From NCBI GenBank assembly GCA_002284855.1, contig CP015603.1:248001-312000 (forward strand): a DNA stretch of 64,000 nucleotides, given 5' to 3'. Position 1 is the first letter of the stretch; the number at the start of each line of letters is the position of its first letter. Below the pieces are notes generated by a model. That model saw only the letters and a list, made by a program, of their open reading frames with translations. It had not been told where the DNA came from and ran no database searches. The position numbers and the translations under genes were made by a program. This stretch comes from Actinobacteria bacterium IMCC25003. GTDB lineage: Bacteria; Actinomycetota; Actinomycetes; Nanopelagicales; Nanopelagicaceae. Below are positions 1 through 64,000 of the stretch, in pieces.

Positions 1-1028
1 GTGATCGAGTAATCAGAGAGGAGGGCGCGGGCCATCTCTTCACTGAGTCCCACAACGTTAGGAACCATTGGTCCTGAATCAGTCCCGCCACCGCTCATCA
101 ATAAGCCTGAAATTGCTAGCGCCATCGCTGCAAAGAATGAACCGCCAAAGACGATTGCGCGACGACGAGTCATAAATGGTGGAGTGACAACCTTTGTTGT
201 TACCTCTTCACCAGCGCGAACCTTTGCAATGTCATCGAGCATTGCTTGTGCACTTTGGTAACGATCTTCAGGTTTCTTAGAAAGTGCGACAGCTAATACA
301 GTTTCGATCCCTTCAGGAAGATCTGCTTTGAGAGTGCGAACAAGTGGTGCCGTACTGGATGCATGTTGATATGCAATGGAGACGGGAGTTTCGCCGGTAA
401 ATGGTGGCTCACCTGTAAGGAGTTCGAAGAGCAGACAGCCTGTTGAATAGATATCGCTCCGTGAATCGGCAGGTTCACCCACTGCTTGTTCTGGAGATAG
501 GTATTGCGCAGTACCAACAACGTTCCATGTACTTGTCAGCGTTGCGCCGAGATCATCCATAGCGCGAGCGATTCCGAAGTCCATCACCTTTACATCGCCG
601 CCATCGGTAATCATGACGTTGGCAGGTTTGATGTCGCGGTGAATGATGTGGCGCTCGTGCGAATATTCAAGGCCAGCGAGAATTCCCTCTGCAATTTCGA
701 GAGCGCGATTTAACGGAAGTCGTTCACCTTGATGGATAAGTTCGCGAAGGGTGTGGCCAGAGACAAGCTCCATCACTATGTATGGCGCTGGTTCTTCACC
801 AGAATCGTAAACAGCAACGATGGCAGGATGATTAAGTCCTGCAGCAGCTTTTGCCTCTTTACGGAAACGTGAAACAAATGCAGGATCTTTTGCAAGATCG
901 CTGCGCAGAATCTTGATGGCTACTTCGCGTGAAAGGCGTTGATCTTGGGCGATATAGACATCGGCCATTCCGCCAGTACCGATCATCTGACCGAGTTGAT
1001 AGCGGCCGCCGAGCAATGAGTTCATCAT
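1..1028 (-). CDS. pknB: PknB-type Ser/Thr protein kinase with PASTA repeat, partial
   Basis: Membrane Ser/Thr kinase that phosphorylates envelope and division proteins. The C-terminus runs off the left edge, so only the N-terminal ~342 residues are visible. Reading the minus strand: glycine loop (IGTGGMADVY), VAIK lysine, HRDIKPANV catalytic loop, DFG (VMDFGIARA), the activation segment ending in GTAQYLSPEQ, then a short linker, one hydrophobic membrane segment (roughly 105-170 on the window), and the start of an extracellular PASTA repeat (VPNVVGLS). The start ATG (1028-1026) overlaps the phosphatase stop as ATGA; a second ATG follows directly at 1025. PASTA kinases sense peptidoglycan fragments or lipid II. 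In the usual actinobacterial order rodA, pbpA and pknA lie between pstP and pknB; here they do not. Family assignment is secure; pknB versus another PASTA kinase is by similarity only. Confidence 0.93.
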   Translation of the reverse strand, partial: MMNSLLGGRYQLGQMIGTGGMADVYIAQDQRLSREVAIKILRSDLAKDPAFVSRFRKEAKAAAGLNHPAIVAVYDSGEEPAPYIVMELVSGHTLRELIHQGERLPLNRALEIAEGILAGLEYSHERHIIHRDIKPANVMITDGGDVKVMDFGIARAMDDLGATLTSTWNVVGTAQYLSPEQAVGEPADSRSDIYSTGCLLFELLTGEPPFTGETPVSIAYQHASSTAPLVRTLKADLPEGIETVLAVALSKKPEDRYQSAQAMLDDIAKVRAGEEVTTKVVTPPFMTRRRAIVFGGSFFAAMALAISGLLMSGGGTDSGPMVPNVVGLSEEMARALLSDYSI

Positions 1029-1795
1029 TGAGCTGCTCCTATCTTTTCGGTTGAATCGGGTGGAACTTCTTCGACAATATCGGCAATTACTACAGTCACG
1101 TTATCGGGTGCACCATTGATATAGGTGGCATCGATGAGAGCGCCCACTGCTTCATCACGATCCTTGCCCTTAATCAGAGATTTAATCTCTTTCTCACTTA
1201 AAACTGAGCTCAATCCGTCGCTGCATACTAGGTAGCGATCCTTAACTTTTCCTTCGAATACAGGCAGCGGGAGTTCGAGATTTCCCTCACCCATCAAAAC
1301 TTGGGTAAGAACTGAGCGCTGCGGATGAGTTGCCACATCTGATTCAGAGATTGCACCTTGATTGAGAAGTTCTTGAATGACGGTGTGATCCACGCTGAGC
1401 TGTTCCAAAGTATTGCCACGTAAGCGATAGGCGCGGGAATCTCCAATGTGAAGGAGCGCTACTGAGTTATCGCGCAGGAATAGAGAGGTAAGAGTGGTTC
1501 CCATTCCTGAAAGCTCTGGGTTTTCGCTCACTGCGCTCTTGAGCGCTGCATCAATCTCGTGGAATGAGTTGAGATAGATGTCGTCGGCAGATTCTGAATC
1601 AATTTCAGGGTTGGTAAAGATTGCAGAAAGTTCGGAGAGAGTTGTGATTGCAATCTTCGATGCAACTTCGCCGGCAGCGTGTCCGCCCATTCCATCTGCA
1701 ACTGCAACAAGTCGCGAAGAAGCTAGCCCACTATCTTCATTCCCACTACGAACGAGGCCGACAGCAGATCGCGCAGATGTTGCGAAATAGCTCAT
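1025..1795 (-). CDS. pstP: PP2C-type Ser/Thr phosphatase (PstP-like)
   Basis: Metal-dependent PP2C phosphatase that reverses phosphorylation by the neighbouring kinase. The motifs are in order: RSGNEDSG near the N-terminus, VADGMGGHAAGE (metal-binding Asp), GTTLTSLFL, HIGDSRAYRLR, the LVCSDGLSS aspartate and GAPDNVTVVIADI at the end. I chose the ATG at 1795 (MSYFATSARS) because the conserved PP2C fold begins there and any longer start would read through the divergent glycerophosphodiesterase gene. At about 256 residues it is a bare catalytic domain, without the membrane segment and extracellular tail of mycobacterial PstP. The gene overlaps the kinase start by four bases, so the two are very probably translationally coupled. 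Confidence 0.93.
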   Translation of the reverse strand: MSYFATSARSAVGLVRSGNEDSGLASSRLVAVADGMGGHAAGEVASKIAITTLSELSAIFTNPEIDSESADDIYLNSFHEIDAALKSAVSENPELSGMGTTLTSLFLRDNSVALLHIGDSRAYRLRGNTLEQLSVDHTVIQELLNQGAISESDVATHPQRSVLTQVLMGEGNLELPLPVFEGKVKDRYLVCSDGLSSVLSEKEIKSLIKGKDRDEAVGALIDATYINGAPDNVTVVIADIVEEVPPDSTEKIGAAQ

Positions 1796-1818
1796 GCGGG
1801 TAAGCCTAATCTCTTTGC

Positions 1819-1824
1819 TACTCT
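1819..1824 (+). promoter_or_regulatory. -10 element, leaderless start of the GDPD gene
   Basis: TACTCT lies 7 bases before the ATG at 1832, preceded by a TG-rich context (TTTGC). This spacing puts the transcription start at or next to the start codon, and no Shine-Dalgarno is present. The same arrangement recurs at many genes in this window. Confidence 0.5.
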
Positions 1825-1831
1825 CAGTCTC

Positions 1832-2527
1832 ATGCTGATCTACGCGCACCGTGGTGCAAGCGCTGACTTTCCAGAGCTCACCCTTGCCGCATATGAGGCT
1901 GCCGTCGCCCAAGGCGCCGATGGCTTTGAATGCGATGTGCGGTTGACCAAGGATGAAGTTCCGGTTCTCTGGCATAACGCGACCATGCTTGAGCGCGCGG
2001 GCAACTCGGGGCTCATCGCAGAGATGACATATGAAGAGGTATCGCGTGCATACCCACAGGTTCTGACTCTCGATGAATTCCTCACCTTTGCCGTGAAACA
2101 TAAGAAAGGTGTGCTGATTGAAACCAAGCACCCAGTGATTTCAGGAAACCGTATTGAAGAAGTTGTTGTTGAGAAAATTCGCGCGACAAAAGGAATTGAA
2201 AAGATTTCTGTTGCAGTGATGTCATTTAGTTGGTTTGCGATTGAGAAGATGAAGCGAATCGATCCAACAATCCACACAACTTTTCTGATGCATAAGAACA
2301 CTCCGTGGTTTCAGGCCAAGATTTCATCATCTGCTTCGATTGGCCCTGGAATCAACGAACTCCGCGAAGAACCTATTCGTGCAGAACGAATTAAGAAGCT
2401 AGGGCGCTCGCTCAATGTCTGGACAGTTGATGATGTTGCAGATATCAAACTCTGCGCGAAGTTAGGCGTCGATATTCTCATCACAAATAAGCCGTCACAT
2501 GCACGTGAGGTACTCAGGTATCCTTGA
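1832..2527 (+). CDS. Glycerophosphodiester phosphodiesterase
   Basis: Hydrolyses deacylated phospholipids to glycerol-3-phosphate and an alcohol. A GDPD TIM barrel is recognisable: YAHRGASADFPELTLAA at the very start, GFECDVRLTKDEVPVLWHN (metal-binding Glu/Asp pair and the catalytic His), LIETKH, and VWTVDD...GVDILITNKP at the C-terminus. No signal peptide is seen, so it is probably cytoplasmic. At 231 residues it is of ordinary length. The residue after the second histidine is Asn where many members have Asp. It is divergent from the phosphatase gene with only 36 bases between the starts, and the next gene follows after 3 bases. Confidence 0.9.
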   Translation: MLIYAHRGASADFPELTLAAYEAAVAQGADGFECDVRLTKDEVPVLWHNATMLERAGNSGLIAEMTYEEVSRAYPQVLTLDEFLTFAVKHKKGVLIETKHPVISGNRIEEVVVEKIRATKGIEKISVAVMSFSWFAIEKMKRIDPTIHTTFLMHKNTPWFQAKISSSASIGPGINELREEPIRAERIKKLGRSLNVWTVDDVADIKLCAKLGVDILITNKPSHAREVLRYP

Positions 2528-2530
2528 CCG

Positions 2531-3373
2531 GTGAGCGCCACCAAAAGCCAGACATTCGCCTATTTAGGCCCTGTCGGCACATTTACCGAAGCCGCTCTTA
2601 AGAAAATCACCTGCGATTCCGATGTAAAGATTCCTTATGCAAATGTCACTGCGGCGCTCGATGCAGTACGTAAAGGCGAAGCGCAGTTTGCACTTGTTCC
2701 AATCGAAAATTCAGTTGAAGGTGTTGTCGCTCGCACACTCGACGAGCTAGCAAGTGGTGATCCACTCACTATTGCCGGCGAAGTTACTCTTCCAGTCACC
2801 TTTGCATTTATGACAAAGCCTGGCGCAACAACTATCAAGCGCATTGGTACTCACCCACATGCCGAATCACAGTGCCGCGCATATATTGCTTCTAAATATC
2901 CCCATGCAGAGATTGTTCCTACAGCCTCGACTTCAGCTGCAGCAGAAGCAGTAAGTAAGGGCGAGCTCGATGCAGCAATTGCATCCAGTGCAGCCGCTGA
3001 ACATTTCGGTCTTGAAGTTCGCGAAGACAATATTGGTGATAACACTGGCGCAGTAACTCGCTTCATCTGTGCTCAGAAGCCGGGCTGGATCCCTGAACCA
3101 ACCGGCCACGATCGCACCTCAATGGCTGTCTTTATCGATATCGATCACGCCGGTGCACTCCTTGAAATCCTTCAAGTATTCGCAAAGCACGATGTAAACC
3201 TGACATTCATCCAGTCACGTCCAACAGGTCGCGAACTTGGTCACTACCATTTCATTATTGATGTCGAAGGCCACATCAACGATTCTCCAGTCGGTAAGTC
3301 GATTGAAGAGCTTCGTTCGATCTGCGATGACATTAGATTCTTAGGTTCCTATCCACGAGAGGTGCGTTCATGA
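2531..3373 (+). CDS. pheA: Prephenate dehydratase
   Basis: Converts prephenate to phenylpyruvate in phenylalanine biosynthesis. The catalytic periplasmic-binding-like domain spans residues ~1-185, with the [12 protein letters not shown] opening and the NTGAVTRFI (TRF) catalytic motif. An ACT regulatory domain follows (~195-280), with [18 protein letters not shown] and FIQSRPTG. The usual Phe-binding ESRP motif reads QSRP here. The start is GTG at 2531, three bases after the previous stop. The stop overlaps the serS start (ATGA). The length of 280 is typical of monofunctional actinobacterial PheA. Confidence 0.94.
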
Positions 3374-4638
3374 TTGATATCAAGTTCCTACGCGAGAACC
3401 CTGATGTTGTCCGCGCATCTCAAAAAGGCCGCGGTGAAAACGTTGAGCTCGTAGATCAGATCATCGCGATCGACGAAATCAAGCGCGCTGCCGTTTCAGA
3501 ATTCGAAACTCTGCGTCAAGAACAGAATGTACTTTCTAAGAGCGTAGGCGCTGCAAAGGGCGATGAAAAGGCAGCCCTGCTTGCCAATGCAAAGGAACTT
3601 GCTGACAAGGTAAAGGCTGCAGATTCAAAGCGTTCAGAGATTGAAGAGAAGGCAAAGGCGTTACTGCTTCAGCTCTCAAACCTTCTCGATACCGAAGCGC
3701 CAATTGGTGGTGAAGAAGATTTCGTCACCATCGAACATGTTGGCACACCACGTGATTTCACTAAAGATGGCTTTGAACCGAAAGACCATGTCGAACTCGG
3801 CAAGTTGCTTGGCGCAATCGATACAGAGCGCGGTGCAAAGGTTGCTGGTTCACGTTCATACTATTTAACGGGCGTTGGTGCGCTCCTTGAATTCGCACTT
3901 GTCAATTACGCAATCCAGAGCGCACTTAACAATGGTTTCTCTCCTGTAATTCCACCGGTCTTGGTAAATCCTGCTGCGATGGAAGGCACTGGCTTCTTAG
4001 GCCAAGCTGCTGAAAACGTGTATCGCATCGAGAAAGATGATGTCTATCTTGTTGGAACATCTGAAGTACCACTTGCAGCGATGCATATGGATGAAATTCT
4101 TCCTGCAGATAAGTTGCCACTTCGCTACGCCGGTTACTCTTCATGTTTCCGCCGCGAAGCAGGTACCTATGGCAAGGACACTCGCGGAATCATTCGCGTA
4201 CATCAATTCGATAAAGTTGAAATGTTTACATTCTGTAAGCCAGAAGATGCGAAAGAAGAACATAAGCGTCTCTTGCAGTGGGAGAAAGATTTCCTCACAG
4301 CGATGGAGATTCCATTCCGCGTCATCGATGTTGCATCCGGTGATCTTGGGTCATCTGCCACACGTAAATTCGACATTGAAGCATGGGTTCCTACACAAGG
4401 CGCTTATCGCGAAGTAACAAGTACCTCTAACTGCACCGAATTCCAGGCTCGTCGCCTCAATATTCGTTACAAGGATTCAGAAGGCACCAAGGCGATTGCA
4501 ACTCTCAACGGTACTTTGGTCGCTATTCCTCGCATGATTGTTGCGATTCTCGAGAACCACCAGAATGCAGATGGCACAGTCAATGTTCCTGCAGTGCTTC
4601 AGCCATTCCTTGGAATGAAGAAATTCGAGCTTGTGTGA
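3370..4638 (+). CDS. serS: Seryl-tRNA synthetase
   Basis: Class II aminoacyl-tRNA synthetase charging tRNA-Ser. An N-terminal coiled-coil arm (residues ~1-110, rich in Lys/Glu/Ala) is followed by the catalytic core with motif 2 ([20 protein letters not shown]) and motif 3 ([17 protein letters not shown]). The C-terminal [11 protein letters not shown] segment is typical. Length 422 is normal. The ATG overlaps the pheA stop, and the 3' end overlaps the HAD hydrolase start, so it is the middle gene of a tightly coupled trio. Three intact tRNA-Ser genes, its substrates, also lie in this window. Confidence 0.97.
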
Positions 4639-5465
4639 GTAAAGATCAAGAATCTCTGCGCCGCCCGAAGTTAATTGCAACTGATCTCGATGGAACGATC
4701 GTTGCCCACTACGGCGATATCACCCAGCGCACCATTGATACCTTCAAGAAGGCGCACGCAATGGGCGTCGAGATTTTCTTTGTAACAGGTCGCCCACCGC
4801 GTTGGATGCCTGAGATTAAAGAGGCTTTCGGTATCGGAAACGCAATCTGCGGCAACGGCGCGATGTTGTACGACCTTCATAACGATAAAGTGATTGAAGA
4901 GTGGCTTATCCCAGTAGATGCACAACTCGAAACCGTTAATCGTCTCCGTAAAGCAATTCCACAGATTTCATTTGCTGTCGAATCACATAACTACTTCCAC
5001 CGCGAGAAGGCTTACATTCCACGTTGGGATGTTGGTCTCGACAATGTTGGTGTTGAAAAGATTGAAGAGATTATTACTTCGCCTGCTCTAAAAGTTCTTG
5101 CACGCTGCTCACAGCAAGAACTTTCATCTGATGAGATGCTCGCAATTGCAAAGGTAGAGCTTGAAGGAATTGTGACTGTCACTCACTCCAACCCATCTGA
5201 TTCACTGCTTGAAATATCTGCACTAGGTGTCTCTAAAGGTTTAACGCTTGCCAAGATGGCAGAACGACTTGGCATCGATGCAGCTGATTGTGTTTCATTT
5301 GGTGATAATCCAAATGATTTCTCAATGCTCGAATGGTGTGGTCGATCATTTGCAATGTCAGATGGCCATCCAGAAGGACCACAACATGCAAAGGGCATCG
5401 CAGGTCCATGTGAAGAAGATGGCGTTGCAATCATCATTGAGCAGTTGCTCGAACTTCCAGCGTAA
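4635..5465 (+). CDS. Cof-type HAD-superfamily phosphatase
   Basis: Cytoplasmic HAD hydrolase of the Cof/YbiV class, which dephosphorylates small sugar phosphates or cofactors. Motif I is [10 protein letters not shown] (nucleophile Asp), motif II FVTGRPP, and motif [12 protein letters not shown]; the C2 cap lies between. The start is GTG at 4635, overlapping the serS stop. The pheA-serS-HAD grouping recurs in Actinobacteria, but I cannot name the substrate. The gene is followed by tRNA-Ser(UGA). Confidence 0.88.
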
Positions 5466-5527
5466 ATATCTACGCGTAATACGTAACCGATTTTTGGAAG
5501 AAGCCGATTTCGGGTAATCTCTCCCAC

Positions 5528-5610
5528 GGAGGACTCGCATAGCGGCCGAGTGCACCGGTCTTGAAAACCGGCAAGGGAAACCTTCGTGGGTTCAAATCCC
5601 ACGTCCTCCG
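5528..5610 (+). tRNA. tRNA-Ser(UGA)
   Basis: Acceptor GGAGGAC (5528-5534) pairs with GTCCTCC (5603-5609), followed by discriminator G; no CCA is encoded. The anticodon stem CCGGT/ACCGG encloses loop CTTGAAA, giving anticodon TGA. The long variable arm (CAAGG/CCTTC) and the GTGGG-TTCAAAT-CCCAC T-arm fit a class II serine tRNA. No partial second copy was seen. Confidence 0.95.
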
Positions 5611-5621
5611 CGCTTAAGGCA

Positions 5622-5651
5622 AAACCCGTCTCTGATTCCAGAGGCGGGTTT
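5622..5651 (+). terminator. Rho-independent terminator after tRNA-Ser(UGA)
   Basis: A 13-base stem AAACCCGTCTCTG / CAGAGGCGGGTTT with a 4-base loop (one G-U pair), lying 11 bases after the tRNA. The T-tract is short (GGGTTTCG). Confidence 0.8.
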
Positions 5652-5781
5652 CGCATTTCCCCGCCAGTTGTGGCTGACTTCATAAGCCGTATGTGGGGTA
5701 CCGCCTAGCGACTTCCGCTCAGTAAGCGCACACTTCTCTCATTGCAGTCACAGACTGCGCTTTGAGTTCAGGGGAGCAGAT

Positions 5782-6582
5782 ATGTCCGGAGTTTTTTCTC
5801 CAACACGCGCCAAGATTAAAGAGCGCACCTTACGTACAGATAAGTGGTGGCTAGAACCCGCAATTACATTTGGCGTTCTATTCTCATTCGTTATCTACGC
5901 GACCTTTAGAGCATTCGAAGGTGCCAACTACTACAAAGACCATTTGATCTCACCTTTCTATTCTCCATGTCTTTCACAGGCATGTGTTCCTGAAGCAACA
6001 CTCTTTGGGTGGACTCCTGTCAGTGCAGAAATTTTTAACTTCGCGCTTTCACCAGCTCTGATTATTTTGATCTTCCCACTCGGTTTCCGTATGACTTGTT
6101 ACTACTACCGCAAGGCTTACTACCGTTCATTCTGGTTATCACCACCCGCATGCGCAGTTGCTGAACCACACACCAAGTACACAGGTGAAACACGCGCACC
6201 ACTAATCTTTCAGAATGCGCACCGTTGGTTCTTCTACGCAGGTTTGGTCTTTAACGTATTCCTTACTTACGACGCGATCATCTCTTTCAAGAACGTTGAT
6301 GGTCAGTGGGGACATATGAGCCTTGGTTCACTTGTTCTTCTCGTGAGCTCAACTCTTCTCTGGATGTATTCGCTCTCATGTCACACATGTCGCCACACAG
6401 TTGGTGGTCGACTCAAGCACTTCTCAAAGCACCCGGTTCGTTACAAGCTCTGGACTCTCGTTTCAGCGCTCAACCATAAGCACCAGCAATTCGCTTGGTT
6501 CTCTCTTGCTGCGGTGGCATTTGCCGATATCTACGTTCGCCAAGTTGCAACTGGCGCCTGGACAAACTTCTACTTCTTCTAA
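5782..6582 (+). CDS. sdhC: Succinate dehydrogenase membrane anchor/cytochrome subunit
   Basis: Integral membrane subunit that anchors SdhAB and passes electrons to menaquinone. It resembles the membrane subunit of mycobacterial Sdh1: TDKWWLEPAITFGVLF near the N-terminus, then YYKDHLISPFYSPCLS. About five hydrophobic segments can be read (residues ~25-45, 80-98, 145-163, 178-198, 238-258), with several histidines available as haem ligands. It is the only membrane subunit gene in the cluster. An AGGGGAG ribosome site precedes the ATG, and sdhA follows after 6 bases. Confidence 0.87.
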   Translation: MSGVFSPTRAKIKERTLRTDKWWLEPAITFGVLFSFVIYATFRAFEGANYYKDHLISPFYSPCLSQACVPEATLFGWTPVSAEIFNFALSPALIILIFPLGFRMTCYYYRKAYYRSFWLSPPACAVAEPHTKYTGETRAPLIFQNAHRWFFYAGLVFNVFLTYDAIISFKNVDGQWGHMSLGSLVLLVSSTLLWMYSLSCHTCRHTVGGRLKHFSKHPVRYKLWTLVSALNHKHQQFAWFSLAAVAFADIYVRQVATGAWTNFYFF

Positions 6583-6588
6583 AGGACG

Positions 6589-8478
6589 ATGACAGATATG
6601 ACACTGGAAAGACATAAGTACGACGTCCTAGTAATTGGTGCAGGTGGAGCAGGTCTCCGCGCTGCAGTAGAAGCACGCGAAGCGGGTTTAAGCGTTGCCA
6701 TCATCTGTAAGTCGCTCTTCGGCAAGGCCCACACTGTTATGGCAGAGGGTGGAGCCGCTGCCTCAATGGGTAACGTCAATGACAATGACAACTGGATGGT
6801 TCACTTCCGCGACACAATGCGCGGCGGAAAATTCCTCAACCACTACCGCATGGCAGAACTTCATGCGAAGGAAGCGCCAGATCGCATTTGGGAGCTTGAA
6901 ACATGGGGCGCACTCTTTGATCGCACCAAAGAAGGAAAGATTTCACAACGCAACTTTGGTGGACACGAATATCCACGTCTTGCACACGTTGGTGACCGCA
7001 CAGGTCTAGAACTTATTCGCACCATGCAGCAGAAGATTGTTGCTCTGCAACAAGCCGATGGACGCGAATTCGGTGACATGGAAGCAAAGATGAAAGTTTA
7101 TGCGGAGTGCACCATTACCGAAATTCTTAAAGAGAACGGCAAGATTGCTGGTGCTTATGGATACTGGCGCGAAACCGGCGAAGAAGTTCTCTTTGAAGCA
7201 CCAGCAGTTGTTATCGCAACTGGCGGAGTCGGAAAAACTTTCAAGATTACCTCTAACTCTTGGGAAGGTACCGGCGACGGACATGCACTCGCTCTTAAAG
7301 CGGGCGCAAACCTCGTTGATATGGAGTTCTTGCAATTCCACCCAACCGGAATGGTCTGGCCACCATCAGTACGCGGAATTCTTGTTACTGAATCTGTTCG
7401 CGGTGAAGGTGGAATTCTCACCAACTCATTAGGCGAACGCTTTATGTTTAAGTACATCCCAGATGTATTTAAAGATAAGTACGCAGATAACGAAGCTGAA
7501 GCAGATCGTTGGTATGAAGATCAGGACAACAACCGTCGTCCGCCAGAACTTCTTCCACGCGATGAAGTAGCTCGCGCAATTAACTCAGAAGTAAAAGCTG
7601 GTCGCGGAACTGAGCACGGCGGGGTCTACCTCGATGTCTCAAAGCGCATCCCTGCTGAAGTCATTAAGAAGCGCCTTCCATCTATGTGGCACCAGTTCTA
7701 TGAGCTTGCTGGCGTAGATATCACCAAGGAAGCGATGGAAGTCGGCCCAACATGTCACTACGTCATGGGTGGCGTCGAAGTAGAGCCAGATACAGCTGCA
7801 GCAGTGGGAGTTCCAGGACTCTACGCAGCAGGTGAAGTTGCTGGCGGTATGCACGGTTCCAACCGTCTCGGCGGAAACTCATTGACTGACCTTTTGGTAT
7901 TTGGTCGTCGCGCAGGTGCAGGTGCTGCAGATTATGTAAAGAGCGCCGGTGCAAACCCTGTCTCTGATGCAACCATCAAGGCTGCTGCCGATCGCATCGA
8001 AGCTCCATTTAGTCGTGAAGGTGGCGAGAATTCATACTCACTCCACGCAGAACTTCAGGAAGTTACACATAACTTGGTTGGAATCATCCGTACTCGTACT
8101 GAGATTGAAGAAGCAATCGCAAAGATTACCGATATCCGCGCTCGCAGTAAGAACGTGGCGGTCGCCGGTGGACGTAAGTTCAACCCAGGATTCCACTTGG
8201 CCTTCGACCTCGACAATATGTTGCTTGTGGCTGAATCAACTGCGAAGTCTGCGCTACTTCGTGAAGAGTCACGTGGTGGCCACACTCGCGATGATTTCCC
8301 AGGAATGAATAACCAGTGGCGTCAGGTCAACCACATCGCTTCATTCGATGGCAACCAAGTCAACATCAAAGCACAACCGCTTCCGATGTTGCCTAAGGAG
8401 CTATTCGATCTCTTTGATGTACACGAACTCGAGAAGTACATGACACCGGAAGAAATTGCGAAAGGCGGTTCCAACTAA
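6589..8478 (+). CDS. sdhA: Succinate dehydrogenase flavoprotein subunit
   Basis: FAD-containing subunit oxidising succinate to fumarate. The Rossmann motif DVLVIGAGGAGLRAA is near the start. GKAHTVMAEGGAAAS contains the histidine expected to carry covalent FAD. QFHPTG and HGSNRLGGNSLTDLLVFGRRAG are the family's active-site and FAD-binding signatures. Length 629 matches the Sdh1-type flavoprotein. AAAGGACG precedes the ATG at 6589; another ATG lies 9 bases downstream. The stop overlaps the sdhB start (TAATG). Confidence 0.96.
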   Translation: MTDMTLERHKYDVLVIGAGGAGLRAAVEAREAGLSVAIICKSLFGKAHTVMAEGGAAASMGNVNDNDNWMVHFRDTMRGGKFLNHYRMAELHAKEAPDRIWELETWGALFDRTKEGKISQRNFGGHEYPRLAHVGDRTGLELIRTMQQKIVALQQADGREFGDMEAKMKVYAECTITEILKENGKIAGAYGYWRETGEEVLFEAPAVVIATGGVGKTFKITSNSWEGTGDGHALALKAGANLVDMEFLQFHPTGMVWPPSVRGILVTESVRGEGGILTNSLGERFMFKYIPDVFKDKYADNEAEADRWYEDQDNNRRPPELLPRDEVARAINSEVKAGRGTEHGGVYLDVSKRIPAEVIKKRLPSMWHQFYELAGVDITKEAMEVGPTCHYVMGGVEVEPDTAAAVGVPGLYAAGEVAGGMHGSNRLGGNSLTDLLVFGRRAGAGAADYVKSAGANPVSDATIKAAADRIEAPFSREGGENSYSLHAELQEVTHNLVGIIRTRTEIEEAIAKITDIRARSKNVAVAGGRKFNPGFHLAFDLDNMLLVAESTAKSALLREESRGGHTRDDFPGMNNQWRQVNHIASFDGNQVNIKAQPLPMLPKELFDLFDVHELEKYMTPEEIAKGGSN

Positions 8479-9236
8479 TGGCGCGCAAACTTAATCTTCG
8501 CATCTGGCGAGGAGACGCAACTGATGGCGGTCTCAAAGATGTACAGGTTGATGTCAACGAGGGCGAAGTTGTTCTCGATGTAATTCACCGTGTTCAAGCA
8601 ACGCAGATGGGCGACCTGGCAGTTCGCTGGAACTGCAAGGCCGGTAAGTGCGGATCTTGTTCAATGGAGATCAACGGAAAGCCGCGTCTTGCTTGCATGA
8701 CACAGGTTGCCTCATTCGATGAGGATGAAACCATTACCGTTACCCCACTTCGCGCATTCCCAGTAATTAAGGATCTCGTCACCGACGTATCGTTCAATTA
8801 CAAGAAAGCGATGGAGATTCCTGCATACGAACACCCGAAGGAGCTTGCTCCAGGTGAAGCACGTATGGAGCAGGTAGACGTTGAGCGAAGCCAAGAGTTC
8901 CGTAAGTGCATCGAATGTTTCTTGTGCCAGAACACTTGTCACGTTATCCGCGATCACGAAGAGAATAAGAAGTCATTTGCTGGCCCACGATTCTTTATCC
9001 GTATCGCCGAACTCGATATGCACCCACTCGATAAACTCAAGAACCGCAAGCGCACAGCACAAGAAGAGCATGGTCTCGGAATGTGTAACATCACAAAGTG
9101 CTGTACTGAGGTTTGCCCAGAGCACATCAAAATCACCGATAACGCAATCATTCCGATGAAGGAGCGCGTTGTAGATATTAAGTACGATCCAGCACGCATG
9201 TTTGCTGGATTGTTGAAGCGAGAAAAGCGCAACTAA
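8478..9236 (+). CDS. sdhB: Succinate dehydrogenase iron-sulfur subunit
   Basis: Carries the three Fe-S clusters linking FAD to the membrane subunit. The [2Fe-2S] ligands are in CKAGKCGSCSMEINGKPRLAC. The [4Fe-4S]/[3Fe-4S] ligands are in CIECFLCQNTC and CNITKCCTEVCPEHI. Length 252 is typical. Its start overlaps the sdhA stop, and its stop overlaps the start of the following small membrane protein by one base, so the operon continues. Confidence 0.96.
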   Translation: MARKLNLRIWRGDATDGGLKDVQVDVNEGEVVLDVIHRVQATQMGDLAVRWNCKAGKCGSCSMEINGKPRLACMTQVASFDEDETITVTPLRAFPVIKDLVTDVSFNYKKAMEIPAYEHPKELAPGEARMEQVDVERSQEFRKCIECFLCQNTCHVIRDHEENKKSFAGPRFFIRIAELDMHPLDKLKNRKRTAQEEHGLGMCNITKCCTEVCPEHIKITDNAIIPMKERVVDIKYDPARMFAGLLKREKRN

Positions 9237-9574
9237 TGATCTTTATCCGTTGGGCAGTTCTTGCATTCTCGATGTGGATTGCAACTCTGATTGTTCCTGG
9301 CATTACCGTTAACGGTGGGGTCGGAACCTATCTCTGGGTTGCTCTCCTCTTCGGCTTGATTAACAGCGTCTTCGGTTCGATTATCAAGGTATTAACCTTT
9401 CCAGTTTCGATCGTAACTTTTGGTCTCTTCCTCTTTGTCGTTAACGCTGCGATGTTGTCGCTGACTGCGCGCTGGAGCGAGAAACTCGAAGTCACCGGTT
9501 TCTGGTCTGCACTTCTTGCCTCGCTGATCATCAGCGTGATCACCACAATCTTTAAACCTAAGAAGCTGGTCTAA
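9236..9574 (+). CDS. PF04020-type small membrane protein (phage holin family 4/YvlD-like)
   Basis: A 112-residue protein with four hydrophobic segments. It has the family's opening FIRWAVLAFSMWIATLIVPGITV, the LLFGLINSVFGSIIKVLTFPVSIVTFGLFLFVVNA core, and a short basic tail (FKPKKLV). This is the PF04020/YvlD family, of unknown function despite the holin name; it is common in Actinobacteria and not a phage marker. It is coupled to sdhB by a one-base overlap and sits directly upstream of the fluoride channel pair. Confidence 0.8.
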   Translation: MIFIRWAVLAFSMWIATLIVPGITVNGGVGTYLWVALLFGLINSVFGSIIKVLTFPVSIVTFGLFLFVVNAAMLSLTARWSEKLEVTGFWSALLASLIISVITTIFKPKKLV

Positions 9575-9576
9575 CT

Positions 9577-9909
9577 CTGATTCCGGTCCTGCTCGTTGCG
9601 CTCGGTGGAGTCATCGGGTCAGTTCTTCGTTGGCAAATTATCGAGGGCTTTCCCAACTTATCCGCAGCGGTATTTCTTGTAAATCAATTTGGAGTGCTAC
9701 TCGCAGGTTTTGTGGCATACCGCATGAAGACAACCGAATATCAACGCCTCTTCTGGATTACAGGATTTGCCGGTGGCTTTACCACTCTCTCGTCATTTGC
9801 ATTCTTGCTTCAAGGATCTGACGTTGTCAAGGGAGTCATTCACGCTGGTGCCTCTCTCGCTCTTAGTCTCTTGATTCTCAATTTCTTACGAGACAAGGCG
9901 AAAGCATGA
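9577..9909 (+). CDS. crcB: Fluoride channel subunit CrcB/FluC (first copy, non-AUG start)
   Basis: Small four-helix Fluc protein. Reading the frame upstream of the first ATG (9694) gives conserved sequence: VALGGVIGSVLRW, then FLVNQFGVLLAGF, and after it the phenylalanine-box GFAGGFTTLSSFAF. The Fluc fold therefore must start well before any ATG. The frame opens after an upstream stop, and the only plausible initiators are CTG at 9577 or ATT at 9580, 2 and 5 bases after the previous stop. Initiation probably depends on coupling. The stop overlaps the second crcB start. About 110 residues is normal. Confidence 0.82.
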   Translation: MIPVLLVALGGVIGSVLRWQIIEGFPNLSAAVFLVNQFGVLLAGFVAYRMKTTEYQRLFWITGFAGGFTTLSSFAFLLQGSDVVKGVIHAGASLALSLLILNFLRDKAKA

Positions 9910-10220
9910 GATTAATACTCTTCGTTCTGGGTGCAGGAATAGGCGCGCCACTTCGCTATCTGATTGATAAGTTCTTCCGCGCCCGTTATACATTTCCAGT
10001 AGGAATATTGATCATTAACGTGCTTGGCTCATTTATTTTTGGTTACGCACACTCAAACTATTTTGTAATGGGATTCGCTGGCGCCTTCACAACATGGTCA
10101 GCATTCTTATTAGATCTCGACAAGGATTTGCCATTCCGCAGGCGGACAGCGATCAACATCGCACTTACCTTTGGACTTTCAATCGCAGCAGTTGCTGCAG
10201 GCGCTGCTTTAGCGTCCTAA
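9906..10220 (+). CDS. crcB: Fluoride channel subunit CrcB/FluC (second copy)
   Basis: Second Fluc subunit of 104 residues, starting ATG in an ATGA overlap with the first. It has GAGIGAPLRYLID, GILIINVLGSFIFG and GFAGAFTTWSAFLLDL. Paired crcB genes usually encode a dual-topology heterodimer forming two fluoride pores in the cytoplasmic membrane. The 3' end overlaps the convergent aminopeptidase gene by 12 bases, so no terminator can lie between them. I saw no fluoride riboswitch upstream, as expected for a gene embedded in an operon. Confidence 0.9.
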   Translation: MRLILFVLGAGIGAPLRYLIDKFFRARYTFPVGILIINVLGSFIFGYAHSNYFVMGFAGAFTTWSAFLLDLDKDLPFRRRTAINIALTFGLSIAAVAAGAALAS

Positions 10221-11663
10221 AATCCCCTGCATCCACTTTTCGATTTCATCTGGATGGCGCGGAATATCCTCAGAGAGATTACGACATCCATCTGCTGTAA
10301 CAACCACATCATCTTCAATACGAATTCCAATACCGCGGTATTCAGGTGCAAAGAGTTCATCATCTGGCTGGATGTAGAGACCTGGCTCAACAGTGAGCAC
10401 CATTCCTTCACGTAGCGGCGCATCGAGATACTGCTCCTTGCGCGCTTGTGCGCAGTCATGAACATCGAGACCTAAGTGATGGCTGACTCCATGCAAAGTC
10501 CAACGACGATGTAGCCCAATTTCAGGCTTTAATGATTCTTCTGCAGAGACCGTAAGTACTCCCATATCTGCCAATCCCTTTGCCAATACTGCTTGGCAGG
10601 CCTTATTAATTTCAGAGAAGAGAACGCCAGGCTTAATAGCTGCAAACCCTGCGAGTTGGGACTCGTAAACCAGCATGTAGAGCGCTCTTTGAGCAGGTGA
10701 AAACTTTCCATCTACCGGCAAAGTACGGGTGATATCGGCTGTGTAGAAGGATTCAACTTCAACGCCAGCATCAACGAGCACAAGTTCGCCACGACGAACA
10801 TCACCATCGTTACGGATCCAGTGCAATACACATGCATGCGAACCTGCACCAACAATGGTGTTATATCCAAGATCATTACCCAAGATTCGAGCGCGACCAT
10901 AGAAAGCACCATCAAGAACGCGTTCACCACGTGGAGTTTCAACTGCTGCAGGCATCGCGTGAATGACATCGTTAAATCCAAGCGCAGTTGCATCGACTGC
11001 CGCCTGCAATTCGCGAAGTTCGTATTCATCTTTGCAGAGACGTTGTTCTGAGACAAAGGTTTCAAGTTCATCCTCGCGCTCATGCTTCTTCACCTTGAGA
11101 TCTACCGAAGGATCCACATTACGAAGAGTGAGTGTCTCTTTCCCATCTCCCAAAAGCGCCTCGAGTTCGTTGAGGTGGCGAGTATCAATTTGGTAGCGAG
11201 CTTTAGCTTCATCCAAAGTAAAGCGACGGCCTACCCAGAGTTCGCCATACTTTGCATCGCGATAAAAGGCATCGGTATCGCGAGTAGAGCGTGGATTCAT
11301 ATAGAGATAGGTAATGTGTGAATCACCTGATGGTTCGAGAACGAGAACTGCATCGGCAGTTGAATCCGCACCCTGAACGCCGCTGTAATACACGTACGCG
11401 CTATGTGGTCGATAGTTGTAATCCGTGTCATTAGCACGAACCTTGAAACCGCCCGCAGGAAGAACGAGACGGATTCCCTTATAGGCCGCAGACAAGACTT
11501 GGCGACGTGAATATGCATACGTAACAACTTCGAGTGGCTCGATATTGCTGAGATCAGATGGTGCCCATCCTGATTTCATAAAGTTTGAGAAGAGCTCGGA
11601 AGGCGCTTGGTCGTGGATGCGCTTTGGCTTATCCGTCGTAACGTCTGCATTCTCGTTATTCAT
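10209..11663 (-). CDS. pepP: Xaa-Pro aminopeptidase (aminopeptidase P)
   Basis: Dimetal M24B peptidase that removes N-terminal residues preceding proline. An AMP_N domain covers residues ~45-180, then the pita-bread fold carries the metal ligands: LVDAGVEVESFYTADITRT (two Asp), HGVSHHLGLDVHD (His), VLTVEPGLY (Glu) and IGIRIEDDVVV (Glu). Length 484 is standard. It is cytoplasmic and would release proline-containing peptides for PutA, whose gene is divergently transcribed 74 bases away. Confidence 0.94.
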   Translation of the reverse strand: MNNENADVTTDKPKRIHDQAPSELFSNFMKSGWAPSDLSNIEPLEVVTYAYSRRQVLSAAYKGIRLVLPAGGFKVRANDTDYNYRPHSAYVYYSGVQGADSTADAVLVLEPSGDSHITYLYMNPRSTRDTDAFYRDAKYGELWVGRRFTLDEAKARYQIDTRHLNELEALLGDGKETLTLRNVDPSVDLKVKKHEREDELETFVSEQRLCKDEYELRELQAAVDATALGFNDVIHAMPAAVETPRGERVLDGAFYGRARILGNDLGYNTIVGAGSHACVLHWIRNDGDVRRGELVLVDAGVEVESFYTADITRTLPVDGKFSPAQRALYMLVYESQLAGFAAIKPGVLFSEINKACQAVLAKGLADMGVLTVSAEESLKPEIGLHRRWTLHGVSHHLGLDVHDCAQARKEQYLDAPLREGMVLTVEPGLYIQPDDELFAPEYRGIGIRIEDDVVVTADGCRNLSEDIPRHPDEIEKWMQGILGR

Positions 11664-11737
11664 CTTTCAATCTTACGCTCATTAATCTCATATTTGTAGA
11701 GCCTGCAAGGGTGAATATCCCTTGATAACCTTGCGAA

Positions 11738-14700
11738 ATGCCTTCAATCTTCGAGACAGATGTAGCGCTCGATAAACTCGCAATGACAGCTATTACTCGT
11801 ACCAAAGAGTTGATGGAGCAGTCAGATAAGTTGCGCGACCGTCGCGAGAAGGCCAATCGCAAGCGTGTAGCTCGCCTCTTCAAAGATCCTAAGGCGATTG
11901 AGGCAACTATTACTTTGACCGATGAGGTTATGCGCATCTCTTCAGTGAAATCTTCTTCACGAATTTTCCGCCGCGCTGCCAAGAAGGCAAGCATCACCGG
12001 CTTTGGTCCTCTCAATGGACTCGGACTTCACGCAATTGGAGTTATCTCCCATGTATTGCCAACTCCTGTTGTTGCAGCAGTACATCAGCGAGTGCGCGCA
12101 CTCTCAAAAGATTTGATTCTCGCTTCCGAAGCAGACAAACTTTCAAAGCACCTTGGTAAACGAACCGAGAAGGGCATTTCACTTAACATCAATGTCTTAG
12201 GTGAAGCAGTTCTTGGAGATCACGAAGCTGAACTTCGCTTCCAATCTATTCTCGAGATGATGCGCCGCCCCGAAGTGAATTACATATCCGTAAAGCTCTC
12301 TTCCATAGTCGCACAACTCATCATCATCGATGTCGAAGGATCTATCAATCGAGTCTCCGAGAAGATGCGCATCCTCTATCGCGAGGCGATTCAACATGGA
12401 GTCTTCGTTAATTTGGATATGGAGGAGTACCGCGACCTTCCCATGACAGTTGCCGCCTTTATGCGCGTACTCGATGAATCTGAATTTGAATCCATGAAGG
12501 CCGGAATTGTGCTTCAGGCATACCTTCCTGAATCGCATCAGTTCTTTGCTCAGCTCGTTGACTGGTCAAAGGCTCGTTATGCACGTAGTGGCGGCGCCAT
12601 CAAGGTTCGCCTCGTGAAAGGTGCAAACCTTGCGATGGAGCGCGCAGAAGCCGAGCTTCACGGCTGGAGCTCTGCCCCATATCGTTCAAAGTCAGATGTA
12701 GATGCCTCTTATGTGCGCCTCGTAGATGTCGCCCTTCGCCCAGAACATTCCAAGGCAGTGCGCATCGGTATCGCTTCACACAACTTATTCCACATGACAT
12801 GGGCGCTCGAAGTCGCAAAGTCTCGCGGGGTTGTTGATCAAATCGATATCGAGATGCTCGAAGGAATGGCTAATGCCGAAGCACTCGCGGTTACTCGCGC
12901 AGGTCAACCCGTACTTCTCTATGCACCAGTTACTCGCAAAGATGATTTCGCTGCAGCCGTTGCATACCTTGTGCGTCGCCTCGATGAAAATACATCGGAT
13001 GAGAACTACTTAAAAGCAGCATTTGAAATCTCAAAGAACCCAGCAAAGTTCAAGGAGCAGGAAGAACGCTTCCTTAAGTCAATTGCAGAGCGCCACACAA
13101 TTACTACTGAATCTCTTCGTCACGTCGAACATGCCATAACAACGGGAACAACCTTTGAAAATGAGCGCAACGCTGATCCAACCGAGCCACACTTTATTGA
13201 TGCGGTTTCTAAGGCAATCAAGAAGGTCCGCGCCATTAAGGACCAAGAGATTCCATTGGTTATCAACGGAAAAGAAATCTTTACTAAAGAGCAAGAGGAG
13301 GGAACCGACCCTTCTGATAACGGCAAGGTTTGGTACCACTACTCTGTCGGTTCAGCCCACGATGTTGACACTGCAATCGAAACCGCTAAGAAAGCTCAGG
13401 CAAAGTGGAGCGGTCTCACCATTGATGAGCGCACCGCAATTCTCTTTAAAGCGGCTGAAGTCATGCAGAAAGCAACTACTGAAACTATTGCAGTGATGTC
13501 ACGCGATGCCGGAAAGACCGTTGCTGAGGCAGATCCTGAAGTTGCAGAGGCAATTGACTTTGCGCGTTTCTATGCCACCACCGCTCAGAACTTCGGCGAA
13601 TCAACTCCGCTCGGAACCATTCTTGTCGTTCCACCATGGAACTTCCCGTATGCAATTCCTATGGGTGGCGTCTGCGCAGCACTTGCTGCGGGCAATACCG
13701 TCATCTTGAAACCAGCGCCAGAGACTGTCGCTACAGCCTGGGAGATCGTGAGCCACCTATGGGCCGGCGGAGTACCGCAGGATGTATTGCAGTTCTTGCC
13801 GATGCGCGATGATGAGAATGGAAAATATCTTGTTACCAACCCAGGAATTGATGGGCTGATTCTTACCGGTTCATTCGACACCGCTGCGCTCTTTACTTCA
13901 TGGCGCCCTGAAATCAATTTGATGGCAGAGACAAGCGGAAAGAACGCAGTTCTCATCTCTGCATGTGCCGATATCGATGCAGCTGTAAAAGATTTGGTTC
14001 AGTCAGCATTTGGTCACGCAGGTCAGAAGTGTTCTGCTGCCTCCATTGCAATCGTCGATACACACATCTATAACGACCCAGCGTTCGTGCGTCAACTCAA
14101 AGATGCTGTCGAATCGCTCCAAGTTGGAGCAGGGTGGGATTTCTCAACAACAGTTGGACCAATTATTCGTCCATCAGAGAACGCACTTACTCGCGCACTC
14201 ACACAACTCGATGAAGGTGAGACATGGCTCGTTGAACCTAAGCAGATTGATAGCGCAGGTTTGATGTGGCGACCAGGTGTGAAGCTTGGAGTCAAAGCAA
14301 AATCATGGTCACATCGCAACGAATGGTTCGGTCCAGTCCTTGCAGTGATTGAAGCACCAGATTTCGATACCGCTATCAATTGGCAGAACGAAACCGATTT
14401 TGGACTTACCGCTGGTATTCAATCTCTCGATGAGCAAGAGTGCGAAGAGTGGATCAATCGCGTTGAAGCTGGCAATCTCTATGTAAATCGCGGAATTACT
14501 GGTGCGATTGTTAATCGCCAACCTTTTGGTGGATGGAAGCGTTCGGCTGTTGGACCTAACGCAAAAGCTGGCGGACTTAATTACGTCAACACCCTTCGCC
14601 TTTGGCCGCGAGTAACTAATCTGGAAGCAGCGATTTACGGCGTGAATACGTGGTGGGCAAAGGTTGGTTCACAGGCGATTGATCGCAGTGGCCTTATTGT

Positions 14701-15070
14701 TGAAAAGAACTTCCAGCGCTATCGCCATTATTTGGCGCCTATTGTGGTTGTTGTCGATGAATCAACCACACAAGATGAAAAATCATTGATTCATTACATC
14801 TCTGAAAAAACTGGGGCAAAAGTTATCTTCACAACTGATTTAAGTGATGTGAAAGAGAAATATGCTCGCGTTCGCTGGCTTGCTTCAAGTAAGCCACCCA
14901 TTTATGAAGAGATGCTCAAAGGTATTTCAGTAGATCATCGCCCCATTGCACAACGTGGAGATATCGAAACTCCTCGATGGCTCATTGAACAATCTGTTGC
15001 GATTACCCATCACCGTTATGGCAATCCCAACGGAGGGCCAAAACCAGCCTGTTCAGGGCTATCGGCTTAG
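11738..15070 (+). CDS. putA: Bifunctional proline dehydrogenase / glutamate-semialdehyde dehydrogenase
   Basis: Oxidises proline to glutamate in two steps. The N-terminal FAD-dependent proline dehydrogenase barrel (~residues 80-480) includes VRLVKGANLAMERAEAEL and the C-terminal YLVRRLDENTSDENYL strand and helix. The aldehyde dehydrogenase domain (~510-1000) has PPWNFPYAIPMGG, the general-base Glu in LMAETSGKNA, and the nucleophilic Cys at ~765 in GHAGQKCSAAS. A ~100-residue C-terminal extension follows. There is no DNA-binding domain, so it is not self-regulating as in E. coli. A GATAAC element 8 bases before the ATG suggests a near-leaderless start. The TAG stop touches the left island repeat. 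Confidence 0.95.
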   Translation: MPSIFETDVALDKLAMTAITRTKELMEQSDKLRDRREKANRKRVARLFKDPKAIEATITLTDEVMRISSVKSSSRIFRRAAKKASITGFGPLNGLGLHAIGVISHVLPTPVVAAVHQRVRALSKDLILASEADKLSKHLGKRTEKGISLNINVLGEAVLGDHEAELRFQSILEMMRRPEVNYISVKLSSIVAQLIIIDVEGSINRVSEKMRILYREAIQHGVFVNLDMEEYRDLPMTVAAFMRVLDESEFESMKAGIVLQAYLPESHQFFAQLVDWSKARYARSGGAIKVRLVKGANLAMERAEAELHGWSSAPYRSKSDVDASYVRLVDVALRPEHSKAVRIGIASHNLFHMTWALEVAKSRGVVDQIDIEMLEGMANAEALAVTRAGQPVLLYAPVTRKDDFAAAVAYLVRRLDENTSDENYLKAAFEISKNPAKFKEQEERFLKSIAERHTITTESLRHVEHAITTGTTFENERNADPTEPHFIDAVSKAIKKVRAIKDQEIPLVINGKEIFTKEQEEGTDPSDNGKVWYHYSVGSAHDVDTAIETAKKAQAKWSGLTIDERTAILFKAAEVMQKATTETIAVMSRDAGKTVAEADPEVAEAIDFARFYATTAQNFGESTPLGTILVVPPWNFPYAIPMGGVCAALAAGNTVILKPAPETVATAWEIVSHLWAGGVPQDVLQFLPMRDDENGKYLVTNPGIDGLILTGSFDTAALFTSWRPEINLMAETSGKNAVLISACADIDAAVKDLVQSAFGHAGQKCSAASIAIVDTHIYNDPAFVRQLKDAVESLQVGAGWDFSTTVGPIIRPSENALTRALTQLDEGETWLVEPKQIDSAGLMWRPGVKLGVKAKSWSHRNEWFGPVLAVIEAPDFDTAINWQNETDFGLTAGIQSLDEQECEEWINRVEAGNLYVNRGITGAIVNRQPFGGWKRSAVGPNAKAGGLNYVNTLRLWPRVTNLEAAIYGVNTWWAKVGSQAIDRSGLIVEKNFQRYRHYLAPIVVVVDESTTQDEKSLIHYISEKTGAKVIFTTDLSDVKEKYARVRWLASSKPPIYEEMLKGISVDHRPIAQRGDIETPRWLIEQSVAITHHRYGNPNGGPKPACSGLSA

Positions 15071-15133
15071 ACGCTAGACTTAGCCAGAACTTGAAGACCT
15101 CGCATGGCTCGGTCGAGTGCGCCTCACTGCTAA
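15069..15133 (+). repeat. Left direct repeat: 5' half of tRNA-Ser(GCU) with its promoter
   Basis: This 65-base segment matches 29635-29699 at all but five positions. The match starts 24 bases before the tRNA 5' end, includes the TAGACT -10 element, and stops exactly after the anticodon loop CTGCTAA. The tRNA-like part is 15093-15133; its acceptor strand reads GAAGACC where the intact gene has GGAGACG, and no 3' half follows, so it cannot be functional. It abuts the putA stop and marks the left edge of the accessory region. Confidence 0.88.
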
Positions 15134-15142
15134 ATTATCTAC

Positions 15143-15757
15143 GTGAGAATCGATAACATCCCATTTGATTTAGAGTCTAAGCAATCAAATCTTTGGAATT
15201 ACAATGCAAAGGAAAAAAAGCTTAAAGTTTTAGCGCTTCCACACTCAGATATTTATATAAATCCAGCAGGAATGAATTCACTAGATGCACAATCTCTAAT
15301 GAACGCCACCACTTTCTTAGGAGTCCCACCTGAAGGAGATTTTCAGTTTTCTGCAAAAATCACCGTTGGATTTAAGTCTCAGTATGATGCGGGTGTTTTG
15401 CTGATTTGGAGCGATGAAAATTACTGGGCAAAGTTTTGTTTTGAATATTCACCCGCTTCAAATCCAATGGTTGTTTCAGTAGTAACACTCAACGTCTCTG
15501 ACGATGCCAACTCTTTTATCGTGCCAGACAATTCAATTTGGTATCGGGTCTCAAGGCAGGACAATGTCTATGCACTACATGCAGCAACAGATGGAAAATT
15601 TTGGCAACTCATTAGAGTTTTCACGCTTGGTAAAGAGACCAAGAACCACAAAGTAGGTTTTTTGGCCCAATCACCGACAGGAGAAGGATGTGAGATTCTG
15701 TTTCAAGAAATTAACTTTTCACAGAAAAGATTAATCGAGCTTCGAGATGGTTCCTAA
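15143..15757 (+). CDS. DUF1349-family concanavalin-like protein
   Basis: A 204-residue soluble protein resembling the DUF1349 group (YesU, 'regulation of enolase 1'), a concanavalin-A-like beta sandwich. Readable family-like segments are GDFQFSAKITVGFKSQYDAGVLL, ENYWAKFCFEYS, and DGKFWQLIRVF...HKVGFLAQSP. The fold suggests glycan or sugar-ligand binding, but the activity is unknown. The GTG start has a TAAATT element 6 bases upstream that is created by the end of the tRNA fragment. It is AT-richer than putA and is the first gene inside the left island boundary, convergent with dhaL. Confidence 0.7.
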   Translation: MRIDNIPFDLESKQSNLWNYNAKEKKLKVLALPHSDIYINPAGMNSLDAQSLMNATTFLGVPPEGDFQFSAKITVGFKSQYDAGVLLIWSDENYWAKFCFEYSPASNPMVVSVVTLNVSDDANSFIVPDNSIWYRVSRQDNVYALHAATDGKFWQLIRVFTLGKETKNHKVGFLAQSPTGEGCEILFQEINFSQKRLIELRDGS

Positions 15758-15758
15758 C

Positions 15759-16346
15759 CTAACTTTGTAGCGCTTCAAAAACGACGGCAATTACTGTCGC
15801 TCCCGCATCTTCATTGCCTTGAGCTCGTTCTCCAATCCACCCTGCGCGACCGTGCTTAGGTGCCATTGATGCTGTGGCAACAACTCCGGCTCGCGCCGCA
15901 GTTGCTGCTGCATTAAGTCCAGATTTAAGATCAGTTGCACCTTTCAGAGCTTCCGAAGCAGGATGCAGGGCATCAAGGAGAGTTCGTTCGCCAAGTGAAG
16001 CCTTGCCACGTGTGGCAATACCTTCATAGGCGGCGGCAACACCAAGTTGCACATTGTTTAGCGCATCAACATCAGCAACTGCTGCAGATGCTCGGATAAA
16101 TCCAGTTGCAAAAAGTGTTCCGAAAGTGGATGGTGCATTCTTAGCTATCTCTCTACCAAGCAACATCAAATCTGCTTTTAAATCGCCAGTTGCACCCGCA
16201 GCACCTGCGCGAAGACCTTTTGCAATATTTCCTGCAGTAATGCCAAGGTCACCATCACCAGCAACTGAATCCAACTCTTCAAACTTTTTTGAGTTGGCTT
16301 CAAGTGCTGCCGCAACAGTCTCAATCGATTCAGTAAATGAACTCAT
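15759..16346 (-). CDS. dhaL: Dihydroxyacetone kinase-type L subunit
   Basis: Nucleotide-binding subunit of a split dihydroxyacetone-type kinase. The metal/ADP-binding signature DSVAGDGDLGITAGNIAKGL is near residue 27, and the C-terminal half has the repeated alanine-rich helices of the DhaL barrel plus KHGRAGWIGERAQG. At 195 residues it is a full DhaL. The start overlaps the dhaK stop by four bases. No DhaM (PTS phosphodonor) lies nearby, so ATP is the likelier phosphate source. The substrate could be dihydroxyacetone, another triose or a tetrulose. Confidence 0.88.
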   Translation of the reverse strand: MSSFTESIETVAAALEANSKKFEELDSVAGDGDLGITAGNIAKGLRAGAAGATGDLKADLMLLGREIAKNAPSTFGTLFATGFIRASAAVADVDALNNVQLGVAAAYEGIATRGKASLGERTLLDALHPASEALKGATDLKSGLNAAATAARAGVVATASMAPKHGRAGWIGERAQGNEDAGATVIAVVFEALQS

Positions 16347-17344
16347 GCTTGTGTGAAGAAAGGTGTATGAACGGGTGTATTGATGTAATTAAGTAGTTCA
16401 TCATCGACGCGAATAACGCTGATAGAAGCACCTGCCATCTCAAGAGAGGTAGCAAATTCCCCAACATAAGCGCGAGCCACATTTACCCCATAGCCAGTAA
16501 GCAATTTCTTTGCTTGGCGGAAGATAATGTAAAGCTCTTCTGGGGGAGTTGCTCCAAGGCTGTTGACTAGTACACACACCTTCTCGCCAGATTTTAGATC
16601 TAAATCTTTCTTGATTGCTGAGACCAGCTCTTCGGTAATTTGATCAGCATTTTCAAGTTTGCTCTTTCGAATTCCAGGTTCACCGTGAATGCCCATACCG
16701 ATTTCCATTTCACCGGCTTTTACTTCAAAGGTGGGATGTCCAACGGCAGGAAGTGTTACTGGGCTTAGAGCAACACCCATGGTGCGAGTTTGAGCGGCGG
16801 CTTTATTTGTCACAGCAACAACATCATCTAGCGAAAGGCCCTTTGCAGCAGCAGCACCTGCAACTTTATAAAGGAAAAAAATCCCAGCAATACCGCGACG
16901 TCGAGCTTCTTCACCTTTCGGTGCTGAAGCAACGTCGTCAGCCCCGAGAACGGTCTCGACACGTATACCTTCAGCTGCTGCAAGTTCAGTTGCGAAATCA
17001 AAATTAAAAACATCTCCGCCGTAATTTCCATATATGTAGAGAACGCCTGCACCAGCATCAACCTTCTTCGTTACCGCGAGCATCTGTTCTGCTGTCGGAC
17101 TTTGAAAGACATCACCAACCGCAACGCCATCAAGCATTCCCTTTCCTACATATCCCAGGAAGAGTGGAAGGTGACCAGAGCCACCACCGGTAGCAATTCC
17201 GACCTTGCCAGCTACCGGTGCATCTGCACGCACTAATGAGTGGTTATCGCCATCAACAGCTTTGAGCTGGCTGGGGTAGGCATCGAGGATCCCCTCGAGC
17301 ATCTCATTGACGAATTCTGTGGGGACATTCAGGATTTTTTGCAT
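16343..17344 (-). CDS. dhaK: Dihydroxyacetone kinase-type K subunit
   Basis: Substrate-binding subunit that holds a ketose covalently through a histidine. GMGIHGEPGIRKSKL contains that histidine, and the N-terminal GGGSGHLPLFLGYVGKGMLDG is the family's glycine-rich signature. Length 333 is that of a stand-alone DhaK. The ATG (17344-17342) has GAAAGG about 13 bases upstream. It is divergent from the sugar-binding protein gene across a 171-base regulatory region with a perfect inverted repeat, and it shares that region with the transport operon. Confidence 0.92.
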   Translation of the reverse strand: MQKILNVPTEFVNEMLEGILDAYPSQLKAVDGDNHSLVRADAPVAGKVGIATGGGSGHLPLFLGYVGKGMLDGVAVGDVFQSPTAEQMLAVTKKVDAGAGVLYIYGNYGGDVFNFDFATELAAAEGIRVETVLGADDVASAPKGEEARRRGIAGIFFLYKVAGAAAAKGLSLDDVVAVTNKAAAQTRTMGVALSPVTLPAVGHPTFEVKAGEMEIGMGIHGEPGIRKSKLENADQITEELVSAIKKDLDLKSGEKVCVLVNSLGATPPEELYIIFRQAKKLLTGYGVNVARAYVGEFATSLEMAGASISVIRVDDELLNYINTPVHTPFFTQA

Positions 17345-17376
17345 GATTTGAGTCTACCTTTCGGGTAATTCACGAA

Positions 17377-17396
17377 TTATAACAAAAATGTTATAA
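17377..17396 (+). promoter_or_regulatory. Inverted-repeat operator candidate
   Basis: TTATAAC-AAAAAT-GTTATAA is a perfect 7-base-arm palindrome lying 33 bases before the dhaK start and 27 bases before the -35 of the binding-protein promoter. Its AT-rich TAACA/TGTTA arms suit a DeoR-family repressor, and such a gene lies in the same island (28431-29198). A similar sequence lies at 28407-28433. Confidence 0.5.
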
Positions 17397-17422
17397 CTAA
17401 AGATGGTTTTTTAACGCAACTC

Positions 17423-17452
17423 TTGACCGAATTTGTTAAAACAGAATATATT
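17423..17452 (+). promoter_or_regulatory. Sigma-70-like promoter of the sugar transport operon
   Basis: TTGACC (17423-17428) and TATATT (17447-17452) are separated by 18 bases. Transcription would start near 17459, leaving an ~57-base leader. The spacer contains TGTTAAAACA, a possible further repressor half-site pair. This is the clearest two-box promoter in the window and contrasts with the leaderless -10-only starts of backbone genes. Confidence 0.65.
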
Positions 17453-17515
17453 CACCTTAACTCAAGGGGTCAACCTGAAGTGGTTCCCTGCCTAAGTTAC
17501 AAAAAAGGAGCACGA

Positions 17516-18514
17516 ATGAAGAAGTACAAGCTCGTAGCAGTTGTTGCTGCTACCGCACTGCTTGTTTCAGCTGGCATCTCAGGCAGCCAAGCAGCCGCAA
17601 AGAAGCGTTATGTAGTCTCCGTTAAGTTGATCGGCGTCGGCTGGTTCGACAACATGGATAAAGGTATTAAGGCATGGGCTAAAGCCAACAAGATTGACGC
17701 AACTATGACTGGTGCAACAGATGCATCACCAGAGAAGCAGTCAAAGATGATTGAAGATCTTATTGCACAGAAAGTTACTGGCATTGGTATTGTGCCAAAC
17801 GACGTAGCTTCTACAGATGGTGTGATTGCTAAGGCCAAGAAGGCTGGCATTAAGGTTGTTACACACGAAGCAGCAGGAATCAAGAATGCTGATGCTGACA
17901 TTGAAGCGTTCAATAACGCTGCATACGGCGCAGTCATGATGGATAACCTTGCTACATGTATGGGTGGAAGCGGAAAGTACGCAGCATTCGTAGGAACACT
18001 CACAAACGGAAGCCACAACGAATGGGTTGCTGGAGCGCTTGCACAGGCTAAGGCAAAGTATTCAGGTGTCACTCGTGTTGAAGATCCAATTGAGTCTAAG
18101 GAAGATGCAGATGTTGCCTACAACAAGACCAAGGAACTTCTCAAGAAGTACCCAGATCTCAAGGGTGTAGAGGGCTCATCAGCTAACGACGTAGTCGGAA
18201 TCGGCCGCGCTGTTGAAGAACTTGGTCTTAACGACAAGGTCTGCGTAATGGGAACATCAATTCCTTCAATGACAAGCAAGTACCTTGCTACCGGAGCGAT
18301 CGACAAGATCTTCTTCTGGGATTCAGCACTTGCAGGTCAAGCTATGTTGAACATGCTTGAAGTCCTTAATAAGGGCGGAAAGATCACAGCAGGAATGGAC
18401 CTTAAGGTTCCTGGCTACAACAAGATCGTAAAGATTCCTGGAACAACTAAGGGTTGGGCAGGAGCTGCTTGGGTTATTGTTGATAAGAACAACATGGCTA
18501 AGTACCCAATTTAA
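17516..18514 (+). CDS. Sugar ABC transporter substrate-binding protein (RbsB/LsrB class)
   Basis: Secreted periplasmic-binding-like protein, exported by a clear signal peptide (MKKYKLVAVVAATALLVSAG, cleaved around SQAAA). I chose the ATG at 17516 because AAAAGGAG precedes it and the signal peptide begins there; a longer reading has no such support. The fold is the peripla_BP_4 class. VVSVKLIGVGWFDNMDKG aligns by eye with the PKLVGVGFF start of LsrB, keeping the lysine, but the later LsrB ligand residues (Asp, Asp-Gln, Pro/Ala) are not recognisable. The ligand is therefore likely a sugar or polyol other than AI-2. No lipobox cysteine is present. Confidence 0.88.
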   Translation: MKKYKLVAVVAATALLVSAGISGSQAAAKKRYVVSVKLIGVGWFDNMDKGIKAWAKANKIDATMTGATDASPEKQSKMIEDLIAQKVTGIGIVPNDVASTDGVIAKAKKAGIKVVTHEAAGIKNADADIEAFNNAAYGAVMMDNLATCMGGSGKYAAFVGTLTNGSHNEWVAGALAQAKAKYSGVTRVEDPIESKEDADVAYNKTKELLKKYPDLKGVEGSSANDVVGIGRAVEELGLNDKVCVMGTSIPSMTSKYLATGAIDKIFFWDSALAGQAMLNMLEVLNKGGKITAGMDLKVPGYNKIVKIPGTTKGWAGAAWVIVDKNNMAKYPI

Positions 18515-18536
18515 TCCTTGGGAAAAATAGCTTGAA

Positions 18537-18570
18537 AAAAGTGGGGCGCGGGTAACCGCGCCTCACTTTT
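18537..18570 (+). terminator. Intra-operon terminator/attenuator after the binding-protein gene
   Basis: A 15-base stem AAAAGTGGGGCGCGG / CCGCGCCTCACTTTT with loop GTAA and one G-U pair, 22 bases after the binding-protein stop. Partial termination here would give more binding protein than membrane components, a common arrangement in sugar ABC operons. Confidence 0.85.
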
Positions 18571-18630
18571 ACTTAAAAGGTAATAAACTAGAGGCGACCC
18601 ACTACAGCGAAGAAAGGCATGTAACAGAAA

Positions 18631-20127
18631 ATGTCTACGCTGCTCACCGCTGAATACGGGGTTGAAAATATTGTAAAGAGTTTTGGTGGTGCAAAAGCAC
18701 TTTCAGGAGTTTCGCTTTCAGTAAAAAGTGGAGAAGTTCACTGTATCGCTGGAGAAAATGGTTCTGGTAAGTCCACTCTTATTAAAATTATGAGTGGTGT
18801 TCACGCTCCTGATACGGGGCTTATAAGGTTAGGCGATAAATCATTTACTAAACTTTCACCTCGTGAAGCCGTTCACGAAGGCGTACAAGTTATTTTTCAA
18901 GATTTCTCTCTTCTTCCAAATCTTAGTGTCGCTGAGAATATTGCGATTCCTACTTACATCTCAGAGAATTCACGTTTTTTTAGTAAGAGCAAAACGAAAG
19001 AAATTGCCGCAAATGCGCTTGATTTAATCGGTGTAGATATTGACATTAATGCATCCGTTACAGACATTTCAATCGCATCAAAACAACTGATTGCAATTGC
19101 TCGAGCAACTAATCAGGGCGTGAAGATGCTATTTATGGACGAACCAACAACTGCGCTCACACGCAAAGAGATAAAGCACCTCTTTGAAGTAGTAGAACAA
19201 CTCAAGGAGCGCGGTGTAGCTACTATATTCGTAAGTCACAAAATTGATGAGATCCAAGAAATCTGTAACACCATCACGATTCTTCGAAATGGTGAAGTGG
19301 TTGCGGATGGAATTATGAGAGACTTTAAACGGGATTCAATCTCAGAAGCTATGACAGGGTTAAATGTTTCAGAAACACGCATAGCTCCCCCTCTAAAGAA
19401 AGCCTCCACAAAAGTAATTGAAGTAAGGAACCTGATCACAAAACCTACATTTTTAGATATTTCATTTTCTATCGCACCGGGTGAAATTCTGGGTATCACA
19501 GGCCTCTTGGGTTCTGGACGTACCGAGCTTGCTGAGGCAATCTTTGGTCAATATCCAATCGATTCGGGAGAAGTAATTGTGGAGGGCGAATCAATTCGCT
19601 TGAATTCATCTCCTGCGGCTCTCAAAGCTGGAATCGGATATGTTCCACCTGATCGTCTTACACAAGGACTATTTCTCGAGCAATCGATCTTGCGCAACCT
19701 TGTTGCAGTTGGAGTCGATCAGTATCAAAGTAGAGGTAAACGCCTTTCTAAGAAGCGCTTAGCTGAGGCTGGTGAGAAGTGGATAAAAGACCTTCGCATT
19801 AAGACAAAGAATTCGTTGAATCCAGTCACTTCTCTCTCAGGTGGTAACCAACAACGCGTGGTACTTGCAAAGTGGCTTGCCATGAATCCAAAGTTAATGA
19901 TTCTTAATGGACCAACAGTGGGTGTGGATATCGGCTCTAAGCGCGAAATTCTTGAAATCATCCGCGATCGCGCACAGGAGGGAATGGGCTTTCTGGTTGT
20001 ATCTGATGACATTCCAGAGTTAATTCAGATTTGTCACCGAGTGCTCGTAATCAAGAACGGTCAAATCTCAAAGGAATTTAATGAGTCAGAATTAGATGAA
20101 GAAGTTCTTTATAAGGAGTTAAGTTAA
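18631..20127 (+). CDS. Sugar ABC transporter ATP-binding protein (RbsA/LsrA-like)
   Basis: Double-cassette ATPase of 498 residues powering CUT2-class sugar import. The first cassette has GENGSGKSTLIKI (Walker A) and MLFMDEPTTAL (Walker B). The second has a degenerate Walker A (GLLGSGRTELAEAI), LSGGNQQRVVLAKWL (signature) and LMILNGPTVGVDIG. Such an asymmetric second site is normal for RbsA-type proteins, though the Walker B glutamate position reads NGP where many have DEP. The gene follows the attenuator; GAAAGG lies ~14 bases before the ATG. It is AT-richer than the backbone. Confidence 0.93.
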   Translation: MSTLLTAEYGVENIVKSFGGAKALSGVSLSVKSGEVHCIAGENGSGKSTLIKIMSGVHAPDTGLIRLGDKSFTKLSPREAVHEGVQVIFQDFSLLPNLSVAENIAIPTYISENSRFFSKSKTKEIAANALDLIGVDIDINASVTDISIASKQLIAIARATNQGVKMLFMDEPTTALTRKEIKHLFEVVEQLKERGVATIFVSHKIDEIQEICNTITILRNGEVVADGIMRDFKRDSISEAMTGLNVSETRIAPPLKKASTKVIEVRNLITKPTFLDISFSIAPGEILGITGLLGSGRTELAEAIFGQYPIDSGEVIVEGESIRLNSSPAALKAGIGYVPPDRLTQGLFLEQSILRNLVAVGVDQYQSRGKRLSKKRLAEAGEKWIKDLRIKTKNSLNPVTSLSGGNQQRVVLAKWLAMNPKLMILNGPTVGVDIGSKREILEIIRDRAQEGMGFLVVSDDIPELIQICHRVLVIKNGQISKEFNESELDEEVLYKELS

Positions 20128-20129
20128 TT

Positions 20130-21152
20130 ATGGACTTTAAGAAACTCCTTCGTCGCAATGAGACTGCGCTGATTATTGCAATAGTTCTTCTCTCTGTGAT
20201 TATCGGTGCAAAAAGTCCAGAGTTCTACTCTTTAGCTAACCTCTTTGATATCTTCCGATCGTCATTTGTGCAGCTTCTCTTTGCACTTGGAGTGCTTGTT
20301 GTGATTATCAGTGGGGGAATTGACGTCTCTTTCCCCGTGGTTGGAATATTCTCGGGTTACTCAGCTGTTGTTCTGATGAAGCACTTTGATTGGAACCCAG
20401 GAAATGTTTCGCTACCTATTGCACTCGCAATTGTAATTGGAGTTATTTTGGGAGCGCTTAACTCGATTGCGATTGCAAGTTTTGGTATACCCACACTGAT
20501 TGCGACCTTGGGAACCTCTGGAATATTTAGAGGGATTATGCTCACGTTTATCGGATCATCATTTATTAGCGATATTCCAGCTGCACTCGACAAGTTTGCA
20601 ACCGCAGATCTTCTCAAGATTCAGCCAGCCGAGGGGACGCTTGCTCGTTTGCACGTATTAATAATTCCAGTAGTAATCATCACCATTCTTGTATCACTCA
20701 TGCTAAATCGAACAATGTTTGGTCGATCCGTTTATGCACTAGGTGGTGGCGTGGAAGCAACACGACGCCTAGGTATTTCCATTAAGCGGACTCAAGCAAA
20801 GGTATATATGTTTGTCGGAGGCATATCAGGGCTTGCTGGAATTTTGTATGTATCGCTTCAAAGAAAAGCCAACCCATATGATCTTTATGGATCCGAACTC
20901 GACATTATTGCTGCAGTAGTCCTTGGTGGTGCAAGCATTATGGGTGGATACGGCACAGTCTTCGGAACAGTTCTAGGTGTTCTTCTAATCAGCCTAATAA
21001 AAGGAAATCTGATTCTTCTTGGCGTCAGTGGTTCGTGGCAGCGCGCAGCGATTGGCGCCTTACTCCTCATTGGTATTACCGTTCAGGCAATTAATGAGAG
21101 TAAGAAAGCTAAAAACCGAAGAGTTTCCACAAGCGATGAGGTGGCTGGGTAA
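20130..21152 (+). CDS. Sugar ABC transporter permease (RbsC/LsrC-like), first
   Basis: Polytopic membrane permease of 340 residues with about eight to ten hydrophobic helices. It has the CUT2 signatures VVIISGGIDVSFP, FGIPTLIATLGTSGIFRGI and DIIAAVVLGGASIMGGYGTVFGTVLGVLL. It starts 2 bases after the ATPase stop and overlaps the second permease gene (TAATG). With its partner it would form a heterodimeric channel, as LsrC/LsrD do, unlike the RbsC homodimer. Confidence 0.92.
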   Translation: MDFKKLLRRNETALIIAIVLLSVIIGAKSPEFYSLANLFDIFRSSFVQLLFALGVLVVIISGGIDVSFPVVGIFSGYSAVVLMKHFDWNPGNVSLPIALAIVIGVILGALNSIAIASFGIPTLIATLGTSGIFRGIMLTFIGSSFISDIPAALDKFATADLLKIQPAEGTLARLHVLIIPVVIITILVSLMLNRTMFGRSVYALGGGVEATRRLGISIKRTQAKVYMFVGGISGLAGILYVSLQRKANPYDLYGSELDIIAAVVLGGASIMGGYGTVFGTVLGVLLISLIKGNLILLGVSGSWQRAAIGALLLIGITVQAINESKKAKNRRVSTSDEVAG

Positions 21153-22174
21153 TGAACGAGCGCTTCAACAAGATAAATTCAGGCTTACTTGCTGACCGAA
21201 AAGTTACCCAACTAATGGTCATCACAGCCGGAACTTTTGCTATTTTTTCTTTAGTTTCACGTGACATCTTCTTCTCATCCGCTAACTTCACCTCAATGGC
21301 GTATCAGATCCCTGAGATTGCCATCCTCAGCATCGCAGTGATGCTTTCTATGCTTACCGGTGGGATCGATCTCTCAATCGTTGCAATTTCAAACGCAGCT
21401 GCACTTGTCGCTGCATGGATTATGACAACTAAGATGGGTGAATCAGAGACCCTCTCTTACTCCTGGATCATCATTGCTTGTGTTGTTGGAACGCTTGTTG
21501 GTCTAGCCGCTGGAGCAGTCAACTCAATCATTATTGCGCGCTTAGATGTCACACCAATTCTTGCCACACTTGCCACTGGAACTCTTTTCAACGGAATTGC
21601 CATCGGCATAACAGATGGAGTTTCAGTATCTGGCCTACCCGAAAATTTCATGCGCGTTGGAAATGGAACTTTCCTTGGAATTCCAACGCCATTTGTGTTA
21701 ATGGTAGTCATCGCATTAGCCGTAGGATATTTTATTAACCGCACAACTCTTGGTCTTAAAGTCTTTCTAGTCGGAACTAACCGAAAAGCAGCTCAATACA
21801 GCGTTATGGGTGATCGCAAAGTGATTGCATGGATTTATTTGATCTCCGCACTTCTTTCATCCCTTGCAGGTTTAATCATCGCATCACGTACATCAGCGGC
21901 AAGTCCTGACTTTGGATCCTCTTACATACTACTTGCCATTGTCGTTGTTGTTCTTGGTGGTATCAATCCAAATGGTGGATTTGGAACAATCACTGGGGTA
22001 ATTCTTGCGACTGCTGTTCTGCAAATGGTCTCTTCTGGGTTCAATGCACTTCGCTTTAGCCAGTTCTTCTATCTTGCGGCGCAAGGTGCGGTCCTTGTCT
22101 TTGTCATGATTCTTAACGTTGTCCTCGAGCGACGTAGAGTTTCCCGATCAATCTCGAAATCATTGAGGTCATAA
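21152..22174 (+). CDS. Sugar ABC transporter permease (RbsC/LsrD-like), second
   Basis: Second CUT2 permease, also 340 residues but clearly diverged from the first. It has AVMLSMLTGGIDLSIVAISN, DVTPILATLATGTLFNGIAIG and LLAIVVVVLGGINPNGGFGTITGVILATAVLQ. The N-terminus has a short basic cytoplasmic segment before helix 1, and the C-terminus is basic (LERRRVSRSISKS). The ATG overlaps the first permease stop; the M42 gene starts directly after its stop. Confidence 0.92.
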   Translation: MNERFNKINSGLLADRKVTQLMVITAGTFAIFSLVSRDIFFSSANFTSMAYQIPEIAILSIAVMLSMLTGGIDLSIVAISNAAALVAAWIMTTKMGESETLSYSWIIIACVVGTLVGLAAGAVNSIIIARLDVTPILATLATGTLFNGIAIGITDGVSVSGLPENFMRVGNGTFLGIPTPFVLMVVIALAVGYFINRTTLGLKVFLVGTNRKAAQYSVMGDRKVIAWIYLISALLSSLAGLIIASRTSAASPDFGSSYILLAIVVVVLGGINPNGGFGTITGVILATAVLQMVSSGFNALRFSQFFYLAAQGAVLVFVMILNVVLERRRVSRSISKSLRS

Positions 22175-23263
22175 ATGTCACTTATCGAACGCTTAGAAAA
22201 ATATTGCCTTACACCAGCTATGTCTGGATTTGAGGATGAGATGATCAAGAAGATTAAGGAAGATCTTAAAGACTATGTTGATGAAATCCGTGTTGATGTT
22301 TTGGGCAATGTGATTGCAACAATTAAGGGAACTTCCCCCGAAGGTTCGGATCTAATGATTTTTGCTCATACCGATTCACTCGGAATGATCGTTAAAGGTG
22401 TAGAAGACAATGGTTTTATCCGCATTGAACGAGTTGGTGGAGTTCCTGAGCGAATCCTTGCTGCGTCAAATGTGATTCTTCAAACCACTTCAGGTAAAAC
22501 TATCAACGGTGTTATTGGATTTGTTTCCCATCATCTGACTCCTCCAGAAGATAAATACATCGTTAAGCCAATTGGTGAGTGCTATGTGGATATTGGAGCG
22601 ACAACTGCAAAGGAGGTTGAAGCGGCAGGCGTTCGTATTGGAACTTCTGTTCTATACCGTCCAAGCTTTGAGCACTTGATCAATAATCGCATTGCTGCAA
22701 CATCACTAGACGACCGGGGTGGTTGCGCAGTACTTGTTGAACTTGCTCAACACTTTAAGAAGCACCGTCCCAAGGTCACACTTCATCTTGTGGGCACCGT
22801 CCAAGAAGAATTCAATCTACGTGGAGCCATGGTTGCAGCCCAACAAATTCGTCCAACAGCGGCAATTTCTATCGATCTAGTCGCAGCCTCCGATACACCA
22901 GATATCCACGGAGGAAACTCAGTCAAGGTTGGAAGTGGACCTGTCGTTGGTACATACACATTCCATGGCCGCGGAACACTCAATGGTCTAATTCCTCACC
23001 CACGATTACTCTCGGTCATAGAAGATGCCGCCGTAACTGAAAAAGTTGCACTTCAACGCCACGCAACCATTGGCCTTCTTACTGATGCTTCATATGTGCA
23101 GCTTGTTGGTGAGGGAGTTGCCTGCGTTGATGTCGCTTGGCCAACTCGCTACACCCATTCAGGTGTTGAAGTTTGTTCGCTTGATGACCTGGAAGGTCTA
23201 AAGAAGTTGCTCATTGGGGTTGTCGAAAAGTTCCCAGTAGAGGAAAGTTTCTCTCGAGGCTAA
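22175..23263 (+). CDS. M42-family metallopeptidase (FrvX/SgcX-like)
   Basis: Cytoplasmic dimetal hydrolase of the M42 (PepA/FrvX) family, 362 residues. The metal ligands and catalytic residues are present in order: IFAHTDSLG (His, Asp), TSLDDRGG (bridging Asp), GTVQEEFNLRGA (catalytic Glu and ligand Glu), ISIDLVAASD (Asp) and RYTHSGVE (His). Members inside sugar operons (FrvX, SgcX) have no established role there; a deacylase, deglycosylase or peptidase step is possible. It lies within the transport operon between the second permease and the kinase. Confidence 0.88.
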   Translation: MSLIERLEKYCLTPAMSGFEDEMIKKIKEDLKDYVDEIRVDVLGNVIATIKGTSPEGSDLMIFAHTDSLGMIVKGVEDNGFIRIERVGGVPERILAASNVILQTTSGKTINGVIGFVSHHLTPPEDKYIVKPIGECYVDIGATTAKEVEAAGVRIGTSVLYRPSFEHLINNRIAATSLDDRGGCAVLVELAQHFKKHRPKVTLHLVGTVQEEFNLRGAMVAAQQIRPTAAISIDLVAASDTPDIHGGNSVKVGSGPVVGTYTFHGRGTLNGLIPHPRLLSVIEDAAVTEKVALQRHATIGLLTDASYVQLVGEGVACVDVAWPTRYTHSGVEVCSLDDLEGLKKLLIGVVEKFPVEESFSRG

Positions 23264-23276
23264 AAGGAGCACCAAC

Positions 23277-24812
23277 ATGGGTCAGGACCTACTTCTGGGA
23301 ATAGATATTGGCACTTATGAATCTAAAGGAGTGCTCGCTACTCCGCAAGGTGAAGTTATTGCTCAAGCTGCGATTCCACACAAGTTACTCTTCCCTCATG
23401 CTGGATGGGCCGAACACGATCCAGAACTAACTTGGTGGGGAGATTTTTGCACCCTATCTAAATCCCTTTTATCTACAGATGGTGTGAGCCCACAGGACGT
23501 AAAGGGAGTAGCTGTAAGCGCCATTGGCCCTGACGTGCTTCCGATTGATGAAAATTTCAAACCGCTCCGTATGGGAATCCTCTATGGAATAGATACCCGA
23601 GCCGTAGTGGAGATTGATGAATTAAATGCAAAACACGGAGAAGATGTCATATTCAATGAGACAGCCAATAGCCTCTCATCACAATCAACAGGTCCTAAAA
23701 TTCTTTGGCTGAAGAAGAATGAACCAGAGATATACAAGAAAGCGCGCTGGTTTGTAGATGCGACAACATTTATTGTTGCTCGCCTTACGTCACGCGTCGT
23801 CGTCGATCATTTTTCTGCCGGAGCAATGGTTCCAATGTATGACCCTTGGAAGCGTGAGTGGAATCCGAAGTACACCAAGGGGATTTTAGAGGTCAATCAG
23901 CTTCCAGAAATCTTGTGGAGCCATGAGATAGCTGGTCACATCACGGAATCTGCTTCAAAAGAAACTGGATTAGCAGTTGGGACTCCGGTAACTACAGGAA
24001 CTATTGACGCTGGAGCCGAAGCGTTAAGTGTTGGTGTTATTGAACCTGGCGAAATGATGATGATGTATGGGTCAACAATTTTTATGATCCAAGTTACCGA
24101 TAACGACCAAGCACGCGATAAGCGGCTTTGGGCTAATCCATATCTATTCCCAGGTACCTGGTGCTTACTTGCAGGCATGGCGACAAGTGGCGCGCTTACT
24201 AGATGGTTTAGAGATAATTTTGCAAAAGAGCTGATTACCGCTGAAGAAAACGGTGGAGAGAATTCCTATTCAGTTCTCGTAAAAGAGGCAGAAGCGACAC
24301 CAGCGGGTGCCGAAGGCGTGATTGTCCTTCCATACTTCAGCGGAGAACGTACGCCGATCATGGACCCTCGTGCACGAGGGATGATCTTTGGTTTAAGTCT
24401 CACGCATACGCGTGGTCATCTCTTTAGAAGCGTCCTAGAAGGCATGGGACATGGCGTTAAGCAACACGTTGACCTCTTCACGGCCATAGGAGCGCGCCCG
24501 CGCAGAATTAAATCTGTAGGAGGTGGAACTAAGAACGCGGTATGGCTTCAAGCGGTAAGTGATATTTCTGGTGTGCCTCAAGAAGTGGCACCACTTACTT
24601 TTGGAGCTTCATATGGTGATGCACTTCTAGCAGGAGTTGCCGTTGGCTTAGTTTCTGGCCCTGAAGAGATTCTTGTCTGGCAGGGGCAGTCAAAGATAAT
24701 TGAACCAGATAAAAAATTAGCAGCTACCTATGCCCCATTAAGCGAGATCTACTCTTCGCTCTATCAATCAACTAAAGAACAGATGCACAAACTCCATGAA
24801 ATGGATTACTAA
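23277..24812 (+). CDS. FGGY-family carbohydrate kinase
   Basis: Cytoplasmic ATP-dependent sugar kinase of 511 residues, in the xylulokinase/LsrK group. LLLGIDIGTYESKGVL is the N-terminal phosphate-1 motif. HAGWAEHDPELTWW and GTIDAGAEALSVGV are FGGY hallmarks. KSVGGGTKNAVWLQAVSDISG is the C-terminal nucleotide-binding segment. It would phosphorylate the imported sugar or its oxidised product. AAAGGAGCACC precedes the ATG. It ends 6 bases from the convergent alcohol dehydrogenase gene, with no obvious terminator between them. Confidence 0.9.
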   Translation: MGQDLLLGIDIGTYESKGVLATPQGEVIAQAAIPHKLLFPHAGWAEHDPELTWWGDFCTLSKSLLSTDGVSPQDVKGVAVSAIGPDVLPIDENFKPLRMGILYGIDTRAVVEIDELNAKHGEDVIFNETANSLSSQSTGPKILWLKKNEPEIYKKARWFVDATTFIVARLTSRVVVDHFSAGAMVPMYDPWKREWNPKYTKGILEVNQLPEILWSHEIAGHITESASKETGLAVGTPVTTGTIDAGAEALSVGVIEPGEMMMMYGSTIFMIQVTDNDQARDKRLWANPYLFPGTWCLLAGMATSGALTRWFRDNFAKELITAEENGGENSYSVLVKEAEATPAGAEGVIVLPYFSGERTPIMDPRARGMIFGLSLTHTRGHLFRSVLEGMGHGVKQHVDLFTAIGARPRRIKSVGGGTKNAVWLQAVSDISGVPQEVAPLTFGASYGDALLAGVAVGLVSGPEEILVWQGQSKIIEPDKKLAATYAPLSEIYSSLYQSTKEQMHKLHEMDY

Positions 24813-24818
24813 TTCTTT

Positions 24819-25847
24819 CTAAGGGTTAAGCATCACTCGATAACTTGGGGCTGATGTAGCGCGGTGGAATGCCTCCGCCGCATCCAGTATTGGAAATGTT
24901 GCATCAATGATTGGGGATAAATCAATCTGCCCGGTCGCAATCAAATTTGTTGCAACTGCATGATCTCGTCTATCAGCACTTACGACACCTACAGCTGAAG
25001 TTTCGCGATTGTGCATCAAGTTCGGGTCAATTGAAAATGGAGTAACTGGGTGTGCGGATGCAAAGAGACAGATTTTTCCGCGAGCATTGAGAACATCTAG
25101 TGCGTCTTGGTTTACTTCTTCACTTCCGTAAGCCGCAATTGAATAGTCGACTCCACCCAAAAATGCAGCTTTTACTCGCTCACGAATATCTGGCCCACTT
25201 TTCAGAATTACATCAGCACCCAGCGCCTTTGCTTTTGCAAGTCGTCCCTCGTTAACATCGACAACACCCACACGAAGACCAGACATTTTTAAAACCATCA
25301 TGTTCAGTAGCCCCATTGTGCCTGCACCAAAAACTACAGCGGTATCACCGAGTTGTGCACCCAGCAGTCTGGCTGCATGAATTGCACAGGAAAGAGGCTC
25401 TGCAAGGGCTGCTTGATCCCAGGGGGCGTCTCCAACATTAAAGACTCCGTCGCTGCGATGGACCTTGTATTCAGCAAAACCACCAGGTCCGTAGAACCCG
25501 CCCTTGAGTGAAAAATTAAGGAAGTGTTCAACACAACCTTTATCTTCACCACGAAGACAAGCGCGACAAGTGCCACAAGCAGAGGAGCCCATAGTGACGC
25601 GATCGCCAACTTTGACATTCGTGACAAGTTCACCAATTGCAGCAATCTCTCCTGCATTTTCATGGCCACCAAGGAGTGGGTATTCAGCTTTTGCTTGTCC
25701 CGTGTAGATGCGTTGTTCCCAAGTACATAATCCTGCAGACTTAATCTTTAAGAGGACATCACGTGGTCCAATTTCAGGCATTGGAACATCTACGACCTCA
25801 ATCTTGTTAATTCCTGCTATTGCAGCTGCTTTCATCATCTGGGTCAT
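24819..25847 (-). CDS. Zinc-dependent alcohol/polyol dehydrogenase (MDR family)
   Basis: Medium-chain dehydrogenase of 342 residues. Catalytic zinc ligands are in GLCTWEQRI (Cys) and GGHENAGE (His-Glu). The structural zinc site CGTCRACLRGEDKGC has four cysteines. VVFGAGTMGLLNMMVLK is the dinucleotide-binding Rossmann motif, followed by an aspartate (VVDVNEGR) that favours NAD. The sequence is closest in style to sorbitol/threonine dehydrogenases, so the substrate is probably a polyol. It is last in the minus-strand operon, starting 4 bases after the aldolase stop. Confidence 0.88.
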   Translation of the reverse strand: MTQMMKAAAIAGINKIEVVDVPMPEIGPRDVLLKIKSAGLCTWEQRIYTGQAKAEYPLLGGHENAGEIAAIGELVTNVKVGDRVTMGSSACGTCRACLRGEDKGCVEHFLNFSLKGGFYGPGGFAEYKVHRSDGVFNVGDAPWDQAALAEPLSCAIHAARLLGAQLGDTAVVFGAGTMGLLNMMVLKMSGLRVGVVDVNEGRLAKAKALGADVILKSGPDIRERVKAAFLGGVDYSIAAYGSEEVNQDALDVLNARGKICLFASAHPVTPFSIDPNLMHNRETSAVGVVSADRRDHAVATNLIATGQIDLSPIIDATFPILDAAEAFHRATSAPSYRVMLNP

Positions 25848-25851
25848 CTTG

Positions 25852-26682
25852 CTACTTCTTCTCTAACACGAGCATTGCTTGATCAACAGAGGCATCTTTA
25901 TGAACAATTGCACGGATAGCTTGGATAAATTTCGCTGGTGTTGGATGCTGAACAATATTTCTTCCATATACAACACCTGATGCGCCGGTATCAATTGCGG
26001 TACGAGTTCTTTCGAGGAGTTCGCGTGCAGGAACGGAACCACCACCACGAACTAATACTGGAATACCAGAGGCGATTTCGACGATTTGTCCGAAGTCGCT
26101 CATGGGATTTGTTGGATCCACTTTGATCAGATCTGCCCCTAATTCAACAGCTTGGCGTACAAGAGCAGCAATTTTATCGACATCTCCAACAGATGCTGAA
26201 CCTGCACCTGGTTTTGCAGTCATCACCAATGGCTCAACCATGAGCGGAATACCTTCTTCACGGCATTTTGCGCCGATTAATTGAATGTTTTGGATGCATT
26301 GTTCTTGTAGACGTGAATTCTCATCAAGATTAAGCAGATTAAGGACCACGACATTTACATTCTTAGCGAATGCATCCTGAAGAGTTGCGATGTTTGCCGT
26401 ATCCCATGGGTATTCGATATCGCGAGCTTCATACACATTTGTGACATCCAAGCGAAGCGCAATCGCAATATCGGTATCCAAGTTGAGTGAGTTATAGATC
26501 TTCAACCCACCCGGATTTAACTGGATGGCGTCTGGCTTGCCTTTAACAATTTCTGGGAGAGCTTTCGACAAGTCCTCAATACCTTTTGAAAACGATCTAT
26601 CTCCAAAAACGCCAAGATCTAGTGCGATGTTGATGCATTTTCCAGACTTACTGTTGAACATTCCTTCAAGTCGCTTATTCAC
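25852..26682 (-). CDS. DhnA/LsrF-type class I aldolase
   Basis: TIM-barrel class I aldolase of 276 residues. ADLIKVDPTNPMSDF contains the likely Schiff-base lysine. PLMVEPLVM is the strand before it, and VLVRGGGSVPARELLERT the phosphate-binding glycines, followed by GASGVVYGRNIVQHP. The family includes archaeal FBP aldolase, LsrF and sugar-phosphate aldolases, so the exact reaction is not readable. In context it should cleave a phosphorylated sugar acid or ketose made by the FGGY kinase. Its start overlaps the dehydrogenase gene upstream by 8 bases. Confidence 0.87.
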   Translation of the reverse strand: MNKRLEGMFNSKSGKCINIALDLGVFGDRSFSKGIEDLSKALPEIVKGKPDAIQLNPGGLKIYNSLNLDTDIAIALRLDVTNVYEARDIEYPWDTANIATLQDAFAKNVNVVVLNLLNLDENSRLQEQCIQNIQLIGAKCREEGIPLMVEPLVMTAKPGAGSASVGDVDKIAALVRQAVELGADLIKVDPTNPMSDFGQIVEIASGIPVLVRGGGSVPARELLERTRTAIDTGASGVVYGRNIVQHPTPAKFIQAIRAIVHKDASVDQAMLVLEKK

Positions 26683-27562
26683 TTAGATCAACTCCAGCTC
26701 GGTTTGAAATCACTTTCACAATTGCGGAGGCATTTAGTTCACCCATACCCGCATCAACGCCTTCTTTAGCTAGCTCTTCAGTGGTTATTGCAATAGAGAC
26801 CGGAGAATCTAAGCGATTTGCGAAGGCTTGAATCAACTTAGCATCTTTGAGCATTAACTTGAGCGGGAAATTTACTTCGTAGTCTCCCTTGATGACTCCT
26901 GCACCAACGCCAGCGTAGATCGGAGTCTTAAAATCGGCGACTGCTGCGACTTCTAGAACTGTTGTGAGGTTCAATCCAGCTTTCTTTGCAAGAGATAGCG
27001 CCTCACCTATCGAAACAATTTGTGAAGCAACAAGGAGATTCCCAACCAGCTTCATTTTCGTTCCATTGCCGCCTTCACCCATATAGTGACGTGTTTCGCT
27101 GATGGGTTCGAGTACTTTCAGAGATTGATCGAAAACATCTTTAGATCCACCAATGACTATCCAAAGTCCTCCATCGCGGGCCTCACCCTTCGTTCCAAAT
27201 ACAGGTGCATCCAAGAAGGAAATTCCGCGGTCTTCATAGATTTTTCGTTCAACAGCACTGGTTTCAGGGTCTATTGTCGAAAGGTCAATCACGATAGTTC
27301 CCTTCTCGACTTTGGAAGCGAGTGAAGGGCCCTTTAAGAAGATGGCCTCAACTGCTGCATCATCTGCAAGGCAGTACATAAGAAAATCAGCACCAGGAAT
27401 TAATTCAGTTGGGTCTGAGACAGTTTTAGCACCAATCTTTTCAATTTCGCCGTACTTACTCGCTGATCGATTCCACACTGTTACATCGTGGCCAGCCTTA
27501 ACGAGATTACTAACCATCCCTGATCCCATTATTCCAAGACCAATGAAACTTACTTTTGCCAT
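26675..27562 (-). CDS. 3-hydroxyisobutyrate dehydrogenase-family oxidoreductase
   Basis: NAD(P)-dependent beta-hydroxyacid dehydrogenase, 295 residues. FIGLGIMGSGMVSNLVKAGHDVTVWNR is the Rossmann motif; the Asn-Arg after strand 2 leaves cofactor choice open. FLDAPVFGTKGEARDGG is the substrate-loop signature (usually DAPVSGG), and GGNGTKMKLVGNLL carries the catalytic lysine. Relatives include tartronate-semialdehyde reductase (GarR), L-threonate dehydrogenase and sulfolactaldehyde reductase. It could reduce an aldehyde released by the adjacent aldolase. Confidence 0.88.
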   Translation of the reverse strand: MAKVSFIGLGIMGSGMVSNLVKAGHDVTVWNRSASKYGEIEKIGAKTVSDPTELIPGADFLMYCLADDAAVEAIFLKGPSLASKVEKGTIVIDLSTIDPETSAVERKIYEDRGISFLDAPVFGTKGEARDGGLWIVIGGSKDVFDQSLKVLEPISETRHYMGEGGNGTKMKLVGNLLVASQIVSIGEALSLAKKAGLNLTTVLEVAAVADFKTPIYAGVGAGVIKGDYEVNFPLKLMLKDAKLIQAFANRLDSPVSIAITTEELAKEGVDAGMGELNASAIVKVISNRAGVDLSE

Positions 27563-27571
27563 GTATATCTC

Positions 27572-28375
27572 CTAACGAGATTTATTTGCAGCTTCGACGA
27601 GTTCAATAACTCGCTTTGGGTCTACAGGGTTAAAAGTCTTACCATCTACTTTCATACTGCTACCCGCAATCACACCGTCAGCGATTTTGAGAGTCTCGCC
27701 AATTGTCTTTGCATTTACTCCAGTATTTGCAAAGACAGGAATATTCTTTGCTGTCTCTTTTGCTGCAAGTAAATCCTCATTACTAAATGGAACTCCTGCA
27801 ACCGGTCCAGATATCAGAATTGCATCAAAGCCGAAGTATTCAGCGGCCTTTGCGCGCTGTTGGACTGTGCGCCCTTCTAGCGCTGAAGCAAATTCTGGAA
27901 CGATATTTGTGAAAAGCGCTATATGTTCAGCCTTCAACCGTGTTCTAGTTTGTGCCACAAGTGCAGGATCTGGAGCAAGCAGACCCATCTCGCTCGCAAA
28001 TGCTCCACACATAACTTCGCGAACAAAAGATGCACCGGATGCGGATGCAGCTTCAATAGAAGCAATCGGATCCCACAAGAGATTGACTCCATATGGAAGT
28101 TTGAGCTGATCATGTACAGCTCCGATCATGAAGGTGGTCCACGCCCCAACTTCTGAATTTACGCGGGTGGTGTAAGGCAGGTCGCTTTCATTACAGAAGA
28201 GAAGGCCATCGACCCCGCCATCTTGGAGCGCTTTCACATCTGCTTTGACTGAGTTAATAAATTCAACCAAGTCGGGCTTGCTCTTAAACTGAGGTTGCCC
28301 AGGTGAAGCCGGGAGATGAACCATTCCGATAACTGGCTTCTGGGTCCTAAAAATTGACGATAGCTCGATAACCAT
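27572..28375 (-). CDS. BtpA/SgcQ-family protein
   Basis: TIM-barrel-like protein of the BtpA family. It has KPVIGMVHLPASPGQP at the N-terminus, DALQDGG-like VKALQDGGVDGLLFCNE, PYGVNLLWDPIASIEAA, and the FANTGVNAKTIGETLKIADGVIAGSSMK C-terminal phosphate-binding-like segment. I placed the start at ATG 28375 (MVIELSSIF) because GGGAGGAAG lies 5 bases upstream; a longer reading is possible. BtpA was linked to photosystem I in cyanobacteria, but SgcQ homologues in sugar operons remain uncharacterised. It is the first gene of the minus-strand operon, directly after the candidate operator. Confidence 0.83.
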   Translation of the reverse strand: MVIELSSIFRTQKPVIGMVHLPASPGQPQFKSKPDLVEFINSVKADVKALQDGGVDGLLFCNESDLPYTTRVNSEVGAWTTFMIGAVHDQLKLPYGVNLLWDPIASIEAASASGASFVREVMCGAFASEMGLLAPDPALVAQTRTRLKAEHIALFTNIVPEFASALEGRTVQQRAKAAEYFGFDAILISGPVAGVPFSNEDLLAAKETAKNIPVFANTGVNAKTIGETLKIADGVIAGSSMKVDGKTFNPVDPKRVIELVEAANKSR

Positions 28376-28406
28376 GCACTGACTTCCTCCCGATAGGGAC
28401 AAAATC

Positions 28407-28433
28407 TAACACAAAAAATGTAATGAAATGTTA
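28407..28433 (-). promoter_or_regulatory. Candidate DeoR operator and promoter before the btpA gene
   Basis: The segment has TAACA at one end (28407-28411) and its complement TGTTA at the other (28429-28433). Inside lies GTAATGAAATGTTAC, an imperfect palindrome resembling the 17377-17396 site (TAACAAAAATGTTA). On the minus strand a TGTGTTAGAT stretch could be an extended -10 for the btpA operon. The distances are not identical to the first site, so this is tentative. Confidence 0.4.
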
Positions 28434-29198
28434 CCCGTTTGGGGTCAGAATAGTCGCCTCAGCGCCTACCTGGCGCTTCAAGGAATCAACTCCATCGCTG
28501 GATGTAACAAATTCATCTACTACCTCAAGGCCGGCCACTTGGTAATTGGCGGTAACCCCGCTCTTGGAAGGGTCAACAAGGACGATTACCTCCTCGCAAC
28601 GTTCAATCATAGAACGGCTGACATCAGCCACAGATTCAACAAACTCTGTCAGGCCACCCTTTTTTGAGACTCCACCAACACCAATAATTGATCGTGTAGC
28701 GATGTAACGATGAATAGTTTCTTGTGCAATTACTCCAGTCTGGGCCAGGTGATCCCTTACTAATCCACCAGTGCTAATGACTTCAATCCCTCGAGAAGAA
28801 AGTAGGGAAGCGTGAGCGAGCGAAGGGGTAATTACAGTGAGATCGAAGTTGCTTGGCAGAAATTGCGCAAATACTGCCGTTGTTGAACCCGGTCCAACGA
28901 AGATAACTTCCCCTCTTTCAATCAGCGAGGCGGCATATTGACCAATCTGAGTTTTTGCAAGCGTTTGATCCGCCGCACGAGGGTGTAACAAAATATCTTG
29001 GGTATTAATTAGCTGCGCCGATGCACCACCACGAGTTGTCTTTAAATATCCGCTTTCTTCTAAAATTCGTAAATCACGACGGATAGTCATTGAAGAGACG
29101 CCAAGTTCATCTGCAAGGCTCGCAAAATCTACTGCGTTCTCGGAAGCAACTTTTTCCAGAATCTTTTGGTGGCGTTCAACAGAAAGTAAGCGTCGCAT
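28431..29198 (-). CDS. DeoR-family transcriptional regulator
   Basis: Repressor with an N-terminal winged HTH (RRLLSVERHQKILEKV, then SSMTIRRDLRILEESGYLKTTRGGA, the classic DeoR recognition helix) and a C-terminal sugar-phosphate-binding ISOCOT-like domain (VIFVGPGSTTAVFAQFL, IGVGGVSKKGGLTEF). Length ~255. The ATG at 29198 fits the family N-terminus; a TTG at 29213 would add five residues. It probably responds to a phosphorylated intermediate of the island pathway and controls the AT-rich palindromes at 17377 and 28407. Confidence 0.9.
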   Translation of the reverse strand: MRRLLSVERHQKILEKVASENAVDFASLADELGVSSMTIRRDLRILEESGYLKTTRGGASAQLINTQDILLHPRAADQTLAKTQIGQYAASLIERGEVIFVGPGSTTAVFAQFLPSNFDLTVITPSLAHASLLSSRGIEVISTGGLVRDHLAQTGVIAQETIHRYIATRSIIGVGGVSKKGGLTEFVESVADVSRSMIERCEEVIVLVDPSKSGVTANYQVAGLEVVDEFVTSSDGVDSLKRQVGAEATILTPNG

Positions 29199-29216
29199 AA
29201 TGATTAAGTCCAAGTG

Positions 29217-29528
29217 CTACAGAGCAGCTTTTGAACTTTCGCCTCCAAATAAAGCACTTCCTTGATAAACGGTTAATGGCTCTGAAAGAAGGTCCTCGAG
29301 TTTTCCAAGGAAAGATTTAACATGGCTGGTTTCAAGGTGCGAGGCAAAAGCTGCAGCATCCTTATAAACTTCAATATTCATAAAGGTTCCAGGTTGATCT
29401 ATAAGTTCATGGACGAAGTATCCACGGACACCATTTTCTTTCCATGACGCAGTTGCGCCTGCATGTAACTCGGCATGGAGTTCAGATTCTTTTCCAGGTT
29501 TTGCTTTAAAAATCGCAGTGACAATCAT
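29217..29528 (-). CDS. ABM-domain putative quinol monooxygenase (LsrG/YgiN-like)
   Basis: Small ferredoxin-like dimeric alpha/beta barrel protein of about 103 residues: VTAIFKAKPGKESELHAEL, then FVHELIDQPGTFMNIEVYKDAAAFASHLETSH, the typical antibiotic-biosynthesis-monooxygenase layout with the HLETSH end of the third helix. LsrG, an AI-2 phosphate isomerase, shares this fold and operon setting. The ATG at 29528 has GAAAGG 6 bases upstream. It is the first gene of the minus-strand group, ahead of the regulator. Confidence 0.82.
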   Translation of the reverse strand: MIVTAIFKAKPGKESELHAELHAGATASWKENGVRGYFVHELIDQPGTFMNIEVYKDAAAFASHLETSHVKSFLGKLEDLLSEPLTVYQGSALFGGESSKAAL

Positions 29529-29634
29529 TGCCAACCTTTCTTTTCCTCAACAGAAGGTGAAGTTTGAGAGAGTCTAGTACTCAAGCCTTCGAGGCAAAAG
29601 ATGCCTATAAACCAAGGCAGAGCCAGAGTTCTGG

Positions 29635-29699
29635 AGACGCTAGACTTAGCCAGTACTTGGAGACGTCGCATAGCCCGGTCGAGTGCGCCTCACTGCTAA
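29635..29699 (+). repeat. Right direct repeat, overlapping tRNA-Ser(GCU) 5' half
   Basis: This is the partner of 15069-15133 (five mismatches in 65 bases, the last 24 bases identical). It starts immediately after a small perfect inverted repeat CCAGA-GT-TCTGG (29623-29634) and includes a TAGACT -10 element (29641-29646) 12 bases before the tRNA. The match ends at the anticodon loop. Confidence 0.88.
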
Positions 29700-29750
29700 C
29701 GAGGTAAGGGGTTAAACCCTTCAGGAGTTCAAATCTCCTCGTCTCCGCCA
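29659..29750 (+). tRNA. tRNA-Ser(GCU)
   Basis: Acceptor GGAGACG (29659-29665) pairs with CGTCTCC (29740-29746), then discriminator G and an encoded CCA (29748-29750). Loop CTGCTAA gives anticodon GCT (29695-29697). The variable arm AAGGG/CCCTT and T-arm AGGAG-TTCAAAT-CTCCT are intact. The anticodon stem CCTCA/CGAGG has an A-C mismatch at position 31:39, next to the point where the left repeat ends. It forms the right boundary of the accessory island. Confidence 0.94.
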
Positions 29751-29774
29751 GATTTAATTGAACAAAGGATTCGT

Positions 29775-31049
29775 GTGCCTCAATACAAAGTAGCAATCGT
29801 CGGTGCAGGACCTGCCGGCTACTTTTCAGCCCTTGCGCTACAGAATCTTCAAACCGAAGAACTTCAATTCTCAATCGACATGATTGAACGCCTTCCAACT
29901 CCTTGGGGATTGGTCCGTAGCGGTGTTGCACCAGATCATCCAAAGATTAAGACTGTTGCCAAGGTATTTGAAAAGGTAGCGAACGAACCAAACTTCAGAC
30001 TCTTTGCCAACGTCGAACTCGGCAGCGATTTAACTATCGAGCAGTTGAAGGAAAAGTACGACGCTGTAGTGATTGCCACCGGCTCTGCTCTCGGTAAGAA
30101 GCTTGGTATTCCTGGCGAAGATCTTCCAGGATCTATGTCTGCGGCAACTTTTGTGCCTTGGTATAACGCACATCCTGATTTCAAAGATGAATCAATTGAT
30201 TTGAGTACCGAAACAGCAGTTGTTATTGGCGCTGGAAATGTTGCAATGGATGTGGCTCGCATGCTCGCTCTTGAACCAAGTGAGCTAGATCCAACTGATA
30301 CAGCGGATCACGCCATCGATGCATTTAAAGAGAGCAATGTTCGTACTGTGGTACTTAGTGCACGTCGCGGTCCTGAGCATGCAGCATTTACATCACCCGA
30401 GCTGCGTGAACTCCCCAAGCTTGAGCACACCAATGTATTGATGGATAAGTCCGAGATCGAGGCCGCAATTTCACGCGTCGGGGATGCCCCCGAGAAGGAT
30501 GTGAAGAGCAATCTCGATGCGATGCTTCTCATCTCCGAGAAAGAAGCGACTAACCACGAGCGCACAATGAAGTTTCAGTTCTTGGCCACCCCCAAAGAAA
30601 TTAGGGGCAATGGCCGCGTTGAAGAAGTCGTCTTTCAGAAGACCGGTAGCGATGAGACCTTCAGCATTAAGTGCGGTTTAGTGATTACTGCGATTGGCTA
30701 TGAAGCAGCCTCTCTTAAAGGAATTCCTTACGAAAAGGGCAAAGTTGTTAACACCGATGGCCGCGTAAATGAAAATGTCTATGTCGTTGGTTGGGCAAAG
30801 CGTGGACCATCAGGTGTAATCGGTACAAATAAATCTGATGCAGCAGATGTTATGAAGCTCTTGGTTGAAGATCTTGGGTCGCCAAAGAATTTGGGCGATG
30901 TCACCGATGTAATAACACATAACAAAGTTGTAACTCAGCTCCATTGGCAGGCCATTAATGAGGCTGAAGTTGCTGCAGGTGAGCCACTTGGTAAGCCGCG
31001 TCGTAAAATTGTTGATCGTCATACGCTGCTACAACAGGCGGGGATGTAG
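29775..31049 (+). CDS. fprA: Ferredoxin/flavodoxin-NADP reductase, adrenodoxin-reductase type
   Basis: FAD-dependent reductase moving electrons between NADPH and ferredoxin, 424 residues, of the mycobacterial FprA class. The FAD motif KVAIVGAGPAGYFSALALQ is at the N-terminus. RLPTPWGLVRSGVAPDHPK is the family signature. AVVIGAGNVAMDVARML is the NADP-binding motif. VVGWAKRGPSGVIGTNK is the C-terminal signature with the NADP-contacting arginine region. The start is GTG at 29775 with AAAGGA upstream. It sits 24 bases after tRNA-Ser(GCU), just outside the island. Confidence 0.94.
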   Translation: MPQYKVAIVGAGPAGYFSALALQNLQTEELQFSIDMIERLPTPWGLVRSGVAPDHPKIKTVAKVFEKVANEPNFRLFANVELGSDLTIEQLKEKYDAVVIATGSALGKKLGIPGEDLPGSMSAATFVPWYNAHPDFKDESIDLSTETAVVIGAGNVAMDVARMLALEPSELDPTDTADHAIDAFKESNVRTVVLSARRGPEHAAFTSPELRELPKLEHTNVLMDKSEIEAAISRVGDAPEKDVKSNLDAMLLISEKEATNHERTMKFQFLATPKEIRGNGRVEEVVFQKTGSDETFSIKCGLVITAIGYEAASLKGIPYEKGKVVNTDGRVNENVYVVGWAKRGPSGVIGTNKSDAADVMKLLVEDLGSPKNLGDVTDVITHNKVVTQLHWQAINEAEVAAGEPLGKPRRKIVDRHTLLQQAGM

Positions 31050-31135
31050 CCCGCACACGTTTTGTTTGCCTCCTGTACATCTTGGCGTCACATAAAATTT
31101 CCAATAAATGTGCATTCTGTGAATTTAATGTGGGT

Positions 31136-34656
<3,521 letters not shown>

Positions 34657-34740
34657 GCACTGAATTACGCTTATTTAGGTCAGTTTTTCAGGGAAGTAAA
34701 AAGCAGGTAGTATTCGCATTCGCAATACACAATTCAATAA

Positions 34741-34813
34741 GCGTGCGTAGCTCAACGGATAGAGCATCTGACTACGGATCAGAAGGTTAGGGGTTCGAAT
34801 CCCTTCGCGCGCA
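34741..34813 (+). tRNA. tRNA-Arg(ACG)
   Basis: Acceptor GCGTGCG (34741-34747) pairs with CGCGCGC (34806-34812, one G-U), with discriminator A and no encoded CCA. The anticodon stem TCTGA/TCAGA encloses CTACGGA, anticodon ACG (34774-34776), expected to be edited to ICG by TadA (gene at 53572). The T-arm AGGGG-TTCGAAT-CCCTT is regular. Confidence 0.96.
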
Positions 34814-34821
34814 CAAGTTAA

Positions 34822-34852
34822 GCTCTCGGTGCCTTTCACACCGGGGGCTTTT
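34822..34852 (+). terminator. Terminator after tRNA-Arg
   Basis: Stem GCTCTCGGTG / CACCGGGGGC with G-U pairs and a 7-base loop, followed by TTTTCTTTTT, beginning 9 bases after the tRNA. Confidence 0.82.
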
Positions 34853-34957
34853 CTTTTTGGCAAAATGAGCCTGCGAAGGTAGAGATTGATGGCGAATCCA
34901 CTCTATTTGGCGTGAATTCGCCTAGCGGACCACGGCTTTCTCGGGCAGAATTTTGTG

Positions 34958-35605
34958 ATGAGAAGTGGACGCATCGCCATCCTTGCTATGGCCTTATCTC
35001 TCGTGCTCACGGGATGCGGTGAAAGTTCCAAAATTTACGCGGCCTCAAAATCAGATGGTGTCTTCTTCGCTGTTCCAAAGAACTGGACTGGATTGAGCAC
35101 TGCAACGCTCAATAAATATGAAAAAAGTGGTGAAGATAAGCAGAGTGAATCACGCCAAGCACTAGTTAAATGGCAGGTAGCGTATTCATCTGATCCAAAA
35201 TTGAAGGTTTCCCAGGTATTTACTTTAAAACCACCATCATTCCCACTCATTTTTGTACGAGTCCGCGATCTGACCAGCCCTGAAATTAATGATTTCTCGT
35301 ATAACTCACTTCGTGATGTCATCACCCCAATTACCAAATTAAACGAAGGGTTAGATCTAGGAATTCCTGACTTTAAAGTTCTTGAAGATGGCGAAGTAGT
35401 TGAGAAGGGAGCGCGTGGTGTTCAGACAATCTATAGCTTCTCTCTTGATGGAGTTGAACAGACCTTAAATCAAGTTGTTCTGTTGTCGAACGATCGGACC
35501 ACGCTCTACATCTTTATGGCTCGTTGTGCCACTACCTGTTACAACAAAAATCGAAAAGATATCGAAGAGATTGTTAAGTCATACACAGTACTGGGAGCGA
35601 AATGA
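34958..35605 (+). CDS. Small lipoprotein of unknown function
   Basis: Exported lipoprotein of about 215 residues: signal sequence MRSGRIAILAMALSLVL, lipobox LTGC, then a single domain (SDGVFFAVPKNWTGLST...) ending ARCATTCYNKNRKDIEEIVKSYTVLGAK. The alternation of strands and the terminal helix look like the PsbP/Mog1-type fold of small lipoproteins, a guess from pattern only. Two cysteines near the C-terminus may form a disulfide. GTG at 34955 or ATG at 34958 can start it. Its stop overlaps the start of the FtsH-like protease gene by four bases, which suggests the two proteins act together. Confidence 0.75.
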   Translation: MRSGRIAILAMALSLVLTGCGESSKIYAASKSDGVFFAVPKNWTGLSTATLNKYEKSGEDKQSESRQALVKWQVAYSSDPKLKVSQVFTLKPPSFPLIFVRVRDLTSPEINDFSYNSLRDVITPITKLNEGLDLGIPDFKVLEDGEVVEKGARGVQTIYSFSLDGVEQTLNQVVLLSNDRTTLYIFMARCATTCYNKNRKDIEEIVKSYTVLGAK

Positions 35606-37866
35606 GTCAATTAGATAACCGAAACAGTAGGCCTCGTGACACTGATCGCAGAACTCGTATCCATCTCTCGTTCTACGACCGCGTTAAATTCTTACTGCTA
35701 TTTGGCGCCACCTTCCTTATTCTGGCCTGGTCTAGCATGGCCGAGAACCCAATCTTGAGTGTTCAAGATGCGCTCAATGAGACTGCACGTACCAAATCAT
35801 GGTTAATTGTTCTTGCTGGTATCGAAGTAATCCGCCAGATCCATTTCATCTTTGCAGAGCTTCTTGCGCCCTATCACGGTATCTGGAAGCGATATTTCGA
35901 CTTTGTAGATCGCCAAATTCATAGACTCAGCGACTGGACTCGTTTTCGCATTTCTCGTCTGATCAAGTGGGTACTTGTAGTTCTACTTCTCGCAGTCATT
36001 CTTGGAGCGGTATATAAAGAGCCACCTATCAAGGCGTTATTTCTAGCTCCGAAAGCATTTGTTTCAGCGCTACCGCTTCTTGGTCAACTTCTCTTCGCGG
36101 TCTTCTTTGTCATTATTCAATTTGCTGCAATCTTCTGGTTCTTAAGTCGCGGTGGGGTTGATACCTACTTCCCTGATGACATCAAGACGCGCTTCACCGA
36201 TGTCTGGGGACAAGATCACGTACTCAACCGTATTCGCGAAAACTTACTCTTCCTCGAATCTCCTGAAGAAATCGAGAAGCACGGTGGCTATGTACCCGGA
36301 GGAATTCTGCTTTGGGGTCCTCCTGGAACAGGTAAGACACTGATGGCTGAATCCATGGCAGGAGAAACAGGTAAGCCATTCGTATTCGTAGATCCTGGTG
36401 CATTTACCAATATGTTCTTCGGCGTTGGAGTACTTAAAGTAAAGAGTCTCTTCCGCAAACTCCGTAAGTTAGCTCTGCGATATGGCGGAGTTGTCGTCTT
36501 CTTCGATGAAGCAGACTCACTTGGAAATCGCGGAATCATTTCTCAAGGTGGGCCACAACGCACTTCAACTATGGAGAAGTCAAAGATATTTGAGAGCCAC
36601 TGTCACGGTGGTGCATATCTTTCTGAACCTGCTGTATCTGCTCTCGTTCGCGAAAAATTTGTTATGGGTGGAGCTGCTGGTGGTGGCGGTGGCGGAGGAA
36701 TGGGAACTCTTCAAGCCCTACTTACTGAACTTTCCGGACTTAAGAAGCCACGTGGATTCTTCAATCGTATTGTGCGACGCACACTTGGTATGCGCCCCAA
36801 GAATCCACCTAAGTACCGAATTCTGGTTGTAATGGCGACAAATATGCCAGAAGCGCTTGATGAGGCTCTGCTACGTCCAGGTCGCATCGATCGTATGTAT
36901 CGCGTGGGGTATCCAAGCAAGGCTGGACGAATTCGTACTTATGAAGGGTACTTATCGAAAGTCTCTCACTCTCTTACCGCAGAAGAAATTGACAAGATTG
37001 CAACCATTACTCCTTATGCAACTGGTGCAACTATTAAAGACACCATCAACGAAGCTCTGATTATGGCGATTCGCAATGGACGCACATCGATTGAGTGGTC
37101 AGACATTGTGAAGGCAAAGCAACAGAAAGAACTTGGGCCATCTGAAGATGTTGAATACATCGAACGTGAGCGCCATGCAGTTGCGGTTCATGAAGCCTGC
37201 CATGCAGTAATGGCACATCGCACACGCCAACATATGGCAATTGATTTGGCAACGATTGAAAAAGGTTCTGATTACCTCGGAATGGTGGCAAGCATTCCGC
37301 CAGATGATCAATTCACTCGTTGGAAGAGCGAATATCAATCAGATATTTTGGTCTCCCTCGCATCCCTTGCCGGCGAGCGAATGTTCTTCGAAGGCGATAA
37401 CTCTTCAGGAGTTTCAGGCGACCTTGAAAGTGCCACAACAATTGCATCGTTGATGGAAGGACATTGGGGAATGGGATCAACCATTTCTTCACATGCCAGC
37501 AACCGTCGCTTTGAGATGGGCTCACCGGGTGGTGGAAAAGGAAAAGACGATAGCGAGAAGCAGATGAGAATGGCTCTAAGTGATCGCATTGAAGAGAATT
37601 TGAGTTCTCTTTTAATTCAGGCTGAAGAGATTTTGCGTGAAAATCGTAATCAGGTATTGGCCCTTGCACATGCGCTCGAGACACATAAGACAATGTCTGG
37701 TGAAGATGTTGCTGCAGTCATCGAGGGCGTACAAGGCTCGATAGTTGATGGGCGTCCATATCTTGATGCCAATTTCTTAGCTGAAATTGAGAAGTATCAC
37801 AGCGCATCGGTAGTTGCACACCGCGAACATAGAGTCCCCGACGTGCATTTACCAGTGATTAAATAA
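35602..37866 (+). CDS. Divergent FtsH-like membrane AAA+ protease
   Basis: Membrane-bound ATP-dependent metalloprotease, 754 residues, distinct from canonical FtsH. About four hydrophobic segments occur before residue ~185 (FLLLFGATFLILAW, SWLIVLAGIEVI, WVLVVLLLAVILGAVY, LLFAVFFVIIQFAAIFWFL). The AAA domain has Walker A GPPGTGK (~239-246), Walker B VVFFDEAD (~300-305) and the second-region-of-homology arginines in LLRPGRIDR. The M41 protease domain has HEACH (530-534, an HEXXH site) and a likely third zinc ligand Asp in SGDLESAT (~607). A glycine-rich insert interrupts the AAA domain. It is coupled to the preceding lipoprotein gene by overlap. Confidence 0.87.
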   Translation: MSQLDNRNSRPRDTDRRTRIHLSFYDRVKFLLLFGATFLILAWSSMAENPILSVQDALNETARTKSWLIVLAGIEVIRQIHFIFAELLAPYHGIWKRYFDFVDRQIHRLSDWTRFRISRLIKWVLVVLLLAVILGAVYKEPPIKALFLAPKAFVSALPLLGQLLFAVFFVIIQFAAIFWFLSRGGVDTYFPDDIKTRFTDVWGQDHVLNRIRENLLFLESPEEIEKHGGYVPGGILLWGPPGTGKTLMAESMAGETGKPFVFVDPGAFTNMFFGVGVLKVKSLFRKLRKLALRYGGVVVFFDEADSLGNRGIISQGGPQRTSTMEKSKIFESHCHGGAYLSEPAVSALVREKFVMGGAAGGGGGGGMGTLQALLTELSGLKKPRGFFNRIVRRTLGMRPKNPPKYRILVVMATNMPEALDEALLRPGRIDRMYRVGYPSKAGRIRTYEGYLSKVSHSLTAEEIDKIATITPYATGATIKDTINEALIMAIRNGRTSIEWSDIVKAKQQKELGPSEDVEYIERERHAVAVHEACHAVMAHRTRQHMAIDLATIEKGSDYLGMVASIPPDDQFTRWKSEYQSDILVSLASLAGERMFFEGDNSSGVSGDLESATTIASLMEGHWGMGSTISSHASNRRFEMGSPGGGKGKDDSEKQMRMALSDRIEENLSSLLIQAEEILRENRNQVLALAHALETHKTMSGEDVAAVIEGVQGSIVDGRPYLDANFLAEIEKYHSASVVAHREHRVPDVHLPVIK

Positions 37867-37871
37867 GCGGG

Positions 37872-37877
37872 TATCGT
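37872..37877 (+). promoter_or_regulatory. -10 element, leaderless start of the ABM gene
   Basis: TATCGT is 6 bases before the GTG at 37884 and there is no ribosome-binding sequence, consistent with a leaderless transcript starting at the GTG. Confidence 0.45.
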
Positions 37878-37883
37878 TATCCA

Positions 37884-38174
37884 GTGAGCAAAATCTTCCT
37901 CTTTGTGGCAATCGACGTGCGCCCAGGTAAGTTCGATGAATTTGTCTCTGCTCTTGCTAAGCACATCTCTGTCATCCGCACCGAAGCTGGTTGCGAATTT
38001 ATCGATATCTATCGAGATACCCAGAAAGAGAATGTTGTAAATGTCTGGGAAATCTGGAGCGACCGCCCATCGTGGGATGCCCATATGGTCAATGAGAACA
38101 GCAAGGCTTGGCAGTCTGTGGCTAAAGATCTTGTATTCGGAGAAACCATTACAGTGATGGATTCACTCTCATGA
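37884..38174 (+). CDS. ABM-domain putative quinol monooxygenase
   Basis: A 96-residue antibiotic-biosynthesis-monooxygenase-fold protein (FLFVAIDVRPGKFDEFVSAL, AGCEFIDIYRDTQKENVVNVWEIWSDRPSWDAHM). It shares its fold with the island protein at 29217-29528 but is only distantly similar. The start is GTG, probably leaderless. Its stop overlaps the ROK kinase start (ATGA), so the two are coupled. Substrate unknown. Confidence 0.8.
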   Translation: MSKIFLFVAIDVRPGKFDEFVSALAKHISVIRTEAGCEFIDIYRDTQKENVVNVWEIWSDRPSWDAHMVNENSKAWQSVAKDLVFGETITVMDSLS

Positions 38175-38917
38175 GCCAATTCACGCTCTCCATCGATTGC
38201 GGTGGACTATTTATCAAAAGCTGTGTTCTCGATGAATCCGGAACCATGCACGCAGCACCTACTCGCGTTCAAACCCCATATCCACTTACAACCAATAAGT
38301 TTCTCGATACTGTCGCTGAAATTGCCGCTTCCCTTCCCAAGGCGGCGCGCGTAACCGTTGGGTTACCAGGCATGATTCGTAACGGCGTAGTTGTTGCGAC
38401 TCCTCATTACATCAATGATGCCGGCCCACATACTCGCATGAATCCAGAGTTGAAAGAGCAGTGGTGGGGATTTGATGCCGAAGCTGCAGTCGCTGAAAAA
38501 CTTGGAATTCCCGCAAAAGTTCTTAACGATGCCGAAGTACATGGTGCAGGCGTTGTTACTGGTTCTGGTCTTGAGATTGTCATTACCTTAGGTACGGGAC
38601 TTGGTTTTGCAGTATTTCATGGGGGCAAGCTCTCGCCACACTTTGAACTCTCACATGCAACAGTTCGCCGTAACACCACATACGACACTTGGATTGGCGA
38701 TCGCGAACGTCACCGTATGGGAAATACATTCTGGTCTCGTCGCGTGCGCTTGATGGTCTCTGAACTTCGCCCAGTGTTCTTATGGGATCGCCTCTATATC
38801 GGTGGCGGAAATTCACACAGCATTCAGCAACGCGACTTAAATCTCATGGGCGATGATGTCGTTATCGTCCCGAACTCTGCTGGAGTTGCTGGCGGAGTTC
38901 GTGCGTGGCAGCTTTAA
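38171..38917 (+). CDS. ROK-family sugar kinase, polyphosphate glucokinase-like
   Basis: Cytoplasmic hexose kinase of 248 residues. LSIDCGGLFIKSCVLDESG is the ATP/phosphate-binding opening, VTVGLPGMIRNGVV and KVLNDAEVHGAG carry the catalytic aspartate region, EIVITLGTGLGFAVF is a ROK signature, and LYIGGGNS closes the fold. The length and overall pattern recall actinobacterial PpgK (polyphosphate/ATP glucokinase), but the PpgK DIGGTGIKG motif reads DCGGLFIKS, so the phosphate donor and substrate are uncertain. Confidence 0.78.
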   Translation: MSQFTLSIDCGGLFIKSCVLDESGTMHAAPTRVQTPYPLTTNKFLDTVAEIAASLPKAARVTVGLPGMIRNGVVVATPHYINDAGPHTRMNPELKEQWWGFDAEAAVAEKLGIPAKVLNDAEVHGAGVVTGSGLEIVITLGTGLGFAVFHGGKLSPHFELSHATVRRNTTYDTWIGDRERHRMGNTFWSRRVRLMVSELRPVFLWDRLYIGGGNSHSIQQRDLNLMGDDVVIVPNSAGVAGGVRAWQL

Positions 38918-39516
38918 TCTGTTACGTAAATAACGTCGTCTAACTCTCGAACAGGAATCCGTTCTAGAGGATAAGAAGCTGGGCCACGCAAGACATCACC
39001 ATTAGCCGGGTCAAAGAGTGCGTTGTGACATGGACAGAGAAGCCCCTCTTTTTTGATCTCAACGTTGCAGCCCTTATGGGGGCAGATATCACTCAAAGCG
39101 ATAAGACCCATAGCGCTTCGGATGATTACATAACCTGAAAGATTTCCGTATCGATTCTTTGCGGTGAATATTTTCGATCCGTTAGGTGGAACTTCAGAAG
39201 ATTTGCCGAGGAGAATCTCGACCTTACTAATCGTCTTCTCAGGAGTTGACGCACTTTGTGGTGACTGAGTTGGTGATGGGGAAGGCGTCGATGATTCTCG
39301 AGCACTGGGGAGTGGCTTGCCTGAATCCCAAGCCAAAGTTCTCTTTCCCCTCACCTTCACGGCTACGCAAGTAAAGATGCGCTCCCTAAAGACTATTTTT
39401 TGACCGAGATAGCGACACGGAACTAAGGGCTTCTCAGCTGCGAGTGCAGGAAATGCCGAGAGAAAGAGCGATGAGAGGACTCCAAGCCCAATAGTTCTGC
39501 GCGAAAACTTTTCCAC
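38914..39516 (-). CDS. Exported Rieske [2Fe-2S] protein with Tat-like signal
   Basis: Extracytoplasmic protein of 200 residues. The N-terminus KFSRRTIGLGVLSSLFLSAF is a twin-arginine-like signal (SRRTIG) ending near ALA, as expected for a pre-folded Fe-S protein. A small cysteine-containing segment follows (CRYLGQKIVFRERIFTC). Then comes a Ser/Thr/Pro-rich linker (~75-95) and a C-terminal Rieske domain with CPHKGC and CPCHNALFDPANG supplying two Cys-His ligand pairs. It is not in a cytochrome bc context; neighbours are a sugar kinase (convergent) and a PhoX-like gene (divergent). The redox partner is unknown. Confidence 0.85.
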   Translation of the reverse strand: MEKFSRRTIGLGVLSSLFLSAFPALAAEKPLVPCRYLGQKIVFRERIFTCVAVKVRGKRTLAWDSGKPLPSARESSTPSPSPTQSPQSASTPEKTISKVEILLGKSSEVPPNGSKIFTAKNRYGNLSGYVIIRSAMGLIALSDICPHKGCNVEIKKEGLLCPCHNALFDPANGDVLRGPASYPLERIPVRELDDVIYVTD

Positions 39517-39602
39517 ATATAGAAATTACTACGTGGAGATGAACAGAAGGTAAAAATCAGCCTTCATATCAACGCTTTCTCTTTATCTGTACTTCTTCAG
39601 AA

Positions 39603-39635
39603 CTTCTCAATCGGTTCATGATCTGTTTACTGGAC
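39603..39635 (+). promoter_or_regulatory. Candidate PHO box before the PhoX-like gene
   Basis: Three 11-base units in tandem: CTTCTCAATCG, GTTCATGATCT and GTTTACTGGAC. Units two and three fit the actinobacterial PhoP direct-repeat pattern (GTTCA followed by a spacer to 11 bases). They lie 57 bases before the ATG, where an activator could replace a -35. No other copy was seen at the nucleotidase or GDPD genes. Confidence 0.45.
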
Positions 39636-39691
39636 TCGCTGCACACTTCTGTCCATGGGGCCAAACCCATCCTTACCCAAGGAAACCTTAC

Positions 39692-41320
39692 ATGGAATGG
39701 AAAAATATGAAACTTCGCTACAAGGTAGCTGCAGTTTTCTCGGTAGCAACGCTAGTTACTGGAACAGCTGTCGCAAATTCAGTGCTTAATAAGCCTGAAT
39801 ACATTCTTCCTGCAAATGATGCAGCAACAATTACTCCTCTTGCATATGCAGGCGACGTAATCAATGGTGTAACCGTGCGCGGTATCCCAGATGGAATGGG
39901 AGCAATGCGCAATGAAGATGGCACAATCACACTTCTTTCAAGCCACGAAGTACCTTCATATGGTGCGGTTGGAGCATTTGCAAAGGCTGCTGATAAAGGA
40001 AAGCTCACTCTAGGAACTTCAATCACAAAGTTCACACTCAACAAGGCGGGCACACGAATCATCAGTGCTTCTAATTTCATTAAGTCTTGGAGCTTCTACA
40101 ACTACAACACAAAGACTTACCAGGACTCACCTGTAGGTGCTGCGCCAGCTGGAACAACTGCTGGCATGGATAACTTCATTAGCCGTTTCTGCTCAGCAAC
40201 ACTTGTACAAGCTGGAGCGCTCTCATTCAAGGATGGCGGAACAACTTACGGATATGACGGAGCTGTCTACCTCGCAGGTGAAGAAGATGGCGATAGCGGA
40301 TATGCACGTGGATTCGCCTTCGACATGGATGGAAATGCCATCAACCTTCCACGCATGGGTCTTGCATCATGGGAGAACTTGATGCCAAACCTCAAGCCAG
40401 GAAAGAACACAGTAGTCATGGGCAATGAAGATGGATCAGCAACTGACTCACAACTCTTCATGTATGTAGGAACAAAGACAACATCAGGAACATATGCAGA
40501 TAAGGCAGGCCTCACAAATGGAGACCTACACGTCCTGAACGTTCCAAATATTGCAAATGACAACGCATTCCGCGCTGCATATGGCAAGAACAAGCCAGTC
40601 GATGTGACATTCGCAAAGACAATTTGGGAAGGCGATATTAAAACTCAGCAGGCAGATCACGCTGCAAAGGGAACAGAGTTCTCACGCATTGAAGATGGTA
40701 ACTGGGATCCGTCAAACCCAAACGTCTTCTACTTTGTCACAACTGAATCCAATAAGGATGCAGGAGCTACCAAGGAGAATCCATCAGAGCCAGGTGTTTC
40801 ACGCGATGGTGGCGGATTCTGGAGACTGACATTTGTTGATGGCCAGAAGCCTGAACTTGGCGCAAAGCTAGAACTTCTTCTCGATGGTTCAGAAGCTCCA
40901 TACCTCAGCAAGCCAGATAACATGACTATCACTTCTGAAGGAATCGTCTTGCTTCAAGAAGATCCAGGTAACAATGCACACGTTTCACGCATCGTTGCCT
41001 TCCGTCCAAAGGATGGCAAGTTGGCTGTGGTTGCTCAATTCAACCAAGATTACTTCGCAAAGACAGGTTCTAAGTTGATGACTGTCGACGAGGAATCATC
41101 AGGAATCATCGATGTCACATCGCTGATCAGCAAGCCTGGTGATACTTCAAAGCACTTCTACTTCAACGCGCAGGTTCACACGACTGGTGGTTACACCGCT
41201 CGTCCAGACCTCACCACAAAGACACTAGGTGGCATCTTGAAGTTCAATCAGAAGACTCTCGAAGGTGGCGCGTATTACCACCTCGAAATCTCTGATTGGA
41301 AGACTGTATTCGGTTCTTAA
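39692..41320 (+). CDS. PhoX-like secreted phosphatase (DUF839)
   Basis: Exported protein of 542 residues, signal peptide RYKVAAVFSVATLVTGTAVA. The body shows PhoX/DUF839 beta-propeller motifs: RGIPDGMGAMRNEDGTITLLSSHE, YLAGEEDGDSGYARGFAFD, MGNEDGSATDSQLFMYVG, FSRIEDGNWDPSNPNVFYFVTTE and the late LLQEDPGN. PhoX enzymes are calcium/iron phosphomonoesterases, usually PhoB/PhoP regulated. AAGGAAA is 6 bases before the ATG at 39692; an ATG at 39707 would also give a good signal peptide. A strong terminator follows. Catalytic residues were not checked individually. Confidence 0.8.
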   Translation: MEWKNMKLRYKVAAVFSVATLVTGTAVANSVLNKPEYILPANDAATITPLAYAGDVINGVTVRGIPDGMGAMRNEDGTITLLSSHEVPSYGAVGAFAKAADKGKLTLGTSITKFTLNKAGTRIISASNFIKSWSFYNYNTKTYQDSPVGAAPAGTTAGMDNFISRFCSATLVQAGALSFKDGGTTYGYDGAVYLAGEEDGDSGYARGFAFDMDGNAINLPRMGLASWENLMPNLKPGKNTVVMGNEDGSATDSQLFMYVGTKTTSGTYADKAGLTNGDLHVLNVPNIANDNAFRAAYGKNKPVDVTFAKTIWEGDIKTQQADHAAKGTEFSRIEDGNWDPSNPNVFYFVTTESNKDAGATKENPSEPGVSRDGGGFWRLTFVDGQKPELGAKLELLLDGSEAPYLSKPDNMTITSEGIVLLQEDPGNNAHVSRIVAFRPKDGKLAVVAQFNQDYFAKTGSKLMTVDEESSGIIDVTSLISKPGDTSKHFYFNAQVHTTGGYTARPDLTTKTLGGILKFNQKTLEGGAYYHLEISDWKTVFGS

Positions 41321-41346
41321 TTCCGGGACACACAACCAAATAACAG

Positions 41347-41386
41347 AAGGACCCCGCACCACTACGAGGGTTGGTGCGGGGTCCTT
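41347..41386 (+). terminator. Strong (bidirectional) terminator
   Basis: A perfect 15-base stem AAGGACCCCGCACCA / TGGTGCGGGGTCCTT with a 10-base loop, followed by CTCTTTT. It lies between the convergent PhoX-like and aminotransferase genes; the minus strand reads A-rich on both sides, so it can serve both. Confidence 0.92.
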
Positions 41387-41401
41387 CTCTTTTAACAGTA
41401 T

Positions 41402-42808
41402 TTAGGCGCGAATTGCTTTAGCGAACTCACGGAAATCTTCAACGAGTAAATCAATCTCATCTTGGCCATGTGCCAAAGAGATCAACCACTGCTCATCAAG
41501 TCCTGGTGGAGTGATGATTCCGCGGTTGAGCGCAAAGAGCCAGTGAGCTTCAGCGACACCGAAGTCAGTTGCCTTGTAATCGCGGTAGTTGCGCACTGGT
41601 GTTGTTGACCAGGTAACGCAACCCTTGATTCCGAAACCGACTGTATGTGCAGGAAGTTGGTACTCATCAATGATTTCACCAATGCGAGTAAGTGCCTGCA
41701 AGTTAAAGTCCTCAGCGACTGCGAGTGCTTCATCGGAACAGATGCGATCGATTGCGCGAACGCCTGCCATTGCAAGTGGATTACCGTTAAAAGTACCGAA
41801 GTGAGCCATCTTTCCGTTGGTAACGAAGTCCATGTACTTCTTCTTGCCGCCGAAGGCAGCAAGTGGAAGTCCGCCACCGATTGATTTAGCAAGAGTAATA
41901 AGGTCTGGCTTAACACCGAGACGAGCAGATGCACCATGTGCGCCCGCAGTAAGACCTGTCTTAACTTCATCAAAGATAAGAATGACATTGTATTGATCGC
42001 AGAGTTCGCGAACGCGTTCGAGGTAACCAGCATCAGGAAGAACGATTGCGAGGTTTTCTAGAACCGGTTCAACGATGAAGCATGCAATCTTCTTTGCATT
42101 CTTCTTAAACATCTTTTCGAGCGCAGGAATATTGTTGTAAGGAACAACGTAGATATCTCCTGGAACCAAGTTTGGTTCGACATATGGAGTTGGCTTCTCA
42201 GCTTTGCCTGCCTTATCGAGAGGTGGCTTGGCAGAGACAACAAATGGATCGTAGCTACCGTGGTAGCCGCCCTCGATCTTAAGGATGCCCATCTTCTCGG
42301 TCGCCGAACGAGCAACGCGCACCGCGTACATCGTTGATTCAGTTCCGGAGTTGGTGAAGCGAACCTGATCGATTCCGAAGCGCTTACAGATTCGCTCTGC
42401 AGCATCGGTAGAAGTTGGTGATGGAGTTACAAAGAGCATTCCCTGATTAAGAGATGTCTGAACTTCTTCTACGACAACCGGGTTGAGGTGGCCGGCGAGC
42501 ATTGCTCCGAAGCCCATAGAGAGGTCAAGGAGCTGACGACCATCGACATCGGTCATATACGCGCCCTTGGCGGAGACGATTGATATCGGATATGGATCCC
42601 AGTGCTGGAAGCTCGATGTAACGCCTAGTGGAAGCGAATCAAATGCGCGCTTGCTCTCTAGTGCAGAACCTTGAGTATTTTTGGTGAAGAGGTCCCACTC
42701 GGCAGCCAGAACTGCGGCGACTTTTTCGGGGGATATTGGTGTTGATGTTGTTGGTACATAACGATGTGTTGCTGTGTGCTGCGATCTAATCGCTGATTGT
42801 GTAGTCAT
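41402..42808 (-). CDS. Class III aminotransferase, glutamate-1-semialdehyde aminomutase-like
   Basis: PLP enzyme of about 468 residues. The PLP lysine is in LITLAKSIGGGLPLAAFGG; the cofactor aspartate is in LIFDEVKTG; GTFNGNPLAMAG, FTNSGTESTMYAVRVAR and GGYHGSYD are GSA-aminomutase-type signatures. A ~50-residue N-terminal extension exceeds ordinary HemL. I chose ATG 42808 (MTTQSAIR); the longer reading has no support, and TACAGC 6 bases upstream would make this start leaderless. It may be a HemL paralogue acting on another amino acid rather than the tetrapyrrole enzyme. No haem gene is adjacent. Confidence 0.8.
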   Translation of the reverse strand: MTTQSAIRSQHTATHRYVPTTSTPISPEKVAAVLAAEWDLFTKNTQGSALESKRAFDSLPLGVTSSFQHWDPYPISIVSAKGAYMTDVDGRQLLDLSMGFGAMLAGHLNPVVVEEVQTSLNQGMLFVTPSPTSTDAAERICKRFGIDQVRFTNSGTESTMYAVRVARSATEKMGILKIEGGYHGSYDPFVVSAKPPLDKAGKAEKPTPYVEPNLVPGDIYVVPYNNIPALEKMFKKNAKKIACFIVEPVLENLAIVLPDAGYLERVRELCDQYNVILIFDEVKTGLTAGAHGASARLGVKPDLITLAKSIGGGLPLAAFGGKKKYMDFVTNGKMAHFGTFNGNPLAMAGVRAIDRICSDEALAVAEDFNLQALTRIGEIIDEYQLPAHTVGFGIKGCVTWSTTPVRNYRDYKATDFGVAEAHWLFALNRGIITPPGLDEQWLISLAHGQDEIDLLVEDFREFAKAIRA

Positions 42809-42976
42809 TGTAAAGCTGTACGGCAAATGTTTCTGATTTAGAAACTGTTTGAGAAGTACTCTCCTTTGTGGTTGCGAATTAACGCATGGCAAGTATCTCT
42901 GAAGGCAAAAAAGTTTGCAAGTAATAGCTTTTTCCCGCGTGGTTTACGCATGAATAATTGATAGCCTTTGAGCCTT

Positions 42977-44398
42977 ATGGAAAAACCAACGATTATTCTT
43001 GCAACCAGTAATGGTGTGGGAATGGGACACCTTGCGCGCGCAAGTGCAATTGCGTTGGCTCTTAAAGAATATGCAAACCCCATCATTGTTTCGATGGCTG
43101 GTGGTATTGCAGAGATTCCAGAATTTATGGGCATACGTTGCGAATATATTCCCGGTCGCGATCGCATGTGGATGTCGCGCGAAAAGTGGGATGAATATTT
43201 ACGCGACCGTTTACTTGCACTCGTTGATGAAACAGGCGCTCGCGTTATGTCATTCGATGGAGTTGTTCCTTACCCAGGTGTTATTGCAGCAAAAGTTTCA
43301 CATCCAAAGTTGGCACTAGTTTGGGTACGACGTGGTTTGTGGCAGAAGAAGCCACAACGTTTTGTCTTAGGTCTGCAATCGCAGATGATGGATTACATCG
43401 TCGAACCCGGTGATTTCGCTCGCGCCTATGATTTCGGCCCAACTGCAGAACGCAAAGATGCTCGCCTCACAGCATCCGTCTCGCTCTTCCAGAAAGATAC
43501 TGCGCTCTCTCGCGATGAAGCGCGCCAAGTTCTGGGCCTCGATCTCAATCGCCCAGCAGTTCTGGTTCAGCTCGGAACTGGCGATAGCGATGTCAACGAG
43601 AAGATGACCGCAGCGCTTTCGGGGCTTCTTGGTTGGAAAGATTTGCAGGTCATCCTTACCAAGCAACCACTTGATAAGGATGGAAAGTCTCTGGCACCCG
43701 AAGGCCTCGATATTCGCGTTGTGCGCTACTTCCCACTTGCTCGAGTGCTCCATGCATTCGATGCGGGCGTCTGTGCAACTGGCTATAACGGAGTGCACGA
43801 ACTCCTTCCTGCGCAGGTCCCAACTGTCTTCGTCTCCAATATTCGCGGGACTGACGATCAAGAGGCGCGTGCACAGTGGTGTCATGACATGGGATTTGCT
43901 CTTCGCGCAAACCAAGCAGATTTAGGTGACATCACCGCGACGGTAAAGAAGTTGCAAGATGCTGATGTCCGCGCTCGTTTAAGTAAGAAATGCGGCGAAC
44001 TTCCCGATCCAACAGGTGGCGCAGAAATTGCAAAGATTCTCTATGAATTAGCAGTGCGCGAAGAACCTATTCGTCCATCATGGTTGCGCTACAACCAACT
44101 TCGAATTCAAGAACATATTAATCGCGGGTTACGCCATGTGGCCTATATGGGTCTACGTCGCCTCGTTCTTGTCTATCGCTTTATCAATCCACATATCGTT
44201 GTTCAAGTAACGCGAGAAGAACCACCTGTGTGGGGATCCCAGAACACAGCGAAAGAGTTGCATCCGCTTATTAAGGGAGAACAAAGATTTGAACACTTGA
44301 TTACAGGCGCATCAGATGCATATATCGCTCGCCGTAAAGAGATTGCTGAAGCTGCATATGGTGAAAAGGTTGAGATTATCAATACGAAGAAGGCTTAA
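42977..44398 (+). CDS. GT-B glycosyltransferase (MurG/GT28-like)
   Basis: Cytoplasmic nucleotide-sugar glycosyltransferase of about 473 residues. The N-terminal domain opens with IILATSNGVGMGHLARASAIA, the glycine-rich acceptor loop of MurG/GT28 proteins. The C-terminal half contains VLVQLGTGDSDVNEKM and the donor-binding FDAGVCATGYNGVHELLPAQVPTVFV segment. A basic C-terminal region (~350-430) may touch the membrane. ATG 42977 has TAGCCT 9 bases upstream; TTG at 42968 is an alternative. Donor and acceptor are unknown. Confidence 0.78.
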   Translation: MEKPTIILATSNGVGMGHLARASAIALALKEYANPIIVSMAGGIAEIPEFMGIRCEYIPGRDRMWMSREKWDEYLRDRLLALVDETGARVMSFDGVVPYPGVIAAKVSHPKLALVWVRRGLWQKKPQRFVLGLQSQMMDYIVEPGDFARAYDFGPTAERKDARLTASVSLFQKDTALSRDEARQVLGLDLNRPAVLVQLGTGDSDVNEKMTAALSGLLGWKDLQVILTKQPLDKDGKSLAPEGLDIRVVRYFPLARVLHAFDAGVCATGYNGVHELLPAQVPTVFVSNIRGTDDQEARAQWCHDMGFALRANQADLGDITATVKKLQDADVRARLSKKCGELPDPTGGAEIAKILYELAVREEPIRPSWLRYNQLRIQEHINRGLRHVAYMGLRRLVLVYRFINPHIVVQVTREEPPVWGSQNTAKELHPLIKGEQRFEHLITGASDAYIARRKEIAEAAYGEKVEIINTKKA

Positions 44399-45024
44399 TC
44401 TTCGAGTAGGTGCTCTAACTTTCGCTTCAAAATGACAACAACCACGGCAACGACTGCCAAGAAGAAGATTGCCCAATAACGCAGGTACTTTTCAAGTGTG
44501 GCAAGTGAGCTAGCGAATTCATAGCCAAGAAGAACAACGATGGTTGAGAAGACAATCCCGCCGGCAGCATTCCACTTAATAAATTGGCGATAGGGAACCT
44601 TATTCATTCCGGCAAGGGCTGGAACAAGTGCGCGCAGTAGAGCTTGTGCGCGACCGAAGAAGATTGCGCCACCGTGATAGCGGTCGAAGATCGCTTGTGC
44701 CAATTTCCAACGCTTCTCGCCAACAAAGCGACCGAAGGCATTCTCTTTGATACGCGGCCCTAAATGCTTTCCAATCTCATAGCCCACCGAGTCACCAGTG
44801 ATTGCACAGACAATGGCAGCAACTAAGAAGACCCATACATTCCACACACCTGCGTGCGCGAGAACTCCACCGATTAATAGAGCTGTTTCACCAGGCAAGA
44901 TAAATCCAACAAAGAGCGCCGCCTCTGCAAATGCAAAGAAGATAAGCAGCAGGAAGAGAGGTATCTGCAAATTATGCGCAACAAGTGAATCAGCAGTGTG
45001 ATGTATCCACTCTGATATCGACAT
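44395..45024 (-). CDS. DedA-family membrane protein
   Basis: Polytopic SNARE-associated/DedA protein of 209 residues, of the undecaprenyl/lipid flippase superfamily. LFVGFILPGETALLIGGVLA, the GYEIGKHLGPRIKENAFGRF loop, IFFGRAQALLRALVPALAGMNKVPYRQFIKWNAAGG and four to five hydrophobic segments are typical. The C-terminus is basic (KRKLEHLLED). It is convergent with the glycosyltransferase (overlap of 4 bases) and divergent from the nitroreductase. A second DedA gene lies at 50406-51008. Confidence 0.9.
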   Translation of the reverse strand: MSISEWIHHTADSLVAHNLQIPLFLLLIFFAFAEAALFVGFILPGETALLIGGVLAHAGVWNVWVFLVAAIVCAITGDSVGYEIGKHLGPRIKENAFGRFVGEKRWKLAQAIFDRYHGGAIFFGRAQALLRALVPALAGMNKVPYRQFIKWNAAGGIVFSTIVVLLGYEFASSLATLEKYLRYWAIFFLAVVAVVVVILKRKLEHLLED

Positions 45025-45045
45025 GCGAGAACTCTACTTGAGCAC

Positions 45046-45051
45046 TATGGT
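45046..45051 (+). promoter_or_regulatory. -10 element, leaderless start of the nitroreductase gene
   Basis: TATGGT ends 6 bases before the ATG at 45058; no Shine-Dalgarno is present. Confidence 0.45.
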
Positions 45052-45057
45052 CATGAC

Positions 45058-45630
45058 ATGAAAGCAGAGACCTCAGTTCCCGTCCATGAAATCATCGCAA
45101 CTCGTCGTAGCCCACGCTCTTTTAATGAGGCGGCTGCAATCAATAACGAAGATTTAACAGCCATCCTTGAAGCAGCTCGTTGGGCAGCATCAGCTTTTAA
45201 TGGTCAGCCATGGCGCTTCTTCGTGGGCAAGCGTGGCGATGAGGTCTTTACTCAGATCCTGTCCTCACTTGTAGATTTCAATAAGAGTTGGGCGAAGAAC
45301 GCATCCGCACTGATTCTCGTGGCAGGAAAAACAACCAAGGGTGATGGCTCAATCAATGCTGATTATCAGTATGACTGCGGCCTTGCGGTTGCTCAACTAG
45401 TTATCGAAACTCATCACCGCGGCTTGATTGCACATCAGATGACTGGATTTGATAAGGCAGCAGCTCAGGAAGCTCTTTCAATCAATTCTGAACTGCTCCC
45501 TGTAGTTGTCATTGCAGTTGGCACACAGGATGCTCCTGAAAAACTTGCTGGCCCACTTCTCGAGCGCGAAATGGCAAAGCGCGAACGTCTTCCACTTTCT
45601 GAGCTAGTAATTAAGGGCTTACCGAACTAG
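45058..45630 (+). CDS. Nitroreductase-family FMN oxidoreductase
   Basis: FMN-dependent NAD(P)H oxidoreductase of 190 residues: IIATRRSPRSFNEAA (FMN-phosphate arginines), LEAARWAASAFNGQPWRFFVG (the S-x-N-x-Q-PW signature) and a C-terminal LAGPLLEREMAKRER segment. The physiological substrate is unknown. The 3' end overlaps the convergent kynA stop by four bases. Confidence 0.88.
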   Translation: MKAETSVPVHEIIATRRSPRSFNEAAAINNEDLTAILEAARWAASAFNGQPWRFFVGKRGDEVFTQILSSLVDFNKSWAKNASALILVAGKTTKGDGSINADYQYDCGLAVAQLVIETHHRGLIAHQMTGFDKAAAQEALSINSELLPVVVIAVGTQDAPEKLAGPLLEREMAKRERLPLSELVIKGLPN

Positions 45631-46421
45631 AAACGAGAACGGATCTCCCAGAGATCTTTAAAGACTGGGTTGAAGAGAGTGCTCGCTAAGTACTCGACTC
45701 CGCTTGAGCCGCCAGTGCCCATCTTCTGGCCAATCGTGCGCTCAACCATCTTCACATGGCGGTAGCGCCACTCTTGAATTCCTTCATCGATATCGACAAG
45801 GCGCTCAGAGACCATCGCACTCTCTGGATCTGTTTGGTGAACTTTAAGTAGAACATCTTGCACTGCAGCGCTCGATTGGTAAGCAATTGATTTATCGCGC
45901 TCAACAACGTCTGCAGGAAGTGAGTAACCGCGCTTGGTCAGGTAATCCAAGAAAGAATCCCAAATTGAATTGCGGGAAGTAATCTCTGCAATCTCTGCCT
46001 GCATATCGGGAGGTAAGTGGCCAGCCATACGGCTATCGCGGCGACCGAGGATGGCTTCTACCTTTCTAAATTGTGAAGATTGGAAACCACTTGATGAGGC
46101 TAAATATCCTCGGAAAGCGCTGAATTGCAGCGGCGTCATCGTCTCAAGAATATCTACTTGTGCAACGCAGACCTTCATGATGGTGCGGATGCGACCCAAT
46201 ATTGAAAGTGCGTAATGTGTATCGCCAGATTCGAGAGCGCGTTGCGCCTGCTGGAATTCATGGATGAGTTGCTTAAACCAGAGTTCATACGTCTGGTGGA
46301 TGATGATGAAGAGCATTTCATCATGTTCAGGGCCATCGGAGAGAGGTTTCTGTAACTTCAATAATTCTTCGACAGCTAGATATGAGCTGTAAGAAAGTGC
46401 TGAATCATAGTTTTCGCTCAT
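45627..46421 (-). CDS. kynA: Tryptophan 2,3-dioxygenase
   Basis: Haem enzyme opening the indole ring of tryptophan to N-formylkynurenine. LSDGPEHDEMLFIIIHQTYELWFKQLIHE contains the distal-site histidine and conserved FxxxHQxxELW core. QFSAFRGYLASSSGFQSSQFR carries the substrate-binding arginine, and WRYRHVKMVERTIGQKMGTGGSSGVEYL the proximal-histidine helix. Length 264 is normal for bacteria. It overlaps the kynU stop by four bases, so the pair is coupled and expressed together. Confidence 0.95.
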   Translation of the reverse strand: MSENYDSALSYSSYLAVEELLKLQKPLSDGPEHDEMLFIIIHQTYELWFKQLIHEFQQAQRALESGDTHYALSILGRIRTIMKVCVAQVDILETMTPLQFSAFRGYLASSSGFQSSQFRKVEAILGRRDSRMAGHLPPDMQAEIAEITSRNSIWDSFLDYLTKRGYSLPADVVERDKSIAYQSSAAVQDVLLKVHQTDPESAMVSERLVDIDEGIQEWRYRHVKMVERTIGQKMGTGGSSGVEYLASTLFNPVFKDLWEIRSRF

Positions 46422-47692
46422 GTAACTCGTGAATCCGATCCTTCGACCTTTTCAAATTGGCGAGTTTCAGTGAGATCGCGAATTCGTTGGAAACCATCCC
46501 AGACTTCAACATAAGACGTTGGAAGCGGCGAGATTGCTAAACGGATTGAATTTGGTGTCCGGTAATCTGGAATCACGTTGGCAAATTTACGGAGCGCTAC
46601 GCAGATTTTTGCTGCATCGGGATGTTCGATTGAAATATGTCCACCACGTTCCTTCGGATTGCGTGAAGTGAGGAGCGTATAGCCAAGTGGAGCAAGCCAC
46701 TCGTCATAAAGATCAATCATCATCTGAGTTCCGATGGCAGCCTTTGAGGCGATGACATCGATACCTGCTTCAGCAATCATCTCGAAGGCAATTTGTACGC
46801 CTCGGATTCCGATGATGGATGGGCTGGCAATCTGGAATCCGCGAATTCCTTCAGCCTTTTCGAAGTGTGGCCCCATTCCAAATTGATCTTCATTTCCAAA
46901 CCAACCTTGGATGGGAACTTGAAGTTCTTTCTGAACGCGCTTATTAACATAGAGCCAGGCAGGCGAACCAGGGCCAGCATTTCCATATTTATATGTACAG
47001 CCAACTGCAAGGTCGACTCCGCATTCATCGAAGTTCATATCGATCGCACCCGTTGCATGGCTGGCATCCCAAAGAACGTATGCCCCATATGAACGTGCTA
47101 GATCTGTAACCGATTGAATATCCGTGCGAGCACCTGAGCGATATTGAATGACTTCGAAGGTTACGAGAGCAACATCTTCAGACATGTACTTCTCAAGAAG
47201 TTCTGCAGTAATCATTTCATTTTCAGCGATTGCAGGATCTTCGTTATCGATAATGACGAGGTTGAGTCCGAGCTGTTTCGCGATTCCATCAAGAATGTAG
47301 CGATCGGTAGGAAAGTTCGCTGCATCAGTGATGATGGTCTTGCGACCAGGGCGCGCGTTGATTGCCGCAAGACATAACTGGTAGAAATTAACCGATGTTG
47401 TATCGCAGACAAGAACTTGGCCCGCTGCTGCACCTAGAGCCGCGCGACCTAAGAGATCGCCAGCAACCTGAGCTTCATCAATCCAGTGGCTCCATCCGGT
47501 GACGACTTCATTACCCCATTCGTGCGAGACGAAGTCGCTGACCGCCTTAACGGTTGCATGGGGGAGTCGACCGAGTGAATTTCCATCGAGGTAGCAGAGA
47601 TTGGGGTCGGTAATTACGAATTTGCTGCGATACGGAGCAAGAGGATCGTTCTTATCGAGCTCTAAGGCGTATGCGCGGTCAGTCACCTTCAT
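46418..47692 (-). CDS. kynU: Kynureninase
   Basis: PLP enzyme cleaving kynurenine to anthranilate and alanine, 424 residues. FVITDPNLCYLDGNSLGRLP is the N-terminal substrate loop, YVLWDASHATGAIDMNF contains the PLP aspartate, and LAVGCTYKYGNAGPGSPAWLYV the PLP lysine. RGFQIASPSIIG and RTPNSIRLAISPL follow. No kynurenine formamidase gene is adjacent, so that step is encoded elsewhere or supplied by another esterase. Confidence 0.95.
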   Translation of the reverse strand: MKVTDRAYALELDKNDPLAPYRSKFVITDPNLCYLDGNSLGRLPHATVKAVSDFVSHEWGNEVVTGWSHWIDEAQVAGDLLGRAALGAAAGQVLVCDTTSVNFYQLCLAAINARPGRKTIITDAANFPTDRYILDGIAKQLGLNLVIIDNEDPAIAENEMITAELLEKYMSEDVALVTFEVIQYRSGARTDIQSVTDLARSYGAYVLWDASHATGAIDMNFDECGVDLAVGCTYKYGNAGPGSPAWLYVNKRVQKELQVPIQGWFGNEDQFGMGPHFEKAEGIRGFQIASPSIIGIRGVQIAFEMIAEAGIDVIASKAAIGTQMMIDLYDEWLAPLGYTLLTSRNPKERGGHISIEHPDAAKICVALRKFANVIPDYRTPNSIRLAISPLPTSYVEVWDGFQRIRDLTETRQFEKVEGSDSRVT

Positions 47693-47702
47693 AGTTCAAA
47701 GG

Positions 47703-47708
47703 TACGCT
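47703..47708 (+). promoter_or_regulatory. -10 element, near-leaderless start of the ABC-F gene
   Basis: TACGCT with 8 bases to the GTG at 47717; no Shine-Dalgarno. It lies in the 24-base gap from the divergent kynU start. Confidence 0.42.
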
Positions 47709-47716
47709 CTCCTACC

Positions 47717-49489
47717 GTGGCGCGCAATGTAGTGAATATCGAAGAGGTCTCTAAAGCCTTTGATATTCGCCCACTTCTTGAGCAGGTATCGCTCGGAGTA
47801 TCTGAAGGCGATCGCATTGGAATCGTTGGTCGTAATGGAGCCGGTAAATCCACGCTCATGAAAATCATTGCAGGCGTTGAAGAAGCTGATGCAGGTCGAG
47901 TTACTAAGTCGAACTCATCGAAAATTGGAATTCTTTCGCAGATAGATAGCGCTGCCCCTCAATCAACAGTGGGAGATATGGTTCTCGGCAATCGCGAAAA
48001 ACACGATTGGGCGAGCGACCCACGCATCCGTGAAATCTTTACTGGGCTCTTTGGTAGTTTCGATGATCATATCTTTGAACGCACCTTTGCTTCACTCTCT
48101 GGTGGAGAGAAGCGACGTGTGGGATTAGCAAAGCTTCTAATTGATGATCTCGATCTCATTCTTCTTGACGAACCCACCAACCACCTCGATGTGGAAGGTG
48201 TCGCATGGTTAGCAGCCCACCTTAAGAACCGTAGAGATCTAGCAGTTCTCGTTGTTACTCACGATCGCTGGTTCCTTGATGAAGTTACCGATCGCACATG
48301 GGAAGTTGTTCTTGGAAAAGTTGAAGAGTACGACGGCGGTTATTCAGCATTTGTATTGGCAAAGGCAGAACGTGCACGCCAAGCAAATGCGATGGATGCT
48401 CGCCGCAATAACTTGATTCGTAAAGAACTCGCTTGGTTGCGCCGTGGCGCACCTGCGCGAACTACTAAACCAAAATTCCGCGTCGATGCAGCAAATGAAT
48501 TAATTTCGGCAGAACCTGCCCCACGTGATTCAACTGAGTTATTGAAGTTTGCACTGAACCGCTTAGGTAATACCGTCTTTGAACTCCATCACGCGCTTAT
48601 TAAAGCCGGTGACAAGGAGCTGATTGATAACCTGACCTGGAATATCGGCCCGGGCGATCGCATCGGGATTGTCGGCGTAAATGGAGCCGGCAAGACAACG
48701 CTGATGCGTACTTTGGCAGGCCAACTGCAACCTGCTGCAGGCAAGTTAGTCACAGGTATTACCGTCAAGATTGCCTTCCTTACGCAGCACCTCGATGAGC
48801 TCGATCCAACATGGCGCTTACTTGAGGCAGTTGAGAAAGTTGCAACGCATGTTGAAATTGGAAAAGGTAAGACACTTTCAGCCTCTCAATTATGCGAGCG
48901 ACTTGGTTTCGACCGCGATGCCCAGTGGACACCTGTCGGAAACCTTTCTGGTGGAGAACGTCGCCGTCTGCAACTGACTCGCCTTCTCATGGATTCACCG
49001 AACGTTCTACTTCTTGATGAACCGACAAATGATTTTGATATTGAAACGCTTACCGAACTCGAAGATCTTCTCGATAGCTATGGTGGAACTTTGATTGTTA
49101 TCTCCCACGATAGATATTTCCTCGAACGTGTATGCGATCGATTCTGGGGCTTGCTCGGTGATAAGCAGCTCCGTGATCTACCTCGTGGAGTCGATCAATA
49201 CCTCGAACAACGCGTGGCAGCGATTGCGGCATCCGCTTCCTCAGGAAGTAAGACATCATCAACATCGAGCGCCGCAGAGCAGCGTCAATTGAAGAAAGAT
49301 TTGACTCGCGTTGAACGTCAAGTAGCTAAGGGCAAGGAACGCCTTGCGGAACTGCTCAAGGAGCAAGAAGCCGAGAGCTTCAATCCAGAGCGGCTCATTG
49401 CAATTGCTGCTGAGGTTGAAAAGGTGCAGAGCGAATTACAAAGTCGAGAAGAAGAGTGGCTAGAGATAACTCTGGCGCTGGAAAGTTAA
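47717..49489 (+). CDS. ABC-F family ATPase
   Basis: Soluble double-ABC protein of 590 residues acting on ribosomes rather than transport. Cassette 1 has GIVGRNGAGKSTLMKI, LSGGEKRRVGLAKLL and LILLDEPTNHLD. Cassette 2 has GIVGVNGAGKTTLMRT, LSGGERRRLQLTRLL and VLLLDEPTNDFD. The linker contains LIRKELAWLRRGAPARTTKPK, and a C-terminal coiled coil (~515-590, RQLKKDLTRVERQVAKGKERLAELLKEQE) resembles the Uup/TlrC type. There are no membrane segments. The start is GTG. Confidence 0.9.
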   Translation: MARNVVNIEEVSKAFDIRPLLEQVSLGVSEGDRIGIVGRNGAGKSTLMKIIAGVEEADAGRVTKSNSSKIGILSQIDSAAPQSTVGDMVLGNREKHDWASDPRIREIFTGLFGSFDDHIFERTFASLSGGEKRRVGLAKLLIDDLDLILLDEPTNHLDVEGVAWLAAHLKNRRDLAVLVVTHDRWFLDEVTDRTWEVVLGKVEEYDGGYSAFVLAKAERARQANAMDARRNNLIRKELAWLRRGAPARTTKPKFRVDAANELISAEPAPRDSTELLKFALNRLGNTVFELHHALIKAGDKELIDNLTWNIGPGDRIGIVGVNGAGKTTLMRTLAGQLQPAAGKLVTGITVKIAFLTQHLDELDPTWRLLEAVEKVATHVEIGKGKTLSASQLCERLGFDRDAQWTPVGNLSGGERRRLQLTRLLMDSPNVLLLDEPTNDFDIETLTELEDLLDSYGGTLIVISHDRYFLERVCDRFWGLLGDKQLRDLPRGVDQYLEQRVAAIAASASSGSKTSSTSSAAEQRQLKKDLTRVERQVAKGKERLAELLKEQEAESFNPERLIAIAAEVEKVQSELQSREEEWLEITLALES

Positions 49490-49501
49490 TAGGATTTGCA
49501 G

Positions 49502-50461
49502 ATGTCTAAGAAGAACCAGCGCCTCGATGTATTAGCGGCAATCTCCGGCGTCATGATTGCCCTTCAAGCGCGAGCTAATGGCGAACTTTCCCATCTGATC
49601 GGTAATGGAGTGGAAGCAGCGCTTGTCTCATTTGGTTCAGGCCTCATCATCATCGCAGTTATTGCACTCTTTAGCCCTTCCATTAAAGAAGGAGCGCGTA
49701 ACCTCAAAGGTGCAGTTAGTCGAGGCGAGCTACCTCGCTGGACCTTATTTGCGGGCGCCTTAGGCGGCAGTTTTGTAGCGGTACAAACTCATATCGTGCC
49801 GCTTATAGGTGTGGCTATTTACTCTGTTGCTTCGATTGCTGGTCAGACAGCTGCCTCGCTCGTTGTCGATCGCATCGGCCTTACCGGTGGAGGAAAGAAG
49901 CACATCACTCCACGACGTATTGCAGCAGCGCTCTTCACCGTTTTTGCAGTCTTTATCTCAGTCTTCGATCGTATTGATGCACGCAATCTTTCACTCTTTG
50001 CAGTTCTGATGGGTTGTGTTGCAGGAGCAATCGTTGGTGTTCAGCGAGCGATGAATGGACAGATTAATGAACACTCGCACCAGAGTTTCACTACTTCCTT
50101 ACTCAACTTCATTATGGGTACAACTTTTCTCGTAATCTTTTTGGCAATCCTCGTTCTTATGAATTCTGAAGAGTTAGTTCCTTTGCCTGCGGGTCCCTGG
50201 TGGATTTATACCGGTGGAGTAATCGGTGTCATTTACATCGCGTTTACATCAACAATTGTTCAACATCTAGGAGTTCTTACCTTCACGCTCTTTAGCGTGG
50301 GCGGACAACTTGTTGGCTCTTTGCTCATTGATTTGTATTCACCAACCGACGGAGTTCATGTGTCGATTTATTTAGTTACTGGAATTGCTATGACCTATCT
50401 AGGAGTTATCGTAGGCGGCGTGAATAATTCACAATCCCGGAAACGATTGACGCACAAATAA
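49502..50461 (+). CDS. DMT-superfamily transporter (DUF606/YdcZ type)
   Basis: Membrane protein of about 319 residues made of two DUF606-like halves with some ten helices: VLAAISGVMIALQARANGELS opens the first half, VLMGCVAGAIVGVQRAMNGQINEH the second, each with the inner ARANG/RAMNG motif. Members export or import small metabolites; the substrate is unknown. ATG 49502 is preferred because AGGA lies 7 bases upstream; TTG at 49496 would add two residues. Confidence 0.85.
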   Translation: MSKKNQRLDVLAAISGVMIALQARANGELSHLIGNGVEAALVSFGSGLIIIAVIALFSPSIKEGARNLKGAVSRGELPRWTLFAGALGGSFVAVQTHIVPLIGVAIYSVASIAGQTAASLVVDRIGLTGGGKKHITPRRIAAALFTVFAVFISVFDRIDARNLSLFAVLMGCVAGAIVGVQRAMNGQINEHSHQSFTTSLLNFIMGTTFLVIFLAILVLMNSEELVPLPAGPWWIYTGGVIGVIYIAFTSTIVQHLGVLTFTLFSVGGQLVGSLLIDLYSPTDGVHVSIYLVTGIAMTYLGVIVGGVNNSQSRKRLTHK

Positions 50462-51008
50462 AGAAGGCTGCGATTGCGTAGGAAGAGGTCTTTACCCACG
50501 GAAGCGTTGCCGCGTAATACCCAGCCAAGGTAATTCCAGCGCCCCACAGAACTGCACCGAGAGCATTGGCAGATAAAAACTTGTAGTAATTCATCTTCGA
50601 TGCGCCGGCAATCGGTGGAACGAAGGTGCGAATCCACGGAAAGAATCGAGCTGCTACAACTGCCCACCAGCCGGTGTGCTCGTAGAAGCGTTCAGAGCGA
50701 GCAATCATGCGCTGCATACGAAGCGATGTTCGCTTATCCAAATATGGACGTCCAACAACTCGACCGATGACAAAGCCGACTTGATCACCGAAGAACGCCG
50801 CCGCCAGGATGATGACGATCAAAATAGCGATATTTACATCTGCCATAGCCGCAGCTACTAACCCAGCGCTAAAGAGGACTGAATCACCAGGTAGGAAGAA
50901 GCCGAAGAGCAAGCCCGTCTCAATAAAGACGATCGCTCCCACAATGAGATAAAAGATAAATGGATTGAGAGCCGAGAATTGTGCATCGAATGACGCAAGA
51001 ACTTCCAT
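50406..51008 (-). CDS. DedA-family membrane protein (second)
   Basis: A 200-residue DedA protein with TGLLFGFFLPGDSVLFSAGLVA, DQVGFVIGRVVGRPYLDKRTSLRMQ, ARFFPWIRTFVPPIAGASKMNYYKFLSANALGAVLWG and a C-terminal helix. The PWIRTFVP arginine is the family's functional motif. It overlaps the convergent DMT gene at the 3' end by 56 bases and shares one base with the malic enzyme stop upstream, so it is in an operon with malic enzyme and perhaps upp. Confidence 0.9.
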   Translation of the reverse strand: MEVLASFDAQFSALNPFIFYLIVGAIVFIETGLLFGFFLPGDSVLFSAGLVAAAMADVNIAILIVIILAAAFFGDQVGFVIGRVVGRPYLDKRTSLRMQRMIARSERFYEHTGWWAVVAARFFPWIRTFVPPIAGASKMNYYKFLSANALGAVLWGAGITLAGYYAATLPWVKTSSYAIAAFFICASIVSGIVNYSRRLR

Positions 51009-52384
51009 TACACCGACTTCTTTACTGCCGCTGCAACCATTGTTACGACATTGGGATCAAAAACACTTGGAACAATGAACGAGGTATTTAGCTGTGAGGG
51101 ACTTACGCAATCTGCAATCGCTTCAGCTGCAGCAACAAGCAATTTATCTGTGATCTTATGGGCTTGTGCATCGAGAAGTCCGCGGAAGATTCCGGGAAAA
51201 GCTAGAACGTTATTGATCTGGTTGGGATGATCGCTGCGACCCGTTGCAACTACAGCTGCGTACTTACGAGCAATAGCTGGATCGATCTCTGGATCTGGGT
51301 TAGCGAGAGCAAAGACAATTGAGCCCGGAGCCATTGCAGCAACATCTTCTTCATTTAATACCTTTGGCGCGCTTACACCGATAAAGATATCTGCACCAGA
51401 CATCGCTTCATGGATAGAGCCTTTGAAGTTAGCTTGATTGGAGTTTTCGATAAACCAAGCTCGCATTGAATCTTCAGATTGAGAGTCTTTGCTGATTACT
51501 CCATCTTTATCGAAGGCGATGATATTTGTAGCACCGCTAAGAATCAGAAGTCGTGCGATTGCAGTTCCAGCAGCGCCGGCACCGCTCATGATGATCCTGA
51601 CCTTAGCAATATCTTTCTTCACCAACTTCAGTGCATTGCGCAGAGCGGCAAGAACAACAATTGCTGTGCCGTGTTGGTCATCATGAAAGACAGGAATATC
51701 AAGGAGTTCGCGCAGACGTCGTTCGACTTCAAAACAGCGAGGTGCTGAAATATCTTCAAGATTGATACCGCCATAGACAGGTGCGATCAACTGCACTGTG
51801 CGGACGATTTCATCGACATCTTGGGTATCGAGGCAGACTGGCCATGCATCAACATTGGCGAAGCGCTTGAAGAGAGCAGCCTTACCTTCCATGACGGGCA
51901 GAGCAGCTGCGGGTCCGATATTGCCTAGACCAAGTACGGCTGAGCCATCTGTCACCACGGCCACGGTATTGCGCTTCATGGTGAGGCGACGAACATCAGA
52001 TGGGTCATCGACTATCGCTTGAGAGATACGAGCTACGCCTGGTGTGTAGGCGCGAGATAGATCATCGCGAGTCTTGAGTGGAACCTTTGAAGTGACTTCA
52101 ATTTTGCCACCAAGGTGTAACAAGAATGTGCGATCACTGATTTTACGAACAGTAAGGCCATCATGTGATGAGAGTGCAGCATGAATCTCTTGTGCATGAT
52201 CTGCATCAACAGTGTCACAGGTAACGTCTACAACAACTTTTTCAAGAAGTGATTCGACAACATCGAGAGCGGTGATAGTGGCGCCTGCATTGGTAATCGT
52301 CGTCGTAATAAGCGCAACTGGATTTAGCTCAGGTGAACCCTCGACACGGATTGTGATTCCGTAGCCAGGAGATGTTGATGCCAT
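51008..52384 (-). CDS. NAD(P)-dependent malic enzyme with N-terminal ACT domain
   Basis: Decarboxylates malate to pyruvate. An ACT-like regulatory domain covers ~1-80 (ITIRVEGSPELNPVALITTTITNAG). The malic domain has DDLSRAYTPGVARIS (catalytic Tyr region), DGSAVLGLGNIGPAAALPVMEGKA and PVFHDDQHGTAIVVLAAL. The Rossmann motif is RIIMSGAGAAGTAIARLL, then FALANPDPEI. Length 458. It starts one base after the upp stop and overlaps the DedA start downstream, forming upp-maeB-like-dedA. Confidence 0.92.
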   Translation of the reverse strand: MASTSPGYGITIRVEGSPELNPVALITTTITNAGATITALDVVESLLEKVVVDVTCDTVDADHAQEIHAALSSHDGLTVRKISDRTFLLHLGGKIEVTSKVPLKTRDDLSRAYTPGVARISQAIVDDPSDVRRLTMKRNTVAVVTDGSAVLGLGNIGPAAALPVMEGKAALFKRFANVDAWPVCLDTQDVDEIVRTVQLIAPVYGGINLEDISAPRCFEVERRLRELLDIPVFHDDQHGTAIVVLAALRNALKLVKKDIAKVRIIMSGAGAAGTAIARLLILSGATNIIAFDKDGVISKDSQSEDSMRAWFIENSNQANFKGSIHEAMSGADIFIGVSAPKVLNEEDVAAMAPGSIVFALANPDPEIDPAIARKYAAVVATGRSDHPNQINNVLAFPGIFRGLLDAQAHKITDKLLVAAAEAIADCVSPSQLNTSFIVPSVFDPNVVTMVAAAVKKSV

Positions 52385-53023
52385 TTACACAACACCGTAA
52401 AGACGATCGCCGGCATCGCCGAGACCGGGAACGATGTAACCCTTTTCATTGAGTTTCTCATCGAGTGATCCAGTGACAAGAGTGATGGGTACTCCTGAGT
52501 TCTTAAATTCATCTTCGAGAACTTTGATGCCTTCAGGTGCTGCAAGTAGACAGATTGCAGTGATTTCCTGTGCGCCGCGTTCAATTAAATAATTAATTGC
52601 CATGACGAGAGTTCCACCCGTTGCAAGCATGGGATCAAGGATGAAGCATTGGCGACCAGAGACATCTTCGGGAAGACGGTTGGCATAGGTCGATGCTTTC
52701 AAAGTCTCTTCGTCGCGAACCATTCCGAGGAATCCAACTTGAGCTGTGGGAAGTAACTTCACCATACCTTCGAGCATTCCAAGACCTGCGCGCAAGATAG
52801 GAACAACAATTGGTCGAGGTTCTGCCATCTTGAGGCCAGTTGTTGCAGTTACTGGAGTCTTAATGTTGACAGTCTTTGTACGAACTTCGCGAGTTGCTTC
52901 GTATGCAAGCAGCGTTACGAGTTCTTCGACAAGGAGTCGGAAAGTTGGTGAATCGGTTCTTTCATCACGTAAAACAGTGAGTTTGTGAGAGATCAGCGGG
53001 TGATTCGCAACGTGAACTTTCAT
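52385..53023 (-). CDS. upp: Uracil phosphoribosyltransferase
   Basis: Salvages uracil to UMP using [24 protein letters not shown] is the family's N-terminus, so I place the start at ATG 53023. [14 protein letters not shown] and [21 protein letters not shown] (PRPP loop) are diagnostic; [12 protein letters not shown] ends the protein. Length 212 is standard. ACCTTA at 53031-53036 reads TAAGGT on the minus strand, a -10 element 7 bases before the ATG, so it is likely leaderless. Confidence 0.96.
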
Positions 53024-53057
53024 GTCATCTACCTTACAGGGCTTTCTTTCCACTTCA

Positions 53058-53543
53058 ATGAGTGCCAATATGGGTGATGTGTCAGATGTAACCCAGGACT
53101 TCGCAATTGAGGCGTGGCATGAAGATGGGCGCTGGTCGATTGCATCCTTACCTGACCCTGATGACTTAACTCACATCATCGACCGGCTCAAGAAACAACA
53201 GACAAATGGCGGAGCAGTTGCGCTGATTGCAATTGATGACGAATTCTTCTTGGCCATTCGAGTTCTTGGAACCCACGTGAAGTTTTTTATTAGTGACGTT
53301 ACCTGTGCAATTGATTACGAAGTTGCAGCAGAGTTTCTCGATCTTGCCGATATTGATCAACCTGAGGAAGATGATGAACCACTTCCAGCCGGCGACCTCG
53401 ATATCTTCTCCGACCTTGGTCTGCAGAGCATGGAACTTTCAACAATCTGTGATGATGCGGATCTATTCCCAGATGAACAGATTGAAGCAATTGCAAGTCG
53501 TTTAGGATTTGGTGACGATTTAGCAGAGTTACTGGAGTCCTAA
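53058..53543 (+). CDS. tRNA adenosine deaminase-associated protein
   Basis: Small acidic protein (~161 residues) of the actinobacterial family found next to tad[39 protein letters not shown] and an Asp/Glu-rich C-terminal half ([25 protein letters not shown]). The function is unproven; the constant neighbourhood suggests an accessory role in wobble A-to-I editing. ATG 53058 gives [18 protein letters not shown] 53070 is also possible. It is divergent from upp, and tadA follows with a gap of at most 28 bases. Confidence 0.85.
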
Positions 53544-53571
53544 AATTTCATCACGTACACCTGAAGAAATT

Positions 53572-54000
53572 ATGCAAGAAGCGCTAGCAATCGCTCGGTC
53601 TGCACTTGCAACTGGCGATGTTCCTGTTGGTGCAATCGTTATCAATAAAGATGGCGTTGTTGTTGGAAAAGGTTCCAATGAGCGAGAAGCCAATAATGAT
53701 CCGACTGCCCATGCAGAAGTGGTTGCAATCCGTAACGCAGCTGCACGTTTACAGAATTCACGCCTCGATGGTTGCACCTTGATTGTCACGCTTGAACCAT
53801 GTGCCATGTGCGCTGGTGCAATTGCACAGTCACGCATTTCTCATCTCATCTTTGGCGCATGGGATGAAAAAGCAGGAGCTGTGGGATCCGTCTGGGATGT
53901 TCTACGTGATCCACGCTCAATCTTCAAGGTGGAAGTTACTTCAGGAGTGCTTGAGAACGAGTGTGCTGCTTTATTGAAAGAGTTCTTCTCAGACAAGTAG
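53572..54000 (+). CDS. tadA: tRNA-specific adenosine deaminase
   Basis: Zinc deaminase converting A34 to inosine in tRNA-Arg(ACG), whose gene lies at 34741. MQEALAIARSALATGDVPVGAIV starts the deaminase fold, HAEVVAIRNAA holds the zinc His and catalytic Glu, and LEPCAMCAGAIAQSRI the two zinc cysteines. Length 142. In-frame sequence upstream (SSRTPEEI) back to an ATT at 53545 resembles extra N-terminal helix residues, so the true start might be the non-canonical ATT. The 3' end overlaps the convergent transporter gene. Confidence 0.93.
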   Translation: MQEALAIARSALATGDVPVGAIVINKDGVVVGKGSNEREANNDPTAHAEVVAIRNAAARLQNSRLDGCTLIVTLEPCAMCAGAIAQSRISHLIFGAWDEKAGAVGSVWDVLRDPRSIFKVEVTSGVLENECAALLKEFFSDK

Positions 54001-56328
54001 TTCGTATGACGGATTCAAGATGGTCAACTGACCTTCTTCTTCTCCGACCATACCTTCAGCGCGCATCTCCATACCGACTTCAAGTCCTGCAATTTCTCTT
54101 CGGCCAAGGAAGTTAAGAGTTATTCCACCTGTCTCATCCCAGACCTCTACTTGAAGCATGGGGGCAGAGCCACGTGGAGCAGTTGAAATTGAGGTAACGC
54201 GACCATGGACCTTTGAACGCTTGCGCCACTCAATCTTGCCAATCGGTGTGACATCTTCGGCGTAGTGAGTAACTGGAGCAAAGACCTTTGGAGCATCTTG
54301 TGCAGGCTTTGCCTTTTCAGCAACAGGTGCGGCAGTCGTCTCTAGCTTCTCACGATTGAGGTCAATCTTCTTCCCCGATGTAATTCGGTTGACATCAAAA
54401 GGAACGATTGTTGCCACGACGCGCTCAAGTTGTGAAATTGGGGCTGCAATCTCTTCCGCTGTTTGATCGTGAAGAAGTCGACCCAAGAATCGAGAATATG
54501 AGCGACGTGGAAGCAAGATAGTGAGTTCTACATCAGGCTTCTCTGTCTTACGGATTGCATAGTCGAGTGCAGAGTTAGCGATACGACGATCTGGGCAGTC
54601 GATGAGATCGAGCTGGACATCTTCGAGAGCTTCAGATTCCGCCCATGCCTTTTGAATTTGTTCGGCACGACGATCATCGATGACAAAGTGGACTGCTTTG
54701 ATTTTATGTGGCTTCAGGCTACGTGCATAACGAACAGCGCCAACGGTTGCGATGTCAACGCTATCAACGAAGATAGTGACGTTGTGACGTGCCATAGAAG
54801 TTGCGCGTTCTTCGTGAGATTTAACTGAGAGAGCGCTCTGTTCGCGTGCATACTGACGACGAAGGCGTAAGAAAGTTGCAACCAAGATTGGTGCAGTAAC
54901 CAAGACCAGCCATGCACCTTCAGTGAACTTCACGACAGAGAAGATGATGACAATCGCAAAAGAGACAGAGCCAGCGACTGTGTTGACGGCAACCTTGACC
55001 TTCCAATTCTTTGGCTTGGTGCGAGTGAAGTAACGAGACATTCCAAAACCAGCCAAGGTAAATCCGGTAAATACACCGAGGGCATAGAAGGCGACAAGAT
55101 GCTCCACTGATCCTGCTGTGATTGCGACAAGAAGAATTCCACCACCTGACAGCAAGAGAATTCCATTGGAGAAGGCAAGACGGTGGCCACGCTTTGTGAG
55201 CTGGCGAGGCAGGTATCCATCAGTAGCTACGAAGTTAACGAGCAATGGGAATGCGCTGTATGTGGTGTTTGCTCCAGCAAACAAGATAAGCATTGTGGCG
55301 AGCTGGACCATGATGAACATAACCGAACCGAATGTGCCGGTGCCGACCGCTGCCTTTGCTATTTGTGAAATAACAGTTGGAACGCCAGATTCGTATGGCA
55401 TCGCATGGATGTGATGAGCGAAATATGAAACGCCAAGAACGAGAGTTCCAAGCAAGGTACTCATGATGACCAATGTGCGCTTGGCATTAACATGTTCTGG
55501 AGTCTTGAAGAGAGCCACGCCATCTGAAATTGCTTCTAGACCAGTTAGCGAAGATCCACCATTTGCAAATGCGCGTAGCAAGATAAAGATTGCAGAGAAG
55601 GTAAGTAGCCCCTGCGCTTCACCGACGTGAACTGCTCCAGGGAGATTGGTATCAAGAACTGGGAGAGTGCCATTAGCGAGACGGTAGAGACCCATTCCAA
55701 AGACGATGAACATGCAGCCGACGAAGAAGTAAGTCGGCATTGCAAAAGCTTTGCCTGCCTCTTTAACGCCGCGGAGATTTCCAAAGGTAAGGAGAGCGAT
55801 GACCCCAAAGATCATGTACATCTTGGCGGGTTCGAGCGATGGGAATGTCGAAATAATTGCGGCAACACCTGCAGCCGATTGAATAGCAACGGTGACAATG
55901 TAATCAAGCATCAGAGCAACTGCTGCAATCTGCGCAACGACTGGTCCAAAGTTATCTCGTGAAACTATGTATGCGCCGCCGGTCTTTGTGTAGACATCGA
56001 TGACGTTTCGATACGACAAAGTAATAAGAACAAGAATTGCTAGAACTACTGCAGTCATCGGCATCAAGATGGCAAAGGCGGCAAGACCGAATGCAGGTAA
56101 GAGTGCAATCAAAATCTGTTCAGAGCCGTAAGCCGAAGATGAAATACAGTCAGATGAAAGAATTCCAAGCGCATAGCGCTTGCTCAATCGTTGATGGCTG
56201 AGTGAGTGGCGGTTAAGTGCGCCACCAAGGAAGAAGCGCTTTACCTTGTATGAGAACGGATCTTTCACATGTGCGTGATCCTGAAGTGCTACAGGCTGGG
56301 GTGCATCATCAGTCCAAGACTTAGCCAC
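53989..56328 (-). CDS. KimA-like APC-superfamily transporter fused to a C-terminal OB-fold domain
   Basis: A 779-residue protein. Residues ~30-480 are an APC-superfamily transporter with about 12 helices; LSSDCISSSAYGSEQILIALLPAFG and NVIDVYTKTGGAYIVSRDNFGP resemble the KUP/KimA potassium-importer class. A cytoplasmic region follows (~500-650: IFVDSVDIATVGAVRYARSL, AVHFVIDDRRAEQIQ, LTILLPRRSYSRFLGRLLHDQTAEEIA), looking like a universal-stress-type nucleotide-binding domain. The last ~90 residues (KVHGRVTSISTAPRGSAPMLQVEVWDETGGITLNFLGRREIAGLEVG...) read as an OB-fold like the separate small OB-fold protein encoded near trkA-type genes in other Actinobacteria. The frame is continuous. Substrate K+ is inferred. 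Confidence 0.82.
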   Translation of the reverse strand: MAKSWTDDAPQPVALQDHAHVKDPFSYKVKRFFLGGALNRHSLSHQRLSKRYALGILSSDCISSSAYGSEQILIALLPAFGLAAFAILMPMTAVVLAILVLITLSYRNVIDVYTKTGGAYIVSRDNFGPVVAQIAAVALMLDYIVTVAIQSAAGVAAIISTFPSLEPAKMYMIFGVIALLTFGNLRGVKEAGKAFAMPTYFFVGCMFIVFGMGLYRLANGTLPVLDTNLPGAVHVGEAQGLLTFSAIFILLRAFANGGSSLTGLEAISDGVALFKTPEHVNAKRTLVIMSTLLGTLVLGVSYFAHHIHAMPYESGVPTVISQIAKAAVGTGTFGSVMFIMVQLATMLILFAGANTTYSAFPLLVNFVATDGYLPRQLTKRGHRLAFSNGILLLSGGGILLVAITAGSVEHLVAFYALGVFTGFTLAGFGMSRYFTRTKPKNWKVKVAVNTVAGSVSFAIVIIFSVVKFTEGAWLVLVTAPILVATFLRLRRQYAREQSALSVKSHEERATSMARHNVTIFVDSVDIATVGAVRYARSLKPHKIKAVHFVIDDRRAEQIQKAWAESEALEDVQLDLIDCPDRRIANSALDYAIRKTEKPDVELTILLPRRSYSRFLGRLLHDQTAEEIAAPISQLERVVATIVPFDVNRITSGKKIDLNREKLETTAAPVAEKAKPAQDAPKVFAPVTHYAEDVTPIGKIEWRKRSKVHGRVTSISTAPRGSAPMLQVEVWDETGGITLNFLGRREIAGLEVGMEMRAEGMVGEEEGQLTILNPSYELLV

Positions 56329-56409
56329 AACTACTCCCTTTGGCGTTGCAGTTAATGCATCACCTCTGCGTAGGTAACCATTCTAGGTGACCCATCGAAT
56401 CCTCGTAAG

Positions 56410-56415
56410 TATGCT
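56410..56415 (+). promoter_or_regulatory. -10 element, leaderless start of the SSADH gene
   Basis: TATGCT lies 6 bases before the ATG at 56422; there is no Shine-Dalgarno. Confidence 0.48.
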
Positions 56416-56421
56416 TATCTT

Positions 56422-57840
56422 ATGCGCACACAGTTATATATAGATGGTCAATGGGTCGATGGAAGTGGGACTTTAGACGTTATCGATCCCAGTGATGGCT
56501 CGGTCATCGCCAAGGTAGCTACCTCTAGCGATGAACAGAACCTCGCAGCCGTCGATGCCGCTGACCGCGCCGCAGCCTCATGGGCGAAGACCGCACCTCG
56601 CGTCCGCAGTGAAATTTTGCGCAAAGCATTTGAAATGATGATCGCTGAAGCCGATTACTTAGCTGAACTCATCTCGAAGGAAAATGGCAAGGCGCTACCG
56701 GATGCAAAGGCAGAAGTTAATTACGCCGCTGAATTCTTCCGTTGGTTTGCTGAAGAGACCGTTCGCATCTCAGGTGATTTCCGAATGGCTCCATCTGGCG
56801 ATAAGCGCATCCTCGTTACTCACCAACCAATTGGCGTCTCACTCCTTATTACACCGTGGAACTTCCCTGCAGGGATGGCTACTCGCAAGATTGGCCCAGC
56901 AGTTGCCGCAGGGTGCACCATGATTTTGAAGCCAGCTGGTGAAACTCCACTGACAGCGCTCGCCATCGTCGACATCCTTGAACGCTGCGGACTTCCTAAG
57001 GGAGTTCTCAATGTGATTCTTCCGGCGCAGACAGGTCCTGCAATTAGCAAGGTCCTTCACGATTCACGCGTTAAGAATCTTTCATTCACCGGATCAACTT
57101 TTGTCGGAAAGATTCTTCTTAAGGAAGCTGCTGATCAAGTAATCCGCTGCTCTATGGAGCTCGGCGGAAATGCACCATTCGTGGTTCTCGATGATGCAAA
57201 TATCGAAGAAGCTGTTAAAGGTTTGATGATGGCAAAGATGCGCAATGGTGGCGCTGCATGTACCGCTGCAAACCGCATCTATGTTGCACGCTCTATCGGA
57301 GATAAGTTCATCGCAGAATTTTCAAAGGCGATGGCAGCTCTCAAGATGGGCGTTGGCCGTGACGCCGGAACACAACTCGGTGCAAGTGTTTCTATGAAGG
57401 AACGAAACAAGATTGCAGAACTCGTTGATGCATCCAAGGCAGGAGGCGCAAAGGTTCACCTCGGTGGAACAACTCCTGAAGGCGCTGGTGCTTTCTATCC
57501 AGCAACAGTTCTTGAAGTTTCTAAGGATGATGAAATCCTTGCCAATGAAGTATTTGGTCCAGTTGCTCCCGTGGTTCTTTTCGATACAGATGAAGAAGCT
57601 CTCGCAATGGCTAATGACACTGAATACGGACTTATTAGTTATGTGTATTCAGAAGATCTCAAGCGCGCTATTCGTTTCGCTGAAGGAATTGAAGCTGGCA
57701 TGGTTGGTATCAACCGCGGACTTCTCTCAGATCCAGCTGCACCATTCGGTGGTGTGAAGCAATCTGGTCTTGGCCGCGAAGGTGGCTTCGACGGAGTTCA
57801 CGAGTTCCTACAAACCAAATACATCGGCGTCGAGATTTAG
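56422..57840 (+). CDS. NAD(P)-dependent succinate-semialdehyde dehydrogenase-like enzyme
   Basis: Aldehyde dehydrogenase of 472 residues. LLITPWNFPAGMATRKIGPAVAAGCTMILKPA is the cofactor-binding region, SMELGGNAPFVVLDDAN contains the general base, and RNGGAACTAANRIYV the nucleophilic cysteine. PFGGVKQSGLGREGG and the LQTKYIGVEI tail are typical of GabD/SSADH. It would feed succinate into the TCA cycle. No GABA aminotransferase is adjacent; the class III aminotransferase at 41402 is a distant candidate partner. Confidence 0.9.
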   Translation: MRTQLYIDGQWVDGSGTLDVIDPSDGSVIAKVATSSDEQNLAAVDAADRAAASWAKTAPRVRSEILRKAFEMMIAEADYLAELISKENGKALPDAKAEVNYAAEFFRWFAEETVRISGDFRMAPSGDKRILVTHQPIGVSLLITPWNFPAGMATRKIGPAVAAGCTMILKPAGETPLTALAIVDILERCGLPKGVLNVILPAQTGPAISKVLHDSRVKNLSFTGSTFVGKILLKEAADQVIRCSMELGGNAPFVVLDDANIEEAVKGLMMAKMRNGGAACTAANRIYVARSIGDKFIAEFSKAMAALKMGVGRDAGTQLGASVSMKERNKIAELVDASKAGGAKVHLGGTTPEGAGAFYPATVLEVSKDDEILANEVFGPVAPVVLFDTDEEALAMANDTEYGLISYVYSEDLKRAIRFAEGIEAGMVGINRGLLSDPAAPFGGVKQSGLGREGGFDGVHEFLQTKYIGVEI

Positions 57841-57969
57841 TAGCCACGGCTAGGGAGTCAAGTTTTTTAAAGTTATTACTTGGAGTAACTACAGCACTGC
57901 CTTTGACTACTAAAGTTGGATTTAATTATCGCAGGATATTGATTTACCTTTAATGCAATCCGTTAAAAG

Positions 57970-57975
57970 TATAAA
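57970..57975 (+). promoter_or_regulatory. -10 element before the unknown gene at 57984
   Basis: TATAAA stands 8 bases before the ATG at 57984 in an AT-rich 143-base gap after the SSADH gene. TTGATT occurs near 57939 but at a poor distance for a -35. The rest of the gap shows only a weak TAGCC/GGCTA hairpin just after the SSADH stop. Confidence 0.42.
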
Positions 57976-57983
57976 TTCCTACC

Positions 57984-58442
57984 ATGATTCCGGGAAGATT
58001 TCGCAATAGTTATTCATTTCATCTTCCATTTAAGAATAGATTATTAATTATTTCTTATCGTTATTTCAAGACATTTCCCTTTCAGATGCGTCACTCATTT
58101 CTTGGACGATATATCGAGTCTGATAGTTTTATTCATTTTCTAGATATTTTCACAAAAACCAAAGAGGTAGATCCATTCGATGACTCAAGACTTCGATACG
58201 TTGTCAGAATTTATAAGTATGATGAAAAAAGAAAGCAGATAGTCCCAACCAGAGCAGCAGCATCAACAACTTTGCGAGGTGCTCAAAAACTTGCGAGAGA
58301 GCTATCAGTCGAAACCGGTCTCCCATTTTTGCAAGATCATGGAAATTTGAAGGAATTCATCATGATTTGGGGCTATAGGGCTTATGTTGATTATGAAAAA
58401 GCAAGAGTGCGTAGTTGGAGCCGAAAAAGGAGCGGAGGATGA
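57984..58442 (+). CDS. Hypothetical protein, AT-rich gene ending in a tRNA remnant
   Basis: I do not recognise this 152-residue protein. It is basic and aromatic-rich at the start (FKNRLLIISYRYFKTFPFQMRH), with a middle part RLRYVVRIYKYDEKRKQIVP and a C-terminus rich in Arg/Lys (KARVRSWSRKRSGG). The base composition is clearly more AT-rich than its neighbours. The last 10 bases, including the stop, lie inside the tRNA-Ser(GGA) remnant, so the reading frame was probably truncated or extended by the insertion. A -10 element upstream supports expression, but it could be a decayed gene. Confidence 0.45.
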   Translation: MIPGRFRNSYSFHLPFKNRLLIISYRYFKTFPFQMRHSFLGRYIESDSFIHFLDIFTKTKEVDPFDDSRLRYVVRIYKYDEKRKQIVPTRAAASTTLRGAQKLARELSVETGLPFLQDHGNLKEFIMIWGYRAYVDYEKARVRSWSRKRSGG

Positions 58443-58517
58443 GGGATTTGAACCCTCGATAGGTTTCCCTATGCACGCTTTCCAAGCGTGCGCAATCGGC
58501 CGCTAAGCGAATCCTGT
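58433..58517 (-). pseudogene. Degenerate tRNA-Ser(GGA) copy
   Basis: This matches the intact tRNA at 59462-59549 over about 83 bases with four internal differences. The anticodon loop TTGGAAA and the T-arm are intact. The 5' end reads ACAGGAT instead of GGAGGAT, so positions 1 and 2 cannot pair with the 3' CTCC, and there is no encoded CCA. It lies downstream of the intact gene's 3' end in the same orientation, as expected for an attachment-site copy left by an integrated element. Confidence 0.8.
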
Positions 58518-58534
58518 AAGAAAATTTTTACTGC

Positions 58535-58864
58535 TTATTCTGAAACTGAACGAGTTGCAAGTAGATGCGAAACTTTATTTATGACGCATGAAACTTGCCA
58601 GTCGAAATCACCACTTAAAGCGCTCCAGGAGTAACGGAACAGGCCACCGCCATCCAAATTCTCGGACTCGATGTGATATCCCAGGTTGTAGGAAGGCCCA
58701 CTTTTAGTTAGAAGGAATCGTTTCGAGCCGAATTCGAAACTAGATGATCCAGCTTTAATTAATTCGTTGGCAACTCTGAAAAGTAAGTCTTGCTCCGTTT
58801 GGGCAATTTCCTTGGCGCGAAGGATTTTTTTAGCTTCGTCGTCGAGAATGCCTGAATGCTCCAT
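58535..58864 (-). CDS. Hypothetical protein in the tRNA-Ser(GGA)-flanked segment
   Basis: An unrecognised 109-residue soluble protein: an N-terminal helix (DDEAKKILRAKEIAQTEQDLLFRVANEL) followed by strands (SSFEFGSKRFLLTKSGPSYNLGYHIESE, GGLFRYSWSALSGDFDW). GACAAT 6 bases before the ATG may be a leaderless -10. It lies between the two tRNA-Ser(GGA) copies. It could be a cargo gene of the lost element; no function is proposed. Confidence 0.5.
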   Translation of the reverse strand: MEHSGILDDEAKKILRAKEIAQTEQDLLFRVANELIKAGSSSFEFGSKRFLLTKSGPSYNLGYHIESENLDGGGLFRYSWSALSGDFDWQVSCVINKVSHLLATRSVSE

Positions 58865-58906
58865 AGATAAATTGTCGCACCATTTGTAGTGTTCGTGAAG
58901 TCTAAT

Positions 58907-59401
58907 TCAGGTACCACAGTTGATTTCTATCGTTTTGGGTGAACGAACTCGGCCAGCGTAATTCCATCTACCGTTGATTAATGCCTTTGCATAGGCGACC
59001 CCGTAGTACTTGGTTCTCTTAAAGTTCTTACAATCTATAAGGTTGTCATAATTCCTTACGACTTTTCCAAATGAAGCGGGATCTAGCGGATCTGTACTGA
59101 CCGCACCGAGTAGCGGGTTTCCGAATTTTTCTACTTTATAGATATTCACAGTAAGAGTGACTTGCTGCTGGATTACAGTGCAAATCGAGCGGGCTTTAAC
59201 CAACACAGCTCGCCTCTCTCCGAATTTCTTTGCGTGACGAGAAATATGCGCATTATCTATTTCGATTCGACAGCTTGCCTTGGGAGTTCGTGGTTTGGCC
59301 CCGGGCGAAAAGGCGTGGCTAGGAGAAATCGGCAAGACCGTGAGTGTCAATAAAGTTGCGATGACGGTGGAGAGTTTCTTTATGTGTATTTTTGAAGTCA
59401 T
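58907..59401 (-). CDS. Hypothetical secreted protein
   Basis: A 164-residue protein with a signal peptide (KIHIKKLSTVIATLLTLTVL, probable cleavage after SPSHA). The mature part has four cysteines (ASCRIEID, SICTVIQ, IDCKNFK, EINCGT), which could form two disulfides, and ends in VRSPKTIEINCGT. Basic residues are frequent. I do not recognise the family. It is the second cargo gene between the tRNA-Ser(GGA) copies; it reads away from the intact tRNA, on the same strand. Confidence 0.6.
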   Translation of the reverse strand: MTSKIHIKKLSTVIATLLTLTVLPISPSHAFSPGAKPRTPKASCRIEIDNAHISRHAKKFGERRAVLVKARSICTVIQQQVTLTVNIYKVEKFGNPLLGAVSTDPLDPASFGKVVRNYDNLIDCKNFKRTKYYGVAYAKALINGRWNYAGRVRSPKTIEINCGT

Positions 59402-59461
59402 GCCACATGATGACTAACTCGGAAAATCAGGCGCGCAAGTTATCCACAGATTAGAAATTAC

Positions 59462-59549
59462 TGGCGGAGGATGAGGGATTTGAACCCTCGATAAGTTTCC
59501 CTATACACGCTTTCCAAGCGTGCGCACTCGGCCGCTATGCGAATCCTCC
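59462..59549 (-). tRNA. tRNA-Ser(GGA)
   Basis: On the minus strand the acceptor GGAGGAT (59549-59543) pairs with ATCCTCC (59472-59466), followed by G and an encoded CCA (59464-59462). The anticodon stem CACGC/GCGTG has loop TTGGAAA with anticodon GGA (59515-59513). The variable arm TAGG/CTTA includes a G-U pair. This is the functional copy of the duplicated pair. Confidence 0.95.
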
Positions 59550-59619
59550 AGCGCTAAGGCGCGAGCCTCAACGCCCCAAGGGTAGCGGTGCTCGAAGTCA
59601 GCGTTGACACATAAGATTG

Positions 59620-59715
59620 GGGCAGATCTCCGGTGCGACGTCACCGTGCTGAACTCCCCCAGGGTAGGAATACAGCAAGGGTAGGTACGCTCTGGCGGGT
59701 GCACCGGAGGTCCCT
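59620..59715 (+). ncRNA. ffs: Signal recognition particle RNA (small bacterial type)
   Basis: The conserved SRP apical domain is present: GTGCTGAACTCCCCCAGG, then AGGAATACAGCAAGGGTA. The outer helix is closed by ATCTCCGGTGC (59626-59636) pairing with GCACCGGAGGT (59701-59711). TAAGAT at 59612-59617 can be the -10. Location just upstream of dnaX is the usual actinobacterial position. The exact ends are uncertain by several bases. Confidence 0.9.
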
Positions 59716-59788
59716 AAAAGAAGCGAATAAGTAAGTCTCGGTCAATTAGAAGTGAATTGAATCGCGACCTTAACGAGAGTAGATAAAG

Positions 59789-61594
59789 ATGTCGTTAGCG
59801 TTATATCGAAAGTATCGCCCCTCTATATTTGCAGATGTCATTGGGCAAGAACATGTCACTGTTCCTTTATCTAACGCGCTTGAATCAGGAAAAACACATC
59901 ACGCATATCTCTTTAGCGGCCCACGCGGTTGCGGCAAAACTTCCAGCGCTCGCATCATGGCGCGTTCGCTTAATTGCGAAAAAGGCCCAACTCCCAATCC
60001 ATGTGGTGAGTGCCAATCCTGTAAAGATTTAGTTGCGAATGGTCCAGGTTCCATTGATGTTATTGAACTCGATGCAGCTACACATGGATTAGTTGATGAT
60101 GCACGCGATCTTCGCGATAAAGCATTCTTTGCACCAGTTCAGAGTAAGTACAAGATTTACATTATCGATGAAGCACACCAGCTTGGGCCTGGCGCTGCCA
60201 ATGCGCTTCTCAAAGTTGTGGAAGAACCACCTGCGCACGTCATCTTTATCTTTGCAACTACCGAACCTGAAAAGTTGATATCAACAATTCGTTCACGTAC
60301 ACACCATTACCCATTCCGCTTAGTACCACCAGGAATCCTTGCAATACATCTTGAAAAGGTCTGCGAATCCGAAGGCGTGAAAGTTGCTAAGGGCGTTATT
60401 CCACTCGTAGTTCGTGCCTCTGGCGGATCAGTGCGTGATGCGCTCTCTGTTCTTGGCCAGCTTCTTGCAGGTGCTGGAAAAGATGGCGTCAGCTACGAAA
60501 TCGCTATTCAACTACTTGGATTCACCGATGGTGCGTTACTTGATGATGCGATGGATGCAATTTCTGCGCGCGATGGTGCAACGTTATTTAAGACTGTTGA
60601 CCGTGTGATTGAATCAGGTCACGACCCACGTCGCTTCACACAAGATTTACTTGAACGCTTGCGCGACTTGATGATCGTTGATGCGCTTGAGGCGACCAAT
60701 GCAAACAGCATCTTGCGCGAACTTCCTGATGATCAACTCGAACGCATGCGCGTTCAGGCACAGAACATCGGACAGGCATCTCTTTCACGTGCAGCAGATA
60801 TTGCAGCTGAAGGCTTAACCCAGATGCGCGGAGCAACAGCACCTCGTCTTATTCTCGAACTCATCTGCGGCCGCATCCTTCTACCTATCGGCGACGCTTC
60901 AGAATCAGGACTCCTCGCCCGCATCGAACGCCTTGAGCGTGTGGACAATATTGCTCAAGGGTCTGGCACGTCGACTAACTCGCTTCGCTCACATAGTCTC
61001 CTTAGCCAACCCTCTTCGCAATCAGAACCCGCTCCCGTTAAGGCGGTCGATGCGGCCGATTACGTAAGTGGGGTAACGGCGGAAGCGAAACGTGAAGCCC
61101 CTGTGAAAGCGGCGAAAGAAGTTGCTGGAGTCGAAGTTGTGCGCGAAGCAAGCAGTTCGACGAAGCAAGCTTCTGAGCCAGCGAGACCAAAGATTGATTC
61201 AATTGATGTCGCAGGGCTTCGTCGTTTGTGGCCAGATGTTATTGAGAATGTGAAGAAGCGCCGCCGCCTCACGTGGTCACTGCTTTCAGCGAGTGCACAG
61301 ATTCTAGGCGTCGACGAAAAAATCATCACCATTGGCATCGTCAACGCTGGTGCGCGTGATTCATTCGTTCGAAGCGAATCAGAAGAGATTCTGCGCCAAG
61401 CATTTATTGAGGTCGTTGGCCTTGATCGCAAGATTGAAGTGACCGTCGATCCAAGTATCGATACAACCTCAACTCCTGAAGCTCGCGCAGTTCGCACATC
61501 AGAGGCGCCATCAGATCCCACACAACTTTCGGGTGCAGCACTCCTTGCAGCCGAACTCGGTGCAACAGTCATTAGCGAAACGAGCCACGACTAA
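59789..61594 (+). CDS. dnaX: DNA polymerase III gamma/tau subunit
   Basis: Clamp-loader ATPase, 601 residues. [19 protein letters not shown] starts the AAA domain. Walker A is [15 protein letters not shown], the zinc module [16 protein letters not shown], and Walker [30 protein letters not shown] is the sensor region. Domains III to V follow, with a variable Ala/Pro/Ser-rich linker (~390-465) and a C-terminal domain ([23 protein letters not shown]) that binds the polymerase. The stop overlaps recR by one base (TAATG). Confidence 0.95.
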
Positions 61595-62199
61595 TGTCAA
61601 CCGGAATGTATGAAGGCGCAATTCAAGATCTCATCGATGCTTTAGGTCGCCTGCCTGGAATCGGACCAAAGTCCGCACAACGTATCGCCTTCCATATTCT
61701 GCAATCAGATTCTGAAATTGCAGCTAACTTAGTTGAGGCAGTTCGCACAGTTAAAGAGCGAGTGAAGTTCTGTACTCAATGTGGCAACGTCTCTGAAGAA
61801 ACTGAATGTCGTATCTGTCGCGATCCACGTCGTGATGGCACAAAGATCTGTGTCGTTGAAGAGAGCAAAGATGTGATTGCAATTGAGCGCACCCGCGAAT
61901 TCCGCGGGAAGTATCACGTGCTCGGTGGAGCCATCAGTCCTATCGATGGAATCGGTCCCGATCAGCTTCGTATCCGTGAATTGATGCAACGCCTTTCCGA
62001 TTCAACAATCACCGAAATCATCTTGGCCACTGACCCAAACCTTGAAGGCGAAGCGACAGCGACCTACTTAGCTCGCCTCATTAAGCCGATGGGTATCAAC
62101 GTCTCTCGCCTCGCATCAGGACTTCCTGTAGGCGGAGATCTCGAATATGCCGATGAAGTCACGCTCGGACGAGCATTTGAAGGCCGCACCAACCTTTAA
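61594..62199 (+). CDS. recR: Recombination mediator RecR
   Basis: RecFOR-pathway DNA clamp, 201 residues. The N-terminal helix-hairpin-helix is [24 protein letters not shown], the zinc finger [16 protein letters not shown], and the Toprim domain [28 protein letters not shown] and [25 protein letters not shown] end the protein. The usual YbaB/EbfC gene between dnaX and recR is absent here; the two genes overlap directly. Confidence 0.96.
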
Positions 62200-62289
62200 T
62201 CTCATTATTTGGTCATAGTCCCGTCTCATATATTAGGATAATTCGATAATCGGCTAGCGCCAATATTCAGCGTGCTTCACTATTAAGCC

Positions 62290-63561
62290 ATGGGTCTCAT
62301 TGTTCAGAAGTTTGGTGGTTCCTCAGTAGCTGATGCCGAGGGGCTCAAGCGCGTTGCTGCACGCATCGTTGCAACCAAGAAGGCCGGCAATCAGGTGGTC
62401 GTCGTGGTCAGCGCCATGGGCGATACCACAGATGAATTGATCGATCTCGCCAATCAAGTCAGCCCAATCCCACCAGGGCGCGAACTCGATATGTTGTTAA
62501 CAGCGGGCGAGCGAATTTCTATGGCTCTGCTGGCAATGGCAATTAACAATCTTGGATTCGAAGCACTTTCATTTACCGGTTCACAAGCTGGAGTTATTAC
62601 AGATTCAGTTCACGGAAAAGCACGCATCATCGATGTGACACCTGGTCGAATTCGCGAAGCGATTGATGCAGGATCTATTGCTATCGTTGCTGGCTTCCAA
62701 GGAATTTCGCAAGATACCAATGACATCACAACTCTTGGTCGCGGTGGTTCCGATACAACTGCAGTGGCGCTTGCCGCTGCACTCGATGCCGATGTCTGTG
62801 AAATCTATACAGACGTCGATGGAATCTTCTCTGCAGATCCACGCGCAATTCCTGCAGCGCGCAAGTTAAAGACAGTTACATATGAAGAGATGCTTGAACT
62901 CGCAGCAGCAGGTGCAAAGGTTCTTCACTTACGTTGCGTTGAATATGCGCGTCGATTCAATTTACCAATCCACGTACGTTCATCTTTTTCACCACTAGAA
63001 GGAACATGGGTAGTTGAGAACCACCCAGAAGGAGGCACCATGGAGCAAGCAATCATCGCCGGAGTCGCACACGATAAGTCAGAGGCGAAGGTGACAATCG
63101 TTGGTGTACCTGACCGCACGGGCGTTGCAGCGCGCATCTTCCAAGCGCTTGCCGATAACGATCTCAACATCGACATGATTGTGCAGAACGTATCTGCAGC
63201 AGCAACTGGCCTCACCGATATCTCATTTACATTGCCAAAGGCAGATGGCGCAGAAGCGACAACTGTTCTGAAGAAGATTCAAGGTGAAGTTGGTTTCTCA
63301 TCACTTCAGTACGACGACACCATCGGAAAGCTCTCACTCGTCGGCGCAGGGATGCGTTCGCACCCAGGTGTAACAGCAACGTTCTTTGCAGCGATGGCTG
63401 AAGCAGGAGTGAATATTGAGATGATTTCAACGTCTGAAATCCGTATTTCCATCATCGTTCGCGAAGATGACCTTGAGCGCGCCGCGCGTGCAGCACACAC
63501 CGCATTTGGCCTTGATTCAGATCAGAACGAGGCGGTTGTATATGGAGGAACAGGTCGATGA
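62290..63561 (+). CDS. lysC: Aspartokinase (alpha subunit)
   Basis: First enzyme of the aspartate pathway (lysine, threonine, methionine), 423 residues. The kinase domain has [37 protein letters not shown] and [13 protein letters not shown]. Two ACT domains follow (~265-420: [20 protein letters not shown] and [22 protein letters not shown]) for feedback inhibition. The 90-base upstream gap has an AT-rich stretch (TATATTAGGATAATTCGATAAT) likely to hold the promoter. It overlaps asd by four bases. Confidence 0.96.
63029..63035 (+). promoter_or_regulatory. Internal ribosome-binding site for the lysC beta start
   Basis: AAGGAGG, the strongest Shine-Dalgarno match I noticed in the window, lies inside lysC, 4 bases before the in-frame ATG at 63040. 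Confidence 0.7.
63040..63561 (+). CDS. Aspartokinase beta subunit (internal in-frame start)
   Basis: An in-frame ATG ([20 protein letters not shown]) preceded by a consensus AAGGAGG would yield a 173-residue protein holding both ACT domains. Corynebacterium and Bacillus aspartokinases of the alpha2-beta2 type make their regulatory beta subunit exactly this way, from the same position and with nearly the same size. Production here is inferred from the site, not demonstrated. Confidence 0.65.
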
Positions 63562-64000
63562 CAAAGAAGACAAAGAAGTTACCTTCACTTGCAGTCGTTG
63601 GCGCAACTGGAGCTGTCGGTACCGTCATGCTCGACATCCTCTCAAAGCGTAAAAATGTCTATGGCGAAATTCGTTTGATCGCATCTGCTCGCAGCGCGGG
63701 TAAGAAGTTGATGTGTCGCGGCGAAGAACTCACTGTTGTCGCACTTTCACCTGAAGCATTTGATGGCATCGATATCGCAATGTTCGACGTCCCAGATGAA
63801 ATTTCAGCAGAGTGGGCGCCAATCGCGGCAAAGCGTGGCGCTGTTGTCGTCGATAACTCCGGTGCATTCCGTATGGACAAGAAGGTCCCGCTGGTTGTTC
63901 CTGAAGTAAATCCAAAGGACATCAAGAAGCGTCCAAAGGGAATTATTTCTAATCCAAACTGCACAACACTTTCAATGATTGTTGCAATGGGTGCACTAGA
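63558..64000 (+). CDS. asd: Aspartate-semialdehyde dehydrogenase, partial
   Basis: Next step after aspartokinase: reduction of aspartyl phosphate to the semialdehyde. The first ~148 residues are visible and run off the right edge. [18 protein letters not shown] is the NADP-binding motif, [11 protein letters not shown] the phosphate-binding segment, and [13 protein letters not shown] contains the catalytic cysteine. The ATG overlaps the lysC stop (ATGA). A short Lys/Thr-rich extension (MTKKTKKLP) precedes the Rossmann fold. Confidence 0.95.

What the first reader, a model, noticed from the sequence alone, without database searches (positions are those of the whole stretch)
15069..29750. Accessory island bounded by a half copy and an intact copy of tRNA-Ser(GCU)
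Seen: 65-base direct repeats at 15069-15133 and 29635-29699 (five mismatches). The left one is only promoter plus 5' half of the tRNA; the right one continues into a complete tRNA with CCA. Between them lie ~14.5 kb of coherent sugar-catabolism genes, with AT-richer genes, Shine-Dalgarno starts and a two-box promoter, while the backbone on both sides uses leaderless starts. Established: tRNA genes are common integration sites. Inference: this is a transferred or exchangeable metabolic island. No integrase is present.
Basis: partly seen in the sequence, partly recalled or inferred. Interest (0 to 1): 0.8.

Follow-up and report, generated by a model that had tools for sequence, protein, structure and literature searches.

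The report
tRNA-anchored sugar-catabolism island without integrase
In a tiny-genome aquatic bacterium, a block of sugar-use genes sits between half a copy and a whole copy of a tRNA gene; relatives carry other genes or nothing at that spot, so it is a real swappable gene island of a known general kind, with some unusual details.

Summary
Observation confirmed. 15069-15133 repeats 29635-29699 (five mismatches; none expected by chance). The left copy is promoter plus tRNA-Ser(GCU) nt 1-41; the right copy continues into the genome's only intact tRNA-Ser(GCU). The 14.5 kb between is AT-richer (GC3 36.5% vs 42.9%) and holds no integrase.

Interpretation supported. Across the genus this tRNA is a two-sided insertion hotspot. 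Eight relatives have pepP-tRNA-fprA with nothing inserted; others carry unrelated metabolic cargo (57 kb in one). Nearest relative G040 lacks the island. putA is itself accessory, so the true left border is pepP. The same 14-gene cassette abuts tRNA-Arg(ACG) in four other genomes; a divergent cousin adjoins tRNA-Tyr.

Mechanism (inferred): most tRNA-Ser fragments break at the anticodon stem-loop; G136/G002 give a before/after pair for a precise insertion there. This fits tyrosine-recombinase integration, the integrase lost or acting in trans. The window island is the rarer polarity (5' fragment displaced), and both repeat copies come from one lineage, so homologous duplication is not excluded.

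Synonymous sites are saturated, so transfer is not recent. New member of a known kind: tRNA-anchored flexible genomic island.

The parts
10209..11663 (-). pepP-like Xaa-Pro aminopeptidase; true conserved left border of the hotspot
   Evidence: pepP lies next to tRNA-Ser(GCU) with nothing between in G004, G014, G015, G029, G042, G047, G106, G151
11738..15070 (+). putA-like proline dehydrogenase / P5C dehydrogenase; accessory gene at the same hotspot
   Evidence: Full-length putA only in a clade (G040, G022, G059, G043, G002, G051, G018, G025 in the 61-genome sample) plus 58-59% copies in G037 and G052; G100, G112, G117, G135, G136 also carry it
15069..15133 (+). left repeat: tRNA-Ser(GCU) promoter spacer (24 bp) plus 5' half, nt 1-41 (tRNA nt 1 at 15093); dead fragment
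   Evidence: the 24-nt spacer is 23/24 identical to the right copy but at most 17/24 to any other genome compared
15143..15757 (+). c1: DUF1349 protein; not in the other copies of the island. Possible leaderless start: TAAATT overlapping the fragment's end lies 6 nt before the GTG (inference)
   Evidence: PF07081 E 1e-43; absent in G043, G014, G046
15759..17344 (-). c2-c3: DhaL-like and DhaK-like dihydroxyacetone/ketose kinase subunits
   Evidence: NCBIfam TIGR02365 and TIGR02363, below equivalog cut-offs
17423..22174 (+). c4-c7: sugar ABC transporter (RhaS/LsrB-like binding protein, RbsA/YtfR-like ATPase, two permeases)
   Evidence: permeases by reading frame and operon position
22175..24812 (+). 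c8-c9: M42-family aminopeptidase-like protein and FGGY sugar kinase (XylB-like)
24819..28402 (-). c10-c13: zinc alcohol/polyol dehydrogenase, DeoC/LacD-type aldolase, HIBADH/threonate-dehydrogenase-like protein, BtpA family protein
28431..29534 (-). c14-c15: DeoR-family regulator and ABM-domain protein (LsrG-like size and domain); c15 is the end that abuts the tRNA
29635..29658 (+). tRNA promoter spacer (right copy) with -10-like TAGACT at 29641-29646
29659..29750 (+). intact, single-copy tRNA-Ser(GCU); rebuilt from the right-hand 5' half
29688..29704 (+). inferred crossover core CCTCACTGCTAACGAGG (anticodon stem-loop, tRNA nt 30-46)
   Evidence: 3' fragments in relatives start at nt 27-32 (G060, G002, G056, G113, G141, G165); 5' fragments end at nt 41-47 (G000, G041, G124)
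29775..31049 (+). fprA-like ferredoxin/NADP reductase; conserved right border

Best explanation
The feature is a flexible (additive) genomic island carrying a sugar-uptake and catabolism cassette, inserted at the single-copy tRNA-Ser(GCU) gene, a two-sided insertion hotspot of this genus. Shown: the anatomy, the hotspot, the patchy presence, the same cassette at two tRNA genes, and anticodon-loop breakpoints in relatives. Inferred: a DNA circle carrying the cassette plus a tRNA promoter and 5' half recombined with the chromosomal tRNA in the anticodon stem-loop. The old promoter and 5' half were left as the dead fragment at 15069-15133, and the essential tRNA was rebuilt from the incoming promoter and 5' half joined to the resident 3' half. 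A tyrosine recombinase that is now lost, or was supplied in trans, most likely catalysed it; the cassette is now immobile on its own and may be exchanged by homologous recombination through its conserved flanks. By family content the cassette imports and breaks down an unidentified carbohydrate.
For: Repeat and sole intact tRNA. Alternative or no cargo between the same borders: G040 and G022 putA-409 aa gene-tRNA (a lactone oxidase in G040); G100 putA-two genes-tRNA; G002, G117, G136 putA-569 aa gene (IlvD-family dehydratase in G002) and others; G037 57 kb between tRNA and fprA; eight empty sites. Sister genomes differ: G000/G040 and G043/G002 pair in the putA tree, one of each pair with the island. 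Same 14 genes abut tRNA-Arg(ACG) in G014, G028, G046, G137, as far as contigs reach. tRNA-Ser fragments in relatives break at the anticodon stem-loop. G136 aligns without gaps to G002 for 7515 bp up to the tRNA end and again for 977 bp from tRNA nt 30 onward: a clean insertion. tRNA-Arg(ACG), 5 kb away, shows about 15 internal 3' fragments starting at nt 31/32, with a tyrosine recombinase between tRNA and fragment in G018 and G037. GC3 differs from backbone.
Against: No integrase in the island, in this genome, or in any tRNA-Ser insert examined. The two repeat copies share a spacer found nowhere else (23/24 vs at most 17-18/24), so the second copy came from the same lineage; a local duplication fits too. 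Copies of the island in G043 and at tRNA-Arg have no 5' fragment at the far end, so the whole c1-c15 block need not be one event. No genome with putA directly followed by tRNA-Ser was found. In G000 the match stops at nt 41, short of the core edge at 46.
Confidence: 0.62

Rival explanations
1. The island was acquired and is exchanged by homologous recombination. The nearly invariant 5' part of the tRNA and the flanking genes serve as anchors; the half tRNA is a decayed duplicate of a full copy made by a Campbell-type (single-crossover) insertion of same-lineage DNA.
For: Both repeat copies share a lineage-specific spacer. Full tRNA-Ser(GCU) duplicates occur in G010, G059, G132, G138, G162, G169 and internally deleted ones in G128. 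The tRNA 5' 46 nt are invariant in every intact copy compared while 3' halves vary. No integrase.
Against: Breakpoints in unrelated genomes, in both polarities, fall on the anticodon stem-loop; four 3' fragments share a 91% conserved 113-bp arm found nowhere else; the G136/G002 pair is precise.
Confidence: 0.27
2. The cassette is ancestral, vertically inherited and repeatedly lost; its place next to tRNA genes is incidental.
For: Synonymous divergence of the island equals that of the backbone between G000 and G043 and between G000 and G014.
Against: Only 5 of 61 genomes have it at about 90% identity. It sits at different tRNA genes in different clades. Amino-acid identity to G014 is 87% vs 77% for backbone (p = 1e-4), though synonymous saturation weakens that argument.
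Confidence: 0.1
3. The half tRNA is a chance similarity or assembly artefact.
For: None found.
Against: Zero chance matches; complete single-contig genome; similar 5' fragments inside contigs of G041 and G124.
Confidence: 0.01

Closest known systems
tRNA-anchored additive flexible genomic islands of 'Ca. Actinomarinales' (fGI1), PMC7771536
   Same: Streamlined aquatic actinobacteria; single-copy tRNAs as hot spots for gene cassettes; partial-tRNA direct repeat at the end of inserted cassettes; the word integrase does not occur in that paper
   Different: There mainly envelope-glycosylation cargo; here sugar catabolism. Here the displaced part is promoter + 5' half, and one cassette is found at several tRNA genes
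Islander-type genomic islands (tRNA + tRNA fragment + integrase), PMC4383910
   Same: Intact tRNA and displaced fragment mark the ends; anticodon-centred crossover (class A, 2083 of 3919 islands); 5' fragment upstream of the tRNA is an allowed configuration
   Different: No integrase inside, so the Islander filter would reject it; 5'-fragment islands are rare there (159 of 3919)
pTN3-like archaeal integrases and rare bacterial cases that use the tRNA 5' half (reviewed in PMC8371274)
   Same: The recombinant tRNA ends up under a promoter brought by the element
   Different: Those encode their integrase; none is present here
Tycheposons and tRNA-repeat additive fGIs in Methylophilaceae, PMC10872708
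   Same: tRNA-bordered cargo islands with nutrient genes in streamlined aquatic bacteria
   Different: Tycheposons carry a tyrosine recombinase; their tRNA set and polarity were not compared here

Membership tests
tRNA-anchored flexible genomic island (additive fGI) | Variable cargo at a conserved chromosomal position in related genomes | tested here: met
tRNA-anchored flexible genomic island (additive fGI) | Intact tRNA at one end and direct-repeat tRNA fragment at the other | tested here: met
tRNA-anchored flexible genomic island (additive fGI) | Empty site in relatives | tested here: met
   pepP-tRNA-fprA in eight genomes; the exact pre-insertion state putA-tRNA was not found
Islander-type integrase island | Integrase gene within the island | tested here: not met
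   No PF00589 protein in the window
Islander-type integrase island | Fragment and tRNA in same orientation, 5' fragment upstream of the tRNA | tested here: met
Integrative and conjugative element / prophage | Conjugation, relaxase or phage structural genes | tested here: not met
   Family content of the 13 island proteins scanned is metabolic or regulatory; the two permeases were judged from sequence only
Tycheposon | Own tyrosine recombinase with tRNA-bordered cargo | tested here: not met
   tRNA border present, recombinase absent
Lsr (autoinducer-2) uptake system | LsrACDB transporter, LsrK, LsrF, LsrG at equivalog level | tested here: not met
   LsrB, LsrA, LsrK and LsrF-type models match far below their curated cut-offs; c15 only matches the general ABM domain

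The most novel reading that the evidence does not exclude
The genus hosts a system of mostly integrase-less metabolic cassettes moved in trans between anticodon loops of several tRNA genes, like integron cassettes using tRNA genes as docking sites. Short (about 250 aa) tyrosine recombinases and arms with conserved sequence or structure (a D-arm copy of the target tRNA plus two covarying hairpins at tRNA-Arg and tRNA-Lys; a different 113-bp arm at tRNA-Ser) would form the machinery, and the window island would be one immobilised passenger.
Probability: 0.2. Interest if true: 0.8.

Novelty: new member of a known kind. Interest (0 to 1): 0.5.

Why it matters
Genome-streamlined plankton have few prophages or plasmids, yet differ in which sugars they can use. 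This locus shows one route: an essential single-copy tRNA as docking site for whole catabolic cassettes, with before/after examples in relatives. The same cassette at different tRNA genes makes it testable whether cassettes without integrases are moved by recombinases in trans.

Tried and rejected
Recent transfer judged from higher protein identity: rejected, since third-position and fourfold-site identity is the same for island and backbone. Integrase hidden in the island or in tRNA-Ser inserts: none by PF00589 over 61 genomes nor by Pfam on the insert proteins scanned. Phage origin of the tRNA half: no exact match of the 5' half or the core in IMG/VR. Counting every tRNA fragment as a remnant: hits at contig ends (G036, G127, G148, G152, G156, G160) were discarded as assembly cuts. 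G002 insert as one closed element: its two contigs' inner ends are only 87.6% alike over 3.3 kb, so the middle is unresolved. Leaderless vs SD contrast: only weakly supported. Rfam for the structured arms: no family. No structure prediction or fold search was run; they were not needed for the question.
Full report
SETTING. The window is G000 C1:248001-312000, part of a complete 1.35 Mb genome. All 135 held genomes of its genus were used for DNA searches and 61 for protein and family searches.

OBSERVATION. Confirmed as stated. The two copies match at 60 of 65 positions and no chance match is expected. The left copy covers 24 bp of promoter spacer and tRNA nt 1-41; the right copy continues into the only intact tRNA-Ser(GCU) of the genome. 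Island genes have GC3 36.5% against 42.9% elsewhere in the window (p = 7e-6). The contrast in start signals is weak.

HOTSPOT. Gene maps of relatives show pepP - tRNA-Ser(GCU) - fprA with nothing inserted in G004, G014, G015, G029, G042, G047, G106 and G151. Other genomes carry unrelated cargo upstream, downstream or on both sides. Examples: FAD-lactone oxidase in G040 (and an equally placed 409-aa gene in G022), IlvD-family dehydratase, gluconolactonase-like protein and phosphatase in G002, aldehyde dehydrogenase in G050, FGGY kinase in G023, glycerophosphate-oxidase-like protein in G018, an N-acetylglucosamine-type set in G002. In G037 the tRNA and fprA lie 57 kb apart. putA belongs to the variable part.

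THE SAME CASSETTE ELSEWHERE. The BtpA gene is found at about 90% identity in only G043, G046, G028 and G014 besides G000, of the 61. G043 has c2-c15 at the same place and orientation, without c1 or the half tRNA. In G014, G028, G046 and G137 the cassette abuts the 5' side of tRNA-Arg(ACG) with its c15/c14 end nearest the tRNA. More divergent relatives (UBA7398, F1-140) carry a c15-c14-c13-c8 version next to tRNA-Tyr(GTA). In the putA tree the closest relative, G040, lacks the island, as does G002, which groups with G043. Protein identity to G014 is 87% for the island and 77% for backbone (p = 1e-4), but third-position identity is 0.46 for both, so the event is old.

BREAKPOINTS. Excluding contig ends, 3' fragments of tRNA-Ser in G060, G002, G056, G113, G141 and G165 begin at nt 27-32, and 5' fragments in G000, G041 and G124 end at nt 41-47. 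Together they frame the anticodon stem-loop CCTCACTGCTAACGAGG. Other fragments (G003/G005/G007, G115, G128, G155/G166) break elsewhere and look like decaying copies. Four of the 3' fragments share a 113-bp upstream arm, 91-92% identical, that occurs nowhere else in the genus. G136 is a before-state of G002: its locus aligns without gaps for 7515 bp up to the end of the tRNA in one G002 contig, and for 977 bp from tRNA nt 30 in another. The incoming 3' half in G002 is followed by 61-68 bp of fprA start (100% to the window, 98.5% to G117), so the mobile DNA had picked up host sequence from a tRNA-fprA locus of the same clade.

NEIGHBOURING PARADIGM. tRNA-Arg(ACG), 5 kb downstream in the window, is targeted by more typical elements. 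About 15 internal 3' fragments start at nt 31/32, and a tyrosine recombinase lies between tRNA and fragment in G018 (251 aa) and G037 (405 aa). This makes a recombinase origin of the tRNA-Ser breakpoints likely, although none was seen in any tRNA-Ser insert.

MECHANISM. Best reading: site-specific recombination in the anticodon loop, with the incoming DNA supplying promoter and 5' half, so that the essential tRNA is now driven from the island side; the recombinase was lost or acted in trans. In a database of mapped islands 4% leave a 5' fragment and 53% are anticodon-centred (PMC4383910), and use of an element promoter for the rebuilt tRNA is rare in bacteria (PMC8371274). The main doubt: both repeat copies share a spacer unique to this genome, so a same-lineage donor or a local duplication must be assumed.

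CARGO. DhaK/DhaL-like kinase, sugar ABC transporter, FGGY kinase, DeoC/LacD-type aldolase, polyol and HIBADH-type dehydrogenases, BtpA, DeoR and ABM proteins suggest import and breakdown of a carbohydrate whose identity I cannot name; matches to Lsr, RhaS and XylB models are all below equivalog cut-offs.

NOVELTY. A new member of a known kind: additive, tRNA-anchored flexible genomic islands, as described for 'Ca. Actinomarinales' (PMC7771536). Less usual points are the 5'-fragment polarity, the same cassette at several tRNA genes, and the lack of any integrase.

BY-FIND. At tRNA-Arg(ACG) and tRNA-Lys(CTT) the element-side arm consists of a copy of the target tRNA's D-arm/anticodon 5' segment, two hairpins with strong covariation (17 of 21 predicted pairs changed on both sides in at least one sequence; counted on the tRNA-Arg arms) and then the 3' fragment. 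It is linked to a family of ~250 aa tyrosine recombinases in G018 and G014, 70% identical to each other. Rfam has no match.

Noticed in passing
L110:1486-7235 (G018), L113:2279-6510 (G014); also L132, L136, L187, L191, L192, L193, L194, L196: Integrative elements at tRNA-Arg(ACG) and tRNA-Lys(CTT): in G018 and G014 tRNA, ~250 aa tyrosine recombinase, cargo, then a structured arm (copy of tRNA nt ~13-33 plus two covarying hairpins, first loop GCGTAAGC) and the tRNA 3' fragment. The arm also occurs without a nearby recombinase in other genomes; no Rfam match.
   Followed up: partly
window 58432-59549: Two tRNA-Ser(GGA) copies, 95% identical over 84 nt, flank two small genes in a local GC minimum (41%): a second tRNA-duplication insertion in the same window.
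   Followed up: partly
L043:1297-1409, L054:5455-5565, L147:523-632, L148:12646-12758: 113-bp arm before tRNA-Ser 3' fragments, 91-92% conserved in four genomes and only there. It has a TGTAAACT box at the same distance as the real tRNA promoter and a start (GTAGATG) that could largely pair with the tRNA acceptor 3' strand.
   Followed up: partly
L111:4843-6538 (G050), L112:1989-3594 (G028): Tandem pairs of the ~250 aa tyrosine recombinase, not next to a detected tRNA.
   Followed up: no
L073:7518-7585 (G002): A 61-68 bp scrap of the fprA start follows the tRNA rebuilt by an insertion: host DNA captured by the mobile element.
   Followed up: yes
window 34955-37866: The two genes after tRNA-Arg(ACG) look accessory: in G105 and G101 the next conserved gene (window 37884) follows the tRNA directly, while G133 and G140 have both genes.
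   Followed up: partly
tRNA-Ser(GCU) of the genus; e.g. window 29659-29750: The first 46 nt are invariant in every intact copy compared, while the variable and T arms and the sequence after nt 90 come in several allelic types that do not obviously follow relatedness, suggesting swapping of 3' halves.
   Followed up: partly
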